Source: Kutzneria chonburiensis
Lineage (GTDB): Bacteria > Actinomycetota > Actinomycetes > Mycobacteriales > Pseudonocardiaceae
Assembly (NCBI RefSeq): GCF_028622115.1
Contig: NZ_CP097263.1
Location: 4,712,001-4,776,000 of the forward strand
DNA length: 64,000 nucleotides
Direction of reading: 5' to 3'
Part shown: in pieces, positions 1 through 64,000 of the stretch
Layout: each line of letters begins with the position of its first letter
Numbering within the stretch: the stretch's first letter is position 1
Translations under genes and position numbers: made by a program
Notes under the pieces: model-generated
What the model was told of the DNA's origin: nothing
The model's input: only the letters and a program-made list of their open reading frames with translations
Databases searched by the model: none

Positions 1-247
1 CATCGTCGCCGCCCTGGTGATCGAGCTGCTGTTCCGCCGCGGGGCACTGATCAGCGGCGGGGTCGCCGGCCTGATCCTCGGGTTCACCTTTGTCCTGCAA
101 CGGCCTTGGCTCGGCTATGCGGCCCCGGTGACCACCGTGGAGCTGATCGCCACGACCATCGCCGGCTGTGCTTTCGGCGTGGTGGGCGCGTTTCTCGGCC
201 TGCGCTTCGGTGCCACGCTCCGGCTTCGGGAGAAGGTGACCGCGTGA
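1..247 (+). CDS. C-terminal part of a multi-pass membrane protein (5' end outside window)
   Basis: The reading frame is already open at base 2 and closes at 245-247, so only the last 81 or so residues are visible. They contain two or three hydrophobic stretches rich in Gly, Ala, Val and Ile, separated by short polar loops, and end in a basic tail, which fits an integral membrane protein. The TGA overlaps the GTG of the next gene (GTGA), so the two are probably translationally coupled. No family-specific motif is visible and I do not recognise the protein. The GTG at 17 is an internal Val codon rather than a convincing start. Confidence 0.6.
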   Translation, partial: IVAALVIELLFRRGALISGGVAGLILGFTFVLQRPWLGYAAPVTTVELIATTIAGCAFGVVGAFLGLRFGATLRLREKVTA

Positions 248-804
248 TCAAGCGTCTGTTCGCGCTGTTGGCCGCGATCGTGTTCGTGCCGATCGCCACT
301 GCCGCACCGGCGATGGCCTACGAGCCGGTGAACATCGTCCACACCGAGCACGTCCAGGTCGGGCCGTACGGTTTGACCGTCGGCTTCTCGACGTGGCCGC
401 TACGGGCCATGCAGTCGTTGGACTTCACCTTCGCACCCGACGGTGGCCTGGACGGCAAGACCGGGACCTTCATGCGCACCGGGCCTTCCGGCTCCCACAC
501 CCGGCCCGCATCAATGGTGAGGCATCCTCGAAAACGGGACGTCTGGGGCTTGGACGTGTTCGCCTTGCCGGTCGAGGGCCCGTGGAAGTTCGACTTCACG
601 ATCGACGGTCCGCAGGGCCACGGCACCGGCACCCTCTCCGGGCTCCAGGTGCTCCCCCAGCCCGGCCCGCCGCTCACGTTGAGCTGGATCGTGTGCGCAC
701 TGCCGTTCGTCGCGTTGATCGGCTTCTTGGTCGTGGTCTGGCGGCGCGGAAACCCGGGGCGGATTCGGGCATCGGGCGTGCCGACTGGCGTTGCCGCTGG
801 TTGA
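244..804 (+). CDS. Secreted, membrane-anchored beta-sandwich-like protein, unknown function
   Basis: This 186-residue protein starts at a GTG that overlaps the stop of the upstream membrane protein. It has a clear Sec signal peptide (basic start, hydrophobic core, AMA-like cleavage site near residue 25), an extracytoplasmic domain of about 125 residues rich in Phe, Trp, Gly and Thr, and one C-terminal membrane helix followed by Arg residues. The pattern resembles YtkA/FixH- or CopC-like beta-sandwich domains that sit next to membrane proteins in metal-handling loci, but I see no metal-ligand cluster that would settle this. The role is unassigned; only the topology is well supported. A strong terminator follows, so it is the last gene of its operon. 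Confidence 0.6.
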   Translation: MIKRLFALLAAIVFVPIATAAPAMAYEPVNIVHTEHVQVGPYGLTVGFSTWPLRAMQSLDFTFAPDGGLDGKTGTFMRTGPSGSHTRPASMVRHPRKRDVWGLDVFALPVEGPWKFDFTIDGPQGHGTGTLSGLQVLPQPGPPLTLSWIVCALPFVALIGFLVVVWRRGNPGRIRASGVPTGVAAG

Positions 805-817
805 GGCATGCGTGAGG

Positions 818-850
818 GCCGGTAGCGGGAAGCTTCCGCTACCGGCTTTT
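818..850 (+). terminator. Intrinsic terminator after the first operon
   Basis: An 11-bp perfect stem (GCCGGTAGCGG pairing with CCGCTACCGGC) closes on a 7-base spacer and is followed at once by TTTT at 847-850. It lies 14 bases after the stop codon at 802-804. Confidence 0.85.
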
Positions 851-884
851 CCTTGCGGTTGTACGGTTTGGTGCCCGCCCGCTG

Positions 885-1120
885 GTGGCGAGCTACCACC
901 ACCGCGCGGGCACCGCCGGCCACCGCAACGTCATCAGCCCGGCCTTCGGCATCGCCGGCCCGCCAGAGCAGTGCGTCGAGCGGGTCAAGGAGCTGGCGGC
1001 GCTCGGCCTGGACCGGATCGTCGTGCTCCCGGCGCTGAGCCAGGAGCCCACCGACCGCGACGACGTCGCCATCAGCCGGCGACGATGGAGCACGAGATCG
1101 TGTCCGCGTTGCGGGACTAG
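885..1120 (+). pseudogene. Remnant of the 3' end of a luciferase-like (F420-type) monooxygenase
   Basis: One frame from about 885 to 1070 reads as the C-terminal region of an LLM-class oxidoreductase: a FGIAGPPEQCVERV segment, then an ELAALGLDRIVVLPAL strand. The expected last helix (MEHEIVSALRD and stop) continues in a different frame, so there is at least one frameshift. The N-terminal two thirds of the gene are absent, because the upstream operon and its terminator come directly before. The remnant's stop (1118-1120) overlaps the stop of the convergent fdh gene within CTAG. The fragment is dead by inspection; the family call rests on a short stretch only. Confidence 0.5.
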
Positions 1121-1962
1121 GTGTTCTGCACGTGCTGCCAGCCGAAACGGCCCTTGATGCAGAGGTTGCCGTGGGTCACCGAGCTGTCGTGCGGCGAGGT
1201 GACCTTGACGATCTCGTTGTCCTGCACGTGAAGCGTGAGGTTGCAGCCGACACCGCAGAACGTGCAGACGGTCGTGGTGGCGGTCTGGGCCGACTCGTCC
1301 CAGGTGCCGTCGGCCCGTTTGTCGAACTCACGGCGGAAGCTGAGGGCACCGGTCGGGCAGACCTCGATGCAGTTGCCGCAGTACACACAGGCGGAGTCGG
1401 GCAGCGGGGCGGAGAACTCGGTGGAGATGTGCGAGTCGAAGCCCCGCCCGGCGACGGCGATGGCGAACGTGTTCTGCCACTGGTCACCGCAGGCGTCGAC
1501 GCACTTGTAGCACATGATGCACTTCGAGTAGTCGCGCACGTAGAGGGAATTGTCCACCAGTGCGGGCTGGGCGACGGTGGCGGCGTCGGGGCCGAAGCGC
1601 GCGGGATCGGCGCCGACGTCGGCCATCCAGTCGGCCACCTGGGGCGTGGTGGACAAATCCGTTGCCGAGCCAAGAAGTTCGAGCACCAGCCGACGGCTGT
1701 GGCGGGTGCGTTCGGTGTCCGTGTGCACGACCATGCCGGGCTCGACCTTGCGGGAACAGGACGGCACCAGCGTTCGCGAGCCCTCGACCTCGACCATGCA
1801 CACCCGGCAGGCGTTGGCCGGCTCCAAGGTGTCGCCGTAGCACAGCGTGGGCATGTCCTTGCACGCGCTGAGAATGGTCGAGCCCTCCGGCACCGTGACG
1901 GGTGAACCGTCCAAAGTGAACTCGACCAGACGGCGCGGCAGTCCGATGTCGACAACAGTCAC
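1117..1962 (-). CDS. Formate dehydrogenase large subunit, N-terminal Fe-S half (split gene)
   Basis: This 281-residue protein matches the N-terminal third of FdsA/NuoG-type formate dehydrogenases. A [2Fe-2S] domain has Cys41, Cys52, Cys55 and Cys69. Two ferredoxin-type [4Fe-4S] motifs follow (CIMCYKCVDAC and CVYCGNCIEVC), then the Mo-bisPGD enzyme [4Fe-4S] motif (CTFCGVGC and a later NLCIKGRFGW), where the protein stops. The catalytic molybdopterin domains are encoded separately at 3690-5606. The His/Cys3 segment normally found between the [2Fe-2S] domain and the ferredoxin motifs has no cysteines here. I chose the GTG at 1962 because a GAGGTGGGG ribosome site lies just upstream. It is the last gene of the fdh operon and likely relays electrons from Mo to the NuoEF-type diaphorase. 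Confidence 0.85.
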   Translation of the reverse strand: MTVVDIGLPRRLVEFTLDGSPVTVPEGSTILSACKDMPTLCYGDTLEPANACRVCMVEVEGSRTLVPSCSRKVEPGMVVHTDTERTRHSRRLVLELLGSATDLSTTPQVADWMADVGADPARFGPDAATVAQPALVDNSLYVRDYSKCIMCYKCVDACGDQWQNTFAIAVAGRGFDSHISTEFSAPLPDSACVYCGNCIEVCPTGALSFRREFDKRADGTWDESAQTATTTVCTFCGVGCNLTLHVQDNEIVKVTSPHDSSVTHGNLCIKGRFGWQHVQNT

Positions 1963-2015
1963 AGCCCCACCTCGCTGACGCTCGGCCGGTCTGCGACCGT
2001 GGTCTCTGTGCTCAT
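1959..2015 (-). CDS. Possible 18-residue leader peptide before the Fe-S subunit
   Basis: Between the NuoF-type gene and the Fe-S subunit an ATG (2015) opens an 18-codon frame, MSTETTVADRPSVSEVGL, whose TGA overlaps the GTG of the Fe-S gene in a GTGA junction. It could serve translational coupling, or be the fossil of an earlier, longer N-terminus. No ribosome site is strong before its ATG. Nothing else supports an independent product. Confidence 0.3.
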   Translation of the reverse strand: MSTETTVADRPSVSEVGL

Positions 2016-2035
2016 TGGTTCCCTCGCAAGCTCGG

Positions 2036-3252
<1,217 letters not shown>

Positions 3253-3256
<4 letters not shown>

Positions 3257-3690
3257 TGCTGCGGCAACGGAAGCTCCGGCATCAGGTACTCGGACCCCGC
3301 TCCGGCCTCGACGGCCAGCGCCGCCGGCGCGCGTTCGCAGACCCCCAGGCACGGGCTGCGAACGACGTAATCGGTCTGCGCGGCGGCCAGCGCCTCGGCG
3401 CCGTTGACCTTGCAGGCCAGGTCCACGCAGACGTGCACCACCTTGCGCGGCCGCTCCTCCATCGCGAACAGCGAGTAGAAGGTGGCCACGCCGTACGCCT
3501 CGGCCGGCGGCACGGACAGCCGACGGCAGATGTGGTTCAGCGCGCCTTCGCTGATCCACCCGACGGCGTCGTTGGCCGCGTGCAAAGCCGGCAGCAGCTG
3601 GTCACGTCCACAATCGGTGCCCTCCAACGCGGCATCGACGGCGTTCTGCTCCACTGTGGACGGAGCTGCCTCCAGGAAGCGCAGGTCCAT
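3253..3690 (-). CDS. Formate dehydrogenase gamma part, NuoE/FdsG-like [2Fe-2S] domain
   Basis: The ATG at 3690 overlaps the stop of the catalytic subunit (TGATG). The roughly 146-residue thioredoxin-like ferredoxin domain carries both halves of the NuoE [2Fe-2S] site: CVDLAC near the middle and CLGVC further on. In the deposited frame translation continues past the domain to a stop at 3130 with a tail that does not look conserved, while the NuoF homology resumes in another frame at about 3256. This domain normally mediates electron flow near the FMN of NuoF, so a fusion with the downstream part makes functional sense. Coordinates given here cover the conserved domain up to the presumed frameshift. 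Confidence 0.8.
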
Positions 3691-5606
3691 CAGTGGTTCA
3701 CCAGCTTGTCCACACGCACCGCGGCCGCCTTGTACTCGGCGGTGCCGGCGACCGGGTCGGTGGCCTCGATGGTGATCACGTTGGTGTTGATCTCGTCCGG
3801 GAAGTGGAAGGTCATGAACACCAGCCCCGGGCTGAGACCCTCGTCGATCCGCACCGGCGCGACGATGGCTCCGCGCCGCGACGAGACCTGCACCATCTCG
3901 TCCGCCACGACGCCGAGGTCCAGGGCGTCCTGGGGACACAGGTCCAGGGTCTCGCCGCGCCGCAGCGGGGACTCGAACCCGCCCGACTGCACGCCGGTGT
4001 TGTAGGAGTCCAGCCGCCGCCCGGTGGTCAGCCGCAGCGGGAACTCCGCGCTGAGCTCGTCCACCGGCGGGCTGTGCCGCAGCACCGAGAACGGCGCCGG
4101 GCGACCCCGCTTGACCGGGTCGGTCTCCCACAACCGGGCGTGCAGGAACGACGGTTCGAGGCTGTCCTCGTCCGGGCAGGGCCACTGGATGCCCCCGAGG
4201 TCGGCCAGCCGCGCGTAGCTCATTCCCCGGTGCATCGGGGAAAGCGCCCGCATCTCGTCCCACACCTGCTCCGCGCCGTCGTAGTGCCAGTCGTGACCCA
4301 GGCGCCGCGCCAGCTCGCAGAGCAGCTCGATATCGTCTCGCGCGCCATCGGGCGCGTCGACCGCCTTGCGCACCCGCTGCACCCGGCGCTCGCTGTTGGT
4401 GAAAGTGCCGTCCGTCTCGCACCAGGCGGCCGATGCCGGCAGCACGACATGGGCCAGCTGCGCGGTCTTGGTGAGGAAGATGTCCTGCACCACCACGTGG
4501 TCCAAATTGGACAGACGCTTGACCGTGTGCTCGCAGTCGGCCTCGGACTGCACGGGATTCTCGCCGATGATGTACACGGTGGTCATGTCGCCGCGTTCCA
4601 TCGCCTCCAGCATCTGCGTGAGGTTCCAGCCCTTGCGGGGCTGGAGCTGCGAGCCCCACGCGGCGTCGAAGGACGCCCGCACGGCCGCGTCCTCGATGTC
4701 CTGGAAACCGGGCAGTCGGTCCGGGATCGCGCCCATGTCCCCGCCGCCCTGCACGTTGTTCTGGCCGCGCAACGGGTTCAGGCCGGCCCCGTAGCGGCCG
4801 ACCTGCCCGGCCAGCAGCGACAGGTTGATCAGCGACAGCACGTTGTCGGTGCCGTTGTGATGCTCGGTGATGCCGAGCGTCCACGACATCTGGGCCCGGT
4901 CGGCCCGTGCGTAGGCGTGCGCCAGCTCGCGGATCAGCTCGGCCGGCACGCCGGTCTCCAGCTCCGCCACCGGCAGCGTCCACTCCTCCACCGACGCGGC
5001 GAACTCCTCGAAGCCCTCGGTGCCGCGCTCGATGAACGACTTGTTGGCCAGCCCCGAGTGGATGATCTCCCGGGCGATCGCGTTGGCCAGCGGGATGTCC
5101 GTGCCCACGTTGAGCCGCAGCCACTTGTGCGCCCACTTCGCCGTGCTGGTCAGCCGGGGGTCGACCACGTACAGCTTCGCGCCCTTGTTCACCGCTTTCA
5201 GCACGTGCTGGAAGAAGATCGGGTGCGCCTCGCGGGCGTTGGAGCCCCACAGCACGATCAGGTCCGCGTCCTCGATCTCCTGGTACGAGGACGTGCCGCC
5301 GCCGCTGTCGAACACCTTGGCCAGGCCCGCGACGCTGGGGGCGTGGCAGGTGCGGTTGCAGGAGTCGACGTTGTTGGTGCCGATGACCGCGCGGGTGAAC
5401 TTCTGGGCCACGTAGTTCATCTCGTTGGTGGCCCGCGCGCAGGAGAACATGCCGAACGCGTTGGGCCCACCGGCCTCGATGTTGCGCCGGAACCCCTCCG
5501 CGGCTCGATCCAGCGCCTCGTCCCAACTCGCCGGCCGCAACACGCCCGCGTCGCGGACCAGCGGCTGGGTGAGTCGGACGTAGGGTTCCCGCTTCCTCCG
5601 GCCCAT
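3690..5606 (-). CDS. Formate dehydrogenase catalytic half, molybdopterin domains (split large subunit)
   Basis: This 638-residue protein covers the molybdopterin oxidoreductase and dinucleotide-binding domains but lacks the N-terminal [4Fe-4S] domain, which is encoded at 1117-1962. The active-site signature NNVDSCNRTCHAP is present, with the RTCH Cys as expected Mo ligand (no selenocysteine) and its neighbouring His. Other landmarks are VLWGSNAREAHP, the N-term boundary EPYVRLTQPLVR, and a typical C-terminal molydopterin-binding domain (RLTTGRRLDSYNTG). The start at 5606 is preferred because GGGAGG lies five bases upstream. It oxidises formate to CO2 in the cytoplasm. It heads the operon catalytic half, NuoE part, NuoF part, Fe-S half. 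Confidence 0.9.
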   Translation of the reverse strand: MGRRKREPYVRLTQPLVRDAGVLRPASWDEALDRAAEGFRRNIEAGGPNAFGMFSCARATNEMNYVAQKFTRAVIGTNNVDSCNRTCHAPSVAGLAKVFDSGGGTSSYQEIEDADLIVLWGSNAREAHPIFFQHVLKAVNKGAKLYVVDPRLTSTAKWAHKWLRLNVGTDIPLANAIAREIIHSGLANKSFIERGTEGFEEFAASVEEWTLPVAELETGVPAELIRELAHAYARADRAQMSWTLGITEHHNGTDNVLSLINLSLLAGQVGRYGAGLNPLRGQNNVQGGGDMGAIPDRLPGFQDIEDAAVRASFDAAWGSQLQPRKGWNLTQMLEAMERGDMTTVYIIGENPVQSEADCEHTVKRLSNLDHVVVQDIFLTKTAQLAHVVLPASAAWCETDGTFTNSERRVQRVRKAVDAPDGARDDIELLCELARRLGHDWHYDGAEQVWDEMRALSPMHRGMSYARLADLGGIQWPCPDEDSLEPSFLHARLWETDPVKRGRPAPFSVLRHSPPVDELSAEFPLRLTTGRRLDSYNTGVQSGGFESPLRRGETLDLCPQDALDLGVVADEMVQVSSRRGAIVAPVRIDEGLSPGLVFMTFHFPDEINTNVITIEATDPVAGTAEYKAAAVRVDKLVNH

Positions 5607-6098
5607 CACGCCTCCCGTTTCTGGGACCATCGCCTCGACCGGCCAACCCGGTCCGTTCTCCACACGCCGGCCGCCGCACCGGCCTTCCGGTCCAGCCCGA
5701 CCACCGCAACCGGCCCGACCAACTCAGCCGACCCGACCCGTTCCGCAGCCACCGCCTGCCGACCATCTCCATCGGCCCAGCCCAGCCGCCGCAACCGGCC
5801 CGGCCAACTCAGCCGACCCGGCCCGTTCCGCAGCCACCGCCTGCCGACCATCTCCATCGGCCCAGCCCAGCCGCCGCAACCGGCCCGACCAACCCGGTCG
5901 ACCCGACCCGTTCCACAGCCACCGCCGACCGACCATTTCCGACGGTCCAACCCGGCCACCGGAGCCGATCCGGCCAACCGGTCTCCCGGCCATCAACGGC
6001 TTCCCCGCGGCCCACCTGCCCGGCCACTTCCTCTTCCACCAGCCCGTTCACCAGGCCGTTTCTCTCGGCCCACCGGTCCGGCCGCCTTCACCCATCTC
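5607..6098 (-). other. Long C-poor leader of the fdh operon
   Basis: No convincing gene lies in these roughly 490 bases. On the fdh-sense strand the sequence is G-rich and C-poor, and several overlapping open frames exist only because of this composition. The operator at 6099-6121 suggests that transcription starts near 6100, which would give an unusually long untranslated leader containing the 85-bp repeats. A similar, shorter leader lies at 25362-25570 in front of the second transporter of the same regulon. Confidence 0.4.
5695..5955. repeat. Three tandem copies of an 85-bp repeat
   Basis: The segment GTTCCGCAGCCACCGCC recurs at about 5740 and 5825 and, with changes, at 5910, so the period is 85 bp. 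Copies one and two are nearly identical, and copy three has diverged. The period is not a multiple of three, which argues against a coding repeat. The array sits between the operator and the first fdh gene. Confidence 0.85.
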
Positions 6099-6121
6099 CT
6101 CGCGAAGACTGTATGCAATCT
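6099..6121 (-). promoter_or_regulatory. Operator copy 1, upstream of the fdh operon
   Basis: Read on the minus strand the site begins AGATTGCATACAGT, identical for 14 bases to the copy at 25571; the right half is weak. It overlaps the stop codon of the upstream reductase gene (6120-6122) and faces the fdh operon. It is assigned to the GntR-type regulator at 7328 by association only. Confidence 0.6.
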
Positions 6122-7103
6122 ACGATATTCGCCTAGCCCGGTTCAGGGCAAGCAGGTCGACCGCGGCGTAGACATTGCGCAGGGTCGGGGCGGGGACGCC
6201 GGTCAACTCGGCCAGCTCGACGACGGCGCCGATGATGGCGTCGGTCTCCAGGGCCTTGCCGGCCTCGAGGTCCTGGAGCATCGAGGTCTTGTGGTTGCCG
6301 ACCCGCCGCGCCCCGTCGATGCGCTTCTCGATGGACACCGACGGCTGCGCGCCGGCGGCCCGGGCGATGGCCACGGTCTCGGCCATCATCGACGCGACGA
6401 CGGCTCGCGTGTCGTCGTGCTCGCAGATCTCGGCCATGGTCGCGCCGGTCAACGCGCTCAGCGGGTTGAAGGCGACGTTGCCCATCAGCTTGATCCAGAT
6501 GTCGTCACGCAGCCGCGCCTCGACCGGACACTTGAGACCGCCGGCGATCATCGCGGCGGACAGGTCCTGGCAGCGCCGGGAGATCGAGCCGTCGGGCTCG
6601 CCGATGGAGAACCGGGTGCCCTCGAGATGCCGGATCACGCCCGGCTCCTCGATCTCGGTCGAGCAGTAGACGACGCAGCCGATGGCCCGGCGCACGTCGA
6701 GCACCTCGCTGACCGCGCCGCCCGGGTCGACGGCCTCGATCCGTTGCCCCTCAAGGGGATGACCGGCCAGCCCGTGGAAGTACCACCACGGGATGCCGTT
6801 CTGCGCGGCCACCACGGCGGTGTCCGGGCCGAGCAGCGGCGCCAGCAACTTGCCGCACGACGCGTAGGAGTTGGCCTTCAGGCCGAGGAAGACGAAGTCG
6901 GCCTGGCCGACCTCGCCGGGATCGTCGGTGACCGGCGGCCGCGCGGTGAAATCGCCGCGTGGGCTGAGCACCCGCACGCCGTCGCGGCGCATGGCCGCCA
7001 GGTGCGCGCCGCGCGCGATCAGATGGACGTCGACACCGGCCCTGTGCAGGGCCGCCCCCACATAGGCGCCGATGGCCCCGGCGCCGAGAACAGCGACTTT
7101 CAT
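6120..7103 (-). CDS. Ketopantoate reductase family (ApbA/PanE) oxidoreductase
   Basis: This 327-residue protein opens with a textbook Rossmann motif (KVAVLGAGAIGAYVG), has the VFLGLKANS strand with its conserved Lys, the AAQNGIPWWYF loop and the C-terminal helical domain with ARLRDDIWIKLMGN and later GNHKTSMLQDLEAGKALETDAI. It therefore has the family's catalytic Lys and fold, and NADPH-linked reduction of a 2-oxo acid is likely. Its place, flanked on both sides by the regulon operator and beside gntR, speaks against a housekeeping pantothenate role and for a substrate connected with C2 acids (glyoxylate or a related 2-oxo acid). That last step is inference. Confidence 0.8.
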   Translation of the reverse strand: MKVAVLGAGAIGAYVGAALHRAGVDVHLIARGAHLAAMRRDGVRVLSPRGDFTARPPVTDDPGEVGQADFVFLGLKANSYASCGKLLAPLLGPDTAVVAAQNGIPWWYFHGLAGHPLEGQRIEAVDPGGAVSEVLDVRRAIGCVVYCSTEIEEPGVIRHLEGTRFSIGEPDGSISRRCQDLSAAMIAGGLKCPVEARLRDDIWIKLMGNVAFNPLSALTGATMAEICEHDDTRAVVASMMAETVAIARAAGAQPSVSIEKRIDGARRVGNHKTSMLQDLEAGKALETDAIIGAVVELAELTGVPAPTLRNVYAAVDLLALNRARRIS

Positions 7104-7124
7104 GGCTCACCTCAGTGTCGGCGG

Positions 7125-7147
7125 AGATTGAATACAGTATGCGATCT
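7125..7147. promoter_or_regulatory. Operator copy 2, most symmetrical, between reductase gene and gntR
   Basis: Left half AGATTGAATAC, central A, right half GTATGCGATCT: a 23-bp near-perfect palindrome 21 bases upstream of the minus-strand reductase gene. It is the best match to dyad symmetry among the copies and fits binding of a GntR dimer. Confidence 0.75.
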
Positions 7148-7263
7148 GGCGACGTTCGACGGTAGACCCCCGTGAGTGTTACGTCCGGTAGTAGTTCGAT
7201 TGCACTGTGTGCACGATTTGCGCTAGCATGACCACGCGAGGTGACCCGTCCCACGGGGAGTGT

Positions 7264-7286
7264 CTTTTGCATACGAAATTCTGTAA
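7264..7286 (+). promoter_or_regulatory. Operator half-site in front of gntR
   Basis: TTGCATAC at 7267-7274 repeats the left half-site, but the right half is not conserved. It lies 54 bases before the gntR start. A further imperfect dyad (GATTGCAC and GTGCACGA) occurs at about 7198-7220. Both are plausible autoregulatory sites, with low certainty. Confidence 0.4.
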
Positions 7287-7327
7287 CCTTTAAGCACCGA
7301 TCCCACGCTGTGCCCTAGGAGGCCCTG

Positions 7328-8068
7328 GTGAGCGAGCCCGCGACACCGTTCCCCGGCGGAGCGGTCAACCGGCGCCGGGCGACCCGCGGCACGCTCGGCG
7401 ACTCGGCCGCCCGCAAGGTTGAGCGCCCGGCCCCGCTGCGGCAGGCCGTCTACGAGGCCCTGATCGAACTGATCGTGAACCGCACGCTCCAACCGGGACA
7501 GCACCTCGTCGAGATCGAGCTCGCGGAGTACCTGGGGGTCAGCCGCCAGCCCGTTCGTGAGGCGCTGCAACGACTTCAGACCGAAGGCTGGGTGGATCTA
7601 CGCCCGGCCCAGGGTGCGTTCGTGCACACGCCGACCGAGGAAGAGGCCGACCAGCTGCTGAGCGTGCGCAGCGTGCTGGAGACCCACTCGGCCAAGCTGG
7701 CCGCCGAGAACGCCAACCCGAGCGACGTCCTCGTGCTGGAACATCTCCAGCTGGAGGGGGTCGACGCCCTGGAAAACCTGGATGTCGACCGGATGGTGGC
7801 GGCCAACGCGGCCTTGCACGCGTTCATCACCAAGCTGTCCGGCAACGCGGTGCTGGCTGAGCTCATCGGCCTGGTCGACCGCCGCGTGCGCTGGTACTAC
7901 ACGCCCATCGCCAGGCCTCGGGGCGAGGACGCGTGGGCCGAGCACGACCAGCTCATCCAAGCCATCGCCGCCGGCGACGCCGAGCAGGCCAGCCGGATCA
8001 TGACCGCGCATACGGAACGGACCCGACTGGCCTACCACGAGGAACGTCAAGCTCAGGCGAACAGCTAA
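7328..8068 (+). CDS. GntR-family regulator, FCD subfamily, probable regulator of the oxalate/formate regulon
   Basis: The 246-residue protein has an N-terminal tail, a winged helix-turn-helix at about residues 38-100 (LRQAVYEALIELIV, LAEYLGVSRQPVREALQRLQTEG) and an all-helical FCD effector domain whose metal/acid-binding histidines are plausible in ANAALHAFI, EHDQLI and TAHTERT. FCD regulators bind small carboxylates. GTG is the start, with TAGGAGG a few bases upstream. Its gene is divergent from the reductase with operator copies between, and its TAA overlaps the TAG of the convergent transporter within CTAA. It is the natural candidate to bind the shared palindrome; oxalate or an oxalate-derived acid as ligand is inference. 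Confidence 0.85.
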   Translation: MSEPATPFPGGAVNRRRATRGTLGDSAARKVERPAPLRQAVYEALIELIVNRTLQPGQHLVEIELAEYLGVSRQPVREALQRLQTEGWVDLRPAQGAFVHTPTEEEADQLLSVRSVLETHSAKLAAENANPSDVLVLEHLQLEGVDALENLDVDRMVAANAALHAFITKLSGNAVLAELIGLVDRRVRWYYTPIARPRGEDAWAEHDQLIQAIAAGDAEQASRIMTAHTERTRLAYHEERQAQANS

Positions 8069-9447
8069 GCGGTGGTTGGGGCGCCGAAGCCCGAGGCCGC
8101 GGCCGACACCGTGGTCTTGGTCTTCGGACGTCCCGGTTGGTGTAGGAACAGCGTGATACCGGCGGCCAGCAGAGCAATGCAGCCGGCGAGGATGTACGCG
8201 CCGGTGTAGCCCCACGCGGTGACCACCATGGCGCCGAGACCGCCGCCACCGACACCGCCCACGAGCTTGGCGCTGTACACCAGGCCGTAGTTGGTGGCGT
8301 TGTAGTTCTCACCGAAGTAGTCCGGCACCAGTGCGGCGAACAGCGGGTAGAACGCGCCGCCGCCGAAGCCGACCAGAAACGCGAACACCATGAACAGCGC
8401 GATGTTCTCGGTGTTGCCCGCGTAGACCAACCCGAACTGCGCGATGCCGGCGATCACCAGCACCAGGGTCAGCGTCTGCCGCCGTCCGATGTGGTCGGAC
8501 AGCCAGCCGACGAGCGCCCGGCCGGTACCGTTCACAATGGACAGGACGCCGGCCGAGGACGCCGCCACGAACGGCCCGAAGTGGCTGGCCGTCGCGAACT
8601 GCACCTGGAAGTTGATGCCGAACAGCGACACACCGCCGATGATGACCAGCGAGATCCACATCAGCGGCAGCATGCCGCTGCGAATGGCCTCGCCCGGGGT
8701 GAACTGCTTCACCGCGGGCGGGTTCTTGGCCAGGCTCTTGTTGGTCTTGGTGTTGCGCACCCACTCCTTGGGGTCGATGTGCTCGGGCCACCAGTTCTTC
8801 GGCGGATCCCGGAACATCAGTCCACACACGACCACCACGACCAGCATGTACAAGCCGATCAAGGACAGGATCAGGGTCGTGCTGCTCGGCGTGAGCACCG
8901 CGCTGAAGATGTAGATGAACGGCACCGCACCGTAGGCGAAGCCGCCGTTGACGAATCCGGTCCGCGCACCGCGTTTTTCCGGATACCACTTGCCGACCAT
9001 GTTGATGCACGTGGCGTACACCAGGCCGGCGCCGATGCCGCCGCAGACCGAGTAGCCGAGGAAGGCCAGCCCGAGGCTGCCGCTGTACGCGATCGTGAAG
9101 TAGCCGATGCCCGACAATGCCGCGCCCAACAACATTGCCGAACGAGCGGAAACCACGTTCTTCTCGCGTAAGCGCCCCGCGGGGAAGGCGATGGCGGCCT
9201 GGAAGACCGCCCACACCGTGGCCAACCAGAACACCTCGGTCAGCGTCCAGCCGTTCTTCGCTTCTAGCGTCTTCACGACGGCACCCCAGCCGTATTCGTA
9301 GACGCTGACCGCGATCATCGCGATCCATGGCAGCCAGACCATCCAGGCTCGGGAACGTCCCATGATGTCCTGAGGACTCTCGCCGATCCGGTAGACCCTG
9401 CCGTTGTCGTCAGTCAACTCCCTGTAACTGGTGGAACTTGTGGTCAT
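8065..9447 (-). CDS. Oxalate/formate antiporter-family (OFA) MFS transporter
   Basis: This 460-residue protein has 12 likely membrane helices and a cytoplasmic N-terminal segment (VYRIGESPQDIMGRSRAW) that recurs in the second transporter of the window at 24147. The MFS motif appears as VGWLSDHIGRRQT between helices 8 and 9, and the GMGxxY-like pocket of OFA proteins as GGIGAGLVYATCINMVGKWYPEKRG, where WFPE/KWYPEKRG is characteristic of the OFA group. It probably exchanges oxalate for formate or imports oxalate. It lies 123 bases after the acyl-CoA ligase on the same strand and has no operator copy of its own, so it may be read from the oxc-like promoter. Confidence 0.88.
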   Translation of the reverse strand: MTTSSTSYRELTDDNGRVYRIGESPQDIMGRSRAWMVWLPWIAMIAVSVYEYGWGAVVKTLEAKNGWTLTEVFWLATVWAVFQAAIAFPAGRLREKNVVSARSAMLLGAALSGIGYFTIAYSGSLGLAFLGYSVCGGIGAGLVYATCINMVGKWYPEKRGARTGFVNGGFAYGAVPFIYIFSAVLTPSSTTLILSLIGLYMLVVVVVCGLMFRDPPKNWWPEHIDPKEWVRNTKTNKSLAKNPPAVKQFTPGEAIRSGMLPLMWISLVIIGGVSLFGINFQVQFATASHFGPFVAASSAGVLSIVNGTGRALVGWLSDHIGRRQTLTLVLVIAGIAQFGLVYAGNTENIALFMVFAFLVGFGGGAFYPLFAALVPDYFGENYNATNYGLVYSAKLVGGVGGGGLGAMVVTAWGYTGAYILAGCIALLAAGITLFLHQPGRPKTKTTVSAAASGFGAPTTA

Positions 9448-9570
9448 CGGAGCCCTTTCGCGTCATTGCGAGTCCCCAGTTCCCCTGTGTGTCCCTCCGA
9501 AGGCGTGTCATCGAGCCGCGAGTGAATCGCTAAGTCTGGACCGGCATCATGCCTCCAATCCGGCTGCTTG

Positions 9571-11709
9571 TCAGCCCTCCAACAGTCCTGCTTCCCTGGC
9601 CCAGCGGTACTTCGCGCCGAGGACGGCGACCGGCTTCTCCGTGGTGTACGGGTAGGCCACGATCCCGTGGCGGTACAGGAACTCGGCCGCCTGCTCGACC
9701 TCGACGTCGCCCGACAGCGACGCCACGACCGGCTTGTGGATGCCGTGTTCCCGGTACTGCTCGACCACGTCGACGACGAGCTCGGCGAAGACCATGGGCG
9801 GCGTGACGATGGTGTGCCAGTAGCCCAGGATCAGCGCGTGCACCCGCTCGTCGGCCAGGCCGAGCGCGATGGTGTTGCGGTACGTCGACGGCGGCTCGCC
9901 GCCGGTGATGTCCACCGGGTTGCCGGCCGCGCCGAACGGCGGGATGTATTCCCGGAAGGACCTGTCCAGATCCTCCGGAATGGACATCAGCGTGAGGCCG
10001 TTGTCCACGCAGGCGTCCGACAGCAGCACACCCGAGCCGCCGGCGCCGGTGATGATCACGACGTTCTCACCCTTGGGGGTCGGCAGCAGCGGCACGCCGC
10101 GGGCGTACTCCAGCATGTCGTTGAGGCCCGGCGCCCGGATCACGCCGCTCTGCCGCAGGATGTCGTCGTAGACCTTGTCGTTGCCGGCCAACGCACCCGT
10201 GTGCGAGCTGGCCGCCTTGGCGCCCTGCGCGGTGCGCCCGGCCTTGAGCACCACCACCGGCTTGGACTTCGAGACCCGCTTGGCCGTCTCCGCGAAGGAG
10301 CGGCCGTCCTTGAGGTCCTCGAGGTGCATGGCGATCAGCTTGGTGTTGTCGTCGTGCTCGAAGAACGTCAGCAGGTCGTCCTCGTCGATGTCGGCCTTGT
10401 TGCCGACGCCGACGATCGCCGACACACCCATCTGCGCCGACCGGCTGAAGCCGAGGATGGCCATGCCGATGCCGCCGCTCTGCGAGGACAGCGCGACTCC
10501 ACCCTGCACGTCGTACGGGGTGCAGAAGGTAGCAGACAGATGCTCAGGTGTGTAGTAGTAGCCGTAGATGTTGGGGCCGAGGATGCGCACCTGGTGCTCA
10601 CGAGCGATCCTCACGATCTCGTCCTGGAGTTCGTGGTTGCCGGTCTCGCCGAAGCCGGACGGGATCAGGATCGCGCCGGCCACGCCCTTCTCGCCGACCT
10701 CCTTGAGCGCCTGCGGCACGAACTTGGCCGGGATGGCGAACACGGCCACGTCCACGTCGCCGGGCACGTCGCCGATGCGGGCGAAGGCCTTGCGGTCCAG
10801 TATCTCGGTGGCCTTGGGGTTGATCGGGTAGATCTCCCCCCGGTAGCCGCCGCTGACCAGGTTCTTCATCACCGAGTTGCCGATCTTGCCGTCCTCGGCC
10901 GACGCCCCGATCACGGCCACCGCGGCCGGCTTCATGATCCGGTTCATCGCGGCCAGGATCTCCTGCTGGGAGAACCGGTACGGCTCGGTGGCGGCCTCGG
11001 CGTCGACCAGGATGCGCACGTCGACCGCGGTCGCACCGGTCGGCGTGGCCAGCACCGGGTTGAGGTCCACTTCGGACAGTTGCGGGAAGTCGCCGACCAG
11101 GTCGGAAACCCGCGTGATCAGGTCGGCGATGGCGTCCCGGTCGGCCGGCTCGGCGCCGCGCACGCCGCGCAGGATCTCGGCCGCGGCGATGCCGTCGATC
11201 ATCGACAGCGCCTGCTCGCGATCCGTTGGCGCCAACCGGAAAGTGACGTCCTTGAGCACCTCGACCAGCACGCCGCCGAGGCCGAACGCGACGATCTTGC
11301 CGAAGGTCTGGTCGGTGGTCGCCCCGACGATGACCTCCTGCCCGGCCGGCAGCATCTGCTGCACCTGGATGCCGACGATCTTCGCGTTCGGGTTGTAGAT
11401 CTTGGCATTCGCCGTGATGGTACGGAATCCGTGCGCCACCTGGGCGGCGTCCTTGATCCCGACCAGCACGCCGCCGGCCTCGGTCTTGTGCAGGATGTCC
11501 GGCGACACGATCTTCAGCACCACCGGGAAGCCCATCCGCTCGGCCAGCTCGACCGCCTGCTCGGAGTCGGTGGCCAGGCCCTCGTCGGGTGTGCTGATGC
11601 CGTACGCGTCGCAGACGATCTTGCCCTCGGGCGCGGTCAGCGAGTCGCGGCCGTCCGCCGCGACCTGCGCGAGCACCCGCTGGACCGCCTCGCGGTCGTA
11701 GTTGACCAT
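9571..11709 (-). CDS. ADP-forming acyl-CoA ligase (acetate-CoA ligase type), beta-alpha fusion
   Basis: The 712-residue protein joins an N-terminal ATP-grasp domain (about 1-235; HKTEAGGVLVGI, FGLGGVLVEVLKD) to a CoA-binding domain (AVIGASAEDGKIGN at about 260) and a succinyl-CoA-ligase-like domain holding the likely phospho-acceptor His (ASSHTGALAGND). Domain order is beta then alpha, reversed relative to many ACD enzymes. It is the third gene of oxc-like/frc/ligase, 10 bases after frc, with AGGGG upstream. In this pathway it could recover ATP from formyl-CoA, or charge oxalate with CoA to start the cycle. Neither use can be read from sequence; the family is secure. Confidence 0.85.
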   Translation of the reverse strand: MVNYDREAVQRVLAQVAADGRDSLTAPEGKIVCDAYGISTPDEGLATDSEQAVELAERMGFPVVLKIVSPDILHKTEAGGVLVGIKDAAQVAHGFRTITANAKIYNPNAKIVGIQVQQMLPAGQEVIVGATTDQTFGKIVAFGLGGVLVEVLKDVTFRLAPTDREQALSMIDGIAAAEILRGVRGAEPADRDAIADLITRVSDLVGDFPQLSEVDLNPVLATPTGATAVDVRILVDAEAATEPYRFSQQEILAAMNRIMKPAAVAVIGASAEDGKIGNSVMKNLVSGGYRGEIYPINPKATEILDRKAFARIGDVPGDVDVAVFAIPAKFVPQALKEVGEKGVAGAILIPSGFGETGNHELQDEIVRIAREHQVRILGPNIYGYYYTPEHLSATFCTPYDVQGGVALSSQSGGIGMAILGFSRSAQMGVSAIVGVGNKADIDEDDLLTFFEHDDNTKLIAMHLEDLKDGRSFAETAKRVSKSKPVVVLKAGRTAQGAKAASSHTGALAGNDKVYDDILRQSGVIRAPGLNDMLEYARGVPLLPTPKGENVVIITGAGGSGVLLSDACVDNGLTLMSIPEDLDRSFREYIPPFGAAGNPVDITGGEPPSTYRNTIALGLADERVHALILGYWHTIVTPPMVFAELVVDVVEQYREHGIHKPVVASLSGDVEVEQAAEFLYRHGIVAYPYTTEKPVAVLGAKYRWAREAGLLEG

Positions 11710-11719
11710 CGTTGTCCCC

Positions 11720-12949
11720 TCAGATCACGCCGGCGGCGCGCAGCCGCTCCAGCTGGTCGGGGCCGTACCCCAGTTCGCCGAGCACCTCGACGTTGTGCTC
11801 GCCCAGCAGCGGCGAGCGGGTGATCTCCACCGACGAGTCGGAGAGCTTGAGCGGGTTGCCGACCGTCTTGTACGCGCCCCGGCCCGGGTGCGCCACCTCG
11901 ACCACGGAACCCAGTTCGGCCAGCGTCTCGTCCTCGATCAGCTCCTTGGTCGACAGGATCGGCCCGCACGGCACGTTGACCGCGTTGAGCTGCTCCATGA
12001 CGTCCCACTTGGTCAGGTTGCTGGTCCAGTCCTCGACCATGGCGAACACCTTGTCCAACTTGGACAGTCGGGCCTCCGGCGTCGCCCACTGCGGGTCGTC
12101 GGCCAGCTCCGGCTTGCCGATCAGCTCGGTGATCGGCCGCCAGCCCGGCGGCTGGATGATCACGTAGATGTAGTCGTTGGGCCCGCCCGGCGCGCAGCGC
12201 ACCGCCCATCCCGGCTGACCGCCGCCGGAAGCGTTGCCGGAACGGGGAACCTCGTCGCCGAAGCTCTCGTTCGGGTACTCGCCGAGTGGTCCGTGGGTCA
12301 GCCGCTGCTGGTCGCGCAGCTTCACCCGGCACAGGTTCAGCACCGCGTCCTGCATGGCCACCTGCACCCGCTGCCCGCGGCCGGAGTTCGTACGCTGGTA
12401 GAGCGCGGCCAGGATCGCGGCCACCAAATGGATGCCGGTGCCCGAGTCGCCGATCTGGGCGCCGGTCGCGGTGGGCGGGCCCTCCTCGAAGCCGGTGGTG
12501 CTCATCGAGCCGCCCATGGCCTGCGCGATCACCTCGTACGCCTTGAAGTCGGCGTACCGGCCGGGGCCGAAACCCTTGATGGAGGCGTAGATCAGGCGCG
12601 GGTTGAGCTCGCTCAGCTTCTCCCACGAAAAGCCGAAGCGGTCGATCACGCCCGGCCCGAAGTTCTCCACCAGAATGTCCACTTCGGACACCAGCTTGGC
12701 GAAGATCTTGGCGCCGTCCTCGCTCTTCATGTTCAGCGTGATGCTGCGCTTGTTGGAGTTCAGCATGGTGAAGTAGAGGCTGTCCTCGCCCGGGATGTCC
12801 CGCAGCTGGCCGCGGGTGATGTCACCGCGGCCCGGCGTCTCCAGCTTGATCACGTCCGCGCCCAGCCAGGCCAGCAGCTGGGTCGACGACGGACCGGACT
12901 GCACGTGGGTCATGTCGAGGACGCGCACGCCCTCCAGCGCCTTTCCCAT
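11720..12949 (-). CDS. frc: Formyl-CoA:oxalate CoA-transferase (CaiB/BaiF, class III)
   Basis: The 409-residue protein has the class III CoA-transferase fold. The catalytic Asp is Asp168 in [10 protein letters not shown], one off Asp169 of the Oxalobacter enzyme. A glycine loop ([10 protein letters not shown], about 240-248) corresponds to the mobile GGGGQ loop that is a hallmark of formyl-CoA transferases, although one Gly shorter. [30 protein letters not shown] at the N-terminus is typical. It transfers CoA from formyl-CoA (or possibly succinyl-CoA) to oxalate. ATG at 12949 is preferred to GTG at 12952 because GGAGG then has normal spacing. It sits 13 bases after the ThDP enzyme in one operon. 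Confidence 0.88.
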
Positions 12950-12962
12950 CACGGCCTCCAGC

Positions 12963-14687
12963 TCACTTGTACATGGTCTGGTTCATGGTTCCGGGGGCGT
13001 ACGCGTCCGGGTCGACCCAGACGTTGATCAGCGACGGCAGCCCGGACTCGCGGGCCCGCAGCAGCGCCGGCCCGATGTCGGCCGGGTCGCGCACCTCCTC
13101 GCCGTGGCCGCCGAGCATCCGGGCGAACTCGCCGTAGCGCACGTCGCCCAGCGTGTTGCCGACGCGTTCCCTTGCCAGGCCGTACTTCTGGGCCTGGCCG
13201 TAGCGGATCTGGTTCATCGACGAGTTGTTGCCGATGATGCCGACGAACGGCAGGTTGAACCGGACCAGGGTCTCGAAGTCCCAGCCGGTCATGGAGAACG
13301 CGCCGTCGCCGAACAGCGCGACGACCTCCTTGTCGGGGCGGGCCAGTTTGGCCGCCATCACGAAGGAGATGCCGACGCCGAGCGTGCCCAGCGGCCCCGG
13401 GTCCATCCAGTGGCCGGGCGAGCGGGGTTGCAGCACCTGGCCGGAGAAGGTGACGATGTCGCCGCCGTCGCCGACGTAGATGGAGTCCTCGGTGATGAAC
13501 TGGTTGATCTCGTGCATCAGCCGGTACGGGTGGATCGGGTTGGCGTCGGAAAGCAGCTGCGGCAACCGCTTCTGCCTGGCCTGCTCCTCCACCTTGTGCA
13601 GCTCCTCCAGCCACGGTTTGCGGCCGGTGGCCCCGTTGTCGACGCGACCGGAGGCGGCGGCGGTGACCGAGGAGAGGATCAGGCCGGGGTCGCCGACGAT
13701 GCCGAGGTCGATGTCCCGGTTCTTGCCGACGGTGCGGTAGTCCAGGTCGATCTGCACCACCGTCGCCTTGGCGGAAAGCCTTCGCCCGTAACCCATCCGG
13801 AAGTCGAACGGGGTGCCGACGATGACGATCACGTCGGCGTTGTCGAAGGCGTAGCGGCGCGAGAGCTGGAGGTGGTGCGGGTCGCCGGGCGGCAGCGTGC
13901 CGCGGCCGGCGCCGTTCATGTAGGCCGGGATGTTCAGCGTGCGCACCAGTTCGACGGCCGAGTCGGTGCCGCGCGTCGTCCAGACCTGGCTGCCCAGCAG
14001 GATCGCCGGCTTCTTGGCGTGCACCAACAGGTCCGCGAGCTTCTCCACGGCGGCCGGGTCGCCGGCCTGCCGGGTCGAGGCCCGGTAGCGGCCGGCCTGC
14101 GGGATGCGGGCCTTGTCCACCGGCACCTTGTTGTCCAGGACATCGCGCGGGATCTCCAGGTACGACGGGCCGGGCGCGCCGTTGAGCGACTCGCGGAAGG
14201 CCATCGACACCATGTCGGCCGCGCGGGCGGTGTCCGGCACGGTGGCGGCGAACTTGGTGATCGGGTTCATCATGTCGACGTGCGGCAGGTCCTGCAGCGA
14301 GCCCATCTTGTGCTGGGTCAACGCGCCCTGGCCGCCGATCAGCAGCATCGGGCTCTCCGCGCGGAAGGCGTTGGCCACGCCGGTGACCGCGTTCGTGGTG
14401 CCCGGGCCCGCGGTGACCACCGCGCAGCCGGGCGTGCCGGTGATGCGGGCGTACCCGTCGGCGGCGTGCGCGGCGACCTGCTCGTGGCGGACGTCGACGA
14501 CCTTGATGCCCTCGTCGACGCAGCCGTCGTAGATGTCGATGATGTGCCCGCCGCACAGCGTGAATATGGTGTCGACGCCCTCGGCCTTGAGCGCTTTCGC
14601 GACGAGATGGCCACCTGAGATCAACTGGGGCGCGGGGGCGGATCCGTTCGCCGTCTGGCTGTCTACCACGGGTTCTGTTCCCACCAT
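12963..14687 (-). CDS. ThDP-dependent enzyme of the IlvG/oxalyl-CoA decarboxylase family, probable oxalyl-CoA decarboxylase
   Basis: The 574-residue protein has the three-domain ThDP fold: the cofactor-activating Glu in [19 protein letters not shown], a central domain, and the ThDP/Mg motif [19 protein letters not shown]...IIGNN. By eye the N-terminal domain ([20 protein letters not shown]) is closer to mycobacterial IlvG-type proteins than to Oxalobacter Oxc. It lies first in an operon with frc, so decarboxylation of oxalyl-CoA to formyl-CoA is the likely reaction. A 2-hydroxyacyl-CoA lyase or carboligase reaction with formyl-CoA or glyoxylate is the main alternative. ATG at 14687 has GGAG nine bases upstream. 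Confidence 0.75.
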
Positions 14688-14721
14688 GCTGGTCAACTCC
14701 TCGCCGGCTCCGCTGCACTGT

Positions 14722-14744
14722 AGATTGCATACGATATGGAGTAG
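14722..14744. promoter_or_regulatory. Operator copy 3, between the oxc-like gene and sucC paralogue
   Basis: AGATTGCATAC followed by GATATGGAG: the left half is perfect and the right half partial. It lies 35 bases upstream of the oxc-like gene and could also serve the divergent sucC, whose start is 135 bases away. Confidence 0.7.
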
Positions 14745-14756
14745 GCATATGCTTAC
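14741..14756. promoter_or_regulatory. Adjacent 16-bp palindrome GTAGGCATATGCTTAC
   Basis: Symmetric apart from one mismatched pair, this second dyad touches the right end of operator copy 3. It may bind another dimeric regulator or be a second contact of the same one. No other copy was noticed in the window. Confidence 0.4.
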
Positions 14757-14878
14757 GCCTGTTCCGGCCCGGTGTCCAGAGCAACGCGACAACATTTCGC
14801 GACCTTGGCGCCCAGTGGGAGAACCCGAACTCCGGTAGGCGGAAAACCCGGCAGCCAACAGTCAGAGGAGGGCCGCAC

Positions 14879-16009
14879 GTGGATCTGTTCGAGCACGAGG
14901 CCAGGGACCTGTTCGCCCGGCACGGCGTCCCCGTGCCACCCGGCGAGGTCACCACGACACCGGCGGGCGCGTTCGCCGCCGCGGTGGACATCGGCGGGCC
15001 GGTAGTGGTCAAGGCCCAGGTGAAGACCGGCGGCCGCGGCAAGGCCGGCGGCGTCAAGCTGGCGACCACGCCGCAGGAGGCGCAGGCCGCGGCCGAGGCC
15101 ATCCTCGGGATGGACATCAAGGGGCACACCGTGCACAAGGTGCTGGTGACCGCCGCGTCCAAGATCGCCGACGAGTACTACTTCTCCTTTCTGTTGGACC
15201 GGGCCAACCGGACCTGGCTGGCGATGGCCTCGGCCGAGGGCGGCATGGACATCGAGGAGGTCGCGGCGACGCGGCCGGAGGCCCTGGTCCGCGAGCCCCT
15301 GGTCGACATGGACCTGGGCCGGGCCGCCGATCTCGCGCTGGCCGCCGGGCTGCCGGTCGAAGCGGCGGACGTGATCGTCAAGCTGTGGGAGGTGTTCGTC
15401 GCGGAGGACTGCACCCTGGTCGAGGTGAACCCGCTGGTGCGCACCGAGTCCGGCGAGATCATCGCGCTGGACGGCAAGATCACCCTGGACGACAACGCCA
15501 CCTTCCGGCACTCGCTGCGGCCGTTCGGGGTCGAGGTCGCCGACCCGCTGGAGCGGGCGGCGCACGAGAAGGGGCTCAACTACGTCAAGCTGACCGGGGA
15601 CGTCGGCGTGATCGGCAACGGCGCCGGGCTGGTGATGTCCACTTTGGACGTCGTCGCGCAGGCCGGCGGGGCCGGGCCGGCCAACTTCCTGGACATCGGC
15701 GGCGGCGCGTCGGCGCAGGTGATGGCCGACGGGCTGGAGATCATCCTCGGCGACGCCGACGTGCGCAGCGTGTTCGTGAACGTGTTCGGCGGTATCACCG
15801 CGTGCGATGCCGTCGCCGACGGCATCCTCCAGGCGCTGGGCATGCTGGGCTCGCGCGCGACCAAGCCGCTGGTGGTGCGGCTGGATGGCAACAACGTCAA
15901 GCGGGGACGGGAAATCCTGATCGAGGCCGGGCATCCGCTGGTGACCATGGTGGAGACGATGGACGACGCCGCGCGCACTGCCGCCCGGCTCGCGGCGCAG
16001 GGAGCGTGA
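14879..16009 (+). CDS. sucC: Succinate-CoA ligase (ADP-forming) beta subunit, pathway-associated paralogue
   Basis: The 376-residue protein is collinear with actinobacterial Suc[18 protein letters not shown] in the ATP-grasp domain, [28 protein letters not shown] for Mg-nucleotide, and [14 protein letters not shown] plus [16 protein letters not shown] in the C-terminal CoA-ligase domain. GTG is the start with GAGGAGGG seven bases upstream. It is divergent from the oxc-like gene over an operator, and one base separates it from sucD. Its location suggests a specialised copy, supplying succinyl-CoA as CoA donor for oxalate or acting directly on another short acid. That is inference, because the copy number in the genome cannot be seen from here. 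Confidence 0.9.
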
Positions 16010-16010
16010 C

Positions 16011-16889
16011 ATGGCGATCTTCATCGACGAGGGCAGCCGGGTCGTCGTGCAGGGCATGACCGGCGCGGAAGGCAGCAAGCACACCGCGCGCATGCTGCGG
16101 TCCGGCACCAACATCGTCGGCGGCGTCAACGCCCGCAAGGCCGGGCAGTCCTTGGCCGTGGAAGGCAAGTCGCTGCCGGTGTTCGGCGGCGTGGCCGAGG
16201 CGATGGCCGCGACCGGCGCCGATGTGTCCGTCCTTTTTGTACCGCCGCCGTTCGTCCGCGCCGCGGTGATCGAGGCCGTAGACGCCGGCATCGGGCTGGC
16301 GGTCGTGATCACCGAGGGCGTGCCGGTGCACGACACCGCCGCGTTCTGGGCCCATTCCGCCGGCAGCAAGACGCGGATCATCGGGCCCAACTGCCCCGGC
16401 GTGATCAGCCCGGGCAAGTGCAACGCCGGCATCATCCCGGCCGACATCACCAAGCCCGGCCGGGTCGGCGTGGTCTCCAAGTCGGGCACGCTGACCTACC
16501 AGCTCATGCACGAGCTGCGCGACTTCGGCTGCTCGACCGCCATCGGCATCGGCGGCGACCCGATCATCGGCACCACGCACATCGACGCGCTGCGGGCCTT
16601 CCAGGACGACCCCGAGACCGAGCTGATCGTCATGATCGGCGAGATCGGCGGCGACGCCGAGGAGCGGGCCGCCGCTTTCGTGCAGGCCAACGTGACCAAG
16701 CCGGTCGTCGGCTACGTCGCCGGTTTCACCGCGCCCGAGGGCAAAACCATGGGCCACGCCGGCGCCATCGTCTCCGGTTCGTCGGGCACCGCCGAGGCGA
16801 AGAAGGTGGCGCTGGAGGCCGCCGGCATCGCCGTCGGTCGCACTCCGGGCGAAACCGCTTTGCTGGCAAGGGAACTGCTCACGGCGTGA
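16011..16889 (+). CDS. sucD: Succinate-CoA ligase alpha subunit, pathway-associated paralogue
   Basis: The 292-residue protein has the CoA-binding Rossmann domain ([15 protein letters not shown]), [23 protein letters not shown], and the phosphohistidine His249 in [12 protein letters not shown]. It follows sucC with a single base between TGA and ATG, so the two are made together and should form the usual alpha-beta complex. Length and motifs are complete. A hairpin terminator follows directly. Confidence 0.9.
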
Positions 16890-16897
16890 CCCGAGCG

Positions 16898-16937
16898 CCG
16901 AGCGGCGATCCGGTGTCGACCCCGGATCGCCGCTCGG
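16898..16937. terminator. Bidirectional hairpin between sucD and the FG-GAP gene
   Basis: A 16-bp perfect stem (CCGAGCGGCGATCCGG with CCGGATCGCCGCTCGG) and an eight-base loop lie between two convergent genes. The tail on the + strand is ATTCAAGTTG, so there is no strong U tract. Confidence 0.8.
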
Positions 16938-16947
16938 ATTCAAGTTG

Positions 16948-17847
16948 TCAGACCGGGATGTCGCCGGCCGTGCCCCACTGCTGGGTGGCGATGTTGAGCG
17001 CGTACCAGACGCCGTTCGACGGCCGCCACACCACGAAGTCGGTGCGGTGGTCGCCGGTGAAGTCGCCCGCCACCGGAACGTCGCCGGCGGTGCCCCACTG
17101 CTGGGTGCCGCCGTTGAAGCGGTACCAGACGCCGTTGCTCGGCCGCCACACGGTGAAGTCGGCCCGGCCGTCGCCGCTGAAGTCGCCGATGACCGGGACG
17201 TCGCCCGCGGTGCCCCACTGCTGGCTGTAGGCCCCGCCGGTGCTGCTGTCGATCACGTACCAGGTGCCGTTGCCCGGCCGCCAGACGGCGTAGTCGCTGC
17301 GGCCGTCGCCATCGTAGTCCGCGGTGACCGGGACGTCGCCGCTCGTACCCCATTGCTGTGTAACGACTTGACCGTTACTCGAGCGGATCACGTACCAGAC
17401 GCCGTTGCTGGGCCGCCAGACCGCGAAGTCCGTCCGGTGGTCGCCGTCGAAGTCGCCGGTGACCGGGACGTCGCCGGCCGTGCCCCATTGCTGGGTAACG
17501 ACCTGACCGTTACTGGACTTGATCACGTACCAGACGCCGTTACTGGGCCGCCAGACGGCGAAATCCGCCTTGCCATCGCCGTCGAAGTCACCGGCCACCG
17601 GGACATCGCCGCTCGTACCCCACTGCTGGGTAACGACCTGACCGTTACTGGACTTGATCACATACCAGACGCCGTTACTCGGGCGCCAGACCGCGAAATC
17701 CGCCTTGCCGTCACCGTCGAAGTCGCCCGCGATCTTCTGCGACGACGGCTCGAACTGCGCCGGCGCCGCGTGTGCCGCCAGCGGCAGCATCGTGGTGGCC
17801 GCGATCAGGACGGCGAGCGCCGAACCGAGCTTTGTGCCGATTCGCAT
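16948..17847 (-). CDS. Secreted FG-GAP/VCBS-like repeat protein
   Basis: The 299-residue protein has a Sec signal peptide (cleavage near AHA-AP, residue 28) and six repeats of about 43 residues. Each carries a calcium-binding GDFDGDGKADF-type loop, VWRPSNGVWYVI and QQWGTxGDVPV. The first two repeats are almost identical at both protein and DNA level, which points to recent internal duplication. No catalytic domain is attached, so it is probably a small secreted beta-propeller-like or adhesive protein. It stands alone between sucD and merR and shares no operator with the oxalate genes. Confidence 0.85.
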   Translation of the reverse strand: MRIGTKLGSALAVLIAATTMLPLAAHAAPAQFEPSSQKIAGDFDGDGKADFAVWRPSNGVWYVIKSSNGQVVTQQWGTSGDVPVAGDFDGDGKADFAVWRPSNGVWYVIKSSNGQVVTQQWGTAGDVPVTGDFDGDHRTDFAVWRPSNGVWYVIRSSNGQVVTQQWGTSGDVPVTADYDGDGRSDYAVWRPGNGTWYVIDSSTGGAYSQQWGTAGDVPVIGDFSGDGRADFTVWRPSNGVWYRFNGGTQQWGTAGDVPVAGDFTGDHRTDFVVWRPSNGVWYALNIATQQWGTAGDIPV

Positions 17848-18001
17848 TGCTGTTGACCTCCCCTTGGTCGTTGCGAGGAAGACTCTCCCAGTGCCCGGTC
17901 ACGCCCGTCAGAGCCGTTCACCTCAAGGGTGTCGGGATAATTTCCCGGCCAAACCCCGTAACGCTTGACCTTGTCGCAGCGTGCAGGTGTTTGCTTAGAC
18001 C

Positions 18002-18724
18002 ATGCGGATCGGGGAGCTAGCCGGGCTGGCCGGAGTGTCGACGAGGACCGTTCGGCACTATCACCGAATCGGTCTCTTGCCCGAGCCTTCGCGACGGGAG
18101 AACGGGTATCGGACCTATGAGCTGCGGGACCTCGTGCTGCTGCTGCGAACCCGACGACTCGTCGAACTCGGGCTGTCGCTCGAGGAGGTCGCCGACGCGC
18201 TGTCCGACGACCGCGGCCGGGATCTGGTGGAGATCATCCGGGAAATCGACGCTTCCTTGGCTTCGCAGCAGGAGCAGATCGCCCGGCAGCGCGCCGCCAT
18301 CGCCGACCTGCTGGCCGCCGACGGTGATCTGCGTTCTCCCGCCCTGGTCGACGTGCTGTCCTCGTTGGGCGATCATCCCGCTCGGGAGCGGGAAAGCCTG
18401 GTCGCCGAGCTCATCGAGTCCCTGACCGGGAACCTCGACCTGTACGAGTCCGTCGCCGCCGATCCCTCGTTGCGGTCCCAGATCCTGGCCGTCGAGACCG
18501 AGTTCGCCGCCCTGGTCGACGTTTCCCCGACCTCCCCCGTCGTCGAGGAGCTTGCCTCCCGGGCCCGGTCGTTCGGCCCTGCCGTCGCCGCCCTGCTGCC
18601 GACGGACGCCAGTGTGGACGCCGACGCCGAGACCCTGTTGTCCGCCGTCACCTCCGGCATGTCGCCCGCCCAGGTTCGCTGCCTGCGCCTCATGTTCTCG
18701 TACTGGCAGGAGGAGATGACGTGA
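18002..18724 (+). CDS. MerR-family transcriptional regulator
   Basis: The 240-residue protein begins MRIGELAGLAGVSTRTVRHYHRIGLL, the classical MerR winged helix, followed by a coiled coil at about 80-110 and a long helical C-terminal domain without the cysteine pattern of metal sensors, which suggests an organic ligand. The ATG is only a few bases from a likely promoter. An imperfect dyad, ACCTTGTC and GTGCAGGT, occupies 17969-17988, just after a TTGACC box, as expected for an autoregulated MerR promoter. It overlaps the next gene by four bases. Confidence 0.85.
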   Translation: MRIGELAGLAGVSTRTVRHYHRIGLLPEPSRRENGYRTYELRDLVLLLRTRRLVELGLSLEEVADALSDDRGRDLVEIIREIDASLASQQEQIARQRAAIADLLAADGDLRSPALVDVLSSLGDHPARERESLVAELIESLTGNLDLYESVAADPSLRSQILAVETEFAALVDVSPTSPVVEELASRARSFGPAVAALLPTDASVDADAETLLSAVTSGMSPAQVRCLRLMFSYWQEEMT

Positions 18725-19248
18725 TCCGCTGCTTGGTGGAGTGGTTGTTTCGCCGCCGTTCCCTCGGGTTCCACTATGGACGATCGTTCCGCCCGATCAT
18801 CTTGGTGTTGCTCGTCCTGACCATTGTGGAGGGTGTGATCGCCGAGCTCGTCCTGGGCTACCTGCTCGCCGGCACCTTCTGGCCTTGGCTCACGCTCGCC
18901 CTGCACGTGTACGGGCTCTTGTGGGTGCTCGGCGTGCTGGCTTCGCTCGAAGTCCGGCCGCATGTCATCGAGGACGACGCACTCGTGTTGCGCGACAGCG
19001 CTTTCAGCCAGCTGTCGATTCCCCTGTCGGCTGTGCGTTCGTTCTCGAAGATCTCCCGCGCGGGGGTGCTTCGCTCGGGCCTCAAGGTCCAGGGCGATGT
19101 GGCGATGTTCGCCTACGGGGACGCCAACATCACCGTGCACATCGAGCCCGTGGACGACCCGCGCTTGGCCGGCGTTCGGCAGATCCAGTTCACAGTGGAC
19201 GATCGGGAGAGTTTCCTCGCCGCCGTCGAGGGCGTCCGGGCGGCGTGA
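18721..19248 (+). CDS. Membrane protein with PH-like domain, coupled to merR
   Basis: The 175-residue protein starts at a GTG inside the merR stop (GTGA). Two membrane helices at about 26-70 (FRPIILVLLVLTIVEG and WPWLTLALHVYGLLWVLGVL) are followed by a soluble region of 100 residues with alternating strands (DDALVLRDS, AVRSFSKISRAG, NITVHIEPV, IQFTVDD) like bacterial PH-domain membrane proteins. Co-translation with merR suggests that it is the regulator's target or its envelope-stress partner. Function unknown. Confidence 0.7.
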   Translation: MIRCLVEWLFRRRSLGFHYGRSFRPIILVLLVLTIVEGVIAELVLGYLLAGTFWPWLTLALHVYGLLWVLGVLASLEVRPHVIEDDALVLRDSAFSQLSIPLSAVRSFSKISRAGVLRSGLKVQGDVAMFAYGDANITVHIEPVDDPRLAGVRQIQFTVDDRESFLAAVEGVRAA

Positions 19249-19505
19249 GGTTCCTGCTCGTCCTCCCCGAAGCCGAGCAGGAACCGCACGGGCGGCCGAG
19301 TCGGACCTCTCCCCTGGTCCGCACGCCCGCCCCTCGTCAGGCGCGTGGGCCATTCGACTCAACCAATCCACCCCTCGGACGGCCACCGGTGGTAACACCA
19401 GTTGACCGCCGCCGGACCAGTCTATGGCAGCGACCGGGGGTGTCAACTACTCTTGGGTCGGCCGGCCCCTGGGGTCGACATCAGTTGAGCGGAGTGGGGG
19501 ACGCC
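19249..19505. promoter_or_regulatory. Intergenic region upstream of the EspR-like gene
   Basis: About 257 bases hold no gene. A TTGACC box at 19402 and inverted GGTGGTAACACC at about 19388 may belong to the promoter of the EspR-like gene; nothing is decisive. Confidence 0.3.
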
Positions 19506-19952
19506 ATGCTGAGCTTCCGGGACAAACTCAACGCGGCATTCGACGCGGTGCGGCCCAACGGGCCCGACGGACCGGAGTACCGCAACACCGAGGTGGCGGC
19601 GGCGCTGGGCGAGCTGGGCGTCAAGGTCACGGGCTCCTACCTCGGCATGCTGCGCGGCGGCGAGCGGGACAACCCGACGGTGAACGTGGTGCAGGGACTG
19701 GCCACGTTCTTCGACCTGGACCCCGTGTACTTCCTCACGCCGACGACGCCGCAGGCGGCCGAGAAGGTGGCGGGCATCCACGGCGACCTGATGCGGCTGG
19801 CGGAATGGCGGGACAAGGGAGTCCTGGCCTTCGCGCTGCGGGCGATGCTGCTGGAGCAGGACAGCGGCCAGCTCGCGGAGGCGGCGAAGGTGCTGCTGGA
19901 GCAGGTGATGGAATTACGACGAACGGACCGCGGCGAGCCGGGTCAGCCATGA
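19506..19952 (+). CDS. EspR-like XRE-type DNA-binding protein
   Basis: The 148-residue protein has the layout of mycobacterial EspR: FRDKLNAAFDAV at the N-terminus, a helix-turn-helix in VAAALGELGVKVTGSYLGMLRGGERDNPTVNVVQGLATFFDLDPVYFL, and a C-terminal helical dimerisation part (EKVAGIHGDLMRLAEWRDKGVLAFALRAMLL). EspR is a nucleoid-associated regulator of secretion and cell-wall genes in Mycobacterium tuberculosis. Here it lies convergent with, and overlaps by 39 bases, an operon of an isoprenoid synthase, a DUF6545 membrane protein and an ImmA/IrrE peptidase. ATG at 19506 was chosen; an in-frame GTG four codons upstream is possible. Confidence 0.8.
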   Translation: MLSFRDKLNAAFDAVRPNGPDGPEYRNTEVAAALGELGVKVTGSYLGMLRGGERDNPTVNVVQGLATFFDLDPVYFLTPTTPQAAEKVAGIHGDLMRLAEWRDKGVLAFALRAMLLEQDSGQLAEAAKVLLEQVMELRRTDRGEPGQP

Positions 19953-20798
19953 CCGGCCCAACGCGGGCACGGCGACAGCGAGCTGCCGCGCGGTTCCGAC
20001 GCTGACCCGCTGGGAAAGCACGTCGTAGTCGGCGCGTTCGATGGCGCCGAGAATGCCGCCGTACAGGTCCATCCCGGCCAGGGCGGTCTGACGGCCGACG
20101 GGCTCCAACAGCGGCACGCCGGCACGGGCCTGGCGGTAGAGCTCGCGGGCCCGGGCGATCTCGAACTTGATCAGGGAACGGAACTCGGGGCTCAGGCCGA
20201 TCTCGGTCACGGTGAAGCGGCGAAGATCCTCGGCCGGCAGGTAGACGCGGCCGCGGCGCAGGTCGTCGCCGACGTCACGCAGGATGTTGGTGAGCTGGAA
20301 GGCGATGCCCATCAGGCGCATGGCCTCGGCGGCTTCGGCCGAACGACCGCCGAGCACGGGCACCAGCTGCAAGGCCATGGTGCCGGCGGCGCCGTGCATG
20401 TAGACCTCGAGGTCGCTGTAGGTCTCGTACGACGTGACGACCAGGTCCGAAGCCATGGCGTCGAGAAAGGTCTCGACGAGGTGCACGGGAATGTCCCAGG
20501 TCTGCAAGGTGTGCAGCAGCGCGCGGCCGAACTCGTCGGCGGTGTCGCCGGCCTTCAGATCGGCGAGGATCTGGTCACGCCAAGGCGCGAACGAAGCGGT
20601 GTCGGAGCCGTCGACCATCTCGTCGGCGTGCCGGGCGAAGCCGTAGATGGCCTGCACGAACGGCCGCCGGGCCGGCGGCAGCAACAGCGAAGCCAGGTAG
20701 TAGGACTTGTCGTGCGCGGCCAGCAACTCCTTGCACCGCAGGTAGCACGCACGCAGCTGGGGATCGCGGATGCCGGCGGCATCGAGCTCAGAGGTCAC
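19914..20798 (-). CDS. Squalene/phytoene synthase-like trans-isoprenyl enzyme
   Basis: The 294-residue protein has both Asp-rich motifs of the family: FARHADEMVDG (first Asp of the canonical DDxxD replaced by Ala-Asp-Glu) and QLTNILRDVGDDLRRGRVYLP, plus the SYYLASLLLP and YMHGAAGTMALQL segments. It should condense two prenyl diphosphates head to head. No phytoene desaturase, cyclase or squalene-hopene gene is adjacent. Instead its GTG overlaps the stop of the DUF6545 membrane gene (GTGA), so it is translated with that protein and the ImmA/IrrE peptidase. This is not a standard carotenoid or hopanoid cluster. Confidence 0.85.
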   Translation of the reverse strand: MTSELDAAGIRDPQLRACYLRCKELLAAHDKSYYLASLLLPPARRPFVQAIYGFARHADEMVDGSDTASFAPWRDQILADLKAGDTADEFGRALLHTLQTWDIPVHLVETFLDAMASDLVVTSYETYSDLEVYMHGAAGTMALQLVPVLGGRSAEAAEAMRLMGIAFQLTNILRDVGDDLRRGRVYLPAEDLRRFTVTEIGLSPEFRSLIKFEIARARELYRQARAGVPLLEPVGRQTALAGMDLYGGILGAIERADYDVLSQRVSVGTARQLAVAVPALGRSWLTRLAAVRSS

Positions 20799-21877
20799 GG
20801 CTGTCCTTGGTAGGCGGCCAACACGTCGTCGAGCGGACGGGACCGCGCGGCCCGCGCGATCCCGAGCCACCAGTCTATGTCCCCGGCCAGATCGGGCCCG
20901 TCCAGCCCGGTCTCGCCGGACATGGTGGGGTGCAAGGCAAGCAGCCCGTCCCACAGCTCGATCACCCGCCGGTACACCAGGGCGTGCTGCTGCCCGGGCC
21001 GCAGCCGCAGCCGGTCGTGCCACTCGGACCGCGGCGGATCGAGCGTGACCGTGGCGCCGGTCAGCAGGCGCCACAACGGATATAGCCGCCGACGGTGGCG
21101 ATAATGCCTGGTAGCGCGGGCAAACGCCTCGATCCGCGGCCCCCAGGCCGGCGCGGTCACGCCGACGAACGCAGTCACCAGACTCACCGCGACCAAGGCG
21201 CCCTCGGCCTGGAGCTGCACCCACGGCGGCGTGATCCCGAACGCCTCGGCCAGCTGGTATCCCACCACGTGCACACAGAACAACAGCCCGAATACGCAGC
21301 CGATGGTGTGAAGCCGCAGCCCACGCCGCAGCCACGGCAGGTCGGCCTTGGCCGCCCAGCGCCACGACGCCGAGGTGAAACTCGCGATGGTGTAAGCGAA
21401 GTAGCTGACGATCACGACGTAACTCAGGGCAGCCACGGGATGCACCGGGCCGGGGGTGACCATCCGACCGGCCGGTCCGCGCAGGAAGTCGACGTCACGG
21501 GGCATGGTCGCGAACAGGATCAGCCCGACCGCCAGCGCCGAAACGCCGATCACCGCCGAACGCCGCACCAGCGAGGCAACTTTGGTGCGCTGCAAGGGAT
21601 CCGCAGTGGCCAGCCAGAAGAAGGTCTGCGTGAAGAAGCCGCCGGCGCAGGCGATCACGTGCAGCAGCGGCCAGGCCAACGCCCAGCCGGCCCAGCGGTC
21701 CACGCCCACCGCGAACGACTCGATCTCCAATGGCACGGCCAAGAACCACGCGGCGAAGCCGAGTGCCAGCACGTGCCCGGGTCGCCGGTCGACGGTGACG
21801 CGCACGAGCATGCGCAGCCGGAGCATCAGCGCGGCGGCGGCGACCACGACCGTGGCCACCAGGGCGACGGTCAGCAC
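20795..21877 (-). CDS. DUF6545 / MAB_1171c-type seven-helix membrane protein
   Basis: The 360-residue protein shows about seven hydrophobic helices in residues 1-235, with histidines at conserved-looking helix positions (PLLHVIACAGGFFTQTFFW, GPVHPVAALSY, CVHVVGYQ), and a cytoplasmic C-terminal domain (IEAFARATRHYRHRRRLYPLWRLLTG, then RPGQQHALVYRRVIELWDGLLAL). This is the pattern of the actinobacterial MAB_1171c family, which is often found beside XRE and ImmA/IrrE genes; its function is unknown. It overlaps the peptidase gene by seven bases upstream and the isoprenoid synthase by four bases downstream. Confidence 0.75.
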   Translation of the reverse strand: MLTVALVATVVVAAAALMLRLRMLVRVTVDRRPGHVLALGFAAWFLAVPLEIESFAVGVDRWAGWALAWPLLHVIACAGGFFTQTFFWLATADPLQRTKVASLVRRSAVIGVSALAVGLILFATMPRDVDFLRGPAGRMVTPGPVHPVAALSYVVIVSYFAYTIASFTSASWRWAAKADLPWLRRGLRLHTIGCVFGLLFCVHVVGYQLAEAFGITPPWVQLQAEGALVAVSLVTAFVGVTAPAWGPRIEAFARATRHYRHRRRLYPLWRLLTGATVTLDPPRSEWHDRLRLRPGQQHALVYRRVIELWDGLLALHPTMSGETGLDGPDLAGDIDWWLGIARAARSRPLDDVLAAYQGQP

Positions 21878-22407
21878 AGTTCGCGGGCCAGGGCGTCCAC
21901 GATCTGCGCCTCGGCCTCGGTGAGGTTGCGGTGTCCGGCAGTCGGCGCGAGCTCGCCCAGCGCCCGCACGGCGGCGCCGGCGAACACCTCGGCCTCGACC
22001 TCCTGATCGTCGGTGAAGCCGCCGCGGCCAAGAATCCGCGACAGCAGCGCCGGGCTGAGATTCGGTACGAGCGCGTTCAGCACTTTCATCAGGACGTCCC
22101 GCGTGGCTGGGTCGACGTCGCAGGTCCTCGCGTGCCCGGGCAGCAGCATGTGCCCGATCTCGTGCCAGATGACGTGGATCTGGTACAGCGCGCTGGATCC
22201 CACCGATTGGTAGACGATGTAGTCGGCGTCGGCCATGCCCAGCCAGGCCCCGCTGATCGATGTCCGCAGCGGCAACGGGATCAGGTGCAGCGGCCGATCC
22301 CGGTCCCGCGACAGCCGTTGGCACACAACGCGAACGTCCGGATGCAGGAAGTCACGACGTCGGAGTTCGCCCAGCACGTGATCGACCGTGGCGCGCCGCC
22401 TACCCAT
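21871..22407 (-). CDS. ImmA/IrrE-family zinc metallopeptidase
   Basis: The 178-residue protein carries HEIGH at residues 82-86 with a supporting C-terminal acidic region (DQEVEAEVFAGAAVRAL) that supplies the third zinc ligand in this family. Such peptidases typically cleave a partner XRE repressor. The only XRE-type gene nearby is the EspR-like one at 19506. GGGGAG precedes ATG 22407. The gene heads a three-gene overlapping unit: peptidase, DUF6545 protein, isoprenoid synthase. Confidence 0.85.
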   Translation of the reverse strand: MGRRRATVDHVLGELRRRDFLHPDVRVVCQRLSRDRDRPLHLIPLPLRTSISGAWLGMADADYIVYQSVGSSALYQIHVIWHEIGHMLLPGHARTCDVDPATRDVLMKVLNALVPNLSPALLSRILGRGGFTDDQEVEAEVFAGAAVRALGELAPTAGHRNLTEAEAQIVDALARELC

Positions 22408-22448
22408 GTGGAGGGCACTCCCCTCGGATCCGTGCGTGGTAGACCATT

Positions 22449-23309
22449 CTAGCGCGCGTGGCGCAAGCGGTTGGCGTCGGCGATGATGGCTGCCCCAAGG
22501 GCCCTGGCCGTCTCGGTGCGCACACGGGGCGGCGGCGACAGTACGAACTCGACCTCGCCAAGGGCCGGAAGTCCCTGCTGGGGGCCGAGTTCGACCAGAT
22601 CGTGCGGGATGAGGCTACGGGTGTGAGCGGTCACGCCGAGTCCGGCCAGCACGGCCGCGCGCAGCCCGCTCAGGCTGGTGCTCGTGCAGGCGATGCGAAA
22701 CCCTCGGCCATGCCACTGCAGGGTTTCCAACGCTTGCGCACGGCTGACGCTCGGCTCCGGGTACAGGATCAGCGGGACATCGGCGGCGGGATCGATCCGG
22801 GTGGTCTCGGTGCCGACCCAGACCAGCCGGTCCCGCCACACCAGCTGCCCGTGGGCCGCGCCCAGTTGCCGTTTGCCGAAAACAAGATCCAGTTGGCGAG
22901 CTTCCAACTTGCGGTGCAGTTCGCCGCTGAGCCCCACGGTCAGCTCCAGCTCCACGCCGGGATGGCGCCGCCGGAAGTCCCGCAGCACGTCGGTCAGGTA
23001 CGTGGCGACGAAATCCTCCGAGGCCCCGAACCGCAGCCGTCCGCGCAGCTGAGGTCCGGCGAAGAAGCTCACCGCCTCCCGGCCGGTGTCGAGGATGGTG
23101 CGGGCGAAGCCGACCATGGCCTCGCCGTCCGGCGTCAGCTCGACGGTGTGCGTGTCGCGCAGGAACATCTGCTTGCCGAGGGTCGCCTCCAGCTGCCGCA
23201 CGTGCTGGCTGATCGTCGACTGCCGGACGCCGAGCTGGTCGGCGGCCTGGGTGAAGCTGAGCGTCTGAGCGACGGCCAGGAAGCTCTCCAGCTGTGCCGG
23301 CTTGAACAT
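22449..23309 (-). CDS. LysR-type regulator in the fdhD operon
   Basis: The 286-residue protein has the N-terminal LTTR helix-turn-helix (LESFLAVAQTLSFTQAADQLGVRQSTISQHVRQLE) and a two-lobed ligand domain. It starts 13 bases after fdhD and follows OFA transporter and fdhD on the same strand. It is therefore a second candidate regulator of formate or oxalate metabolism, or a sensor feeding into the peptidase gene 41 bases downstream. Confidence 0.85.
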   Translation of the reverse strand: MFKPAQLESFLAVAQTLSFTQAADQLGVRQSTISQHVRQLEATLGKQMFLRDTHTVELTPDGEAMVGFARTILDTGREAVSFFAGPQLRGRLRFGASEDFVATYLTDVLRDFRRRHPGVELELTVGLSGELHRKLEARQLDLVFGKRQLGAAHGQLVWRDRLVWVGTETTRIDPAADVPLILYPEPSVSRAQALETLQWHGRGFRIACTSTSLSGLRAAVLAGLGVTAHTRSLIPHDLVELGPQQGLPALGEVEFVLSPPPRVRTETARALGAAIIADANRLRHAR

Positions 23310-23322
23310 GGGGCCAGCGTAA

Positions 23323-24147
23323 TCAGAGTCCCAGTCGTCGGCTGCCGGTATAGACGTTCATGGACGTGCCGCGCAGGAAGCCGATCAGCGTCAGCCCCAT
23401 CTCCGCGGCCAGCTCGACGGCCAGCGAGGACGGCGCCGACACCGCGGCCAGCACCGGGATGCCGGCCATCACCGCCTTCTGCACCAACTCGAAGGATGCT
23501 CGGCCGCTGACCATGAGCACGGTTCCGCTCAACGGCAGGCGGTCCTCCCGCAGCGCCCAGCCGATCACCTTGTCCACGGCATTGTGTCGGCCGACGTCCT
23601 CGCGCAGGCACAGCAGCCGACCGTCCCGGGTGAACAGTCCCGCGGCGTGCAGGCCACCCGTTCGATCGAACACCAGCTGGGCCGTGCGCAGGGTGTCCGG
23701 CATCGTGGTGACGGTGTCGATGTCGACCTGGAGCTCGTCGTACTCGACGGTCCAGCGGCTGGTCGCCCGCACCGCGTCCAGGCTGGCCTTGCCGCACAGG
23801 CCGCACGAGGAGGTGGTGTAGAAGTTGCGCTCCACCGACGGATCCGGCGGCGGCACCCCGGCGGCCAAAGTAACGTCCAGGACGTTATATGTGTTGCCGC
23901 CGTCGACGGTCGCGCCGGCGCAGTACCGGATCGCGTTCAGCTCGCCGGCCTTGCCGATCACGCCCTCGGAGACCAGAAAGCCCGCCGCCAGGTCGAAATC
24001 ATGGCCGGGCGTGCGCATCGTGACCGACAGCGGCTGACCGCCGACCCGGATCTCCAGCGGCTCCTCGGCGGCCAGGGTGTCCGGCCGGGCGCTCACCCGG
24101 CCGTCCACCACCCGGACGACACGTCGCCGTGCCGTGACGCGGCCCAT
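23323..24147 (-). CDS. fdhD: FdhD, sulfurtransferase for formate dehydrogenase maturation
   Basis: The 274-residue protein shows the FdhD loop [14 protein letters not shown] with Cys115 and Cys118, [19 protein letters not shown] (cofactor pocket), and [16 protein letters not shown]. FdhD hands sulfur from a cysteine desulfurase to the Mo-bisPGD cofactor, which formate dehydrogenase requires for activity. Its ATG overlaps the transporter stop (TGATG). The only molybdenum FDH visible is the one at 1117-5606, so the two loci belong functionally together. Confidence 0.93.
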
Positions 24148-25361
24148 CAGGCCGGCACCAGCAGTCGCGGGACGCCGGGTTGACGCAACATGGCGGCGGC
24201 GACGGCGCCGAGGACGCCCAGGCCCGCCGCGAGCAGGAAGCCCGCCGCGAAGCCGTACATCGCGACCATGGTGGTCGCGAGGCCGATGCCGACGATGCCG
24301 CCGACCGCCTTGGCGCTGTAGACCAGGCCGAAGTTCAGCAGGCCCGCCTGGTCGCCGAAGTGGGCTTCGACCAGGGCCGGCAGTAGGGCGTAGCAGCAGC
24401 CGGCGGTGGTGCCGACCAGCAGTGCCGCGAACACCATGAGGACGCCCGACTGGTGTTGACCCGCGACGATCATCAGGAGTTGCCCGAGGGCGCCAAGGGC
24501 CAGCGCCGCGCGGACCACCCGTCCGACGCCGAACTGCTCGCCCGCCCAGCCCGTCGCCCAGCGGGCCACGCCGCTGGCCAGCGTCAGCACGCAGACCGTG
24601 ACCGCCGCGAACGCGTAGCCCCATCCGCTGGACGCCACGAACGCCGCTGTGTAGGCAACGTCGAACAGCCACGCCGCCGCCGCGCAGGCGACCAGCACGT
24701 ACATCACCGCCGAGGTCGGGCAACGCAGCAGTTGGCCCGGCGTGTAGTTGCGGATCGCCGGGCGGCTGTGCCGCAGGCTGAGGTTCACAGTCTTGTCCAG
24801 CGCCCACTTCCGCGGGTCCGGCTTCGCCGGCCACCAGTCCGCCGGCGGCTCCCTCAGCACGATGCCGGCCGCCGTGATCACCACCAGTGCGATGATCGGC
24901 AGCGGCGTCGCGAACAACACCGCACCCGCCGCGAACGACCCGCTCACCAGGCCCAGATACGTTCGCCTTTCCGGGAACCACTTCGCCACCACGCCGAAGC
25001 ACGTGCCGTACACCACCGCCGCCCCGAGGCCGCCCAGCACCGCCGTGGCCGGTCCTTGGAACAGGTCTCCCGCCGCCGTCAGGACTGCCCCCGCCGGCAT
25101 CGCCAGCATCGGCTTCACGTGCAGTCGTTCCCTCAGCCAGGCCATCGGGAACACCGCAACCGCTTGCGTGGCCACCCAGATCGCCAGCAGCCAGTAGTCC
25201 CCGCCCACGATCAGGCCGAAGCCGTACTGCCCTGCCCCCGCGACCAGCATCGCCACACAGGCCGCTGCCAGCACCCAGTTCCTGGAGTGCCCCAGCAGCT
25301 CACGATCGCTCTCCCCGACCCGGTACCGCCGGCCGTAGAAGTCGGTCACTTCGGTTGCCAT
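24147..25361 (-). CDS. Second OFA-type MFS transporter
   Basis: About 404 residues and 12 membrane helices, with the same N-terminal signature as the transporter at 8065 ([19 protein letters not shown]) and [18 protein letters not shown]. It is shorter, lacking a few loop segments, so it is a diverged paralogue. It is followed without a gap by fdhD, and its leader faces the operator shared with moeA. Formate or oxalate transport is probable. ATG 25361 is preferred over GTG 25370 because GGTAGGTGAG then lies at usual spacing. Confidence 0.82.
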
Positions 25362-25570
25362 CGGTCTCACCTACCCGCAGTCGTCGATGCCGCTCGCCGG
25401 CCTTGTTCCCTCGTGCCCGTTCACCGAGCCCGCCGATCCACTCGCCCTGCCACGCCGTCCGGCCAACCGAACCGGCCGGCCACCAGCCCGCCCGTCCCCG
25501 CGCTTCGATCACCCGGCCATTGGCCCGTCGACCCTCCGAGCCGGCCTCCTCCACTCGTTCGCCTCACACC
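25362..25570 (-). other. G-rich, C-poor leader of the second OFA transporter operon
   Basis: About 210 bases between the operator and the transporter hold no supported gene. On the transcribed strand the sequence is rich in G and poor in C, like the 490-base leader of the fdh operon. No repeat is present here. Confidence 0.35.
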
Positions 25571-25593
25571 AGATTGCATACAGTATGTGATAA
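25571..25593. promoter_or_regulatory. Operator copy 4, between second OFA transporter and moeA-like gene
   Basis: AGATTGCATAC, central A, GTATGTGATAA: left half perfect and right half with nine of eleven bases of consensus. It ends ten bases before the moeA-like ATG, so it must overlap that gene's promoter or leader. Confidence 0.75.
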
Positions 25594-25603
25594 GTTGTAT
25601 AGC

Positions 25604-26779
25604 ATGACCACGGGCTGGACGGAAGCCAGGCAGGTCGCGCGGGACGCGGCCGAGCCGCTGGAGGCGATCACGGTCGATCTGGGCGGGGCGCTGGGGCTGG
25701 CGCTGGCCGAGCACCTGCCGGCCCTGGTGTCACTGCCGCTGTGCGACACGTCGGCGATGGACGGCTACGCGGTGCGGGGCACGGGCCCGTGGCAGGTGAT
25801 CGGCCGCCGCCTGGCCGGAGCGTGCACGTCAGGCGCGGCATTGGAACCGGGTCAGGCGTTGGAGATCGCCACCGGCGCGCCGATTCCCCTTGGCACCTGG
25901 GCAGTCCTACCGGTCGAACTGTCCGCACTGGAGGGTTCGACCGTCGCCGGTGAGCTGCCGGGCAAGCACCACATCCGCCGCCGCGGCGAGGACATTCCCC
26001 GCGGCCGCCGGGTGTTGCAGGCCGGCAGTGTCGTCACGCCGGCGGCGCTCGGACTCGCGGCGAGCGTGGGCTACGACGTCCTTCGCGTGCACCGCAGGCC
26101 CCGAGTTCGCGTCGTGGTGAGCGGCGACGAGCTGCTCACGACTGGCCTGCCCACTCACGGCCAGGTCCGCGACGCCATCGGCCCGCTGCTGCCTGGCCTG
26201 ATCACTGCGGCCGGCGGCGAGCTGCTCGACACCCAGTTCGTCGCCGACCGCGCCGGCGCGCTGTCCGAATCCCTGGCCTGCGACGACGTGGATGTGGTCG
26301 CCGTCTGCGGCTCCACCTCTGTCGGACCCGCCGACCACCTGCGTCCCGTACTCGGCGCGCTGAAGGCTGACGTTCTGGTCGACGGCGTCGCCTGCCGCCC
26401 CGGCCATCCGCAACTACTGGCCGCTCTACCCGACGGCCGGCACGTCGTCGGCCTGCCCGGCAACCCTTTCGCCGCCCTCGCCGCCGGCCACACCCTGCTC
26501 GCCCCGCTCCTGCACGGTCTCGCCGGCCACTCCCCCAAGGCCCCACTCACCGGCCGTCTCCGCGGTGCCGTCACTGCCCGTGCCACCGAAACACGCCTCG
26601 TACCCGCCGTTCGCACCGACGACGCCCTCGTCCCCGTCGGCCGCGACCGCGCCGGCAACCTCTGGGGCGCTGCCATGGCCGACGTGCTGGCCGTCGTCCC
26701 TCCACAGTGGACCGGTCCCGAGGTCGAGGTCCTCCCCTCTGAAACCCCCTCCGGCGCCCTCTTCGCGCTGCCAGAATGA
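25604..26779 (+). CDS. moeA: MoeA-like molybdopterin molybdotransferase
   Basis: The 391-residue protein has the MoeA order of domains: SLPLCDTSAMDGYAVRG (domain I), ATGAPIPLGTWAVLPVE, domain III with VVVSGDELL, CGSTSVGPADHL (a variant of the usual GGVSVGxxD) and GLPGNPFAAL. MoeA inserts molybdate into adenylylated molybdopterin. The gene is divergent from the OFA transporter and fdhD, under operator copy 4, and has no clear ribosome site before ATG 25604, suggesting a leaderless or very short-leader transcript. It is probably a dedicated copy that raises Mo-cofactor supply when formate dehydrogenase is induced. Confidence 0.85.
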   Translation: MTTGWTEARQVARDAAEPLEAITVDLGGALGLALAEHLPALVSLPLCDTSAMDGYAVRGTGPWQVIGRRLAGACTSGAALEPGQALEIATGAPIPLGTWAVLPVELSALEGSTVAGELPGKHHIRRRGEDIPRGRRVLQAGSVVTPAALGLAASVGYDVLRVHRRPRVRVVVSGDELLTTGLPTHGQVRDAIGPLLPGLITAAGGELLDTQFVADRAGALSESLACDDVDVVAVCGSTSVGPADHLRPVLGALKADVLVDGVACRPGHPQLLAALPDGRHVVGLPGNPFAALAAGHTLLAPLLHGLAGHSPKAPLTGRLRGAVTARATETRLVPAVRTDDALVPVGRDRAGNLWGAAMADVLAVVPPQWTGPEVEVLPSETPSGALFALPE

Positions 26780-26783
26780 CTGC

Positions 26784-28469
26784 GTGAAGTCCCCCGACCC
26801 GGACCCCACCTATCGCGTGCTCTCCGTGCGCACCATCGCCCTGGCTGCCGCCGCCTTGGTGCTCATCGGCGTCGGCGTAGCCATCTGGCTGCTCTTTTCC
26901 TACGGCGACGGCTCCCCCGAGTCCACCAACCGTCTCGACGCCATCAAGACCGCCGGCACCATAGTCGTCGGCACCGGCGGCGCCGGCGCCCTCTGGTTGG
27001 CCGCCCGCCGCCAGCGCACCAGCGAAATCGCCTTGCGCCAAAAGGACCTCGACCACGAAAAGGTCGACCGCGCCTTCGCCCTCCAGGAACGCACCGCCGC
27101 CGCCACAGAGGCCGATGCCCTGGAACGCCGAGTAACCGACCTCTACATCAAGGCCGCCGAGCAGCTGGGTTCGGAGAAGGCACCGGTCCGGCTCGCTGGC
27201 ATGTACGCCCTGGAGCGGTTGGCCCAGTCCAACCCCGACCAACGCCAGACCGTGGTCAATGTCCTGTGCGCCTACCTCCGCATGCCCTTCGAGGAGGACG
27301 GCCCCCGCGACGAGCGGGAGGTCCGCCTGACGGCCCAGCGAATCCTGGGTACGCACGTGGCGAAGGGCGATGCTCACTGGCCGGACCTGGACCTCGATCT
27401 GACCGGCGCGACCCTGTTCGAGCCGAACATCAAGGGCGCGGCCATTCGCAAGCTGAACTGTACGAGCGCCCGACTGTACGGCAAGACAAAACTCAGCACG
27501 ACCACTATCGGCCAGGCATCGTTCGATTCCGCCGAGTTCCGGGGAGTCTTGACCTTCACCGATACGACCTTCACCGGGACAGTCGGGTTCACGAACGCCC
27601 GGTTCTGTAGGTACGCCGACTTCGAGAGCATTCGGTTCGAGGACGATGCACTGTTCGCCGGAGCCGAGTTTCCAGCCGGGGTGACCTTCCACGAGACGGC
27701 GTTCGGTTCAGTAGCGGGGTTCAACCGCGCCACATTCGCCGATGACGCCCGGTTCGACCGCACTCGATTCATGGGTTGGACAACCTTCGCCGGCGCGAAG
27801 CCCAGCGGCGCGATGCGTTTCACCGAGGTGGAATTCGCCGGGGAGATCCGGTTCGATCGGGTCGAGTTCCCCGGGCTCACCGACTTCATCGACATCGCGT
27901 TCGGCGGCTATGTCGAATTCAGCCAAGCCCGGTTCCACGGCCACACTCGGTTCAGGAACGTGTATTTCGGTGACTGCGCGCGCTTCAAGACGGCCCAGTT
28001 CGCTGGTGACACCCGGTTCGACCGCGCCTGGGTGCGGCTGGACGTGCCGGACGCCGTCACACGGGTCTGGCCGACGGTCCAGCGACCGTATCCCGGCACG
28101 TTCCAGGTCGTGCCCGAGGCGGGCGGTCCCGCCCGCGATGGCGAGTGGGGGCTGCTGAGGTACATCGGAACGCTGTCAACTCCACAGCGCGGCGTGGGCG
28201 AAGGTGGCGATCTCCGGGCGTCCGCGGAGGTCGGGGACCTGGGTCAGGGCGTTGATGATGCCGATGGCGCCGAGGACGCGGGTGCCGGCGAGGTCAACCG
28301 ACAGCTCGGGGCGGGCGCGCTGGAGGAGGGCGGAGAGCTCGAGGGTGTACTCGCGGCGGGAGCGGTCGAGGGTGTCGGCGGTGAGGACCTCGGCGAGGAG
28401 GAGGCGGACCAGGTCGGGATTGGCGGTGGCGAAAGAGAAGTAGGCGTCGAGGGCCCGGGTCAAAGCTGA
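26784..28469 (+). CDS. Membrane-anchored pentapeptide-repeat protein, 3' end overlapping tetR
   Basis: GTG 26784 lies four bases after moeA. Two hydrophobic helices (about 14-35 and 52-70) precede a coiled-coil-like segment, an ALERLAQSNPDQRQTVVNVLCAYLRMPF block common in actinobacterial members, and pentapeptide repeats of the xxFxx type from about residue 220 to 430, forming a right-handed beta-helix. Homology-like sequence ends near LLRYIGTLS at about 28173. The frame then continues 294 bases antisense to the tetR gene, producing a Gly/Glu/Asp-rich tail that looks like shadow coding. A stop has probably been lost. Function unknown. Confidence 0.7.
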   Translation: MKSPDPDPTYRVLSVRTIALAAAALVLIGVGVAIWLLFSYGDGSPESTNRLDAIKTAGTIVVGTGGAGALWLAARRQRTSEIALRQKDLDHEKVDRAFALQERTAAATEADALERRVTDLYIKAAEQLGSEKAPVRLAGMYALERLAQSNPDQRQTVVNVLCAYLRMPFEEDGPRDEREVRLTAQRILGTHVAKGDAHWPDLDLDLTGATLFEPNIKGAAIRKLNCTSARLYGKTKLSTTTIGQASFDSAEFRGVLTFTDTTFTGTVGFTNARFCRYADFESIRFEDDALFAGAEFPAGVTFHETAFGSVAGFNRATFADDARFDRTRFMGWTTFAGAKPSGAMRFTEVEFAGEIRFDRVEFPGLTDFIDIAFGGYVEFSQARFHGHTRFRNVYFGDCARFKTAQFAGDTRFDRAWVRLDVPDAVTRVWPTVQRPYPGTFQVVPEAGGPARDGEWGLLRYIGTLSTPQRGVGEGGDLRASAEVGDLGQGVDDADGAEDAGAGEVNRQLGAGALEEGGELEGVLAAGAVEGVGGEDLGEEEADQVGIGGGEREVGVEGPGQS

Positions 28470-29258
28470 CGAAGGACCGGAAGCGGTGCGGAGGACGTGG
28501 TGCAGGGAAAGCCACATGGACTCGGTGCCGCGGGAGAGGGCAGCGACCAGAAGCTCCTGCTTGCTGGCGAAGTGGTTGTAGACGGTGGGGGCGGCGATGC
28601 CGGCGGCCTCGCCGATGTCGGCGATGCTGACGGCGGACGAGCCATGGGCGGCGAAAAGGCGGGACGCGGCGACGAGGACGGCCTCGCGGCGGGAAACGAC
28701 GGGCTGGGGATCGGAACCGTCCAAAGGGGACGGTTCACGGTCAAGCGGCAGGGGGACGGCGATCAAAGCCGAAGCGATGTCGGAGAGCTCGGCAGCGGTG
28801 ACGTCGTAGCGGTGGTAGGAAACGCTGGCCATCAACGCGGTGATGGCCCGGGCCCGGAGCAAACCCTGATCGGGCAAGGGAAGGGCGACGCGCTCTACGC
28901 CGAGACGCAGGCGTCGGCGGACGGCGCGGCGTTGCTCCACGGACAGGTGCCAACCCTCGCGGTCCCACAACACCCCGAACTCCCGACGAGCCAGGACAAC
29001 CGAGGAAACGGCGAGCAAGGTGCCGGAAACGTCCAACGGGGCGGCGGCGAGAACGGCCTCGAGACGGTCGAGGCTCTCGTCGACGACGGCGGCGAGCAGG
29101 TCGTCCTTGCCCCGAAAGTGCCGGTACAGCGCACTGGCCCCGATCCCGACCTCGGCGGCGATGTCGCTCATGCCGACCCGGTGGAAGCCGTGCTGCCAGA
29201 ACAGGCCGGCAGCGGCGGCCAGCACCTGCTGCCGACGGTCGCGGGGACGGATGACCAT
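28176..29258 (-). CDS. Double-domain TetR regulator (two TetR DNA-binding domains in one chain)
   Basis: The 360-residue protein has two TetR-type helix-turn-helix units: RRQQVLAAAAGLFWQHGFHRVGMSDIAAEVGIGASALYRHF at about 8-50 and a second, RREAVLVAASRLFAAHGSSAVSIADIGEAAGIAAPTVYNHF, at about 185-225, each followed by a helical ligand-binding region. The chain is thus a tandem fusion of two TetR proteins, about twice the usual length. It is divergent from the acyl-CoA ligase at 29359 with 100 bases between, which is the usual position for a regulator of that gene; an acyl-CoA ligand is inference. Confidence 0.85.
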   Translation of the reverse strand: MVIRPRDRRQQVLAAAAGLFWQHGFHRVGMSDIAAEVGIGASALYRHFRGKDDLLAAVVDESLDRLEAVLAAAPLDVSGTLLAVSSVVLARREFGVLWDREGWHLSVEQRRAVRRRLRLGVERVALPLPDQGLLRARAITALMASVSYHRYDVTAAELSDIASALIAVPLPLDREPSPLDGSDPQPVVSRREAVLVAASRLFAAHGSSAVSIADIGEAAGIAAPTVYNHFASKQELLVAALSRGTESMWLSLHHVLRTASGPSSALTRALDAYFSFATANPDLVRLLLAEVLTADTLDRSRREYTLELSALLQRARPELSVDLAGTRVLGAIGIINALTQVPDLRGRPEIATFAHAALWS

Positions 29259-29358
29259 GGTCGATAGTGAACCACGCGTCGGTCCATCGGGCTGAGAACA
29301 TGGCGATCGACGTGCGGTATCGGCTACAAAGTGAATGCCGATACGGAGGGAGCGGGCC

Positions 29359-30882
29359 ATGGAGCTGACCCAGTGCGTGCACCGCGCGGTCCGGCAGACG
29401 CCGGACCGGCCCGCGACGATCTTCGGCGACCGGGTCCGGACCTGGGCGCAGAGCGCGGACCGGATCGCCCGGCTGGCCGCCGCGCTCCAAGACCTCAAGG
29501 TCGCGCCGGGCGACCGGGTCGGGCTGCTGGCGCTGAACTCGGACATCTACCACGAGCTGCTGCTCGCCGTGCCGTGGGCCGACGCGGTGGTCACGCCGGT
29601 CAACACCCGGTGGTCGGTGAGCGAGATCGCCTTCTCGCTCACCGACTCCGACACCAAGGTGCTGTACGTGGACGAGACGTTCGCCCCGATGGTGCCGCAA
29701 CTGCGCGAGCAGGCCCCGTGCCTGACCACGGTCATCGGCGGCGCGGAGGTCGTGGACTACCTGATCGACACCCACGAGCCCATCCCGGACGCGCGCCGCG
29801 GCGGCCAGACGCTGGCCGGCATCTTCTACACGGGCGGCACGACCGGCCATCCCAAGGGCGTGATGCTCAGCCACGCCAACATGATCGTCTCGGCGCTGGG
29901 CAGCGCCGCCGCCGGCACGTTCGTCGAGCCGGGCGGCCGCTCGCTGCACACGGCGCCGATGTTCCACCTCGCCGACATCGCCGCCTGGACGGCGCGCAAC
30001 CTCGTCGGCGGCACGCACGTGATGGTGCCCTCCTTCACGCCCCAGGGCGTGGCCGCGGCGATCGAGCGCCACGAGGTGACCGACGTGCTCCTCGTGCCGA
30101 CGATGATCCAGCTGCTCGTCGACTCCGGAGAGGCGGCCGCGTATGACCTGTCGAGCCTGCGCCACCTGGTCTACGGCGCGTCCCCGATCTCCGATGCCGT
30201 ACTGGACCGCGCGGCGAACCGCTTGCCCGGCACGGAGTTCATGCAGGCGTACGGCATGACCGAGCTCGCGCCGGTGGCGACGCTGCTCAGCCCCGAGGCG
30301 CACCACAACGCCCGCCTGTGCCGCTCGGCCGGCCGGGCCGCGCCGCACGCCGAGGTGATGGTGGTCGACGAGCAGGACCACGAGGTGCCGCGCGGCACGG
30401 TCGGCGAGATCGTGGTGCGCGGCGGCAACGTGATGCTGGGCTACTGGAATCGGCCCGAGGAAACGGAAACCGCGCTGCGCGGCGGGTGGATGCACACCGG
30501 CGACGGCGGCTACATGGACGAGAACGGTTACGTGTACATCGTCGACCGGCTCAAGGACATGATCGTCTCGGGCGGCGAGAACGTGTACTCGGCCGAGGTG
30601 GAGAACGCGCTGGCCAAGCACCCGGCCGTCGCGTCGTGCGCGGTGATCGGCGTGCCGGACGAGCAGTGGGGTGAGCGTGTGCACGCCGTTGTCGTCCTGG
30701 TGGACGGGCACGAACCGAGCGCCGAGGAGCTGCGCGCGCACTGCAAGGAGCACATCGCGAGCTACAAGGCGCCCCGGTCGGTGGAGTTCGTGGCGGAGTT
30801 GCCGGTGTCAGGGGCCGGCAAGATCCTCAAGCGGGTGCTGCGGTCCCGGCACTGGGAGGGCCGGGACCGCGGAGTCCAATAA
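29359..30882 (+). CDS. AMP-forming fatty-acyl/aryl-CoA ligase
   Basis: The 507-residue ANL-superfamily enzyme has the P-loop YTGGTTGHPKGV, the adenine site YGMTELAPV, the hinge region VDRLKDMIVSGGENVYSAEVE and the catalytic Lys in SGAGKILKRVLR. It activates a carboxylic acid to the acyl-adenylate and then the CoA thioester. Medium-chain or aromatic acids are typical of this subgroup, and the substrate is not readable. GGAGGG lies eight bases before ATG 29359; an upstream in-frame ATG at 29335 lacks a ribosome site. Confidence 0.9.
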   Translation: MELTQCVHRAVRQTPDRPATIFGDRVRTWAQSADRIARLAAALQDLKVAPGDRVGLLALNSDIYHELLLAVPWADAVVTPVNTRWSVSEIAFSLTDSDTKVLYVDETFAPMVPQLREQAPCLTTVIGGAEVVDYLIDTHEPIPDARRGGQTLAGIFYTGGTTGHPKGVMLSHANMIVSALGSAAAGTFVEPGGRSLHTAPMFHLADIAAWTARNLVGGTHVMVPSFTPQGVAAAIERHEVTDVLLVPTMIQLLVDSGEAAAYDLSSLRHLVYGASPISDAVLDRAANRLPGTEFMQAYGMTELAPVATLLSPEAHHNARLCRSAGRAAPHAEVMVVDEQDHEVPRGTVGEIVVRGGNVMLGYWNRPEETETALRGGWMHTGDGGYMDENGYVYIVDRLKDMIVSGGENVYSAEVENALAKHPAVASCAVIGVPDEQWGERVHAVVVLVDGHEPSAEELRAHCKEHIASYKAPRSVEFVAELPVSGAGKILKRVLRSRHWEGRDRGVQ

Positions 30883-30894
30883 ATTGAACACTGC

Positions 30895-32094
30895 TTAGTT
30901 CACAAGGAGATCCGCGGCGATCTCGACGCCGTCACGGACCATCTCCGCCGCCACACCCTTGGCCGCCGACGCAACTTCGGGTCGCAGCGCGCGATCGACG
31001 GCCGCGGTCAACGACTCCACGGTCGGCTCGGTGCCGTCGTGCCGAACGCCGATGCCCAGCGCCGCAACACGATCCGCCCAGTAGAACTGATCGTAGCGAT
31101 GCGGCACGATCACGTGCGGCGTGCCGGAGATCGAGGTGACGGTGGTGGTGCCGGAGCCGCCGTGGTGCACCGCCGCGGCCACCCGCGGGAACAGCGCCTG
31201 GAAGTTGGCCTCGCCGATGAGTAGCACGTCGTCGGCCGCGGCGGCCAGCTCCAGATCGGCCCAGCCACTGGAGATCACGGCCCGACGACCGCAGGCCCGC
31301 GCCGCCGCGACCATCGTGGCCACGACCTCGGACCGGGTGTCGCCGGTGCTGCCGAAGCCGAAGAACACCGGCGGTTCGCCGTCGTCCAGGAACCGCGCGA
31401 GATCGGCCGGCAGCGGCCGGGTGTCCCGCATCAGCCACGCCCCGGTCTGCACCACGTCAAGATCGCCGGGCCACGGCCCGAGCACCGGATCGGCCGCCAG
31501 CCACGGGCGTGGCGAGTTCATCTGGCTCAGCACGTCCTCGATCGGCTCAAGCCCGATCGACGCCCGGTTGGAATTGACCGCCGGCCGCCACTGCTCGTTC
31601 CACACCTGCGATTCCAGCGCCCACAGCGCATGATTGTCGGCGTCAGCCGGATATACCCGTCCGGGCAGCGGCGCCGGCGGGAGTTGCCCGGAAGGGAGTT
31701 GATTCGGGCTGAATGTGGCGTAGACGTGGCGAATACCGAGTTTTTCCGCTATCGAGGGCGCCGCGATCTGCAACGCCGACCAGCCCAGGATCACCTCGCA
31801 GCCATCGGCCGCCGGCAGCAAGGTCTCGAACTGCGTGGCCACGGTGCCGTTCATCAGCTGCTGACGGCCCTCAGGCGTCGCGCCGAGCCGCCTGACCTCG
31901 GAGTCCGGCTTCGTGCCCGGCCGCACCTCTGGTCCGAGCGGCACGAAGTCGATGCCCAGCCCTTCGATCCATTCCCGGAAATCCGGCGGCGCGCACAACC
32001 GCGCCTCGTGCCCGATTTCCCGTAGCCGAAGAGCCAACGCGACCACTGGCTGGACGTCACCGCGCGACCCGATGGTCGACAGCAACACGCGCAT
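30895..32094 (-). CDS. GT1-type glycosyltransferase (vancomycin GtfB-like)
   Basis: The 399-residue protein begins MRVLLSTIGSRGDVQP, the acceptor-side signature of actinobacterial natural-product glycosyltransferases. It has WLAADPVLGPWPGDLDVVQTGAW at the domain linker and the nucleotide-sugar site VAAAVHHGGSGTTTVTSISGTPHVIVPHRYDQFYWADRV. No antibiotic scaffold genes are adjacent, so it may act in self-protection (macrolide or other drug glycosylation) or on a lipid. Convergent with the ligase, 12 bases apart. Start at 32094 rather than 32112, because the domain begins exactly there. Confidence 0.85.
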   Translation of the reverse strand: MRVLLSTIGSRGDVQPVVALALRLREIGHEARLCAPPDFREWIEGLGIDFVPLGPEVRPGTKPDSEVRRLGATPEGRQQLMNGTVATQFETLLPAADGCEVILGWSALQIAAPSIAEKLGIRHVYATFSPNQLPSGQLPPAPLPGRVYPADADNHALWALESQVWNEQWRPAVNSNRASIGLEPIEDVLSQMNSPRPWLAADPVLGPWPGDLDVVQTGAWLMRDTRPLPADLARFLDDGEPPVFFGFGSTGDTRSEVVATMVAAARACGRRAVISSGWADLELAAAADDVLLIGEANFQALFPRVAAAVHHGGSGTTTVTSISGTPHVIVPHRYDQFYWADRVAALGIGVRHDGTEPTVESLTAAVDRALRPEVASAAKGVAAEMVRDGVEIAADLLVN

Positions 32095-32198
32095 GGGAAA
32101 TACCCCCGTCACTCATCGCTTTACGGAGGCAATTGTGCGCCGATGCGGGGGCCTTGCGGCAAGTCCCCCCATCGGTTATAAGGTGAAGTGGGAGAAAA

Positions 32199-32879
32199 TC
32201 ACTCCTCCGGGCGCGGCCGCAGCTCGACGCAGCAGCCGCCGGCGCCGCCCGGCGCGAGCACCGCCTCCACGGTCCGGGCCTCCAGCCCGTCGATCACGCC
32301 CTCCAGGAACGCCCGGTTGATGCCGCACACCAGGTCGCGGGCCTTGGACGCGAGCGGGTGGAACGGGCAGTCGCGCATGCGGACGGTCGTCGGGGTGTCC
32401 CGCAGCGGCTCGAAGCCGTGCCGCGCGAGCAGCCGGCAGGTCATGGTCAGCGCGCGCTCGGTGCCCAGCCGCCCGGGCCGCTCCCCCTCACGCTCGGCCG
32501 TCCCGACCTCGCGGCCGCGTTCGGTGGCGATGGGTTCGGCCGAGCCGCGCGGATCCTCCGACAGCACGGCGTCGATGAGGATGTCGGCCAGCAGGTCGTA
32601 CTGCCGGGCCGGGATGCTGACCTGCACGTCCACGTCCGACGGCTCGTACACCTTGGGGGCACGGCCGACGCGGCCGACGCCCTCGTAGTGGGCCCGCAGC
32701 AGGCCGGCGTCGACCAGTTTGTCCAGGTGGAACGCGGCGAGCTTGCGGGAGATGCCCACGGCGGCGGCCGCCTCGTCCCTGGTCACGGGGTGTCGGGCGG
32801 CGCGGATGAAGTCGAACATGCCGCGGCGCAGGCCGTCGTCGAGGGCGGCAACGGCGCTGATCGCCCGATCGGTGCTCAC
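32199..32879 (-). CDS. ArsR/SufR-like regulator with C-terminal cysteines
   Basis: The 226-residue protein has a winged helix (DDGLRRGMFDFIRAARHPVTRDEAAAAVGISRKLAAFHLDKLVDAGLL) and a C-terminal region with conserved-looking cysteines in RDCPFHPLA, DLVCGINRAF and GGCCVEL. This spacing recalls regulators that hold an Fe-S cluster through C-terminal Cys, such as SufR, but identity cannot be proven by eye. GTG 32879 is the start. It is divergent from folE with about 100 bases between, so folE is the most likely target. Confidence 0.7.
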   Translation of the reverse strand: MSTDRAISAVAALDDGLRRGMFDFIRAARHPVTRDEAAAAVGISRKLAAFHLDKLVDAGLLRAHYEGVGRVGRAPKVYEPSDVDVQVSIPARQYDLLADILIDAVLSEDPRGSAEPIATERGREVGTAEREGERPGRLGTERALTMTCRLLARHGFEPLRDTPTTVRMRDCPFHPLASKARDLVCGINRAFLEGVIDGLEARTVEAVLAPGGAGGCCVELRPRPEE

Positions 32880-32983
32880 CCTACCCAGAATATCGCCTAC
32901 GACCGTGTCCGCAACCACACTTCTTGACCTGCGACGGTAATAAGACCAACATCTATTGGCGAAACTAGGGCGAAGGAGGGCGC

Positions 32984-33571
32984 ATGCAGGCGTTACGGGT
33001 GGTTCACGAGCCCGAGACCGGGGTCGATCTGGCCGCCGCCGAGCGCGCCGCCGGCGACCTGCTGCGCGCACTCGGCGTGGACACCGACAGCGAGAGCCTG
33101 CGGGCCACGCCGGGACGGATGGCGCGGGCCTACGCCGAGCTGTTCACGCCGCGCCCGTTCGATCTCACCACGTTCCCCAACGACGAGGGCTACGACGAGC
33201 TGGTGCTGGCCCGCAGCATCCCGGTGCGGTCGGTGTGCGAGCACCACCTGCTGCCGTTCGTCGGCGTCGCGCACGTCGGCTACCTGCCGGACAGCCGGAT
33301 CCTCGGACTGTCCAAACTGGCCCGTGTGGTCGAGCATTTCGCCAGCCGGCCGCAGGTCCAGGAGCGGCTGACCAAGCAGGTCGCGGACTGGCTGAGCACG
33401 CAGCTGGCGCCCAAGGGCGTCGGCGTGGTGATCGAGGCCGAACACACGTGCATGACGCTGCGCGGCGTGCGGGCCTCCGGGTCGAACACCGTCACCTCGA
33501 CGATGCTCGGCATCCTGCGGTCCGACGCGCGGTCGCGCCAGGAGTTCTTCGCGCTGGCCGGGGTCAAATAA
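32984..33571 (+). CDS. folE: GTP cyclohydrolase I
   Basis: The 195-residue enzyme keeps zinc ligands Cys85 and His88 (VRSVCEHHLLPFVG) and Cys156 (EAEHTCMTLRG), together with LGLSKLARVVEHFASRPQVQERLT. It converts GTP to dihydroneopterin triphosphate, first step of folate and pterin synthesis. AAGGAGG precedes ATG 32984. No other folate gene is next to it (a chromosomal folE normally lies with ftsH, folP, folB, folK), so it may be a second, conditionally expressed copy. Confidence 0.93.
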   Translation: MQALRVVHEPETGVDLAAAERAAGDLLRALGVDTDSESLRATPGRMARAYAELFTPRPFDLTTFPNDEGYDELVLARSIPVRSVCEHHLLPFVGVAHVGYLPDSRILGLSKLARVVEHFASRPQVQERLTKQVADWLSTQLAPKGVGVVIEAEHTCMTLRGVRASGSNTVTSTMLGILRSDARSRQEFFALAGVK

Positions 33572-33581
33572 GCTAGGCCGG

Positions 33582-34451
33582 GTGTCGAACCGTCCCGAAC
33601 TGGTCGCCCTGCGGTCGTTCCTGAGCGTGTACCGGACGGGCGGGGTCGCCCGGGCGGCCGAGGCGCTGCGGCTGTCGCAGCCCGCCGTGTCGCACCACAT
33701 CAAGGCCATCGAGGAGTCGGTCGGCCGGCCGCTGTTCCGGCGGTCCGGCCGCGGCATCGCGCCGACCGAGGCCGGGCACAGCCTGGCCGCCGAGGTCGCC
33801 GAGCACATCGACGCCCTGGAAGGGGCGCTGGACGGACTGCGCTCCGCCACCCTGTCCGGGGCCGGCCCGGTGTTCGTCGGCGCCCCCGTCGACCTGCTGG
33901 AACGCTATGTCGTCACCCGGATGACGCCGCTGCTGGCCGAGGGGCTGACCGTGCGGTGCCGGGTCGGGCTGTCGCCCGATCTCGTGCAGGCGGTGCTGCG
34001 GGACGAGATCGACGTGGCGCTGCTGACCAAGATCGAGGGCGTTCCGACCCGGCGGATGTACCTCGTGCAGCTGCTGGAGGAACGGTTCATGCTGGTCGGG
34101 CCGGCCGGCGACGAGCCGTACGAGCCCGGGCAGGAGCGGCGGTTCGTCGGCTACTCCGAGGAGATGCCGATGGCGCGACGCTATTTCCGGGAGTGTTGGG
34201 CCATTCGGCCGCCGGCGCCGGCCCTGATCGTCAATGATTTTCGGGCCGTGGTCGCCGCCGTGCTGGCCGGGGCCGGGCTGACCATCGCGCCGCACTACCT
34301 GGTCGAGGAGCACCTCGCTGCCGGCCAACTTTCCGTGCTGCACAAGCCTTCCCAGCCCGTCGTCAACACCGTCCACATCGGAACGCGACGGGGCCGGGAG
34401 CACCTGCCGCGGATCCGGGCGGTGTTCGGCGCACTGTCCTCTGTGGACTAA
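33582..34451 (+). CDS. LysR-type regulator downstream of folE
   Basis: The 289-residue protein has the LTTR domain (LVALRSFLSVYRTGGVARAAEALRLSQPAVSHHIKAIEESVGRPLF) and a periplasmic-binding-like effector domain. It begins 10 bases after folE, so it is probably co-transcribed with it. Unusually for a LysR it is not divergent from an obvious target. No ligand can be inferred. Confidence 0.85.
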   Translation: MSNRPELVALRSFLSVYRTGGVARAAEALRLSQPAVSHHIKAIEESVGRPLFRRSGRGIAPTEAGHSLAAEVAEHIDALEGALDGLRSATLSGAGPVFVGAPVDLLERYVVTRMTPLLAEGLTVRCRVGLSPDLVQAVLRDEIDVALLTKIEGVPTRRMYLVQLLEERFMLVGPAGDEPYEPGQERRFVGYSEEMPMARRYFRECWAIRPPAPALIVNDFRAVVAAVLAGAGLTIAPHYLVEEHLAAGQLSVLHKPSQPVVNTVHIGTRRGREHLPRIRAVFGALSSVD

Positions 34452-34519
34452 CCCGATATACCGATTGACGGCCACCTGCCCCGCGCACAAGATTGTCAGC
34501 GTGAGAGGAGGTGCTGGTC

Positions 34520-34972
34520 ATGGGCGTATTAGTGCTGAACGCGAGCTTGGAGCCGCTGCATACCGTGTCGGTGCCGCACGCCGTCCGAATGCTGATACGT
34601 GAGGTCGCCGAGATCCACGAGGCCGACGCCGGCACGAAGTTCGGCCACTACCCGCTGCCGCGGGTCGTGCGGCTCGTGCGGTACGTGGTGATGAAGTGGC
34701 GCTACAGCCGTCCGCCGAGCTGGACCCGGCGCGCCGTGCTGAAGCGTGACAACCACCGCTGTGCCTATTGCGGCGGCCCCGCCGACACCATCGACCACGT
34801 CGTCCCGCTGTCGCGCGGCGGCGCCCGGACCAGTTGGCTCAACACCGTCGCCTGCTGCGGCGGCAGCGCCCGCAGCTGCAACGCCCGCAAGGGCAACCGC
34901 CTGCTGTCCGAAGCCGGCATGCGGCTGCTCGTGACGCCGCACGTGCCGACCTGGGCCGAGCTCTGCTCCTGA
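34520..34972 (+). CDS. HNH endonuclease (actinobacterial stand-alone type)
   Basis: The 150-residue protein has an N-terminal MGVLVLNASLEPLHTVSVPHAVRMLI segment typical of this family, then RDNHRCAYCGGPADTIDHVVPLSRGG, holding the first zinc Cys pair and the DH of the HNH motif, and NTVACCGGSARSCNARKGNRLL with the remaining Cys and Asn. ATG 34520 has GAGGAGG nine bases upstream. Such genes are common core genes in Actinobacteria and need not indicate a mobile element; none is visible here. Confidence 0.88.
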   Translation: MGVLVLNASLEPLHTVSVPHAVRMLIREVAEIHEADAGTKFGHYPLPRVVRLVRYVVMKWRYSRPPSWTRRAVLKRDNHRCAYCGGPADTIDHVVPLSRGGARTSWLNTVACCGGSARSCNARKGNRLLSEAGMRLLVTPHVPTWAELCS

Positions 34973-34986
34973 CCGTCCACTGTGGA

Positions 34987-35014
34987 ACCGCCGGCTGTTG
35001 TCACAGCCGGCGGT
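34987..35014. terminator. Bidirectional terminator between HNH and hydrolase genes
   Basis: An 11-bp perfect stem, ACCGCCGGCTG with CAGCCGGCGGT, closes a six-base loop that contains the stop codon of the minus-strand hydrolase (35001-35003). It serves two convergent genes. Confidence 0.8.
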
Positions 35015-35822
35015 GCAGGAATTCCGCCGCGGCGTCGGCCGCTTGGCTCACGTACGGTTCCACGTCGTAGAGATCGATGTGCTGCTCCGCGTCCAGCCAG
35101 CGGATTTCCTTCGGGCCGGCGGCATCCTCGTACGCCGCGGCCGCCAGCTCCGGAGAGCAGTAGTCGTCCTTGCGGCCGTGCACGATCAGCAGCGGCGTCT
35201 CGGTCAGCAGCGGCGCCGCGCCGAGGGCGTCGAAGGTCATCAGCGAGTGCAGGGAGCCGTAGGTGACGCGGTTCTCCCAGTGCTCCGCCTTGGCACGGTC
35301 CGTGCCGTAATAGGCATACGGCTCATCGCCGGCCATCGCCGCGAGGCCGTTGGCCGGGGCCACCGCCGGGAGTTCGTCGTCGTAGCGGTCGATGAAGGTG
35401 CGGATCGCCTCGCGGTAGCCGCTGAAACGGACGGGGCTGTTGTACGCGCCGGCAATGCCCACCACGGCCTTGAGACGCGGATCCGTCGCCGCCGCCTTCA
35501 CCGCGTAACCGCCGCCCAGGCACACCCCGACCACGCCGATCCGGTCCGTGTGCTCCGCCAGCACACTCACCGCCGCTCGTAGATCCGCCAGCTTTCCCTG
35601 ACTGTCTTCGTGCACCCGCCGGCCGCCGCTTTCCCCGAAGCCCCGGTGGTCGAAGGCCAGCGTCGTGATGCCCCGCTCGTGCAGCAGGCCGGCGTATGTG
35701 CCCACCACCTGCTCCTTCACCCCCGTGAACGGCCCCGTCAGCACCACCGCCGGCGCATTCGTTGCCCTGTCGAGGTTTCCGACCAGCTCGATGCCGTCGG
35801 CCCGGAACGTCACGCGTGTCAT
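35001..35822 (-). CDS. Dienelactone-hydrolase-like alpha/beta hydrolase with Cys nucleophile
   Basis: The 273-residue protein has the alpha/beta hydrolase fold: VVLTGPFTGVKEQVV near the oxyanion region, the nucleophile elbow GVCLGGGYA with Cys in place of Ser, the acid in VHGRKDDYCSP and the His in AEQHIDLYD. Cys at the elbow is typical of dienelactone hydrolase relatives. It is divergent from an HxlR regulator with 63 bases between. The substrate is unknown; a reactive lactone or electrophile is a guess. Confidence 0.82.
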   Translation of the reverse strand: MTRVTFRADGIELVGNLDRATNAPAVVLTGPFTGVKEQVVGTYAGLLHERGITTLAFDHRGFGESGGRRVHEDSQGKLADLRAAVSVLAEHTDRIGVVGVCLGGGYAVKAAATDPRLKAVVGIAGAYNSPVRFSGYREAIRTFIDRYDDELPAVAPANGLAAMAGDEPYAYYGTDRAKAEHWENRVTYGSLHSLMTFDALGAAPLLTETPLLIVHGRKDDYCSPELAAAAYEDAAGPKEIRWLDAEQHIDLYDVEPYVSQAADAAAEFLHRRL

Positions 35823-35885
35823 GGCCCCGACCCTAGATTTCCGTTTTCCCCACGGCCAGAAGGCACTTCGCGGTAACCTTGCCCC

Positions 35886-36209
35886 GTGTTCGTGCCGGAC
35901 GTGCTGTTGGAGAGCTGCGCCACTCGGCAGGCGTTGGAACGACTCGCCTCCAAGTGGCGGGTGCTCGTCGTCTACGTCCTGCTCGCCGGGCCGCAGCGCC
36001 ATGCCGAGCTCCGGCGGCGGCTTCCCGGCATCAGCGCCAAGGTCCTCACCGAGACCCTGCGCGACATGGAGTCCGACGGCCTCGTCTCCCGGCACGTCCT
36101 CAAATCCTCGCCGCCGCAACACGTCGAGTACGCCCTCACCGAACTCGGCAAGACCCTCGAACAGCCCCTCGCCGCCATCTGCGAATGGGCCTTGACCAGC
36201 TCTCGGTGA
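35886..36209 (+). CDS. HxlR-family regulator
   Basis: The 107-residue single-domain winged helix shows the HxlR pattern: CATRQALERLASKWRVLVVYVLLAGPQRHAELRRRLPGISAKVLTETLRDMESDGLV. The Cys at residue 11 is where thiol-sensing members of the family carry their redox Cys. Divergence from the Cys-nucleophile hydrolase suggests control by reactive electrophiles. GTG start. Confidence 0.88.
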   Translation: MFVPDVLLESCATRQALERLASKWRVLVVYVLLAGPQRHAELRRRLPGISAKVLTETLRDMESDGLVSRHVLKSSPPQHVEYALTELGKTLEQPLAAICEWALTSSR

Positions 36210-36226
36210 GTGAGGGACCGGCCAGG

Positions 36227-36575
36227 TCAGTCGGCGAAGTCGGCGAAGTCCATGTTGCCGATGCTGAGGTTCGCGGACATGTCGGCGAACCGGTCCACGG
36301 GCAGCCGGAACGTCCGTCCGGGCTCGTCGGCCAGGTCGACGGCCAGCAGGCCCTCCCCACCATCGGCCAGGAACAGGTAGAAGATGCGGTCCTCCTCGGC
36401 CGCGGCGGCATCGGCGGCGACAAGGGAATGCACGGTGGTACCGGCGAAGGCGGGGTCACTGACACAGGTCGCATGGTTCGCCGAGCCCCGATCGCAGTGT
36501 CTCCCACCCGGCGTCGTCGGTGAAATCGGTGCGGAGCACCAAGGAGGTCAGGTCGTCCGGCTGGGGCAGGCTCAT
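36227..36575 (-). pseudogene. Frameshifted DUF6924-like small protein
   Basis: The N-terminal part (MSLPQPDDLTSLVLRTDFTDDAGWETLRSGLG) runs into a stop at about 36456, while the C-terminal part continues in another frame (CVSDPAFAGTTVHSLV, FYLFLADGGEGLLAVDLADE, FRLPVDRFADMSANLSIGNMDFADFAD). The two pieces together form one typical protein of 115 residues. Removing one base from the G4 run (36485-36488) on the coding strand restores the frame as SGSANHATCVSDP. It is thus either a recently broken gene or an indel error. Confidence 0.65.
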
Positions 36576-36592
36576 GGACGAAGGCTTAGCGG

Positions 36593-37126
36593 TCAGTCCT
36601 CGACGAGTTCGCCTTCGAGCAGGCTCATGATGATGAGGTCGTACCACTTGCCGTCGCGGCGGAAGCGTTCGCGTTCGCGGCCGTCCTCGACGAAGCCCAG
36701 TTTCTTGTAGACGTGGCGAGCGGGCTCGTTCTCGGGGACGACCCAGAGGGAGATGCCGTGCAGGCGCATCTGGTCGAAGCCGTAGCGGCACAGCACCCGG
36801 ATGGCGTCGGTGCCGTAGCCGCCGTTGCGGTAGGCAGCCTCGCCGATGTAGACGTCGAGCTCGGCACGGGCGTTCTCGGGTTCGGCGCCGGTGAGGGCGA
36901 TGGCGCCGATGGGAGTCCGGTCGGCGAGGGTCTCGACGCACAGGATGAGCTTGTCGTAGGTGTTGGCGGGACGGTCCTCGCCGAGGCGCTTGGTGAGCTG
37001 GGCGAGTGACTCGGGATAGGCGTTGACCATCCACTGGAGCACCTCGGGATCGGAGTTCCAGCGGTAGAGGGCCTCGGCGTCGGAGGGTTCCAGGGCGCGC
37101 AGCCGCACAAGCTTCCCGGTCAGCAT
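36593..37126 (-). CDS. GNAT acetyltransferase (RimJ/RimL type)
   Basis: The 177-residue protein has KLVRLRALEPSDAEALYRWNSDPEVLQWM at the N-terminus, the acetyl-CoA loop in EAAYRNGGYGTDAIRVLCRYGF and the C-terminal VPENEPARHVYKKLGFVEDGRERE. It is a ribosomal-protein or amine N-acetyltransferase relative. Its ATG overlaps the end of the GlxA/AraC gene by seven bases, making it the third gene of an MBL, regulator, acetyltransferase operon. Confidence 0.88.
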   Translation of the reverse strand: MLTGKLVRLRALEPSDAEALYRWNSDPEVLQWMVNAYPESLAQLTKRLGEDRPANTYDKLILCVETLADRTPIGAIALTGAEPENARAELDVYIGEAAYRNGGYGTDAIRVLCRYGFDQMRLHGISLWVVPENEPARHVYKKLGFVEDGRERERFRRDGKWYDLIIMSLLEGELVED

Positions 37127-38130
37127 GAGCCGAACGTAACAGCGGCGGGCAATCGATTTAGCTCGACTTCCCGTGGCCTGAACGTCTTCCGATAATCCTG
37201 CGGACTGACACCGACGATGCGCCGGAAAGACGGCCGCAACGACACGCCGGCGGTGAAGCCGACCCGCCGGGCGATGACGTCGACCGGCAGGTCGGTCTGC
37301 TCCAACATCCGCTGCGCCTGGAGAATCCGTTGGTGCAGCAGCCATTGCAGCGGTGAGATGCCGACGACGGCCCGGAACTGACGGTCGAAGGTGCGACGCG
37401 ACAGGTGCGCACGGGCAGCCAACACATCCACTTCCAAGGCCTCGTCGAGGTGCTCAAGGGCGAAGGTCATGGCCTGCGCCAACTGATCGCCGTCGGGCAT
37501 CTCCAGAATGGGGTGGTCGATGTACTGCGCCTGCCCGCCACTACGTTGTGGCGCAACGATCATCCGCCGCGCGATGGCCGTCGCCGCTGACGCGCCCCAC
37601 AGTCGCCGCACCACGTGCAGGCACGCATCGATGCCGGCGGCGGAGCCACCGCTGGTGATCACGTCGCCGTCGTCGCAGTACAGGACGTCCGCATCCACTG
37701 TTACCAAAGGATAAGACGCGGCCAGCACTGGGGCGTGGAACCAGTGCGTGGCCGCGCGCCGGCCGTCGAGCAGCCCGGCGGCGGCCAACACGAAAGCGCC
37801 CATGCACTGGCCGATGACCAACGCGCCGTCCTCGTACGCGGCACGAAGGGCCCGCAGCGCCGGCTCCGGCGGCCGCTCGGCGGTGTTGCGCCACGACGGC
37901 GCGACGATGATGCCGGCGCCGTCCAACGCGTCCAATCCATACGGCGGCACGACCTGGACGCCGCCGGTGGTGGTCAGCGGCCCGGGCTCGCCGGCGACCG
38001 GCCGCAGCGTGAAGTCCGGTGCGCCACTGGAGGTCCGGTCCACGCCGAACACGCTGATCGGCACCGACGTCTCGAACATCGGTGCGCGGTCGAACATCAG
38101 CACCGCGACGGTGGCCTTGTCCCGGCTCAT
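37120..38130 (-). CDS. GlxA-type regulator (DJ-1/PfpI domain plus AraC domain)
   Basis: The 336-residue protein has a DJ-1/PfpI-like domain (about 5-180) with the nucleophile region IGQCMGAFVLAAAGLLDGRRATHWF, followed by an AraC double helix-turn-helix (DVLAARAHLSRRTFDRQFRAVVGISPLQWLLHQRI and VDVIARRVGFTAGVSLRPSFRRIVGVSPQDYR). GlxA-like proteins are activators of small-metabolite catabolism. The start overlaps the stop of the MBL gene (ATGA). Self-inclusion in the operon suggests positive autoregulation. Confidence 0.88.
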   Translation of the reverse strand: MSRDKATVAVLMFDRAPMFETSVPISVFGVDRTSSGAPDFTLRPVAGEPGPLTTTGGVQVVPPYGLDALDGAGIIVAPSWRNTAERPPEPALRALRAAYEDGALVIGQCMGAFVLAAAGLLDGRRAATHWFHAPVLAASYPLVTVDADVLYCDDGDVITSGGSAAGIDACLHVVRRLWGASAATAIARRMIVAPQRSGGQAQYIDHPILEMPDGDQLAQAMTFALEHLDEALEVDVLAARAHLSRRTFDRQFRAVVGISPLQWLLHQRILQAQRMLEQTDLPVDVIARRVGFTAGVSLRPSFRRIVGVSPQDYRKTFRPREVELNRLPAAVTFGSC

Positions 38131-38882
38131 GCGCCCAGTATCACCACCTCGCCGGCCGGGGGCATGACCAGCCGGTCGGACAGGCCACGCTTGGCGAACG
38201 CCGCCGGAACGGCCGACCGGTCCTCGGTGAAGTGGCCCCAGCCGTCGATGTGGATCGGCACCACGGTCTTGGCCTGAAGGATCTCCGCCGCCCTGGCCAT
38301 CTCGTCGGCCCCGAGCGTCAGGTAGGCGTCCATCAGCGTGCTGCGGCCGCGCCCGCCGAACAGCACGGCGATGTCGATCGGCCCGAGGTTGTCGGCGATC
38401 TCCTGCACGATCCCCAGCGACGCGTTGTCCCCGCTGACGTAGACGCTCGGCAGGTCGGGACCGGTCAGCACGAAGCCGCGCACCTCGCCGGTCAGGTACT
38501 CGCTGCCCATCGGCCCGTGCCGCGCCGGCACGCCGGTGACTCGCACGCCGCCCACGTCGATGCCCTGCCAGAGCGGAAGTTCCCGTGCTGGACCGCCGAT
38601 CCGCTCGGCCGTGCCAGCGGTGCCGAGCACGAGCGGCACCCGCTGGAGGTATTCACGGCCGAGGTCGTCGAGGTTGTCCGGGTGCTGGTCGTGGGACAGC
38701 AGGACGGCGTCCACCGGTCCGAGCTCGTCCGGACCGACTGCCGGCCCGATGAGCTTGACCTGGACCCGGGTGCCGATCGGGTGGTCGCCCGGCGGGTCGA
38801 AGGTCGGGTCGGTCAAGAAGCGCACGCCACCGAGCTCGAGCAGGGCGGTCGGACCACCGATGAACTGCACCGTTGTCGTCAT
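38127..38882 (-). CDS. MBL-fold metallohydrolase with altered metal motif
   Basis: The 251-residue protein has the fold of UlaG-like lactonases: TTVQFIGGPTALLELGGVRFLTDPTFD, VDAVLLSHDQHPDNLDDLG, GVPARHGP, SVYVSGDNAS and VPIHIDGWGHF. Related proteins have HDHHxDN; here the second His is Gln (HDQHPDN), so one metal site may be weakened. Start chosen at the first ATG before the strand TTVQF. It is the first gene of the three-gene overlapping operon and is divergent from an AraC regulator. Confidence 0.82.
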   Translation of the reverse strand: MTTTVQFIGGPTALLELGGVRFLTDPTFDPPGDHPIGTRVQVKLIGPAVGPDELGPVDAVLLSHDQHPDNLDDLGREYLQRVPLVLGTAGTAERIGGPARELPLWQGIDVGGVRVTGVPARHGPMGSEYLTGEVRGFVLTGPDLPSVYVSGDNASLGIVQEIADNLGPIDIAVLFGGRGRSTLMDAYLTLGADEMARAAEILQAKTVVPIHIDGWGHFTEDRSAVPAAFAKRGLSDRLVMPPAGEVVILGA

Positions 38883-39000
38883 GAGCAGATCTTGACCGGC
38901 CACGCGGCGGGGCCGTGAGTGGCTTGTCGGCTGACCACCGATCGATTCCAGCCACGACAGGTAGTTGTGAGTTCAACTAACACGGCGTAGGCTGGCGACC

Positions 39001-39873
39001 GTGCGCGAACTCGGCCTTCGTGACACCAACGGCATTCTGAGCCAGCCGTGGGTGCGGCCGAGGCGGTCCAGCGCCGGACTGGGCTGGGACCGTATCTTCG
39101 TCTCCACCCAGGCCGAGCGGGCCTACCGGGCCAGCTTCGACGCCGCGCACACCAGCATGGTCATCCTCCATCTGGACGGACCGGTACAGGTGAGCCGCGG
39201 CCGCAGCCGCCCGTGCACGGTGCCGGCCGGCGGCCTGTTCGTGCACCCGGCCGGGCACGATCTGACCGTGGAATTGGGCGGCAGCCTGAACACCGTGCAC
39301 GTCTACCTGACCGACGACGCCTTCGGCGGGCCCGTCCAACTGGCCGAGGAAGTCGGCGCCGTCGACCCACTGGTCGAGCAACTAATGTTGGCGTTGGATG
39401 CGGTGCTGCGCGACTGGGAGCCGTCGGCCCGCACCTACGTGGACCATCTGACCGCGCTGCTGGCCAGTCACCTGGCCCGCCGTCGCGAACCGCCACCGGC
39501 CGTCGGACTGACCGAACGCCAGCTCGCGGCCGTCCGCGACCTGATCGAGGCCCGCATCGCCGAGCCGTTGCCACTGGCCGATCTGGCCGATGCGGCGGCG
39601 CTGAGCATCAGTCAGTTCGTCCGCCAGTTCAAGGTCAGCACCGGCGACACGCCCCACCGCTACCTGGTCGGCCTCCGACTCAAACACGCCCAACGTATGT
39701 TGCATACAAGCAGCCTGCCCATTGCCGACATCGCCGTCCGATGTGGATTCAGCCACCAGGAACACCTGACCCGGGTGATGCGGTCACGGCTGGGCGCGAC
39801 TCCGGGCGCGTTGCGTGCACGTGCACAAAACGTGCAGCCCGGCGCGCATTCCGTGCAGGCGAAGCGGGGTTGA
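39001..39873 (+). CDS. AraC-family regulator
   Basis: The 290-residue protein has an N-terminal cupin-like sensing domain (VQVSRGRSRPCTVPAGGLFVHPAGHDLTVEL) and a C-terminal AraC domain (LADLADAAALSISQFVRQFKVSTGDTPHRYLVGLRLKHAQRML and IADIAVRCGFSHQEHLTRVMRSRLGATPGALR). It ends 18 bases before the flavin hydroxylase gene, so it probably regulates that gene in cis. GTG start. Confidence 0.85.
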   Translation: MRELGLRDTNGILSQPWVRPRRSSAGLGWDRIFVSTQAERAYRASFDAAHTSMVILHLDGPVQVSRGRSRPCTVPAGGLFVHPAGHDLTVELGGSLNTVHVYLTDDAFGGPVQLAEEVGAVDPLVEQLMLALDAVLRDWEPSARTYVDHLTALLASHLARRREPPPAVGLTERQLAAVRDLIEARIAEPLPLADLADAAALSISQFVRQFKVSTGDTPHRYLVGLRLKHAQRMLHTSSLPIADIAVRCGFSHQEHLTRVMRSRLGATPGALRARAQNVQPGAHSVQAKRG

Positions 39874-39891
39874 CCCGGACATACTCGGCCG

Positions 39892-41631
39892 ATGACCCAC
39901 GACACGGATGTCCTGGTCGTCGGCAGCGGGCCGGCCGGCGGGTCGGCCGCGCTGCTGCTGGCCACCTACGGCGTCAGGACCACGCTCATCACGAAGTACG
40001 GCTGGGTGGCGAACACGCCGCGGGCGCACATCACCAACCAGCGCACCATGGAGGTCCTGCGCGACCTCGGGATCCAGGCCGAGGCCGAGGCCCAGGGCAC
40101 GCCGCAGCACCTGATGGGCGACACCGTCATGTGCACCTCGCTGGCCGGCGAGGAGATCGGGCGCATCCGCACGTGGGGCACCGGCGACGCGTCCGCGACC
40201 GAGTACGGCGCGGCCAGCCCGTGCGGCATGATCGACCTGCCGCAGACCTACCTGGAGCCGATCCTGGTGTCGCGGGCCGCCGAGCGCGGCGCGAAGGTCC
40301 GGTTCGACACGGAATTCCTTTCCCTGCACCAGGATGACGACGGCGTCACGGCGACCGTGCTGGACCGGGTGCGCGGCGAGACGCAGACCATCCGGGCCCG
40401 CTACCTGATCGGCGCCGACGGCGGCCGCAGCCTGGTGGCCGAGCAGCTCGGCCTGCCGGTCGCCGGCCGCACCGGCAAGGCCGGCAGCATGAACATCGTC
40501 TTCGAGGCCGACCTGAACCGGTACGTACAGCACCGGCCGAGCATCCTGTACTGGGTGATGCGGCCGGGCGCCGAGACCGGCGGCATCGGCATGGGACTGG
40601 TGCGCTGCGTGCGTCCGTGGCACAAGTGGCTGCTCACCTGGGGCTACGACATCGACCAGGCGCCGCCGGAGGTCGACGACGCGGCAGCCACGGCGATCGT
40701 GCGGGACCTGGTCGGCGACGCCGAGCTGGACGTGGCCATCGAGTCGACGTCGCTGTGGACGGTCAACCACAGCTATGCCACGGAATACTCGTCGGGCCGG
40801 GTGTTCTGCGCCGGCGACGCCGTGCACCGGCACCCGCCGTCGAACGGCTTGGGCTCCAACACGTCCATTCAGGACTCGTACAACCTGGCCTGGAAGCTGG
40901 CCATGGTGTTGCGCGGCGAGGCCGATCCGGCGCTGTTGGACACCTACACCGCCGAACGCGCCCCGGTCGGCCGGCAGATCGTGGACCGGGCCAACCTCAG
41001 CCGCGACCAGTTCCTGCCGATCTTCGAGACTTTGGGCATCGCCGGCGGCGGTGACGACGAGGCGATCACGTTGGGGATGAAGGCCTTGGACGCGCCGGAC
41101 GCGGACGGGGCGGCGCGGCGGGCCCGGATGGCCGAGGCCATCGAGCTGAAGAACTTCGAGTTCAACGCGCACGGCGTGGAGATGAACCAGCGTTACGAGT
41201 CGACCGCGGTGATCCCGGACGGTTCGCCGGAAGAGGTGTTCCGCCAGGACAAGGAGCTCTACGTCCAGGCCACCACCCGCCCCGGCGCGCGGCTGCCGCA
41301 CGTGTGGCTGGTCGGCGCGGGCGGCCATCGACTGTCCACACTGGACCTTGTCGGCCAGGGCCGTTTCACGCTGCTCACCGGCATTTCCGGCGCGGCCTGG
41401 ATCGACGCCGCCGCGTCACTCCCGCTGACCGTGATCAGGATCGGGGTCGACGGACTGCGCGACGCTTACGGGGATTGGTTGCGGGCCAGGGAAATCGAGG
41501 AGGACGGCGCCCTTCTGGTCCGTCCGGACGGCTACATCGCCTGGCGCGCCGCGCGGCTGCCGGAGGATCCGACCGCCGCGCTGGCGCGGGCGTACACCTC
41601 GGTGGTCAGGCCGACTTCGGACCCGCGCTGA
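39892..41631 (+). CDS. FAD-dependent aromatic hydroxylase (2,4-dichlorophenol 6-monooxygenase-like)
   Basis: The 579-residue class A flavin monooxygenase has GSGPAGG (11-17), RAHITNQRTMEVLRDLG, YLIGADGGRSLVAEQLGLP and the second FAD motif FCAGDAVHRHPPSNGLGSNTSIQDSYNLAWKLA, plus a C-terminal thioredoxin-like domain. HPPSNGLGSN with NTSIQD is typical of TfdB-type phenol hydroxylases. It uses NAD(P)H and O2 to hydroxylate a phenolic ring. No ring-cleavage dioxygenase is adjacent, so it may act on a natural product or detoxify a phenol. Confidence 0.87.
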   Translation: MTHDTDVLVVGSGPAGGSAALLLATYGVRTTLITKYGWVANTPRAHITNQRTMEVLRDLGIQAEAEAQGTPQHLMGDTVMCTSLAGEEIGRIRTWGTGDASATEYGAASPCGMIDLPQTYLEPILVSRAAERGAKVRFDTEFLSLHQDDDGVTATVLDRVRGETQTIRARYLIGADGGRSLVAEQLGLPVAGRTGKAGSMNIVFEADLNRYVQHRPSILYWVMRPGAETGGIGMGLVRCVRPWHKWLLTWGYDIDQAPPEVDDAAATAIVRDLVGDAELDVAIESTSLWTVNHSYATEYSSGRVFCAGDAVHRHPPSNGLGSNTSIQDSYNLAWKLAMVLRGEADPALLDTYTAERAPVGRQIVDRANLSRDQFLPIFETLGIAGGGDDEAITLGMKALDAPDADGAARRARMAEAIELKNFEFNAHGVEMNQRYESTAVIPDGSPEEVFRQDKELYVQATTRPGARLPHVWLVGAGGHRLSTLDLVGQGRFTLLTGISGAAWIDAAASLPLTVIRIGVDGLRDAYGDWLRAREIEEDGALLVRPDGYIAWRAARLPEDPTAALARAYTSVVRPTSDPR

Positions 41632-41908
41632 GCACGACCTCGAACTCCAGCACGCTGGCGCCGGTCCCGACGGGCCGGCCGCCACCGTGGTTGCCGAAGG
41701 CCTTGGCCGCCCACGCCTGATAGGCCTCGTCGGACTCCCAGCGGGTGTAGACGAAGTAGCGGGTCTCGCCGGCCACCGGGCGCAGCAGCTCGAAGCCCAG
41801 GAAACCGGGCTCGGAGTCGACCGCGCCGGCCCGCGCGGCGAACCGCTTCTCCAGCTCGTCGCCCTGGCCTTCGGGGACCTCGACCGCGTTGATCTTCACG
41901 ACTGCCAT
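41606..41908 (-). CDS. mhuD: MhuD/IsdG-like haem-degrading monooxygenase
   Basis: The 100-residue ABM-fold protein matches mycobacterial MhuD along its length: VVKINAVEVPEG with the catalytic Asn7, PGFLGFELLRPVAGETRYFVYTRWES, the haem-site Trp66, a His at 74 (one position off MhuD His75 because the loop is shorter) and GTGASVLEFEVVLS at the C-terminus. It should bind haem and release iron. It overlaps the end of the convergent hydroxylase by 26 bases. No haem-uptake gene is nearby. Confidence 0.85.
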   Translation of the reverse strand: MAVVKINAVEVPEGQGDELEKRFAARAGAVDSEPGFLGFELLRPVAGETRYFVYTRWESDEAYQAWAAKAFGNHGGGRPVGTGASVLEFEVVLSAGPKSA

Positions 41909-42066
41909 GGCCGCCAGCCTACGCCCGGCGCGGCTGTGGCCCAGCGCACACGGCCGGCCGGCACGAGGCACCTTTGCACGGGCAAGTCGGCCCGAACGTC
42001 CGCTGAACCGATCCTCTCCGCTGGCTAGCATCGAAGAACCGCCATGGGGAGGGAAGAGGCATCGCC

Positions 42067-43179
42067 GTGCACGTCGTCACCGGAGCTACCGGCCTGGTCG
42101 GTGCCGCGCTCGTGCTGGAACTGCTGCGCCGCACCGACGCGGACGTGACGTGCCTGGTGCGCCCCGGCCGCAGCGACGCCTCGACCCGGCTCACCGCCGC
42201 GCTGACTCATGCCGCACGGGCCTTCGGCCATGGCGAATCGTTCGCGGCCGATATCCGGCACCGCTGTGCGGCGGTGGCCGCCGACGTCGATCTTCCGCTG
42301 TGCGGCGTCGATCCGTCACGATTGCGTGGTACGGAGTTCTGGCACTGCGCGGCCGACCAGCGCTACGAGGAGCGGCACTGGGAAGGTTTGCAGCGCACCA
42401 ATGTGCTGGGCACCCGGCACGCCGTCGATCTCGCGACCGAGCTGGGTTGCCGGTCCTTCAACCATTTCAGCACCGCCTACGTCGCCGGCCGTCGCAATGG
42501 GACAGTCCGTGAGCGCGCCGTCACGGATCCGTTGCACAACAACCGGTACGAGGAAAGCAAGATCGCCGCCGAGTGGGTCGTGCTGGCCGCCGACGGGCTG
42601 GTGAAGCGGATCCTGCGGCCCGGCATCGTGATCGGGCACAGCGTCACCCGTGCCGTGGTCGGCGGCCATTCCGGCATGTACGGCATACATCGTCAACTCG
42701 TGCAGCTGGAGCGCATGCTCTCGATGCTCGGCGATCCGGCGGTGCGCACCCGTCCGCTGCGCCTTCGGGCCGACCGGGCCACGCCCGTCGACCTCGCCCC
42801 GGTCGACCTCGTCGCCGCCGACGCGGTGTCGCTCAGCCGCTCCGGGCAGGCCGGCGTGTTCCACCTGACCCACCCCACCGGCATCCGCCTCGGTGACGGC
42901 CTCGACCTCATGTTCGACGTTGCCGGGCTGCCGCGGCCGCACTACACGTACTCCGACACCGCCTTCACCGCCGCCGACCGGGAGTTCGACCGCAAGATCG
43001 ACTTCTTCCGGTCGTACCTCACCGGCCACAAGACCTTCGACCGCAGCCGGCTGCTGGCCGCCGTGCCCGCGCCGGCCGTGTCGGGCTGGCAGCTGGACCG
43101 GGCCGTGCTGCGCGAGTTCCAGCTCTGGTACCAGTGCCACGCCACCTCGCGACAGTCGGTGCCGTCGCTGAGCCGCTAG
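42067..43179 (+). CDS. Extended SDR, fatty-acyl/thioester reductase-like (NAD_binding_4)
   Basis: The 370-residue protein has VTGATGLVGAALVLELLRR for NADP(H), a WHCAADQRYEERHWEGLQRTNVLGT strand-helix pair, the catalytic Tyr-Lys in NNRYEESKIAAEW and the LRPGIVIGHS substrate loop. This is the order seen in thioester reductase domains and fatty acyl-CoA reductases. GTG start. It is upstream of the ABC/SagB cassette, separated by about 190 bases with repeats, so membership in that cassette is uncertain. The stop lies inside a 15-bp tandem duplication (43164-43194). Confidence 0.78.
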   Translation: MHVVTGATGLVGAALVLELLRRTDADVTCLVRPGRSDASTRLTAALTHAARAFGHGESFAADIRHRCAAVAADVDLPLCGVDPSRLRGTEFWHCAADQRYEERHWEGLQRTNVLGTRHAVDLATELGCRSFNHFSTAYVAGRRNGTVRERAVTDPLHNNRYEESKIAAEWVVLAADGLVKRILRPGIVIGHSVTRAVVGGHSGMYGIHRQLVQLERMLSMLGDPAVRTRPLRLRADRATPVDLAPVDLVAADAVSLSRSGQAGVFHLTHPTGIRLGDGLDLMFDVAGLPRPHYTYSDTAFTAADREFDRKIDFFRSYLTGHKTFDRSRLLAAVPAPAVSGWQLDRAVLREFQLWYQCHATSRQSVPSLSR

Positions 43180-43214
43180 TCGCTGAGCCGCTAGCCCCGC
43201 CCGCTCCCCGCTGC

Positions 43215-43269
43215 TGTCACATGCGGTCCGGATGTGCCTCTGGGAGGCAAGTATGACGCGCATGTGACA
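43215..43269. repeat. Inverted repeat TGTCACATGCG / CGCATGTGACA
   Basis: A perfect 11-bp inverted repeat separated by 33 bases in the space between the acyl reductase and the first ABC gene. It could be an operator with two distant half-sites or part of the repeat element that follows it. Confidence 0.6.
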
Positions 43270-43289
43270 TTCGAATGTGCGCGAAAGCG

Positions 43290-43320
43290 GCATTCGGTGT
43301 GACTGAGAGCGGGACTCGCG
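43290..43320 (+). repeat. Half copy of the intergenic hairpin element found at 61075-61160
   Basis: GCATTCGGTGTGACTG followed by GAGCGGGACTCGCG matches, with few changes, the right arm of the 86-base hairpin at 61075-61160. Only one arm is present here. It lies immediately upstream of the ABC genes. Confidence 0.65.
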
Positions 43321-43370
43321 AGGGAATGGGGTTGCGTGGCGCCGCCGCGTGCGGTTCTATGCTCGGCCTC

Positions 43371-45071
43371 ATGGGGGACTTCGCCGGCGCGCTGTGGCGC
43401 GCCCATCGCGGGCTGGCCACGGCCTGGTGGATTCTGGTGCTGGCGCAGGCAATGCTGCCGGCGGCCTTCGCGTACGAGGTGGGCTCACTGATCGCCGCGG
43501 CGGACAAGACGGGGCCGCTGATCGGCCTCGGCACGGTGTTCCTGCTGATGCAGATCCTGGCCCCGCTGCACGGCCAGGTCAGCACGAACCTCGGCGCCCA
43601 CCTGTCGTCCCGGCTCCAAGACCGGCTGATCACGGCGGCGACCGGCCCGCCGGGCATCGCCCACCTGGAATCGGCCGCCCTGACCGGTGAACTGGCCGTG
43701 GCCCGCGACTTCGACCTGGGCATTTCGGGCCCGCCGCTGGCGCTGTCGATGGGCCTGATCGCCGGCAGCCTGGTCGAGGCGCTGGCCGGCGCCGGCCAGG
43801 CGATCCTGCTGGCGACGTGGCACTGGTGGGCCGGCGCGCTGCTGGGCACGGCCTGGCTGGCCACGCACTGGCTGCTGCGGGACGCGGCGCGGTGGAGCCG
43901 GGACACGCCTGAGGTGCGGTACGCCCAGCGGCGCGCCGAGTACACGTACCGGCTGGCGGTGGATCCCCCGGCGGGCAAGGAAATCCGGCTGTTCGGCCTG
44001 AGCGACTGGACGGTCCGCCAGTTCGTCCACAACAGACAGAAGCTGGTCGATCTGCGCTGGCAGGCCACGAAACTGCGGCAGCGCGGGCTCGGCGTCACGC
44101 TGGCCGTGCTGACCGTGGCGAACGGCCTGGTCTTCTGGACGCTGGCGACCGATGCCACGGCGCTGGGCGTGAAGGCGACCTTCGCCCAGGCGGCGATCGG
44201 CACGGCGGCGCTGGCCTTCGGCGGCCTGAACTGGGCGTTGCCGCCGGCAATCGAGGCCGTCAAGGCGGCCGATCGGCTGGACCGAAGCATGGCCGAGGTC
44301 GGTGCACTGCCATGCGGATCACGCATACCTTCCGGCACGGCCCTGCGGTTTCGGCATGTCCGTTTCAGCTACCCGAACGCCGACAAGCCGGTGCTCGACG
44401 GCCTTGATCTGGACATCCCGGCCGGGACCTCGCTGGCCGTCGTCGGGGTCAACGGCGCCGGCAAGACCACGCTGGTCAAGCTGATCTGCCGGCTTTACGA
44501 CCCGACCGCCGGCACGGTCGAGGCCGACGGTGTCGACTTGAAGACCCTGGACCTGACCAGCTGGCGCGGCAACGTCACCGCGGTGTTCCAGGACTTCATC
44601 CGCTACCAGTTGCCGCTCAAGGACAACGTCGCCCCGACCGGAGCATCCGAAGAGGACATTCGCGCCGCGCTGGCGGCCACCGACGCCGAATTCGCCGACC
44701 TGGACACCGTGCTGTCCAAGGGATACGACGGCGGCACGGATCTATCCGGCGGCCAGTGGCAGCGGGTCGCGCTGGCCCGCGCGCTGGCCGCGGTGAAACA
44801 GGGCGCCGGCATCGTCGTCCTGGACGAGCCGACCGCGCAGCTGGACATCAAGGGCGAGACCGAGGCGTTCACGCGGTTTCTCCAGCACACCAAGGGCTGC
44901 ACGACCATCCTCGTCTCGCACCGCTTCGGCACGGTGCGCCAGGCCGACCGGATCTGCGTGCTGGACAACGGAAAGGTGGCGGAGTTGGGCAGCCACGACG
45001 AGCTGATGGCGGCAAACGGCAAGTACCGCACCATGTTCGACCTCCAGGCGGCGAGGTTCCAGCATGACTGA
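43371..45071 (+). CDS. ABC exporter, fused permease/ATPase, subunit 1
   Basis: About 566 residues: a six-helix membrane domain (residues 10-300), then the ATPase with Walker A VGVNGAGKTTLVK, signature DLSGGQWQRVALARAL, Walker B IVVLDEPTAQLD and a His switch in LVSHRFGTVRQ. Its stop overlaps the next exporter gene by eight bases, so a heterodimer is likely. Exporters of this kind often move modified peptides or lipids. ATG 43371 was chosen; ATG 43359 is possible. Confidence 0.85.
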   Translation: MGDFAGALWRAHRGLATAWWILVLAQAMLPAAFAYEVGSLIAAADKTGPLIGLGTVFLLMQILAPLHGQVSTNLGAHLSSRLQDRLITAATGPPGIAHLESAALTGELAVARDFDLGISGPPLALSMGLIAGSLVEALAGAGQAILLATWHWWAGALLGTAWLATHWLLRDAARWSRDTPEVRYAQRRAEYTYRLAVDPPAGKEIRLFGLSDWTVRQFVHNRQKLVDLRWQATKLRQRGLGVTLAVLTVANGLVFWTLATDATALGVKATFAQAAIGTAALAFGGLNWALPPAIEAVKAADRLDRSMAEVGALPCGSRIPSGTALRFRHVRFSYPNADKPVLDGLDLDIPAGTSLAVVGVNGAGKTTLVKLICRLYDPTAGTVEADGVDLKTLDLTSWRGNVTAVFQDFIRYQLPLKDNVAPTGASEEDIRAALAATDAEFADLDTVLSKGYDGGTDLSGGQWQRVALARALAAVKQGAGIVVLDEPTAQLDIKGETEAFTRFLQHTKGCTTILVSHRFGTVRQADRICVLDNGKVAELGSHDELMAANGKYRTMFDLQAARFQHD

Positions 45072-46794
45072 GCTGCCGGGCTGGCTGCCCTCCCTGCTCC
45101 GTTCGCTCCGGCTCGGCTACCGCGCCAGCCCGCCCCTGATCGTGGTGGCCTTCGTGACCACGGTCGCCGCCGCCGTGCCCGATGCCTTGCTGGCACTGGC
45201 TTTCTCCCTCCTGGCCACGAACATCGCCCTGTCGGCAACGTTGTTGGCCGTGCTGTCCATCGGCAGCTGGTTGCTGGCCACGGTCAGCGCCCGGGCCAAC
45301 CGGCGCTTCGCCGACCGCGCGGCGATCGTCATGGAGGAGCACGTCGCGCGCCTCCAGTCGACCGTCACGACCATGGAGCACCACGAACGGCCCGAGATCA
45401 TGGACCGGATCTCGGTGCTCCGCGATCACGCCGACGCGCTGAGCGAGCTGTACCAGGAACTTTTCGCGGCCCTGGGCGCGCTGGCCCGGCTGGCGATCAC
45501 CGTGGGCCTGCTGATGGCTGCGAACCCGTGGTTCGGGTTGCTCGGCGTCGTCGCCGTCCCCGCGGTGCTGGTGTCGACCTTGCGGGCCAACGCCGAGCGG
45601 CGGGCCGAGGAAGCCGGAGCGCAGCACGACCGGCTGGCCAAGCACCTGTTCGAGCTGGGCACGACGCCCGGCCCGGCCAAGGAGATCCGCGTCTTCGGCG
45701 TGCAGAACAAGATCGTCACCCTGAGGCGCGAGGCCTGGCGCAAGCGGCACCGGCCGCTCGCCCGGGCCCGCTGGCAGACGGCCGGTTGGCAGGCCGCCGC
45801 GCACGCCCTGTTCGGCCTGGCCTTCCTCGCGGCGATCGCCTCGACCGTGCACGAGCCGCCGACGTTGCTGCTCGTGCTCGCCGCCGGCGGCCGGCTCGCC
45901 CAGTACGTCGCCAACACCGTGCAGCAGACGCACTTCTTCCGCACGATCTGGCTCGACGTCTCGCGCCGGCTGGCCTGGCTGGAGGACTACGCCGCCGCCC
46001 AGACGCGCAACGCGGACCGCGAACCGCCGGGCCGGCTCGAGCACGGCATCCGCCTGGAGCACGTCACGTTCCGCTACCCCGGCACCGATCGCAAGGTGCT
46101 CGACGATGTCAGCATCACCCTGGACGCCGGCACGACCGTCGCCGTCGTGGGCGAGAACGGCGCCGGCAAGTCGACGCTGGTCAAGCTGTTGTGCCGGCTC
46201 TACGAGCCGACCGGTGGCCGCATCCTGGTCGACGGCGTCGACCTGGCCACGATCGACCCGGCGCGGTGGCGGGAACGGGTGTCCGGGGCGTTCCAGGACT
46301 TCTTCCCGTTCGAGTACACCGCCGGTGAATCCATCGGCATCGGCGACCTGCCGCGCATCGATGATCCTGTCGCACTTCGCACCGCCGTCACCCGCGCCGG
46401 CGCCGGCGACGCCGTGCCGGATCTGGCCCGTCAGCTGGGCGTGACCTGGGCGAACGGGGTCGATCTCTCGCACGGCCAGTGGCAGAAGGTGGCGCTGGCC
46501 CGCGGCTTCATGCGCCCCGATCCGCTGCTGCTCGTGCTGGACGAACCCACCTCGGCGCTCGACGCCGCCACCGAGGACGCGCTGTTCGAGCGCTACGCCG
46601 ACGCCGGCGGCCACGGGGTGACGGTGCTGGTCTCGCATCGGCTGGCCACGGTGCGGATGGCCGACCTGATCCTCGTGCTGGACGGCAGCCACCTGGTCGA
46701 GCGGGGTTCGCACGCCGAACTGATGGCCGCCGACGGCCGCTACGCGCGGCTGTACCGGATCCAGGCCCGCGCGTACGGCCGAACGGGCAGTTGA
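45064..46794 (+). CDS. ABC exporter, fused permease/ATPase, subunit 2
   Basis: The 576-residue half-transporter has Walker A VGENGAGKSTLVK, a degenerate signature VDLSHGQWQKVALARGF (LSHGQ instead of LSGGQ), Walker B LLVLDEPTSALD and LVSHRLATVRM. The change in the signature motif implies an asymmetric heterodimer with the preceding subunit, in which one ATP site turns over slowly. It is followed after 61 bases by a 15-codon ORF and a SagB-like dehydrogenase. Confidence 0.87.
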   Translation: MTELPGWLPSLLRSLRLGYRASPPLIVVAFVTTVAAAVPDALLALAFSLLATNIALSATLLAVLSIGSWLLATVSARANRRFADRAAIVMEEHVARLQSTVTTMEHHERPEIMDRISVLRDHADALSELYQELFAALGALARLAITVGLLMAANPWFGLLGVVAVPAVLVSTLRANAERRAEEAGAQHDRLAKHLFELGTTPGPAKEIRVFGVQNKIVTLRREAWRKRHRPLARARWQTAGWQAAAHALFGLAFLAAIASTVHEPPTLLLVLAAGGRLAQYVANTVQQTHFFRTIWLDVSRRLAWLEDYAAAQTRNADREPPGRLEHGIRLEHVTFRYPGTDRKVLDDVSITLDAGTTVAVVGENGAGKSTLVKLLCRLYEPTGGRILVDGVDLATIDPARWRERVSGAFQDFFPFEYTAGESIGIGDLPRIDDPVALRTAVTRAGAGDAVPDLARQLGVTWANGVDLSHGQWQKVALARGFMRPDPLLLVLDEPTSALDAATEDALFERYADAGGHGVTVLVSHRLATVRMADLILVLDGSHLVERGSHAELMAADGRYARLYRIQARAYGRTGS

Positions 46795-46855
46795 TCCAGG
46801 TCGTGGCCGATCCCGGTTTGGCCACCCCCGGTTAGACGACGATAACCTGACGGTC

Positions 46856-46903
46856 ATGGACGAGTTTGTGGACACCGACGCCGTGTTGCCCGGCGTGACC
46901 TGA
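46856..46903 (+). CDS. 15-residue peptide MDEFVDTDAVLPGVT, possible modified-peptide precursor
   Basis: ATG 46856 opens a frame of 15 codons, and its TGA shares one base with the ATG of the SagB-like gene (TGATG), so the two would be translationally coupled. The peptide is acidic (four Asp/Glu) with a hydrophobic Thr-ended tail and has no Cys or Ser. It stands exactly where a precursor gene would be expected, between an exporter pair and a flavin dehydrogenase of the RiPP-associated type. There is no strong ribosome site before it. It could also be only a leader that couples translation. Confidence 0.5.
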   Translation: MDEFVDTDAVLPGVT

Positions 46904-47829
46904 TGCGGCTGCGGGTCTCCGCGTGCGGCGGGGTGTTCATCACCGATGGCCAGGTGGTCTGGGACGACTACCTGGAGCACCGGCAGTTCGTGCTCGGCAC
47001 CGACACCGACGAGGTGATGCGGTGGTTCCTGCGCTGGCGGGACCGCGACTCGGTGCCGGAGCGGCTGCGGCCGGCCCGGGACGGGCTGCTGGCCAACGCC
47101 GTCCTGGTCGCCGAGGGCTCCCAGCGTGACGCCCAGGAGCAGGCCGTGCTGCACGCCTGGGATCGGTGGGGTCCGGTCACGCGGGCGTATCACTACTCGA
47201 CCCGGACCACCCGCGACACCCCCTTCCTGGACGCGGGCGTGCCGGTCGACCGGCTCCGGTCGGTCGACACCTTCCGTGATGCGGAACGGGTTCCGTTGCC
47301 CTCGGTCGAGCAAGCCCAGTGGCGGCACCGAGATCTGCTCGACGTGCTCCGGCTTCGCCACGACAGCCGGGATTTCGGCCGCGGGCCGCTGCCGCTGGCC
47401 TCGCTCGGCGCGCTGCTCCAGGCCAGCGCGGTCAACTCGACCGAACTGTACGCGGCAGTACGGGACGTCGAGGGGCTCGAGCCCGGCGTCTACCACTACG
47501 ACTGCCGCCCGCACGAGCTCGCCCTGGTCGGTGACGCCGTGCCCGACGCCGACCTGGTCGCGGCCTGCGGCGACCAGTCGTGGGTCGCCGGCGCCGCCCT
47601 GGCCGTCTTCTACACCAGCATCGTCCGTGATCACGACACGCCGCGGGCCTATCGCGTGCTGCAACTGGACGCCGGGCACATGAACCAGACGCTGTCGCTC
47701 ACCGCGACCGCGCTGGGCCTGCGCAGCACGTTCACCGCCGCGATCCGGGACGAGCTGGTCGAGGAGCTCATCGGCTGCGACCCGGCCACCGAGTTCGCCA
47801 TCGGCTGCGCACTCGTCGGCCCCGCCTGA
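46903..47829 (+). CDS. SagB/ThcOx-type nitroreductase-fold dehydrogenase
   Basis: The 308-residue protein has an N-terminal region (RLRVSACGGVFITDGQVVWDDYLEHRQFVLG) common to this group, then the flavin-binding domain: LLDVLRLRHDSRDFGRGPLPLASLGALLQAS with the FMN-binding Arg residues, GVYHYDCRPHELALVG, AVFYTSIVRD, YRVLQLDAGHMNQTLSLTATALGL and IGCALVG. Related FMN enzymes oxidise azolines to azoles in thiazole/oxazole-modified peptides. No YcaO cyclodehydratase is present, so the true substrate may be different. It is coupled to the 15-codon ORF. Confidence 0.8.
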   Translation: MRLRVSACGGVFITDGQVVWDDYLEHRQFVLGTDTDEVMRWFLRWRDRDSVPERLRPARDGLLANAVLVAEGSQRDAQEQAVLHAWDRWGPVTRAYHYSTRTTRDTPFLDAGVPVDRLRSVDTFRDAERVPLPSVEQAQWRHRDLLDVLRLRHDSRDFGRGPLPLASLGALLQASAVNSTELYAAVRDVEGLEPGVYHYDCRPHELALVGDAVPDADLVAACGDQSWVAGAALAVFYTSIVRDHDTPRAYRVLQLDAGHMNQTLSLTATALGLRSTFTAAIRDELVEELIGCDPATEFAIGCALVGPA

Positions 47830-47835
47830 GTTCGA

Positions 47836-48717
47836 TCACGCGAACGCCTCCTGGGCCAACGCCGCGAACTCCTGGATGAGCCGGCTGCGGCGGCCCGCCT
47901 CCCAGGCCAGGCACACCTGGTTGGGCGGGATGTCGCGCACCGGCACGTGCACGATGTCCGGCCGGGTGTAGAACGTCGCCGTAGATAACGGCAACACCGT
48001 TACTCCGCGCCCGGTGGCCACGTGCTCCAGCTTCTCCTCCACCGCGGCGAAGTGCCCCACCGGCATGCGGGTGCCTTCCCGCAACTCGGTGGCGATGTCA
48101 CGCCACTCCGGCACCGCGTCCGGGTGCTGGAGCAGGTGCTCGTCAGCCAGATCGGCGATGGCGATCGTCTCCTTGCCGGCCAGCCGGTGATCGGCCGGCA
48201 GCACGGCCACCCGCGGCTCGGTCAGCAACGGCCGCACGGTCAGGCCCGACTGGTCCACCGGCAGCCGGATGAGGGAGACGTCCACGCGGCCGTCGTGCAC
48301 CACCTCGACCTGGTCGTCCCAATTCGTACGGACCACGTTGACCGTCAGCCCCTCGTGCCGCTCGGACAGCGCCCGCACGGCGGCCGTGACGATCAGGCCC
48401 GGCATGAAACCCACCGTGAAGGCATTCTTGCCCCTTGCGGCCTGACCCACCCGCAGCCTCAACGCATTCGCACTGGCCAGTAGCGGCCGCGCGTCGGTCA
48501 GCAGCTGTTCCCCCGCCGCCGTCAATTCGGTGCGCCGACGGTCCCGGACGAACAGCTGCGCCTTGAGCTCGTCCTCCAGCGCCCGGATCTGCCGGGACAG
48601 CACCGGCTGCGCGATGTGCAGTCGCTCCGCCGCTCGCCCGAAGTGCAGCTCCTCGGCAACGGCGACGAATTTTCTCAAGCGCTCCAGATTCAGCGCCGGC
48701 CTGCTGTAATCCGTCAC
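47836..48717 (-). CDS. LysR-type regulator
   Basis: The 293-residue protein has the LTTR domain LRKFVAVAEELHFGRAAERLHIAQPVLSRQIRALEDELKAQLF and a complete effector domain (GFMPGLIVTAAVRAL, VDVSLIRLPVDQSGL, GRGVTVLPLSTATFY). GTG 48717 is preceded by GGAGGGG. It is convergent with sagB (six bases between stops) and divergent from the small secreted protein at 49054. Confidence 0.87.
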   Translation of the reverse strand: MTDYSRPALNLERLRKFVAVAEELHFGRAAERLHIAQPVLSRQIRALEDELKAQLFVRDRRRTELTAAGEQLLTDARPLLASANALRLRVGQAARGKNAFTVGFMPGLIVTAAVRALSERHEGLTVNVVRTNWDDQVEVVHDGRVDVSLIRLPVDQSGLTVRPLLTEPRVAVLPADHRLAGKETIAIADLADEHLLQHPDAVPEWRDIATELREGTRMPVGHFAAVEEKLEHVATGRGVTVLPLSTATFYTRPDIVHVPVRDIPPNQVCLAWEAGRRSRLIQEFAALAQEAFA

Positions 48718-49053
48718 AGCCCCTCCTCGACCCGTCGCGGCCAGCCGACGCCCGCGCACGTGTGGGCTGTTGCTCCGCCACTCCATCCTGCCGCGCGACG
48801 CCGGCTCCGGCACGTTCGCCCATCGAACCGCGCCGGTCCGTACCGCCGAAATGGCAGACCTTCCCGTAGTTGCTCGATATTCCCCGCGGATTGCCGATAG
48901 TGGGTAAATTGGTTGGAAGATCTGTCAATTCCTGCTCGAAGCACCCCCGACGTAAATCGGGCATCGATCCTTGCTCAGCAGGCGCAATGCCGTTGATGCG
49001 ACGACAAGATCTCCTTACGGTGGTCATCACCGACGAAACCGAGGAGAGTTCGG
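48718..49053. promoter_or_regulatory. Intergenic region between lysR and the small secreted protein
   Basis: These 336 bases hold no supported gene. A stretch of relatively low GC at about 48885-48960 contains TTGGTTGG and GTAAATTGG, plausible promoter or LysR-box material (T-N11-A pairs), but no precise site can be named. Confidence 0.35.
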
Positions 49054-49272
49054 ATGAAGCGAGTACTCATTGCTGTTGCCGCCACGGGAATCTGCCTCAC
49101 GGCGGCGATCGGAATGACACCCGTTGCGAGTGCCGCGCCAGCATCCAGCCTCACTGTGACGGGCAATCAGTGCACGGCCGGCGGCGGCACGGTCAAAAAG
49201 TTCGAAGTTCTTGGACACGTGCGGCTCGTCTGCTCCGGCGGCAGGTACGACCGCCAGTGGATCAAGGGCTGA
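49054..49272 (+). CDS. Small secreted protein, unknown
   Basis: The 72-residue protein has a clear signal peptide (MKRVLIAVAATGICLTAAIG ... ASAAP) with cleavage near residue 29, leaving a mature peptide of about 43 residues with two cysteines (QCTAGGGTV and VCSGGRYD) that could form one disulfide. GGAGAG is well spaced before the ATG. No family recognised. A terminator hairpin follows, so it is monocistronic. Confidence 0.7.
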   Translation: MKRVLIAVAATGICLTAAIGMTPVASAAPASSLTVTGNQCTAGGGTVKKFEVLGHVRLVCSGGRYDRQWIKG

Positions 49273-49292
49273 GAGCCTGGTCCGTAGTGCAA

Positions 49293-49324
49293 CCGCCGAT
49301 CACCGTACGTGCGGTGATCGGCGG
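49293..49324. terminator. Terminator after the small secreted protein
   Basis: A 13-bp perfect stem CCGCCGATCACCG with CGGTGATCGGCGG and a six-base loop lie between convergent genes. There is no U tract, as is common in actinomycetes. Confidence 0.75.
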
Positions 49325-49338
49325 ATACGGGGCCACCG

Positions 49339-50187
49339 CTACAGGGCCAGCTCGGCGACGGCGTCGGTGTGCCGGGGCTGCCAGCCGAGCTCGCGCCGGG
49401 CCTTGGCCGCCGTCAGCTGCTGGTCGAGGGCGAACGCCTCGGCGATCGGCCCCATCCGCCGGGTGGCTTCGGCCGTATCGACGGTCTTGATCTGCGCGCC
49501 GGTTGCGTGGGCCAGCGAGCGGCTGACGTCGGCGATGGTCGGGTTCTGGTCGTCGACGCCGGCGAAAACGCTGCGGGGCTTGGCGTTCAGCGCCCGCACG
49601 TACAGGTCGGCCAGGTCCTCGACGTGCACAAGGGCCCAGTGCGTGTGGCCGTCGCCGATCTGGATCAGCTCGCCGGACTCACGGGCCGGGGCGAGGTAGA
49701 ACGCCTCGATCAGGCCGCCGTTGTTGCCGTAGACCAGACCGGGCATGACGATCACCGGTCGGCCGCCGTTGGCCAGCACCTGCTTCTCGTTGTCCAGCCG
49801 CCACGACGTGAGCGCCGGCGGGGCCATCGGGTGCCGCTCGTCGGCGATCCCGTTGGTGTTGCCGAAAACCCAGGTGCCGCCGGTGTGCACATAGGTGCCG
49901 CGGTCGGCCAGCCCGTCCTGCATGGCCAGCGCGGCGGCGAGGTCGACCTCGGCCGTCCGCTCGTCGGCCATGCCGAGGTGGATCACCGCGTCGGCGTGGG
50001 AAGCCTGGCCCCGCAACACATCCGTGTCGGTCAGCCCGCCACGGACGGCGGTCGCACCGGCGCTTTCCACGACGGCGACGGACTTGTCGGTACGGGCCAG
50101 TGCGGCGACCTCGTGGCCGTGCCGCACCAGCGCCCGGATCGCCGGGCCGCCCACATAGCCCGAGCCGCCGGTGACGAAGACCTTCAT
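49339..50187 (-). CDS. NAD-dependent epimerase/dehydratase-like SDR
   Basis: The 282-residue protein begins KVFVTGGSGYVGGPAIRALVRHGHEVAALART and continues with AVIHLGMAD, VHTGGTWVFGNT and VMPGLVYGNNGGLIEAF, an atypical extended SDR in which the usual YxxxK is not obvious (the SWRLDNEKQVL segment lies at that place). Start at 50187, where the Rossmann strand begins. Role unknown; reduction or isomerisation of a small metabolite is likely. Confidence 0.75.
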   Translation of the reverse strand: MKVFVTGGSGYVGGPAIRALVRHGHEVAALARTDKSVAVVESAGATAVRGGLTDTDVLRGQASHADAVIHLGMADERTAEVDLAAALAMQDGLADRGTYVHTGGTWVFGNTNGIADERHPMAPPALTSWRLDNEKQVLANGGRPVIVMPGLVYGNNGGLIEAFYLAPARESGELIQIGDGHTHWALVHVEDLADLYVRALNAKPRSVFAGVDDQNPTIADVSRSLAHATGAQIKTVDTAEATRRMGPIAEAFALDQQLTAAKARRELGWQPRHTDAVAELAL

Positions 50188-50280
50188 GACCTGGATCCTT
50201 TCGTTGCCTGACAAGAGCTTCGCCCCGGTCAGGCCACGATGTCCAAGACCCTTTGCCGCGCCTGTGATGCCGTATGGGTA

Positions 50281-51693
50281 TCAGTACTTGCTGGTGCAGA
50301 TGGCCGGCCCGGTCGAGGTGAACCCGTCCCGGAAGGCCTGCACCCGGGCGAAGCCGGACGGCACGGCCGCGCCGTTCACGTCGGCGGCGATCAGGCTGGA
50401 TCCCATGAGCATCTCGGCCACGGCCTCGTCCAGGTCACCGGGTGACAGTTGCAGCGCCCCCTGGTGGCCGGGCGTGATCGTGCCGGCCCACATGCCGGTC
50501 AGGCACGCCGTGAGCTGGCCGGTCGCCGGACCGTCGACGGGGTGCCCGGTCGCGTGTTCGACGGCGAGTGCGAACCGCGACGCGATCTCGGCGAAAGCGG
50601 CGAAGTCACCGATGCCTCCTTTGGCGCCCTGCCGCGGCGACGTGCCGATCCGCGTCAGGTTGGGCAGGTCGAGCGTGATCTGGTCGGTGGTGGGGCAGTA
50701 GGCGGCCGGCGAGGTCGCCTTGGCGTCCGAACAGGACGGTGCGCCGGTCACCAGCTGCGCCTTGGCGTCCGGGAAGGCGGCCTTGAGCGTGGTCTGCAGG
50801 TCGCGCAGTGCACTGGGGTCGCTGACCCGGAGATTTCCCTTGCCCAGGCCCTGATCCTGGTCCTTGGGGTCGAACTGCTGCTCGGTGATCCGGCCCTGCA
50901 CCTCGCGTACGTCGATCTGCGCGCAGCGCTTGGCGCCGTCGGAGAAGCCGAGCTGGAACGCGGTCACCCGGTCGAAAGCGTTGCCGTGCGCGCCATCCGC
51001 GGCGGCACTGGAGCCGGCGGTGTCGCGGATGAAGAACAGCGTGGCCATGATCGAGTTCAGGCCGGGGCCGGTGGAGAGCTGGAAGTGCGGCGCCTTGTTC
51101 TCCGCCACCGCGCGGAAGAACGTGCCGGCGTAGCAGTCGGCCTGCTGCTCCTTGACGATCGTCGGCGTGGCCTGGTTGACGTTGCCGAGCCGGAACTGCA
51201 CGGCGTGGCCGAGCTCGTGGGCCAGCACCGCGACCACGGACATCGGGCCGAAGGAGTCGTTGAGCCGTGGCAGCAGCTCGGCGCGGTCCCAGGACACGGT
51301 GTCGTCCCTCTGGCAGTAGAAGGCGTTGACCAGCCCGGCGGTGCTGGAGTTGCACACCTTCAGCGCCGGCCCGTCCGACCGGTACGAGAGCAAACCCTTG
51401 ACCGGCTTGAACTCCTTGCCGAAGTCGGCCGGCAACTCCTGCTGCCAGAACGACTGCACGTCGGCGACGGCGTTCGCGGCCAGCCGGTCCACCGCGCTGC
51501 CGTCGGTGTTGGCCACCGGCAGCCCGGCATCGGCCACGCCGGGCCGCGGGCCGCTGTCGCCGCTGGTCACGGCCAATCCGGCGACCTGGTTCGGGTCGGG
51601 GCGTTCGACCGCGCCGGTGCCGGCCACGACCCGGGCGCACCCGGTCGTCAGCACGGCGAGCGCGGCCAGCACGACGACGGCCTTGCGGATCAT
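50281..51693 (-). CDS. Zinc-metallopeptidase lipoprotein
   Basis: The 470-residue protein starts with a lipoprotein signal (MIRKAVVVLAALAVLTTGC; lipobox Cys19). The peptidase site is VVAVLAHELGHAVQ (His159, Glu160, His163), with the downstream EQQADCYAGTFF supplying the third ligand region, as in the neutral zinc metallopeptidase family of Actinobacteria. GGAG lies before ATG 51693. It is anchored on the outer face of the membrane, and its substrate is not known. Confidence 0.85.
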   Translation of the reverse strand: MIRKAVVVLAALAVLTTGCARVVAGTGAVERPDPNQVAGLAVTSGDSGPRPGVADAGLPVANTDGSAVDRLAANAVADVQSFWQQELPADFGKEFKPVKGLLSYRSDGPALKVCNSSTAGLVNAFYCQRDDTVSWDRAELLPRLNDSFGPMSVVAVLAHELGHAVQFRLGNVNQATPTIVKEQQADCYAGTFFRAVAENKAPHFQLSTGPGLNSIMATLFFIRDTAGSSAAADGAHGNAFDRVTAFQLGFSDGAKRCAQIDVREVQGRITEQQFDPKDQDQGLGKGNLRVSDPSALRDLQTTLKAAFPDAKAQLVTGAPSCSDAKATSPAAYCPTTDQITLDLPNLTRIGTSPRQGAKGGIGDFAAFAEIASRFALAVEHATGHPVDGPATGQLTACLTGMWAGTITPGHQGALQLSPGDLDEAVAEMLMGSSLIAADVNGAAVPSGFARVQAFRDGFTSTGPAICTSKY

Positions 51694-51804
51694 CGGGATT
51701 CTCCAGCGGGACAAGCGGTTCCGGCGGGTCCGGAGGCCGTTCGCGAGGTACACGGACGGCTCCCGGCACCGGTTCACGCCGGACGCCGGATGTTGCCCGT
51801 TTGC

Positions 51805-53004
51805 TCAGATGGCGTACTTCCAGCCGGTCAGCGCGTAGGCCCCGATCCACCCGCTGAGCAGCGCCGACGCCACGAGTACGGCCAGCACGGTGCCGCTGCG
51901 GCGGCGGGCGAGTCCGATGGCCACCGGGATCAGCAACGTGAACGCCGGCACGAGCAGCCGCATCTTGGAGTAGGTCACGCCGCTGGAGCCCGCGGTCATC
52001 ACCACCAGCCCGATGCCGTACGCGATCAGCGGCCACGGCAGTTTGCGCACCACCCCGACCACGCACAACACGATCGCGCCCAGCACGACCAGCATGTTGG
52101 CCGTCTCCATCACCGACGAGTCCGTGGTCAGCACGGTCCGTACGAACTGCCAGGTGTTGGCGCCGAAGTCGAAGGCCGTGCCCCAGCCGGCCTTCTGCAC
52201 CTCGAACCAGCCGGTCAGACTGCCGGTGCGGTTGGCGACCCAGCCCAGCCACGCGACCAGCCCAAGTGGACAGACCGCCGCGGCCAGCCAGGCTTTCGTC
52301 GTCTGGCCGTACACGATCACGGCCACGAACACGATCAGGATCAGCACGCCCGCGCTCGGCCGGACCAGACCCGCCGCCGCGCAACAGGAAGCGGCCAGCC
52401 ACCAGCGGCGTTCCATCACGCCGACCAGCGTCCACGCGGCCAGCGCGCTGAACAGCGCCTCCGAGTACACCATGGACAATGTGACCGCCATCGGCGTCGA
52501 GGCGAACAGGGCCACGGTGATGAGCCCCACTCCGCGGTCTTTGGGCAGCCGCACGATGCCGTAGGCCGCGAACAGCCCGGCGATCAGGCTGGCCACCACG
52601 CCGACCAGCGGTAGCGCTGTGTCCGTCAGCCGGCCCAGCATGCCGACGACCAGCGGATATCCCGGGAAGAAGGCCAGCGTGGTGTCCGCGTCGAAGTGTC
52701 CGGCCGCGTCCACCTTGCCGGTGAAGTTGACCGCGTAGCCGTCGCGGGCGATCGACAGGTACCAGTCGCCGTCCCAGGCTTTCAGCACGTCCAGAACGTT
52801 TCGGTCGTGCACCGCGGCCAGCACGGCCAGTATCGCCACGCCGAGCAGGCGCACCGCCAGGTAGACGCCGGCCGGGGCCAGCACGTGCCGGGCCATGCGG
52901 TGCAGCCTGTTCTCGGCCGGCACGGCCAGGTCGGGCGCGAGGAGTTCGGTAGTCAAGTGTCGTCCGGAGGGCAGGCGGACGCCGCCGGTCGGCGCCCCGT
53001 TCAT
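51805..53004 (-). CDS. PIG-V-like membrane mannosyltransferase
   Basis: The 399-residue protein has about ten hydrophobic helices and the signature of PIG-V-like GT-C enzymes: VLKAWDGDWYLSIARDGY in the first extracytoplasmic loop, LAFFPGYPLVVG, and MVYSEALFSALAAW. These enzymes use polyprenyl-phosphate mannose outside the membrane to build glycolipids or glycoproteins. It is divergent from a SigE-type sigma gene, which could control it. Confidence 0.82.
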   Translation of the reverse strand: MNGAPTGGVRLPSGRHLTTELLAPDLAVPAENRLHRMARHVLAPAGVYLAVRLLGVAILAVLAAVHDRNVLDVLKAWDGDWYLSIARDGYAVNFTGKVDAAGHFDADTTLAFFPGYPLVVGMLGRLTDTALPLVGVVASLIAGLFAAYGIVRLPKDRGVGLITVALFASTPMAVTLSMVYSEALFSALAAWTLVGVMERRWWLAASCCAAAGLVRPSAGVLILIVFVAVIVYGQTTKAWLAAAVCPLGLVAWLGWVANRTGSLTGWFEVQKAGWGTAFDFGANTWQFVRTVLTTDSSVMETANMLVVLGAIVLCVVGVVRKLPWPLIAYGIGLVVMTAGSSGVTYSKMRLLVPAFTLLIPVAIGLARRRSGTVLAVLVASALLSGWIGAYALTGWKYAI

Positions 53005-53050
53005 GGCTACCTATGCCGCGTGGTGGCCGGCGGGTTGCACGCGATTTTCG

Positions 53051-53566
53051 ATGGCATACTCGGTTCCGGTGGACGACGACTTCAGCGAGTACTTCGCCGC
53101 GCGGGCGCATGCCCTGCGGGCGACCGCGTACCTGCTGTGCGGCGACTGGCACCGGGCCGAGGACATCACGCAGGTGGCGATGACCAAGCTCTATCTGGCG
53201 TGGCCCCGGCTGCGGGCCGTCGGGCTCGACGCCTACGCGCGCAAGGTGGTGGTGCGGACGTTCCTCGCCGAGAACCGTCGGCTGTGGCGCAAGCGCGAGC
53301 ACCTGACCCATGAGCCGCCCGAGCTGCCCGTCGGTGCCGGCGACACCGAGGACCGCCTCATGGTGCAGGCCGCCCTCGCGGCAGTGCCGCCGCGCCAGCG
53401 CGCTGTGCTCGTGCTGCGTTACTGGAACGACCTGTCGGTCGAGGAGACCGCCGAGGCCCTCGGCTGTTCGACCGGCACCGTGAAGAGCCAGGCCGCCCGG
53501 GGCGTCGCCGCGCTGCGTCGGCGGCTCGGCCCCCATTTCGACGTGCTGTCACCGGACGGGAGGTGA
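53051..53566 (+). CDS. SigE-family ECF sigma factor
   Basis: About 171 residues: region 2 (FAARAHALRATAYLLCGDWHRAEDITQVAMTKLYLAW) and region 4 (ALAAVPPRQRAVLVLRYWNDLSVEETAEALGCSTGTVKSQAARGVAALRR). This is the SigE-family group common in Streptomyces and relatives, usually paired with a membrane partner, as here. ATG 53051 is given; GTG 53069 (VDDDFSEYF) is equally typical of the family. Confidence 0.87.
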   Translation: MAYSVPVDDDFSEYFAARAHALRATAYLLCGDWHRAEDITQVAMTKLYLAWPRLRAVGLDAYARKVVVRTFLAENRRLWRKREHLTHEPPELPVGAGDTEDRLMVQAALAAVPPRQRAVLVLRYWNDLSVEETAEALGCSTGTVKSQAARGVAALRRRLGPHFDVLSPDGR

Positions 53567-53569
53567 GCC

Positions 53570-53995
53570 GTGGACCCCGATCTCGATGCCGAGAAGGTGC
53601 GGGCCCTGCTGGCCCGGGCCGGTGACCAGCCCGGTCCGCCGCTGGGCTTCACCCCGGCGACCATCGCCCGCCGAGGCCGCCGCATCCGCCTGCTGCGCTG
53701 GGGCGGCGCCGCCGCCGGGGCGTTGGTCGTGCTCGCCGGCGCCACCCTGTCCGTGCTGCTGCTCGCCACCCGCCCGGCCGAGCCCGCCGCACCTCCCCCG
53801 CCGCCCGCCACAGTGCCCGCCGCGACCACCACCGTCACCACGACCACGAGCGGCACCAGGACCACCACCGGCACCGGTGCTCCCGACGACACCGCGGCCG
53901 GGACCGGCGCCGCCGACCTGACCACGACCACGTCCCGCCAGCTCACGGCGACAACCACCACGACCTGGCTACCCGGCGACCCGACACCGACGTGA
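53570..53995 (+). CDS. Single-pass membrane partner of the SigE-family factor
   Basis: This 141-residue protein starts three bases after the sigma gene. It has a short cytoplasmic region with GFTPATIARRGRRIRLLRW, one membrane helix (about 45-66), and an extracytoplasmic tail composed almost only of Thr, Pro and Ala, likely extended and possibly glycosylated. The position suggests an anti-sigma-like role, but no zinc-binding anti-sigma motif is visible. Confidence 0.75.
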   Translation: MDPDLDAEKVRALLARAGDQPGPPLGFTPATIARRGRRIRLLRWGGAAAGALVVLAGATLSVLLLATRPAEPAAPPPPPATVPAATTTVTTTTSGTRTTTGTGAPDDTAAGTGAADLTTTTSRQLTATTTTTWLPGDPTPT

Positions 53996-54009
53996 GGTCT
54001 TCGGCCGAT

Positions 54010-54121
54010 GTAAGACCCAAGCCGCTTTGAGGTCTTACGCCGGCGCGGCCGCCGTCGACCACGGCCACCGACGCGAGGCCCTCACGCCGATGTAAGACCC
54101 ATAACCGGTTACAGGTCTTAC
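54010..54121. terminator. Two tandem terminator hairpins, duplicated with the 3' end of a gene
   Basis: GTAAGACC...GGTCTTAC stems occur at 54010-54038 and again at 54092-54121 in the same context (CCGAT before and GCCGGCG after). The sequence between them resembles the last codons of the minus-strand gene (SVAVVD in both), so gene end plus terminator has been duplicated. The TAA of that gene lies inside the second hairpin. Confidence 0.7.
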
Positions 54122-54561
54122 GCCGGCGGGATATCGGCACTGACCACCGTCGCGCCACGGTCGTCGACCACCGCGACCGAGGCCAGGTCCGAGGGGTCGA
54201 GCGTGACCGCGCCGTAGATGGGGAAGGGCGGCTGGTCGCTCTGGACCCAGCCGCCGGCCTCGTAGGCCTTGCCGGCATGGTCGTAGGCGAACAGCCGGCA
54301 GCGGGTGCCGCGTGGCACGGTGGCGTCTTCGATCTCGATGCCCAGCCAGCCGTTGGCCGGCGACACCGCCACGCGCAGGGTCGCATTTCCGCTGCGGCCG
54401 GTCACCTCGCGGGTGCCGGGCGCGGGCGGGCCGTCGTCGGTGTCGTTGTCGGCGTGGGCCAGCGTGAGCGGCGGCCGGGGCGCGGTGGCACGGCCGATCA
54501 CGACCCCGGTCGTGACCAGGGCAGCGATCACCGCCACGGCGACAACGGTCCGCACCCACAT
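54118..54561 (-). CDS. Membrane-anchored secreted protein, unknown
   Basis: About 147 residues: an N-terminal membrane anchor (TVVAVAVIAALVTTGVVIG) and an extracytoplasmic domain of about 110 residues rich in beta-forming residues (NATLRVAVSPANGWLGIEIEDATVPRGTRCRLFAYD, GGWVQSDQPPFPIYGAVTLDPSDLASVAVVD). No family recognised. ATG 54561 is preferred, because the upstream ATG at 54588 would overlap the start codon of the divergent gene. It may be a target of the adjacent sigma factor. Confidence 0.65.
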   Translation of the reverse strand: MWVRTVVAVAVIAALVTTGVVIGRATAPRPPLTLAHADNDTDDGPPAPGTREVTGRSGNATLRVAVSPANGWLGIEIEDATVPRGTRCRLFAYDHAGKAYEAGGWVQSDQPPFPIYGAVTLDPSDLASVAVVDDRGATVVSADIPPA

Positions 54562-54586
54562 GACCGGCCACCCTAGTCTTGGCCCC

Positions 54587-55963
54587 ATGTTCGCGAAACT
54601 GGCCGAGGACCTGGCCGACCTGCCCGAGCTGCTGACGCAGACCCGCGACTACGCGACCCGCATCCTCGCCGGCCTCGACAACCGCCCGGCCGCGGTCATG
54701 GCCGGCTCGGACGACCTCCCGGTCTCGGTCGTGGGTGCGGAACCGGGAGCGGTGGGGCTGCCGGAGTCGGGGGCGGGGCTGCGGGCGGCGATGGAGGCGT
54801 TCGCCGACCGGTGGGAGCCGGGGTTCGCGAGCAGTGCGGGCCCACGCTACCTGGGCTTCGTGACCGGGGGCTCGACGCCGGCGGCGCTGGCCGGGGACTG
54901 GCTGACGTCGACCCTCGACCAGAATGCGCACGGGTCGGTCGGGTCGTCGGCGGTGGCGCTGGAGCGCGAAGCGGTGGCGTGGCTGGGATCGCTGTTCGGA
55001 CTGGATCTGCCGGGTGCGTTCGTGACCGGGGCGACGATGTCGAACCTGGTCGGGCTGGCCATCGGCCGCGAATGGCTGGGCACGCTGCGCGGGGTCTCGG
55101 TGACCGATGAGGGGCTGGCCGAACCGGTGCGGGTGCTGTCCGGCACGCCGCATTCGAGCATCGGGAAGTCGTTGTCGATACTGGGAATCGGGCGCAAGCG
55201 ACTGATCTCCGTGCCTACACTGCCGGATCGCGAAGCGGTCGATGTCGGCGCACTGGAACGGGAACTGGCCGAAGGGCCGGCGATCGTGGTGGCCAATGCC
55301 GGCACGGTCAACACGGTGGACTTCGACGACATCCGGGCCATCGCGGACCTGAAGGCCCGCTATCAGTTCTGGCTGCACGTGGATGCCGCGTTCGGTGGCT
55401 TCGCGGCGGTGTCACCGACGTATGCGGGGCTGCTGGACGGCTGGGAGAGGGCCGATTCCGTGTGTGTCGACCTGCACAAATGGTTGAACGTGCCGTACGA
55501 CTCGGCGGTGCAGTTCACCCGCCGGCAGGATCTCCAGGTGCGGGTGTTCGAGAACCAGTCGCCCTATCTCGGCACGCCCGGGGCCGTGCCCGACCCGATG
55601 CACCTCACGCCGGAGACGTCCCGCCGTCTGCGGGCACTGCCGGCGTGGTTCGCGCTCTTCGCGTACGGCCGCAAGGGTTATCGGGAGATCGTCGAGCGCA
55701 ACATCGCCTGTGCTCAGGAGATGGGCACTCGACTCGCCGCCAGCGAGGATTGGCGGCTGCTGGCCCCGGTACGGCTCAACGTGGTCTGCTTCGCGCCCGT
55801 GGGTCGTGGGATCCCTGAGGTACTGGATGCCTTGTCCCGCAGCGGCGAGGCGTTCCTGACGCCGACCGTCTACAAGGGAGTCCCGGCCATTCGCGCCGCC
55901 TTCAGCAACTGGCGCACCACCTCGGCCGACGTCGACCGGGTGTGCCGGGCCTTGGGGGTGTGA
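54587..55963 (+). CDS. PLP-dependent group II decarboxylase
   Basis: The 458-residue protein has the glutamate/aromatic-L-amino-acid decarboxylase layout: GFVTGGSTPAALAGDWLTSTLDQN, FVTGATMSNLVGLAIGREW for the PLP phosphate, WLHVDAAFGGFAAVS with the PLP Asp, and the Schiff-base Lys in SVCVDLHKWLNVPYDS. It decarboxylates an amino acid, probably aromatic or a close relative. No transporter or second enzyme is adjacent that would reveal which. Confidence 0.87.
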   Translation: MFAKLAEDLADLPELLTQTRDYATRILAGLDNRPAAVMAGSDDLPVSVVGAEPGAVGLPESGAGLRAAMEAFADRWEPGFASSAGPRYLGFVTGGSTPAALAGDWLTSTLDQNAHGSVGSSAVALEREAVAWLGSLFGLDLPGAFVTGATMSNLVGLAIGREWLGTLRGVSVTDEGLAEPVRVLSGTPHSSIGKSLSILGIGRKRLISVPTLPDREAVDVGALERELAEGPAIVVANAGTVNTVDFDDIRAIADLKARYQFWLHVDAAFGGFAAVSPTYAGLLDGWERADSVCVDLHKWLNVPYDSAVQFTRRQDLQVRVFENQSPYLGTPGAVPDPMHLTPETSRRLRALPAWFALFAYGRKGYREIVERNIACAQEMGTRLAASEDWRLLAPVRLNVVCFAPVGRGIPEVLDALSRSGEAFLTPTVYKGVPAIRAAFSNWRTTSADVDRVCRALGV

Positions 55964-56137
55964 CGGGGCGCAGGCCGCAGGCCGCCTCCGCCCCGCCTTG
56001 ATCAACCGTGCTGAGCAGGCCCCCGATTCCAGTGTAGACCTCGAACCTGGCAGCCCGCTCACTCGAAGATCGACTTCGTCAGGGATCCCCCGAAATTCAA
56101 TTATACTCGGTGAACCTGGCAGTCGAGGGCGGCCGGA

Positions 56138-57361
56138 TCAGCTCGGGCTGGTCGGTCGGGCGGGGGTCAGGGCGATCTGCTTCTTGAGCATGCGGCCGCC
56201 GTCGGCGGTGAGGCGCAGGTAGTAGTCCGACGAGCACCAGGTGCCGTCCTCGTCCAGGCCCAGCAGGCCGGAGCCGGCCGGCACCCACGACGAATCCGGG
56301 GCGGTCTTGGCGATCTGGTTGCCCTCGGTGAACTCGTCGAACATCGATATGTAGATGCCCTGCGCGCCAACACGAACCATGTTGTAGAACTGCCGCCACA
56401 TGAAATCGCCGTGCCGGCGCTGACGGGCCGACACGTCGCCGGGGAGGACGCACGGCTGGTAGTCGATGCCGTGGCTGGTGCAATCGGCCTGATCACCGAC
56501 GTTGATGGTGTTGTAGACGTTGTCGGAACCGGCGGCATCGCTGATGGCGCCGACCATCCACGGGGAGATCATGTTGAAAGCGTGGTAGGTGTCGAGGAAA
56601 CCGGTGCGGGTGCCGGCGCCGCCGACGCGCCATTCCCGTGGCACGCCGCCCACGACGTAACAGCCCTGCCCCTTGAACCAGTTGATCACGTCGAGGCAGG
56701 TGCCGGCGTCCCACGGGTGATTCCCGTCGCTGAAGCCGAAGCCCCAGATGCCGACGACCGGCTTGCCGTTCTGGCGCGCATACGCCGACGATGAGGTGTA
56801 GGCGCGCATCTTGTTGGTCCAGTCGGCTTTCATCTCCGACTGCATGCTCGTCCAACCGCTGGCGTCGTACATGATGTAGAACTTCACGCCATGGGTCTCG
56901 GCCGCCGACCGCACCTTGGCGGTGATGGCGTCGCGGGTCGGACCCTCGCTGCCGTTGGGGTTGAAGCGTTGCAGGGCCGCGGTGTCGCACCCGTAGGCGC
57001 TCATCCACCCGAAGTGCATGTCCACGGTTTGCTGGTCGTACGAAGAGAACAGGGTGGCTGGATTGCCGTTGTTGAGGTTGCCGTACCCGGTCTGGTAGCC
57101 CCTAGTGAACTCCCGCATGTCCGGCCACGCCTTGATGGTGTTGTTGTTCGAAGGCGACGGGGCCTGGCCGCCGTTCTGGCTCCAGTGCCACCACGTGTTG
57201 ATCGGGGCACCGTCGCCGATGCAGGCGTACCAACCCTGGTAGCCCACGGTTATCCTGCCCACGACGTCACCGACCGGACTCGCGGACGCGCTGGGTAAGT
57301 AGGCCGTGCCCGCGGCGGCAGCGGCCGCCGCGGCGAGAAAGGCCCGTCGAGACAATCCCAT
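56138..57361 (-). CDS. Tat-exported GH71/GH99-like glycoside hydrolase
   Basis: The 407-residue protein starts with a twin-arginine signal (MGLSRRAFLAAAAAAAAG ... ASASP). The mature part has VGYQGWYACIGDGAPINTWWHW, KFYIMYDASGW, GKPVVGIWGFGFSDG and YISMFDEFTEGNQIAK, with acidic residues at strand ends of a TIM barrel as in the GH71/GH99-like putative xylosidase/arabinosidase group. Two extra Cys pairs fit an extracellular enzyme. It is on the strand of xylB and xylA, about 100 bases beyond xylB, and may share regulation. Confidence 0.75.
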   Translation of the reverse strand: MGLSRRAFLAAAAAAAAGTAYLPSASASPVGDVVGRITVGYQGWYACIGDGAPINTWWHWSQNGGQAPSPSNNNTIKAWPDMREFTRGYQTGYGNLNNGNPATLFSSYDQQTVDMHFGWMSAYGCDTAALQRFNPNGSEGPTRDAITAKVRSAAETHGVKFYIMYDASGWTSMQSEMKADWTNKMRAYTSSSAYARQNGKPVVGIWGFGFSDGNHPWDAGTCLDVINWFKGQGCYVVGGVPREWRVGGAGTRTGFLDTYHAFNMISPWMVGAISDAAGSDNVYNTINVGDQADCTSHGIDYQPCVLPGDVSARQRRHGDFMWRQFYNMVRVGAQGIYISMFDEFTEGNQIAKTAPDSSWVPAGSGLLGLDEDGTWCSSDYYLRLTADGGRMLKKQIALTPARPTSPS

Positions 57362-57465
57362 GTCGAATACTCCTTGTCATCGTTGACAAGAAGACCCTTG
57401 TGGCGGCAAGGACCTCGCCAGTGGGGCGAGACTAGGCCGAAAGTGGCTGGGGCGCAACGGGTCTG

Positions 57466-58845
57466 TTATGGACGGTCGAGCACCAGTTCGCGGGCATACG
57501 TGTAGCGCTCACGCACGGAAGGCACCGGAAGCGCCTCGTAGCAGCGGGAAGTGAGCGCGCTCCACTGTGGAGGGTCGATCGCCCCGCTCAACGCCCAAGC
57601 GGCCTGTCTGGCGGCGCCGTCGGCGACGAATTCGCTCGGCTCGGGAACCACGACGGGGCAACCGAAAACCGTGGGCGCGATCCGACGGACCGCCTCGGAT
57701 CTGGCGCCGCCGCCGACGATCACCACGCGGGACGCCGGAATGCCCAGCTCCACCAAGGCATCCACGGCGTCGGCGAGACTGCACAGCAGGCCCTCGACGG
57801 CAGCCCGGGCCAGGTGTGCGGGCGTGGCGGTGTCCAGCCGAAGCCCGTGCAACGTTCCGGAGGCATCGGGCCGGTTGGGGGTGCGCTCGCCCTCCAGGTA
57901 CGGCACCAGCACGAGACCGCCGGCACCGGGCGGGGCCGACAGGGCCAACGACGACAGCTCGTCCACGCCGATACGCAGCATTCGGGCCGTGGCGTCGAGC
58001 ACCCGGGCGGCGTTCAACGTGCACACCAACGGCAGGAAACGGCCTTGCGCGTCGGCAAAGCCGTTCACGACCAGACTGCCGGCCGGCTTGACGCTGGACG
58101 CGAAGGCCGTGCCGGAGGTGCCGATGGACACCACGACATCGCCCGGTTCCGCCTGCACGCCAAGGGCTGCCGCCGCATTGTCGCCGGCGCCGGCGGCCAC
58201 CAGGGCACCGGAAGCCGTGTGGCCGGCGGCGGCCGAGGGCTCGAGCACGCGCGGTAGCTCGAGGGTGCGGCCGAAGGCCTGGGCGAGCAGATCCTCGCGG
58301 TACGAACCGGAAGACGGCGACCAGTAGCCGGTTCCGCTGGCATCACTGCGATCCGTGTGCCGATCGCCGCCGGTCAGCCGCTGCGTCAACCAGTCGTGCG
58401 GCAGACACACCGCGGTGGTACGGGCGGCGTTGGCCGGCTCGTGCTCGGCCAGCCAGCGCAGCTTGGTGATGGTGAACGACGCCACCGGCACGCTGCCGAC
58501 GGCGTCGACCCACGCCTCCGGCCCGCCGAGCTCCGACACCAGGTCGGCCGCGGCGGCTGCCGACCTGGTGTCGTTCCACAGCAATGCCGGCCGGACGACG
58601 TCGCCGGACTCGTCCAGGCACACCATGCCGTGCTGTTGGGCGCCGACGGCGAGCGCGGCGACGTCGTCAAGCCCGCCGGCGTCCGCGATGGCCGTGTCCA
58701 GCGCCTGCTGCCACGCCGCCGGATCGACCTCCGTGCCGACCGGATGGACGGCCCGGCCCGAGCGGACCAGGGCCCCGGTGTCGGCGTCCCGCACGACCAC
58801 CTTGCAGGACTGGGTGGACGAGTCGATCCCGGCGACGAGCGTCAT
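57466..58845 (-). CDS. xylB: Xylulokinase
   Basis: The 459-residue FGGY kinase has [19 protein letters not shown] for [32 protein letters not shown] as substrate site, SDASGTGYW, and the C-terminal [42 protein letters not shown]. It phosphorylates xylulose. One base separates it from xylA. The operon is xylA then xylB, with the LacI gene divergent. Confidence 0.93.
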
Positions 58846-58846
58846 G

Positions 58847-60001
58847 TCAGCGGGCTCCCAACGCGTGCTCGACGGCCAGCTGCGACAGCTCGACGAAGCC
58901 GTAACCGCGGGCGCCCACGGCATCCGGGTCGAAGTCGGCGTCGGCGGCCCGGAGGTCGGCCACGGTCTCGCCGGGAGCCAGCGTGGGCTCGGCCAGCTCG
59001 GCAACCTTGGCCTGCGCCAAGGCTTCCTGCACCGCCGGGTCGGCACGGAACGCCGCGGCCCGCTCCTTGAGCAACAGGTAGGTCCGCATATTGGCGGCCG
59101 CGCTGGCCCACACGCCGTCGACGTCCTCGGTACGCAGCGGCTTGTAGTCGAAGTGCCGTGGCCCGTCGTAACCGCCGTTCTCCAGCAGGTCGACGAGGAA
59201 GAAGGCGGACAGCAGGTCGCCGTGGCCGAAGATCAGGTCCTGGTCGAACCGCGGCCCCTTCTGCCCGTTCAGGTCGATGTGGAACAGCTTGCCCTGCCAC
59301 AGCGCCTGCGAGATGCCGTGCACGAAGTTCAACCCGGCCATCTGCTCGTGCCCGACCTCGGGGTTGAGACCGACGAGGTCGGAGTGCGCCAGGGTGGAGA
59401 TGAAGCCGAGGGCGTGGCCGATCGTCGGCAGCAGGATGTCGCCGCGGGGCTCGTTCGGCTTGGGCTCCAACGCGAACCGGATGTCGTACCCCTGGTCGAC
59501 CACGTACTGCGTGAGCACGTTCATCGCCTCGCGGTAGCGGTCCAGCGCGGCCCGCACGTCCTTGCCCGCATCGGTCTCGGAGCCCTCACGCCCGCCCCAC
59601 AGCACATACGTGCTCGCGCCCAGCTCGGCGGCGAGGTCGATGTTGCGCAACACCTTGCGCAGCGCGAAACGCCGCACCGAGCGGTCGTTGCTGGTGAAGC
59701 CGCCGTCCTTGAACACGGGGTGTTTGAACAGGTTCGTGGTGGCCATCGGCACCACGATGCCCGTCTCGTCCAACGCCTTGCGGAACCGGGCGATCCGGTC
59801 CTCGCGCACGGCGTCGTCGGCGCCGAACGGGATCAGGTCGTCGTCGTGGAAGGAGACGCCCCATGCGCCGAGCTCGGCCAGCCGGTGCACGGACTCGACC
59901 GGGTCGAGGGCCGGCCGGGTCGCGTCGCCGAACGGGTCGTTGGCGGGCCAGCCGACCGTCCACAGACCGAAGCTGAACCTGTCTTCCCGCGTGGGCTGCA
60001 C
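58847..60001 (-). CDS. xylA: Xylose isomerase
   Basis: The 384-residue enzyme has the active-site His52 and Asp55 in [12 protein letters not shown], the [29 protein letters not shown] loop with the catalytic Trp region [11 protein letters not shown], the metal ligands in [38 protein letters not shown] and [23 protein letters not shown]. This is a class I (actinomycete) isomerase of normal length. GTG start with AAGGAGG seven bases upstream. Confidence 0.95.
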
Positions 60002-60009
60002 AGCGCCTC

Positions 60010-60036
60010 CTTAGTTAGTTCAGTGCCCATACTAAG
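60010..60036. promoter_or_regulatory. Possible XylR operator in front of xylA
   Basis: Inverted half-sites CTTAGT (60010-60015) and ACTAAG (60031-60036), with TTAGTTAGTT between, lie directly upstream of the xylA ribosome site. LacI-type repressors bind such short dyads. Only one copy is visible. Confidence 0.45.
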
Positions 60037-60099
60037 TGTCTGCCGGCCGGTGTCAACCGCCGCGTGTTGCCCACGCGCGCGGCCAGGTAACGTGAGCTC

Positions 60100-61074
60100 A
60101 TGCGGGTCACGATCGCCGAGGTCGCCCGGCGGGCACGGGTGAGCAAGACGACCGTGTCGCGGGTGCTGAACAACAAGTCGGATGTGGACGCGGCGACCGC
60201 GATCCGGGTCCGCGAGGTGATCGCCGCCACCGGCTACATCCCCAGCGCGGGCGCGGTCGGGCTGGCCAAGGGGCGCACCAACACCGTCGGCATGCTGGTC
60301 CCCGGGCTGACCTGGCCCTGGATGGGCGACGTGCTCCAGGGCGTGGCCGACGTGCTGGAGGCCAAGGGCTACGGGCTGCTGCTGAACACCGTCAACCGCG
60401 GCGCCGACTCCATGACCCAGTTCTCCCGGCACGTGTCGGCCAAGGCGTTCGACGGGCTGCTGCTGGTCGAGCCGCCGGACACGCTCAGCTACATCCAGAC
60501 CCTGCACGAGTCCGGGCTGCCGGTCGTGATGATCGACGACCGCGGGCACCACCCCGGTTTTCCCTCCGTCTCCACCAGCAACCGCGCCGGCGCCGCGTCG
60601 GCCGCCCGGCACCTCGTGTCCAGGGGTCGCCGCCGAGTCGCGATGATCACCGGGCCGGCCGGGTTCGGCTGCACGGTGGAGCGGGTGCAGGGCTTTCGTG
60701 ACGTCATGGCCGAAGTCGCGCTCGTCGAGGGCGACTTCACGCCCGAGGGCGGCCTGGCCGCCATCCGCGAGATTCTCGCCTCCGGTGTCGAGTTCGACGG
60801 CGTCTTCGCGCAGAACGACATGATGGCCGTCGGCGCGCTGGACGGCCTGCGCGAGGCCGGCCGCTCGGTGCCGGGCGACGTCGCCGTGATCGGCTTCGAC
60901 GACATCGCCCTGGCGACCCATTCCGTGCCGGCGCTGACCACCGTCCGCCAGCCTTCGCGTGAGATGGGCGAGGCGGCGGCCAGCCTGCTGCTGGACAACC
61001 TGCTCAACGGCACTCCCCTGCCGGACGAGCCGCACGTGGTGCCGACCTCCCTGGTAGTCAGAGACTCCGCCTGA
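60100..61074 (+). CDS. LacI-family repressor of the xylose genes
   Basis: The 324-residue protein has the LacI headpiece TIAEVARRARVSKTTVSRVLNNK, hinge ATGYIPSAGAVGLAKGRTNTVGMLVP and the periplasmic-binding-type core (GVFAQNDMMAVGALDGLREAGRSVPGDVAVIGFDDI). Divergence from xylA over 98 bases supports a role as xylose-responsive regulator (XylR function), though actinomycete XylR can also be ROK type. Confidence 0.9.
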   Translation: MRVTIAEVARRARVSKTTVSRVLNNKSDVDAATAIRVREVIAATGYIPSAGAVGLAKGRTNTVGMLVPGLTWPWMGDVLQGVADVLEAKGYGLLLNTVNRGADSMTQFSRHVSAKAFDGLLLVEPPDTLSYIQTLHESGLPVVMIDDRGHHPGFPSVSTSNRAGAASAARHLVSRGRRRVAMITGPAGFGCTVERVQGFRDVMAEVALVEGDFTPEGGLAAIREILASGVEFDGVFAQNDMMAVGALDGLREAGRSVPGDVAVIGFDDIALATHSVPALTTVRQPSREMGEAAASLLLDNLLNGTPLPDEPHVVPTSLVVRDSA

Positions 61075-61160
61075 CCCCCGCGAGTCCCGCTTAGCGTCAC
61101 ACCGAATGCGTGAAACAGATTCATGCATTTCGGTGTGACTGTGGGCGGGACTCGCGGGGG
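61075..61160. terminator. 86-base near-palindromic hairpin between xylR and GH3
   Basis: Outer arms CCCCCGCGAGTCCCGC and GCGGGACTCGCGGGGG are perfect, and inner arms GTCACACCGAATGC and GCATTTCGGTGTGAC pair with one bulge. It lies between convergent genes and would stop transcription from both sides. One arm also occurs at 43290, so it is a dispersed element as well. Confidence 0.8.
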
Positions 61161-61174
61161 TTGGGGCTTCGGGG

Positions 61175-64000
61175 TCAGGTGGCCGTGGTCACGGTGATGG
61201 TCCCGGTCAGCGGCAGGTTGCGCGACGAGTCGCCGACGAAAACACCGTAGGAACCGGTGTTCGTCGACCATGTTCCGTTCCAGTGGGCGAGATCCCGTGG
61301 CGTCAGGGTGAAGGTGACGACCTGGCTCTGCCCCGGGCTCAGGGTGACCTTCTGGTATCCCTTCAGCTGGTGCGGCGGCTCGCCGTTGGCGGCGGGCTGG
61401 CCGACGTAGAGCTGGGCCACCTCGGCGCCGGCTCGCGTCCCGGTGTTGGTCACGGTCGCCCGCACGGTGGCGGAACCGTTGGCCTGCGCGGAAACCGTCA
61501 GGCCCGAGAAGCCGAACGTGGTGTACGACAGCCCGAATCCGAAGGGGAACAACGGCGTGATGTTGCGGGAGTCGTACCAGCGGTAGCCGACGTTCATGCC
61601 CTCCGAGTACTCGATCCGGTCGTTGGCCCCGGGGAACTGCTGCGTGGACGCGGTCGGCATGTCGACGATGCTGCGCGGGAACGTGACCGGCAGCTTGCCG
61701 GACGGGTTGACGTCGCCGTACAGCAGCGCGGCGATGGCGTTGCCGTTCTCCTGCCCGGGATACCAGCCCTCGATCACCCCGGCCACGCTGTTCAGCCACG
61801 GCATCGTCACGGCCGAACCGGTGTTGAGCACGACGATGGTCCGCGGATTGGCCGCCGCGACCGCGCTGATCAGGTCGTTCTGCGAGAACTGGAGGTCGAT
61901 CGAACTCAGGTCGTCGGTCTCGCTCTCCCCGTACGAGGCGAAGACGACCGCCACGTCCGACTTCTGCGCCAGCGCCACGGCGGCCGGAATGTCCGGCGTC
62001 TGCACGTGTTCGCCGGCGCCGGCCACCCACTGCACACTCACACCGGCACCCGCGCGCTTAGTGATTCCGTTGATCGGATTGACCGCGGCGGGTGAAGGAT
62101 TGACCTTGGCGCTGCCGCCGCCGATGTTCTGCGGGTCGATGGCATCCCCGCCGAGCAGCGCGATCGACTTCACCGACGACGCCAGCGGCAGCACGCCGTT
62201 GTTCTTCAGCAGCACCGATCCCTGCGCGGCCACGTCCTGCGCCACCTGGGTGTGCGCGGCGCTGGTCACCACCGCGCCGGTGTTGCCGGTGGGTCCGTGG
62301 TCGAACAGCCCGAACCGGAACATCTGGGTCAGCACCCGCCGGGTCATGTCGTCCACAGTGGACTGTGACACCCGGCCCTGGTTCACGGCGTCGATCAGCG
62401 CCTGCCCGAAGAACGCACCGCCGGGCATCTCCATGTCCAGCCCGCCGTTGGCCAGCTGCGGCGCGCCGCCGGTGGCCGAACCCCAGTCGGAGCCGATGAA
62501 TCCGCCCCATCCGGTGTCCTGCTTCAGGGCGGTGTTCATGACGGCCGAGTCCTGGCAGGCCGGGGTGCCGTTGATCTGGTTGTAGGCGCACATCACCGAC
62601 GCGGCCTGCCCCTGCGTCAACGCGGCCTGAAAGGCCGGCAGGTAGATCTCGTGCATCGTGCGGTCATCGATGATCACGTTGTCCGACGGGGTTCCCCGTG
62701 ACGCGCCGCCCTCGACGTTGTAGGCGGCGGCGTGCTTGACCTGCGCCATCACGCCCTGGCCCTGGATGCCCTGCACGGTGCCGACGGCGGTCTGCCCGGC
62801 GTGGTAGGGATCCTCGCTGTAGGTCTCGAAATCCCGGCCCCAGCGCGGATCCCGGACGATGTTGATCGTCGGCCCGAGCACCACGTTCGCGCCCTTGCCG
62901 GCGAACTCCTGTCCCATCACGGTGCCGTACTGCTTGGCCGCGTTGACGTCCCAGGTCGCGGCGACCGCGGTCGGGTCGGGCAGCTCGGTCACGCCGTCGA
63001 GGCTGTCGCCGACGCCGGCCGGCCCGTCCTGCAACCCCATCGCCGGCACGCACAGCGCCGGGATCGGGTCGGTGTTGCCGATGTACGGCCCGGTGGCCCC
63101 ATTTCCGTGCAGCACGACGACCTTCTGCGCGTTGGTCATGGCGGCCATCAGCTGGTTCACCCGGTCGGCGACCGGCGCGGTCGAGTTCGACCACGGGCAG
63201 TTGCCCGGTGGCTGGGTTGTCGTGGTCGGCGGCGCGCCGACGGTGTGGATGATGAACTCCCACAACGAATAGCCCCACTGGGTGGCCCGCGCGGTGCCGA
63301 GCATCCGCACGTAGCGGCCGGATCCGTTGACGGTCAGGACCTGGTTGCCGGCCACGCCGGCCATCGGCTGGGTCAGATTGCTCCAACTGTTGCCGTCATT
63401 GGAGATCTGCACCTGGAACGACGACGCGTAGGCCGCCTCCCAGTCCAGCTCGACACCGCAGACCTGGCGCACGCTGCCCAGGTCGACGCGAAGCGACTGC
63501 GGATCGGAGGCGGCGCTGGACCACCGGGTGCCCGAATTTCCGTCTACGGCGGCGGTTGCCGGGAACGCGCCGGCGTCCTGTGTGGACGATGCCAGCACCG
63601 GCTGGTTCAGGGCCGAGTTCACGCCGGTGTTGCAGGCCGCGGCGACATCGTCGCCGTAGACCTGGAACTCCCACAGCGAATACCCCCACTGGGTAGCGCG
63701 CTGGGTGCCGTACATCCGCACGTAGCGGCCGGTGCCGGACACCGACAGCGTCTGCACGCCGACGACACCCGCGGTCACCGGGGTCAGGTTGGTCCAGTTG
63801 ACGTTGTCCGAGGACACCTGGAGCTGGAACGCCTTGGCGTAGGCGGTTTCCCAGTTCAGCACAACCTGGGTCAGCGTGTGCGGGCCGCCGAGGTCGACGG
63901 CCAGCCACTGCGGGTCGGCGGCCTGGCTCGACCAGCGGGTGCCGGGGTCGCCGTCCACGGCCGCCGAGGCCGGGAAGGCGGCGTTCTCGGTGGTCAAGGC
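61175..64000 (-). CDS. Secreted GH3 beta-glycosidase with discoidin domains (5' end outside window)
   Basis: At least 940 residues are visible. Two F5/8-type C (discoidin, CBM32-like) domains come first, each ending RYVRMxGTxRATQWGYSLWEF. A PTTTTQPPG linker leads to a GH3 catalytic domain with DPRWGRDFETYSEDP, VMAQVKHAAAYNVEGG and the nucleophile Asp in WGGFIGSDWGS, then the GH3 C-terminal domain (VLLKNNGVLPLA, SYGESETDDLSS) and a fibronectin-III-like end (GFGLSYTTF). Acts outside the cell on plant polysaccharide, probably xylosidic or glucosidic. The apparent TTG start at 63997 is a Leu codon inside the chain. Confidence 0.9.
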   Translation of the reverse strand, partial: ALTTENAAFPASAAVDGDPGTRWSSQAADPQWLAVDLGGPHTLTQVVLNWETAYAKAFQLQVSSDNVNWTNLTPVTAGVVGVQTLSVSGTGRYVRMYGTQRATQWGYSLWEFQVYGDDVAAACNTGVNSALNQPVLASSTQDAGAFPATAAVDGNSGTRWSSAASDPQSLRVDLGSVRQVCGVELDWEAAYASSFQVQISNDGNSWSNLTQPMAGVAGNQVLTVNGSGRYVRMLGTARATQWGYSLWEFIIHTVGAPPTTTTQPPGNCPWSNSTAPVADRVNQLMAAMTNAQKVVVLHGNGATGPYIGNTDPIPALCVPAMGLQDGPAGVGDSLDGVTELPDPTAVAATWDVNAAKQYGTVMGQEFAGKGANVVLGPTINIVRDPRWGRDFETYSEDPYHAGQTAVGTVQGIQGQGVMAQVKHAAAYNVEGGASRGTPSDNVIIDDRTMHEIYLPAFQAALTQGQAASVMCAYNQINGTPACQDSAVMNTALKQDTGWGGFIGSDWGSATGGAPQLANGGLDMEMPGGAFFGQALIDAVNQGRVSQSTVDDMTRRVLTQMFRFGLFDHGPTGNTGAVVTSAAHTQVAQDVAAQGSVLLKNNGVLPLASSVKSIALLGGDAIDPQNIGGGSAKVNPSPAAVNPINGITKRAGAGVSVQWVAGAGEHVQTPDIPAAVALAQKSDVAVVFASYGESETDDLSSIDLQFSQNDLISAVAAANPRTIVVLNTGSAVTMPWLNSVAGVIEGWYPGQENGNAIAALLYGDVNPSGKLPVTFPRSIVDMPTASTQQFPGANDRIEYSEGMNVGYRWYDSRNITPLFPFGFGLSYTTFGFSGLTVSAQANGSATVRATVTNTGTRAGAEVAQLYVGQPAANGEPPHQLKGYQKVTLSPGQSQVVTFTLTPRDLAHWNGTWSTNTGSYGVFVGDSSRNLPLTGTITVTTAT

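Follow-up and report, generated by a model that had tools for sequence, protein, structure and literature searches.

A conserved near-symmetric predicted operator and a GntR/FCD regulator at oxalate and formate genes of Kutzneria chonburiensis, with paralogues for molybdenum-enzyme maturation

The analysed window (64,000 nucleotides of Kutzneria chonburiensis contig NZ_CP097263.1, to which plain positions refer) contains two gene groups attributable to oxalate and formate metabolism. In the first, a gene for a GntR/FCD regulator (7328..8068, plus strand; PF00392 and PF07729), the proposed binder of all operators described below, including those in its own promoter, is preceded by four minus-strand genes. 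The nearest encodes a PanE/ApbA-family reductase (6120..7103; NF005089 over cut-off, PF02558/PF08546), which family models place in the ketopantoate-reductase family and gene context suggests to be a PanE2-like oxalyl-CoA reductase. The other three specify a formate dehydrogenase: (i) the catalytic part of FdhA, of the Mo-bisPGD type and without the Mo_Fe4S4 domain (3690..5606, the start at 5606 placed from relatives), (ii) the NuoF-like subunit FdhB (2036..3559, start uncertain; PF01512, PF10589), and (iii) a separate protein corresponding to the N-terminal Fe-S portion of FdhA, with the Mo_Fe4S4 domain at its end (1117..2253, start uncertain; PF13510, PF04879). No single protein exceeds the 666.25-bit cut-off of TIGR01591; model positions 53-672 match the catalytic part with 657.1 bits and positions 1-50 match the Fe-S protein, so that both pieces are present in split form.

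On the other side of gntR lie, on the minus strand, the oxalate/formate antiporter family MFS transporter OFA1 (8065..9447; TIGR00890 at E 5.4e-59, below cut-off; PF07690), an ADP-forming acyl-CoA synthetase (9571..11709; PF13607, PF13549, PF19045), the formyl-CoA:oxalate CoA-transferase Frc (11720..12952; TIGR03253 650.9 bits against a cut-off of 504.2) and an Oxc-like ThDP enzyme, the proposed oxalyl-CoA decarboxylase (12963..14687). They are followed on the plus strand by SucC-like beta (14879..16009; NF001913 over cut-off) and SucD-like alpha (16011..16889; NF004230 over cut-off) subunits of a CoA ligase. The second group comprises, on the minus strand, a LysR-type regulator (22449..23309; PF00126, PF03466) downstream of the gene for the formate dehydrogenase accessory sulfurtransferase FdhD (23323..24144; PF02634 242.7 bits, over cut-off, and NF001943 over cut-off for the longer frame), a second oxalate/formate-type MFS transporter, OFA2 (24147..25370; TIGR00890 at E 4.1e-24, below cut-off; PF07690), and, on the plus strand, a MoeA paralogue (25604..26779; PF03453 110.6 bits and PF00994, over cut-off). 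Another FdhD copy is located at C1:9424349, and the genome holds three MoeA_N genes, this moeA among them.

Five operators, given without strand except where noted, were assigned to these groups. One lies between panE and gntR (7125..7147, some 20 bp away from where panE starts) and another between the oxc-like gene and sucC (14722..14744); a third separates OFA2-fdhD from moeA (25571..25593, with about 10 bp to the ATG of moeA), a fourth belongs to the gntR promoter (7264..7285), and the fifth, with one good half only, overlaps the stop codon of panE and precedes the fdh operon (6106..6121, minus strand). Within the window, exact AGATTGCATAC was found at 6111-6121 (minus), 14722 (plus) and 25571 (plus), and exact AGATTGAATAC at 7125 (plus). 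The second half-site agrees with GTATGCAAT in 8 of 9 letters at 7125, 7 of 9 at 25571, 6 of 9 at 14722 and 4 of 9 at 6099; thus the 6099-6121 copy in this strain is one half-site followed by AGTCT. The preliminary description had claimed a site with an inverted half-site at four places, which stands for 7125, 14722 and 25571 and fails for 6099. Its half-site at 7267 is present and was understated: with a score of 27.2 the 22-mer at 7264 ranks third in the window, and its sequence is identical in three of four Kutzneria relatives (L039, L040, L041). A 16-bp element, AGATTGCATACAGTAT, initially favoured for its good fit at 6106-6121, was rejected, since the motif found without a preset contains the 1-bp-spaced palindrome; the original frame is therefore retained, with 6099 as a weak copy.

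The assignment of the copies to promoter regions of oxalate and formate genes is supported by comparison, with the caveat that in this strain roughly 500 bp separate the fdh operator from the likely start of fdhA, an 85-bp tandem repeat of 3.2 units (5688..5961) lying between them. The fdh-side site is kept adjoining fdhA in three of four Kutzneria relatives (L040-L042), where only about 26-35 bp separate it from the fdhA ATG; in the fourth, fdhA is missing at this place. Scanning 5500-7400 for a sigma-70 pattern gave no match.

The operator is a near-symmetric element of 19-22 bp, and it is rare. Genome-wide scans used sequence patterns, and matrix scoring was applied to the window and fetched stretches. 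AGATTGNATAC has four matches in 10.4 Mb, all at the sites noted initially, and none for the reversed-pattern control; the palindrome ATTGNATACNGTATNCAAT with at most three mismatches occurs at four places in the genome (7127, 14724, 25573 and C1:1216581; control 0). A looser search with TTGCATACNRTMT and one mismatch returned 12 matches, six of them (five places) in the window, whereas its reversed control returned 3. With a matrix built from other genera, the five initially noted places rank top in the window with scores of 23.5-32.3, the next place reaching 8.5; five places in the window score at least 14, a level never reached in 2 Mb of simulated sequence generated with a first-order Markov model trained on the window. 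The occurrence of the motif at random through the genome, which would have spoken against a regulon, was thus not observed in the pattern searches.

Beyond the two groups, C1:1216581 is a candidate operator site. Several other places were dismissed: C1:4711546 (score 14.5) lies within a predicted coding frame, C1:10325408 (14.8) within an HTH/TPR gene and C1:10320654 (24.6) within an FCD/GntR gene, and the surroundings of C1:6182921 and C1:1273316 contain nothing reaching 9 and a best score of 10.5, respectively. In L218, a 14-kb stretch fetched for its pattern matches, three places score above 14, all within predicted genes; position 1595 (15.3), within a DUF2201 gene, was likewise dismissed as a regulon site.

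For comparison with other families, a matrix was trained on the window's own family, leaving out the window and Kutzneria, and applied to regions of other families; as the genomes are related, the resulting counts are not independent. Upstream regions with the operator numbered 45 of 56 for gntR, 14 of 15 for panE, 5 of 6 for the oxc-like gene, 4 of 6 for sucC, 11 of 17 for fdhD and 3 of 3 for moeA. Weaker classes are frc (15/34), OFA1 (16/45), canonical oxc (4/19) and fdhA (1/4); no site was found for E. coli-type frc (0/6) or for gntR of four Micromonosporaceae loci (0/4). AT-rich words mark promoters in a genome of 70% GC and single strong matches do occur within genes, as in L218, so that chance or a promoter-core sequence might be suspected behind the motif; against this highly improbable explanation speak the size and near-symmetry of the element, the few matches of the reversed-pattern controls, and the lack of any site in 675 shuffled regions and in 14 regions of operon-internal genes (acs 0/9, sucD 0/5). 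We regard the motif as genuine, its occurrence going far beyond what chance would give.

Across 78 loci, picked by gntR and also used to train the matrix applied to them, 323 sites were counted: 269 close to the start of a recognised pathway gene, 7 within genes and 47 elsewhere. In stretches taken around motif matches, the moeA/OFA2-fdhD site is kept in three of four Kutzneria relatives, the fourth having the site and OFA2 with no moeA or fdhD found, and it is present in all five gntR-bearing genomes of another genus (g8). By sequence, several further genera of actinomycetes carry the same predicted operator at genes of this kind. The inclusion of FdhD and MoeA in the regulon, as originally proposed, is well supported by these predicted sites, both upstream of fdhD and moeA in the hold-out and in Kutzneria and g8. 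The operator thus seems to control oxalate and formate genes together with extra gene copies for readying a molybdenum enzyme.

The GntR protein has the domains of the FCD subfamily (PF00392 67.8 bits, cut-off 27; PF07729 81.6 bits, cut-off 24.3); the best NCBIfam model gives 107 bits, under its cut-off of 271.5. Metal ligands of the FCD pocket are Asp or Asn plus three His, and the corresponding N160, H164, H206 and H228, with Asn replacing Asp, are invariant in 24 homologue rows. The predicted structure has a mean pLDDT of 86.4. Among 150 family genomes, an exact 13-mer, designed after inspection of sites in 40 loci of those same genomes, was found in 52 of the 61 bearing a gntR orthologue (absent from nine) and in 4 of the 89 without one; a control pattern was found in 7/61 and 5/89. 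Beyond the family the orthologue is patchy (11 of 396 phylum genomes, own included, at E 1e-50). Very probably the operator is read by this local regulator; we infer binding from the co-occurrence and from the sites in its own promoter, and the initial claim of a pathway-specific GntR/FCD protein amid the loci gains comparative support.

Quite unlikely is the alternative that another regulator, the LysR protein or a different FCD paralogue, binds the motif and gntR is merely a target. In favour of this alternative, the LysR gene is kept in all four fetched Kutzneria relatives, and the match at C1:10320654 lies inside another FCD/GntR gene; against it stand the sites upstream of gntR in the hold-out and the co-occurrence over 150 genomes. 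Also against it, a LysR homologue occurs in only 1 of 81 stretches, namely the window itself, although this count, covering no more than 10 kb on each side of gntR, would miss a LysR gene as distant as here.

The regulated Oxc-like protein is, judged by family models, not a canonical Oxc. It scores 249 bits with TIGR03254 (cut-off 739.4), so that its decarboxylase activity is a prediction; none of 13 TIGR03254 matches in its own genome passes the cut-off, and no canonical Oxc was found among the 150 family genomes. A rather doubtful alternative is that formate or some other acyl-CoA pathway, and not oxalate, is what the regulon is for, the enzyme being a 2-hydroxyacyl-CoA lyase or acetolactate-synthase-like. 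Its best family model is one for acetolactate synthase, also below cut-off, and among solved structures it matches 2-hydroxyacyl-CoA lyases best (296 bits), followed by lyase and/or oxalyl-CoA decarboxylase chains (about 257 bits), YfdU (210.5) and the 2c31 Oxc (183); the ESGH stretch present in E. coli Oxc is missing from its C-terminus, and for 8 of 80 named loci the fetched sequence, in some cases truncated by a contig end, shows no Frc and no Oxc of any kind. Against this, the Frc of the window passes its cut-off, Frc lies beside the gene in 37 of 38 named loci whose Oxc-like protein has at least 75% identity, canonical Oxc (at least 50% to E. coli) is found in 23 other named loci with no stretch containing both, and the operator precedes canonical oxc in four Actinoplanes/Plantactinospora-type loci (L190, L192-L194).

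We propose, with a probability of roughly 0.8, that the 7328-8068 protein acts locally to repress the breakdown of oxalate and formate, bound at the operators and freed by an oxalate-derived ligand; here we infer the binding, the repression, the ligand and the enzyme activities. The protein would bind operators of the ATTGCATAC-N-GTATGCAAT type, which are separated by roughly 10-45 bp from the start codons of panE, gntR, the oxc-like gene and moeA, with one ahead of fdh, and so block transcription until oxalate, oxalyl-CoA or formate releases it. Induction would then simultaneously provide transport by OFA1/OFA2, CoA activation and transfer by Frc and the CoA ligases, decarboxylation by the Oxc-like enzyme, reduction to glyoxylate by PanE, and oxidation of formate by the split Mo-type dehydrogenase, readied by the extra FdhD and MoeA copies. 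That the regulator is instead an activator is unlikely, since sites this close to start codons would fit promoter occlusion better. A broader reading, for and against which we judge the chances to be even, is that the operators stayed fixed as enzymes were swapped across actinomycete families: in the absence of canonical Oxc, the Oxc-like protein may take its place as a second oxalyl-CoA decarboxylase that is not orthologous to it, the split and reordered Mo-type dehydrogenase may replace a fused one, and the private FdhD and MoeA may be co-induced to mature it.

Known regulons of FCD-subfamily GntR proteins include those of FadR, PdhR, LldR and McbR. They share with the present one a winged-helix GntR plus FCD protein, a gene beside an organic-acid pathway and a palindromic AT-rich operator, whereas the targets here are oxalate and formate genes with Mo-cofactor paralogues. 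PanE2 oxalate assimilation is known from Methylobacterium extorquens; the likeness of our reductase consists of its ketopantoate-reductase family and gene context. In PMC12686821, panE2 is termed an oxalyl-CoA reductase, and PMC3720670 lists Schneider 2012 among its references. The E. coli yfdXWUVE (frc-oxc) operon is under EvgA, a binder of inverted repeats, according to the accessible part of PMC3720670; it resembles the present system in placing frc and oxc under such a regulator, with binding predicted in our case, and differs in that EvgA is a two-component acid-response regulator and that this part of the source names no FdhD or MoeA. Among the matches listed, judged by titles and abstract openings and with subscription papers mostly outside scope, no oxalate regulon under a GntR protein was found. 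The proposed regulon is one with unusual content, of a regulator type already known.

The reconstruction offers a tangible and conserved point of entry to how soil actinomycetes regulate their oxalate turnover, and names the likely regulator for Kutzneria, Amycolatopsis, Lentzea, Streptomyces and some Mycobacterium species. The Oxc-like enzyme probably decarboxylates oxalyl-CoA, though no family model used names such a function. The reconstruction also indicates that genes that ready a metal enzyme can form part of one catabolic regulon.

The operator copies placed by the preliminary description at positions 6099, 7125, 14722 and 25571 are all present in the window sequence; at 6099 the first half-site stands, but the second does not (4/9 letters by our own count), leaving a half-site in this Kutzneria chonburiensis strain. 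The genome is a single contig of 10.4 Mb, of which the window takes up bases 4712001-4776000. A whole-genome pattern search found four matches to AGATTGNATAC, every one within a single 20-kb part of the window; the palindrome ATTGNATACNGTATNCAAT occurs with at most three mismatches at four places genome-wide, three of them in the window. For independent motif discovery, upstream regions of homologues of the window genes were taken from the best 80 of 356 named loci carrying gntR, the gene for the GntR/FCD regulator (7328-8068, plus strand). The window and two Kutzneria loci were left out, and removal of near-duplicates reduced 440 regions to 286. The top motif of an EM search seeded with the most over-represented 8-mers was AtATTGCATACAGTATgCtGTA, with an estimated presence in 57% of the 286 regions. 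The resulting matrix ranks five window places first, at 25571 (32.3), 14722 (29.3), 7264 (27.2), 7125 (24.0) and 6100 (23.5), the best separate place thereafter scoring 8.5. Since no Kutzneria sequence entered the training, the original site list, including a supposed half-site at 7267, is recovered independently.

The 323 sites that this EM-derived matrix gives in 78 loci lie mostly near starts of recognised genes (269), with 7 within genes and 47 elsewhere, counts that are descriptive because these loci were picked by gntR and used to train the matrix. A strong match (24.6) is intragenic, in a different gene of the FCD/GntR type (L218:4651-4672). In the Kutzneria chonburiensis genome, a further operator-like site (G000:C1:1216581-1216599, L003:1501-1519) precedes a gene for an aldehyde dehydrogenase by about 40 bp; the nearest models of this gene are of the succinate-semialdehyde type, below cut-off. 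This site is kept in 5/5 gntR-bearing Kutzneria genomes (in G142 the gene match covers only 252/453 residues), and the gene was not found in the two Kutzneria genomes without gntR; it is a possible further regulon target.

A hold-out matrix, trained within the window's family but with Kutzneria left out (240 regions, reduced to 125 by removal of near-duplicates), was applied to the other families, with regions from -350 to +30 and a site defined by a score of at least 12. Sites were found upstream of gntR in 45/56 regions, panE in 14/15, oxc-like in 5/6, sucC in 4/6, fdhD in 11/17, moeA in 3/3, frc in 15/34, OFA1 in 16/45, fdhA in 1/4 and canonical oxc in 4/19, these counts overlapping where divergent genes share a region. 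No site was found upstream of E. coli-type frc (0/6) or of the operon-internal acs (0/9) and sucD (0/5), and none of 675 shuffled regions reached the threshold. By group, gntR sites occurred in Streptomyces (30/33), the Mycobacterium group (12/16), Actinacidiphila (2/2), a Nocardiopsaceae locus (1/1) and none of the four Micromonosporaceae loci.

Among 150 genomes of the window's family, Pseudonocardiaceae, 61 carry a gntR orthologue (E 1e-40 or better) and 56 the 13-mer YTGYATACMGTAT: 52 have both, 9 gntR only, 4 the 13-mer only and 85 neither. The Fisher p value of 6e-26 overstates this co-occurrence, because sites in 40 loci of these genomes were already known when the 13-mer was designed and because the genomes are related; a reversed-pattern control occurs in 7/61 gntR-bearing versus 5/89 gntR-less genomes (p 0.23). 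One 13-mer-only genome, G103, has an Oxc-like gene and the motif on the same contig. An even draw of 396 genomes across the phylum gave orthologues at 1e-50 in 11, the present genome included; the distribution is therefore patchy beyond the family. The regulator combines a GntR with an FCD domain, and its N160, H164, H206 and H228 do not vary across 24 homologues; in FCD proteins these positions make up the metal and carboxylate pocket. The distance between operator and gene is about 20 bp for panE, 40 bp for gntR, 35 bp for oxc-like and 10 bp for moeA, a spacing that suggests repression by occlusion. GntR binding, its ligand and the direction of control are proposals.

The most unusual claim of the preliminary description was that the regulon takes in molybdenum-cofactor and FdhD genes. 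The operator between moeA and OFA2-fdhD is present in 4/4 gntR-bearing Kutzneria relatives and flanked by all three genes in 3/4, only OFA2 being found beside it in the fourth (L082). In Lentzea it occurs in 5/5 gntR-bearing genomes, flanked by moeA, an OFA transporter gene and fdhD, and a panE-moeA operator was found in Actinoallomurus, Actinomadura and Marinactinospora (L195, L202, L204). The Kutzneria chonburiensis genome has two FdhD and three MoeA_N genes, making the window copies extra ones. To the extent that sequence alone can tell, this recurrence and the extra copies bear out the cofactor-supply claim. In G127 (L083:5878-9839), a second formate dehydrogenase set lies on the opposite side of the OFA-fdhD operator; it is 34-46% identical, with fdhN and fdhA in one 1012-aa frame.

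At fdh, the gap between the operator and the ATG of fdhA is about 26-35 bp in three relatives. The likely fdhA start in the window is the ATG at 5606, after GGGAGG and about 500 bp from the operator, from which it is separated by an 85-bp tandem repeat (3.2 copies, 5688-5961) absent in those relatives. As both genes are on the minus strand, fdhA may also be transcribed by read-through from the panE promoter. Formate dehydrogenase alpha (1117-5663, minus strand) is encoded in two pieces whose order is changed: the gene for the catalytic part leads, and a separate downstream gene after fdhB encodes the N-terminal Fe-S part with its Mo_Fe4S4 domain. This arrangement recurs in part of L132-L156 and in L195, L201 (no intervening fdhB), L204, L207 and L210. 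Among 47 loci with both pieces, including the window, 22 have the split order and 25 one fused frame; the fused frames are 36-39% identical in the catalytic part.

Frc scores over its curated cut-off and Oxc-like below its own. The latter, a ThDP enzyme (12963-14687, minus strand), occupies the place expected for canonical Oxc. No TIGR03254 match over cut-off was found in the 150 family genomes among up to eight best candidates scored in each (20 in the present genome). The Oxc-like gene occurs at E 1e-200 in 59 of them, 57 with gntR. Among the best 80 of 356 named loci, Oxc-like at 75% identity or more was found in 38 (with Frc beside it in 37), canonical Oxc (at least 50% to E. coli Oxc) in 23, both together in none, and neither at those levels in 19, some loci being cut short by contig ends. 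A canonical Streptomyces Oxc from such a locus scores 985.7 bits, and in L190, L192, L193 and L194 operators lie roughly 80-370 bp upstream of canonical oxc. These findings link the regulator to oxalate and point to Oxc-like as the likely substitute for canonical Oxc. Against such a substitution, however, the best solved-structure matches of Oxc-like are 2-hydroxyacyl-CoA lyases, and the ESGH stretch near the C-terminus of E. coli Oxc is missing from it.

In the part of the literature searched, with few subscription papers, no regulon of such content was found among the papers listed, judged by title and the opening of the abstract; the nearest described controller of frc-oxc there is EvgA in E. 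coli (PMC3720670). The combination of oxalate/formate and cofactor genes sets the content of this regulon apart from the known GntR-type kind.
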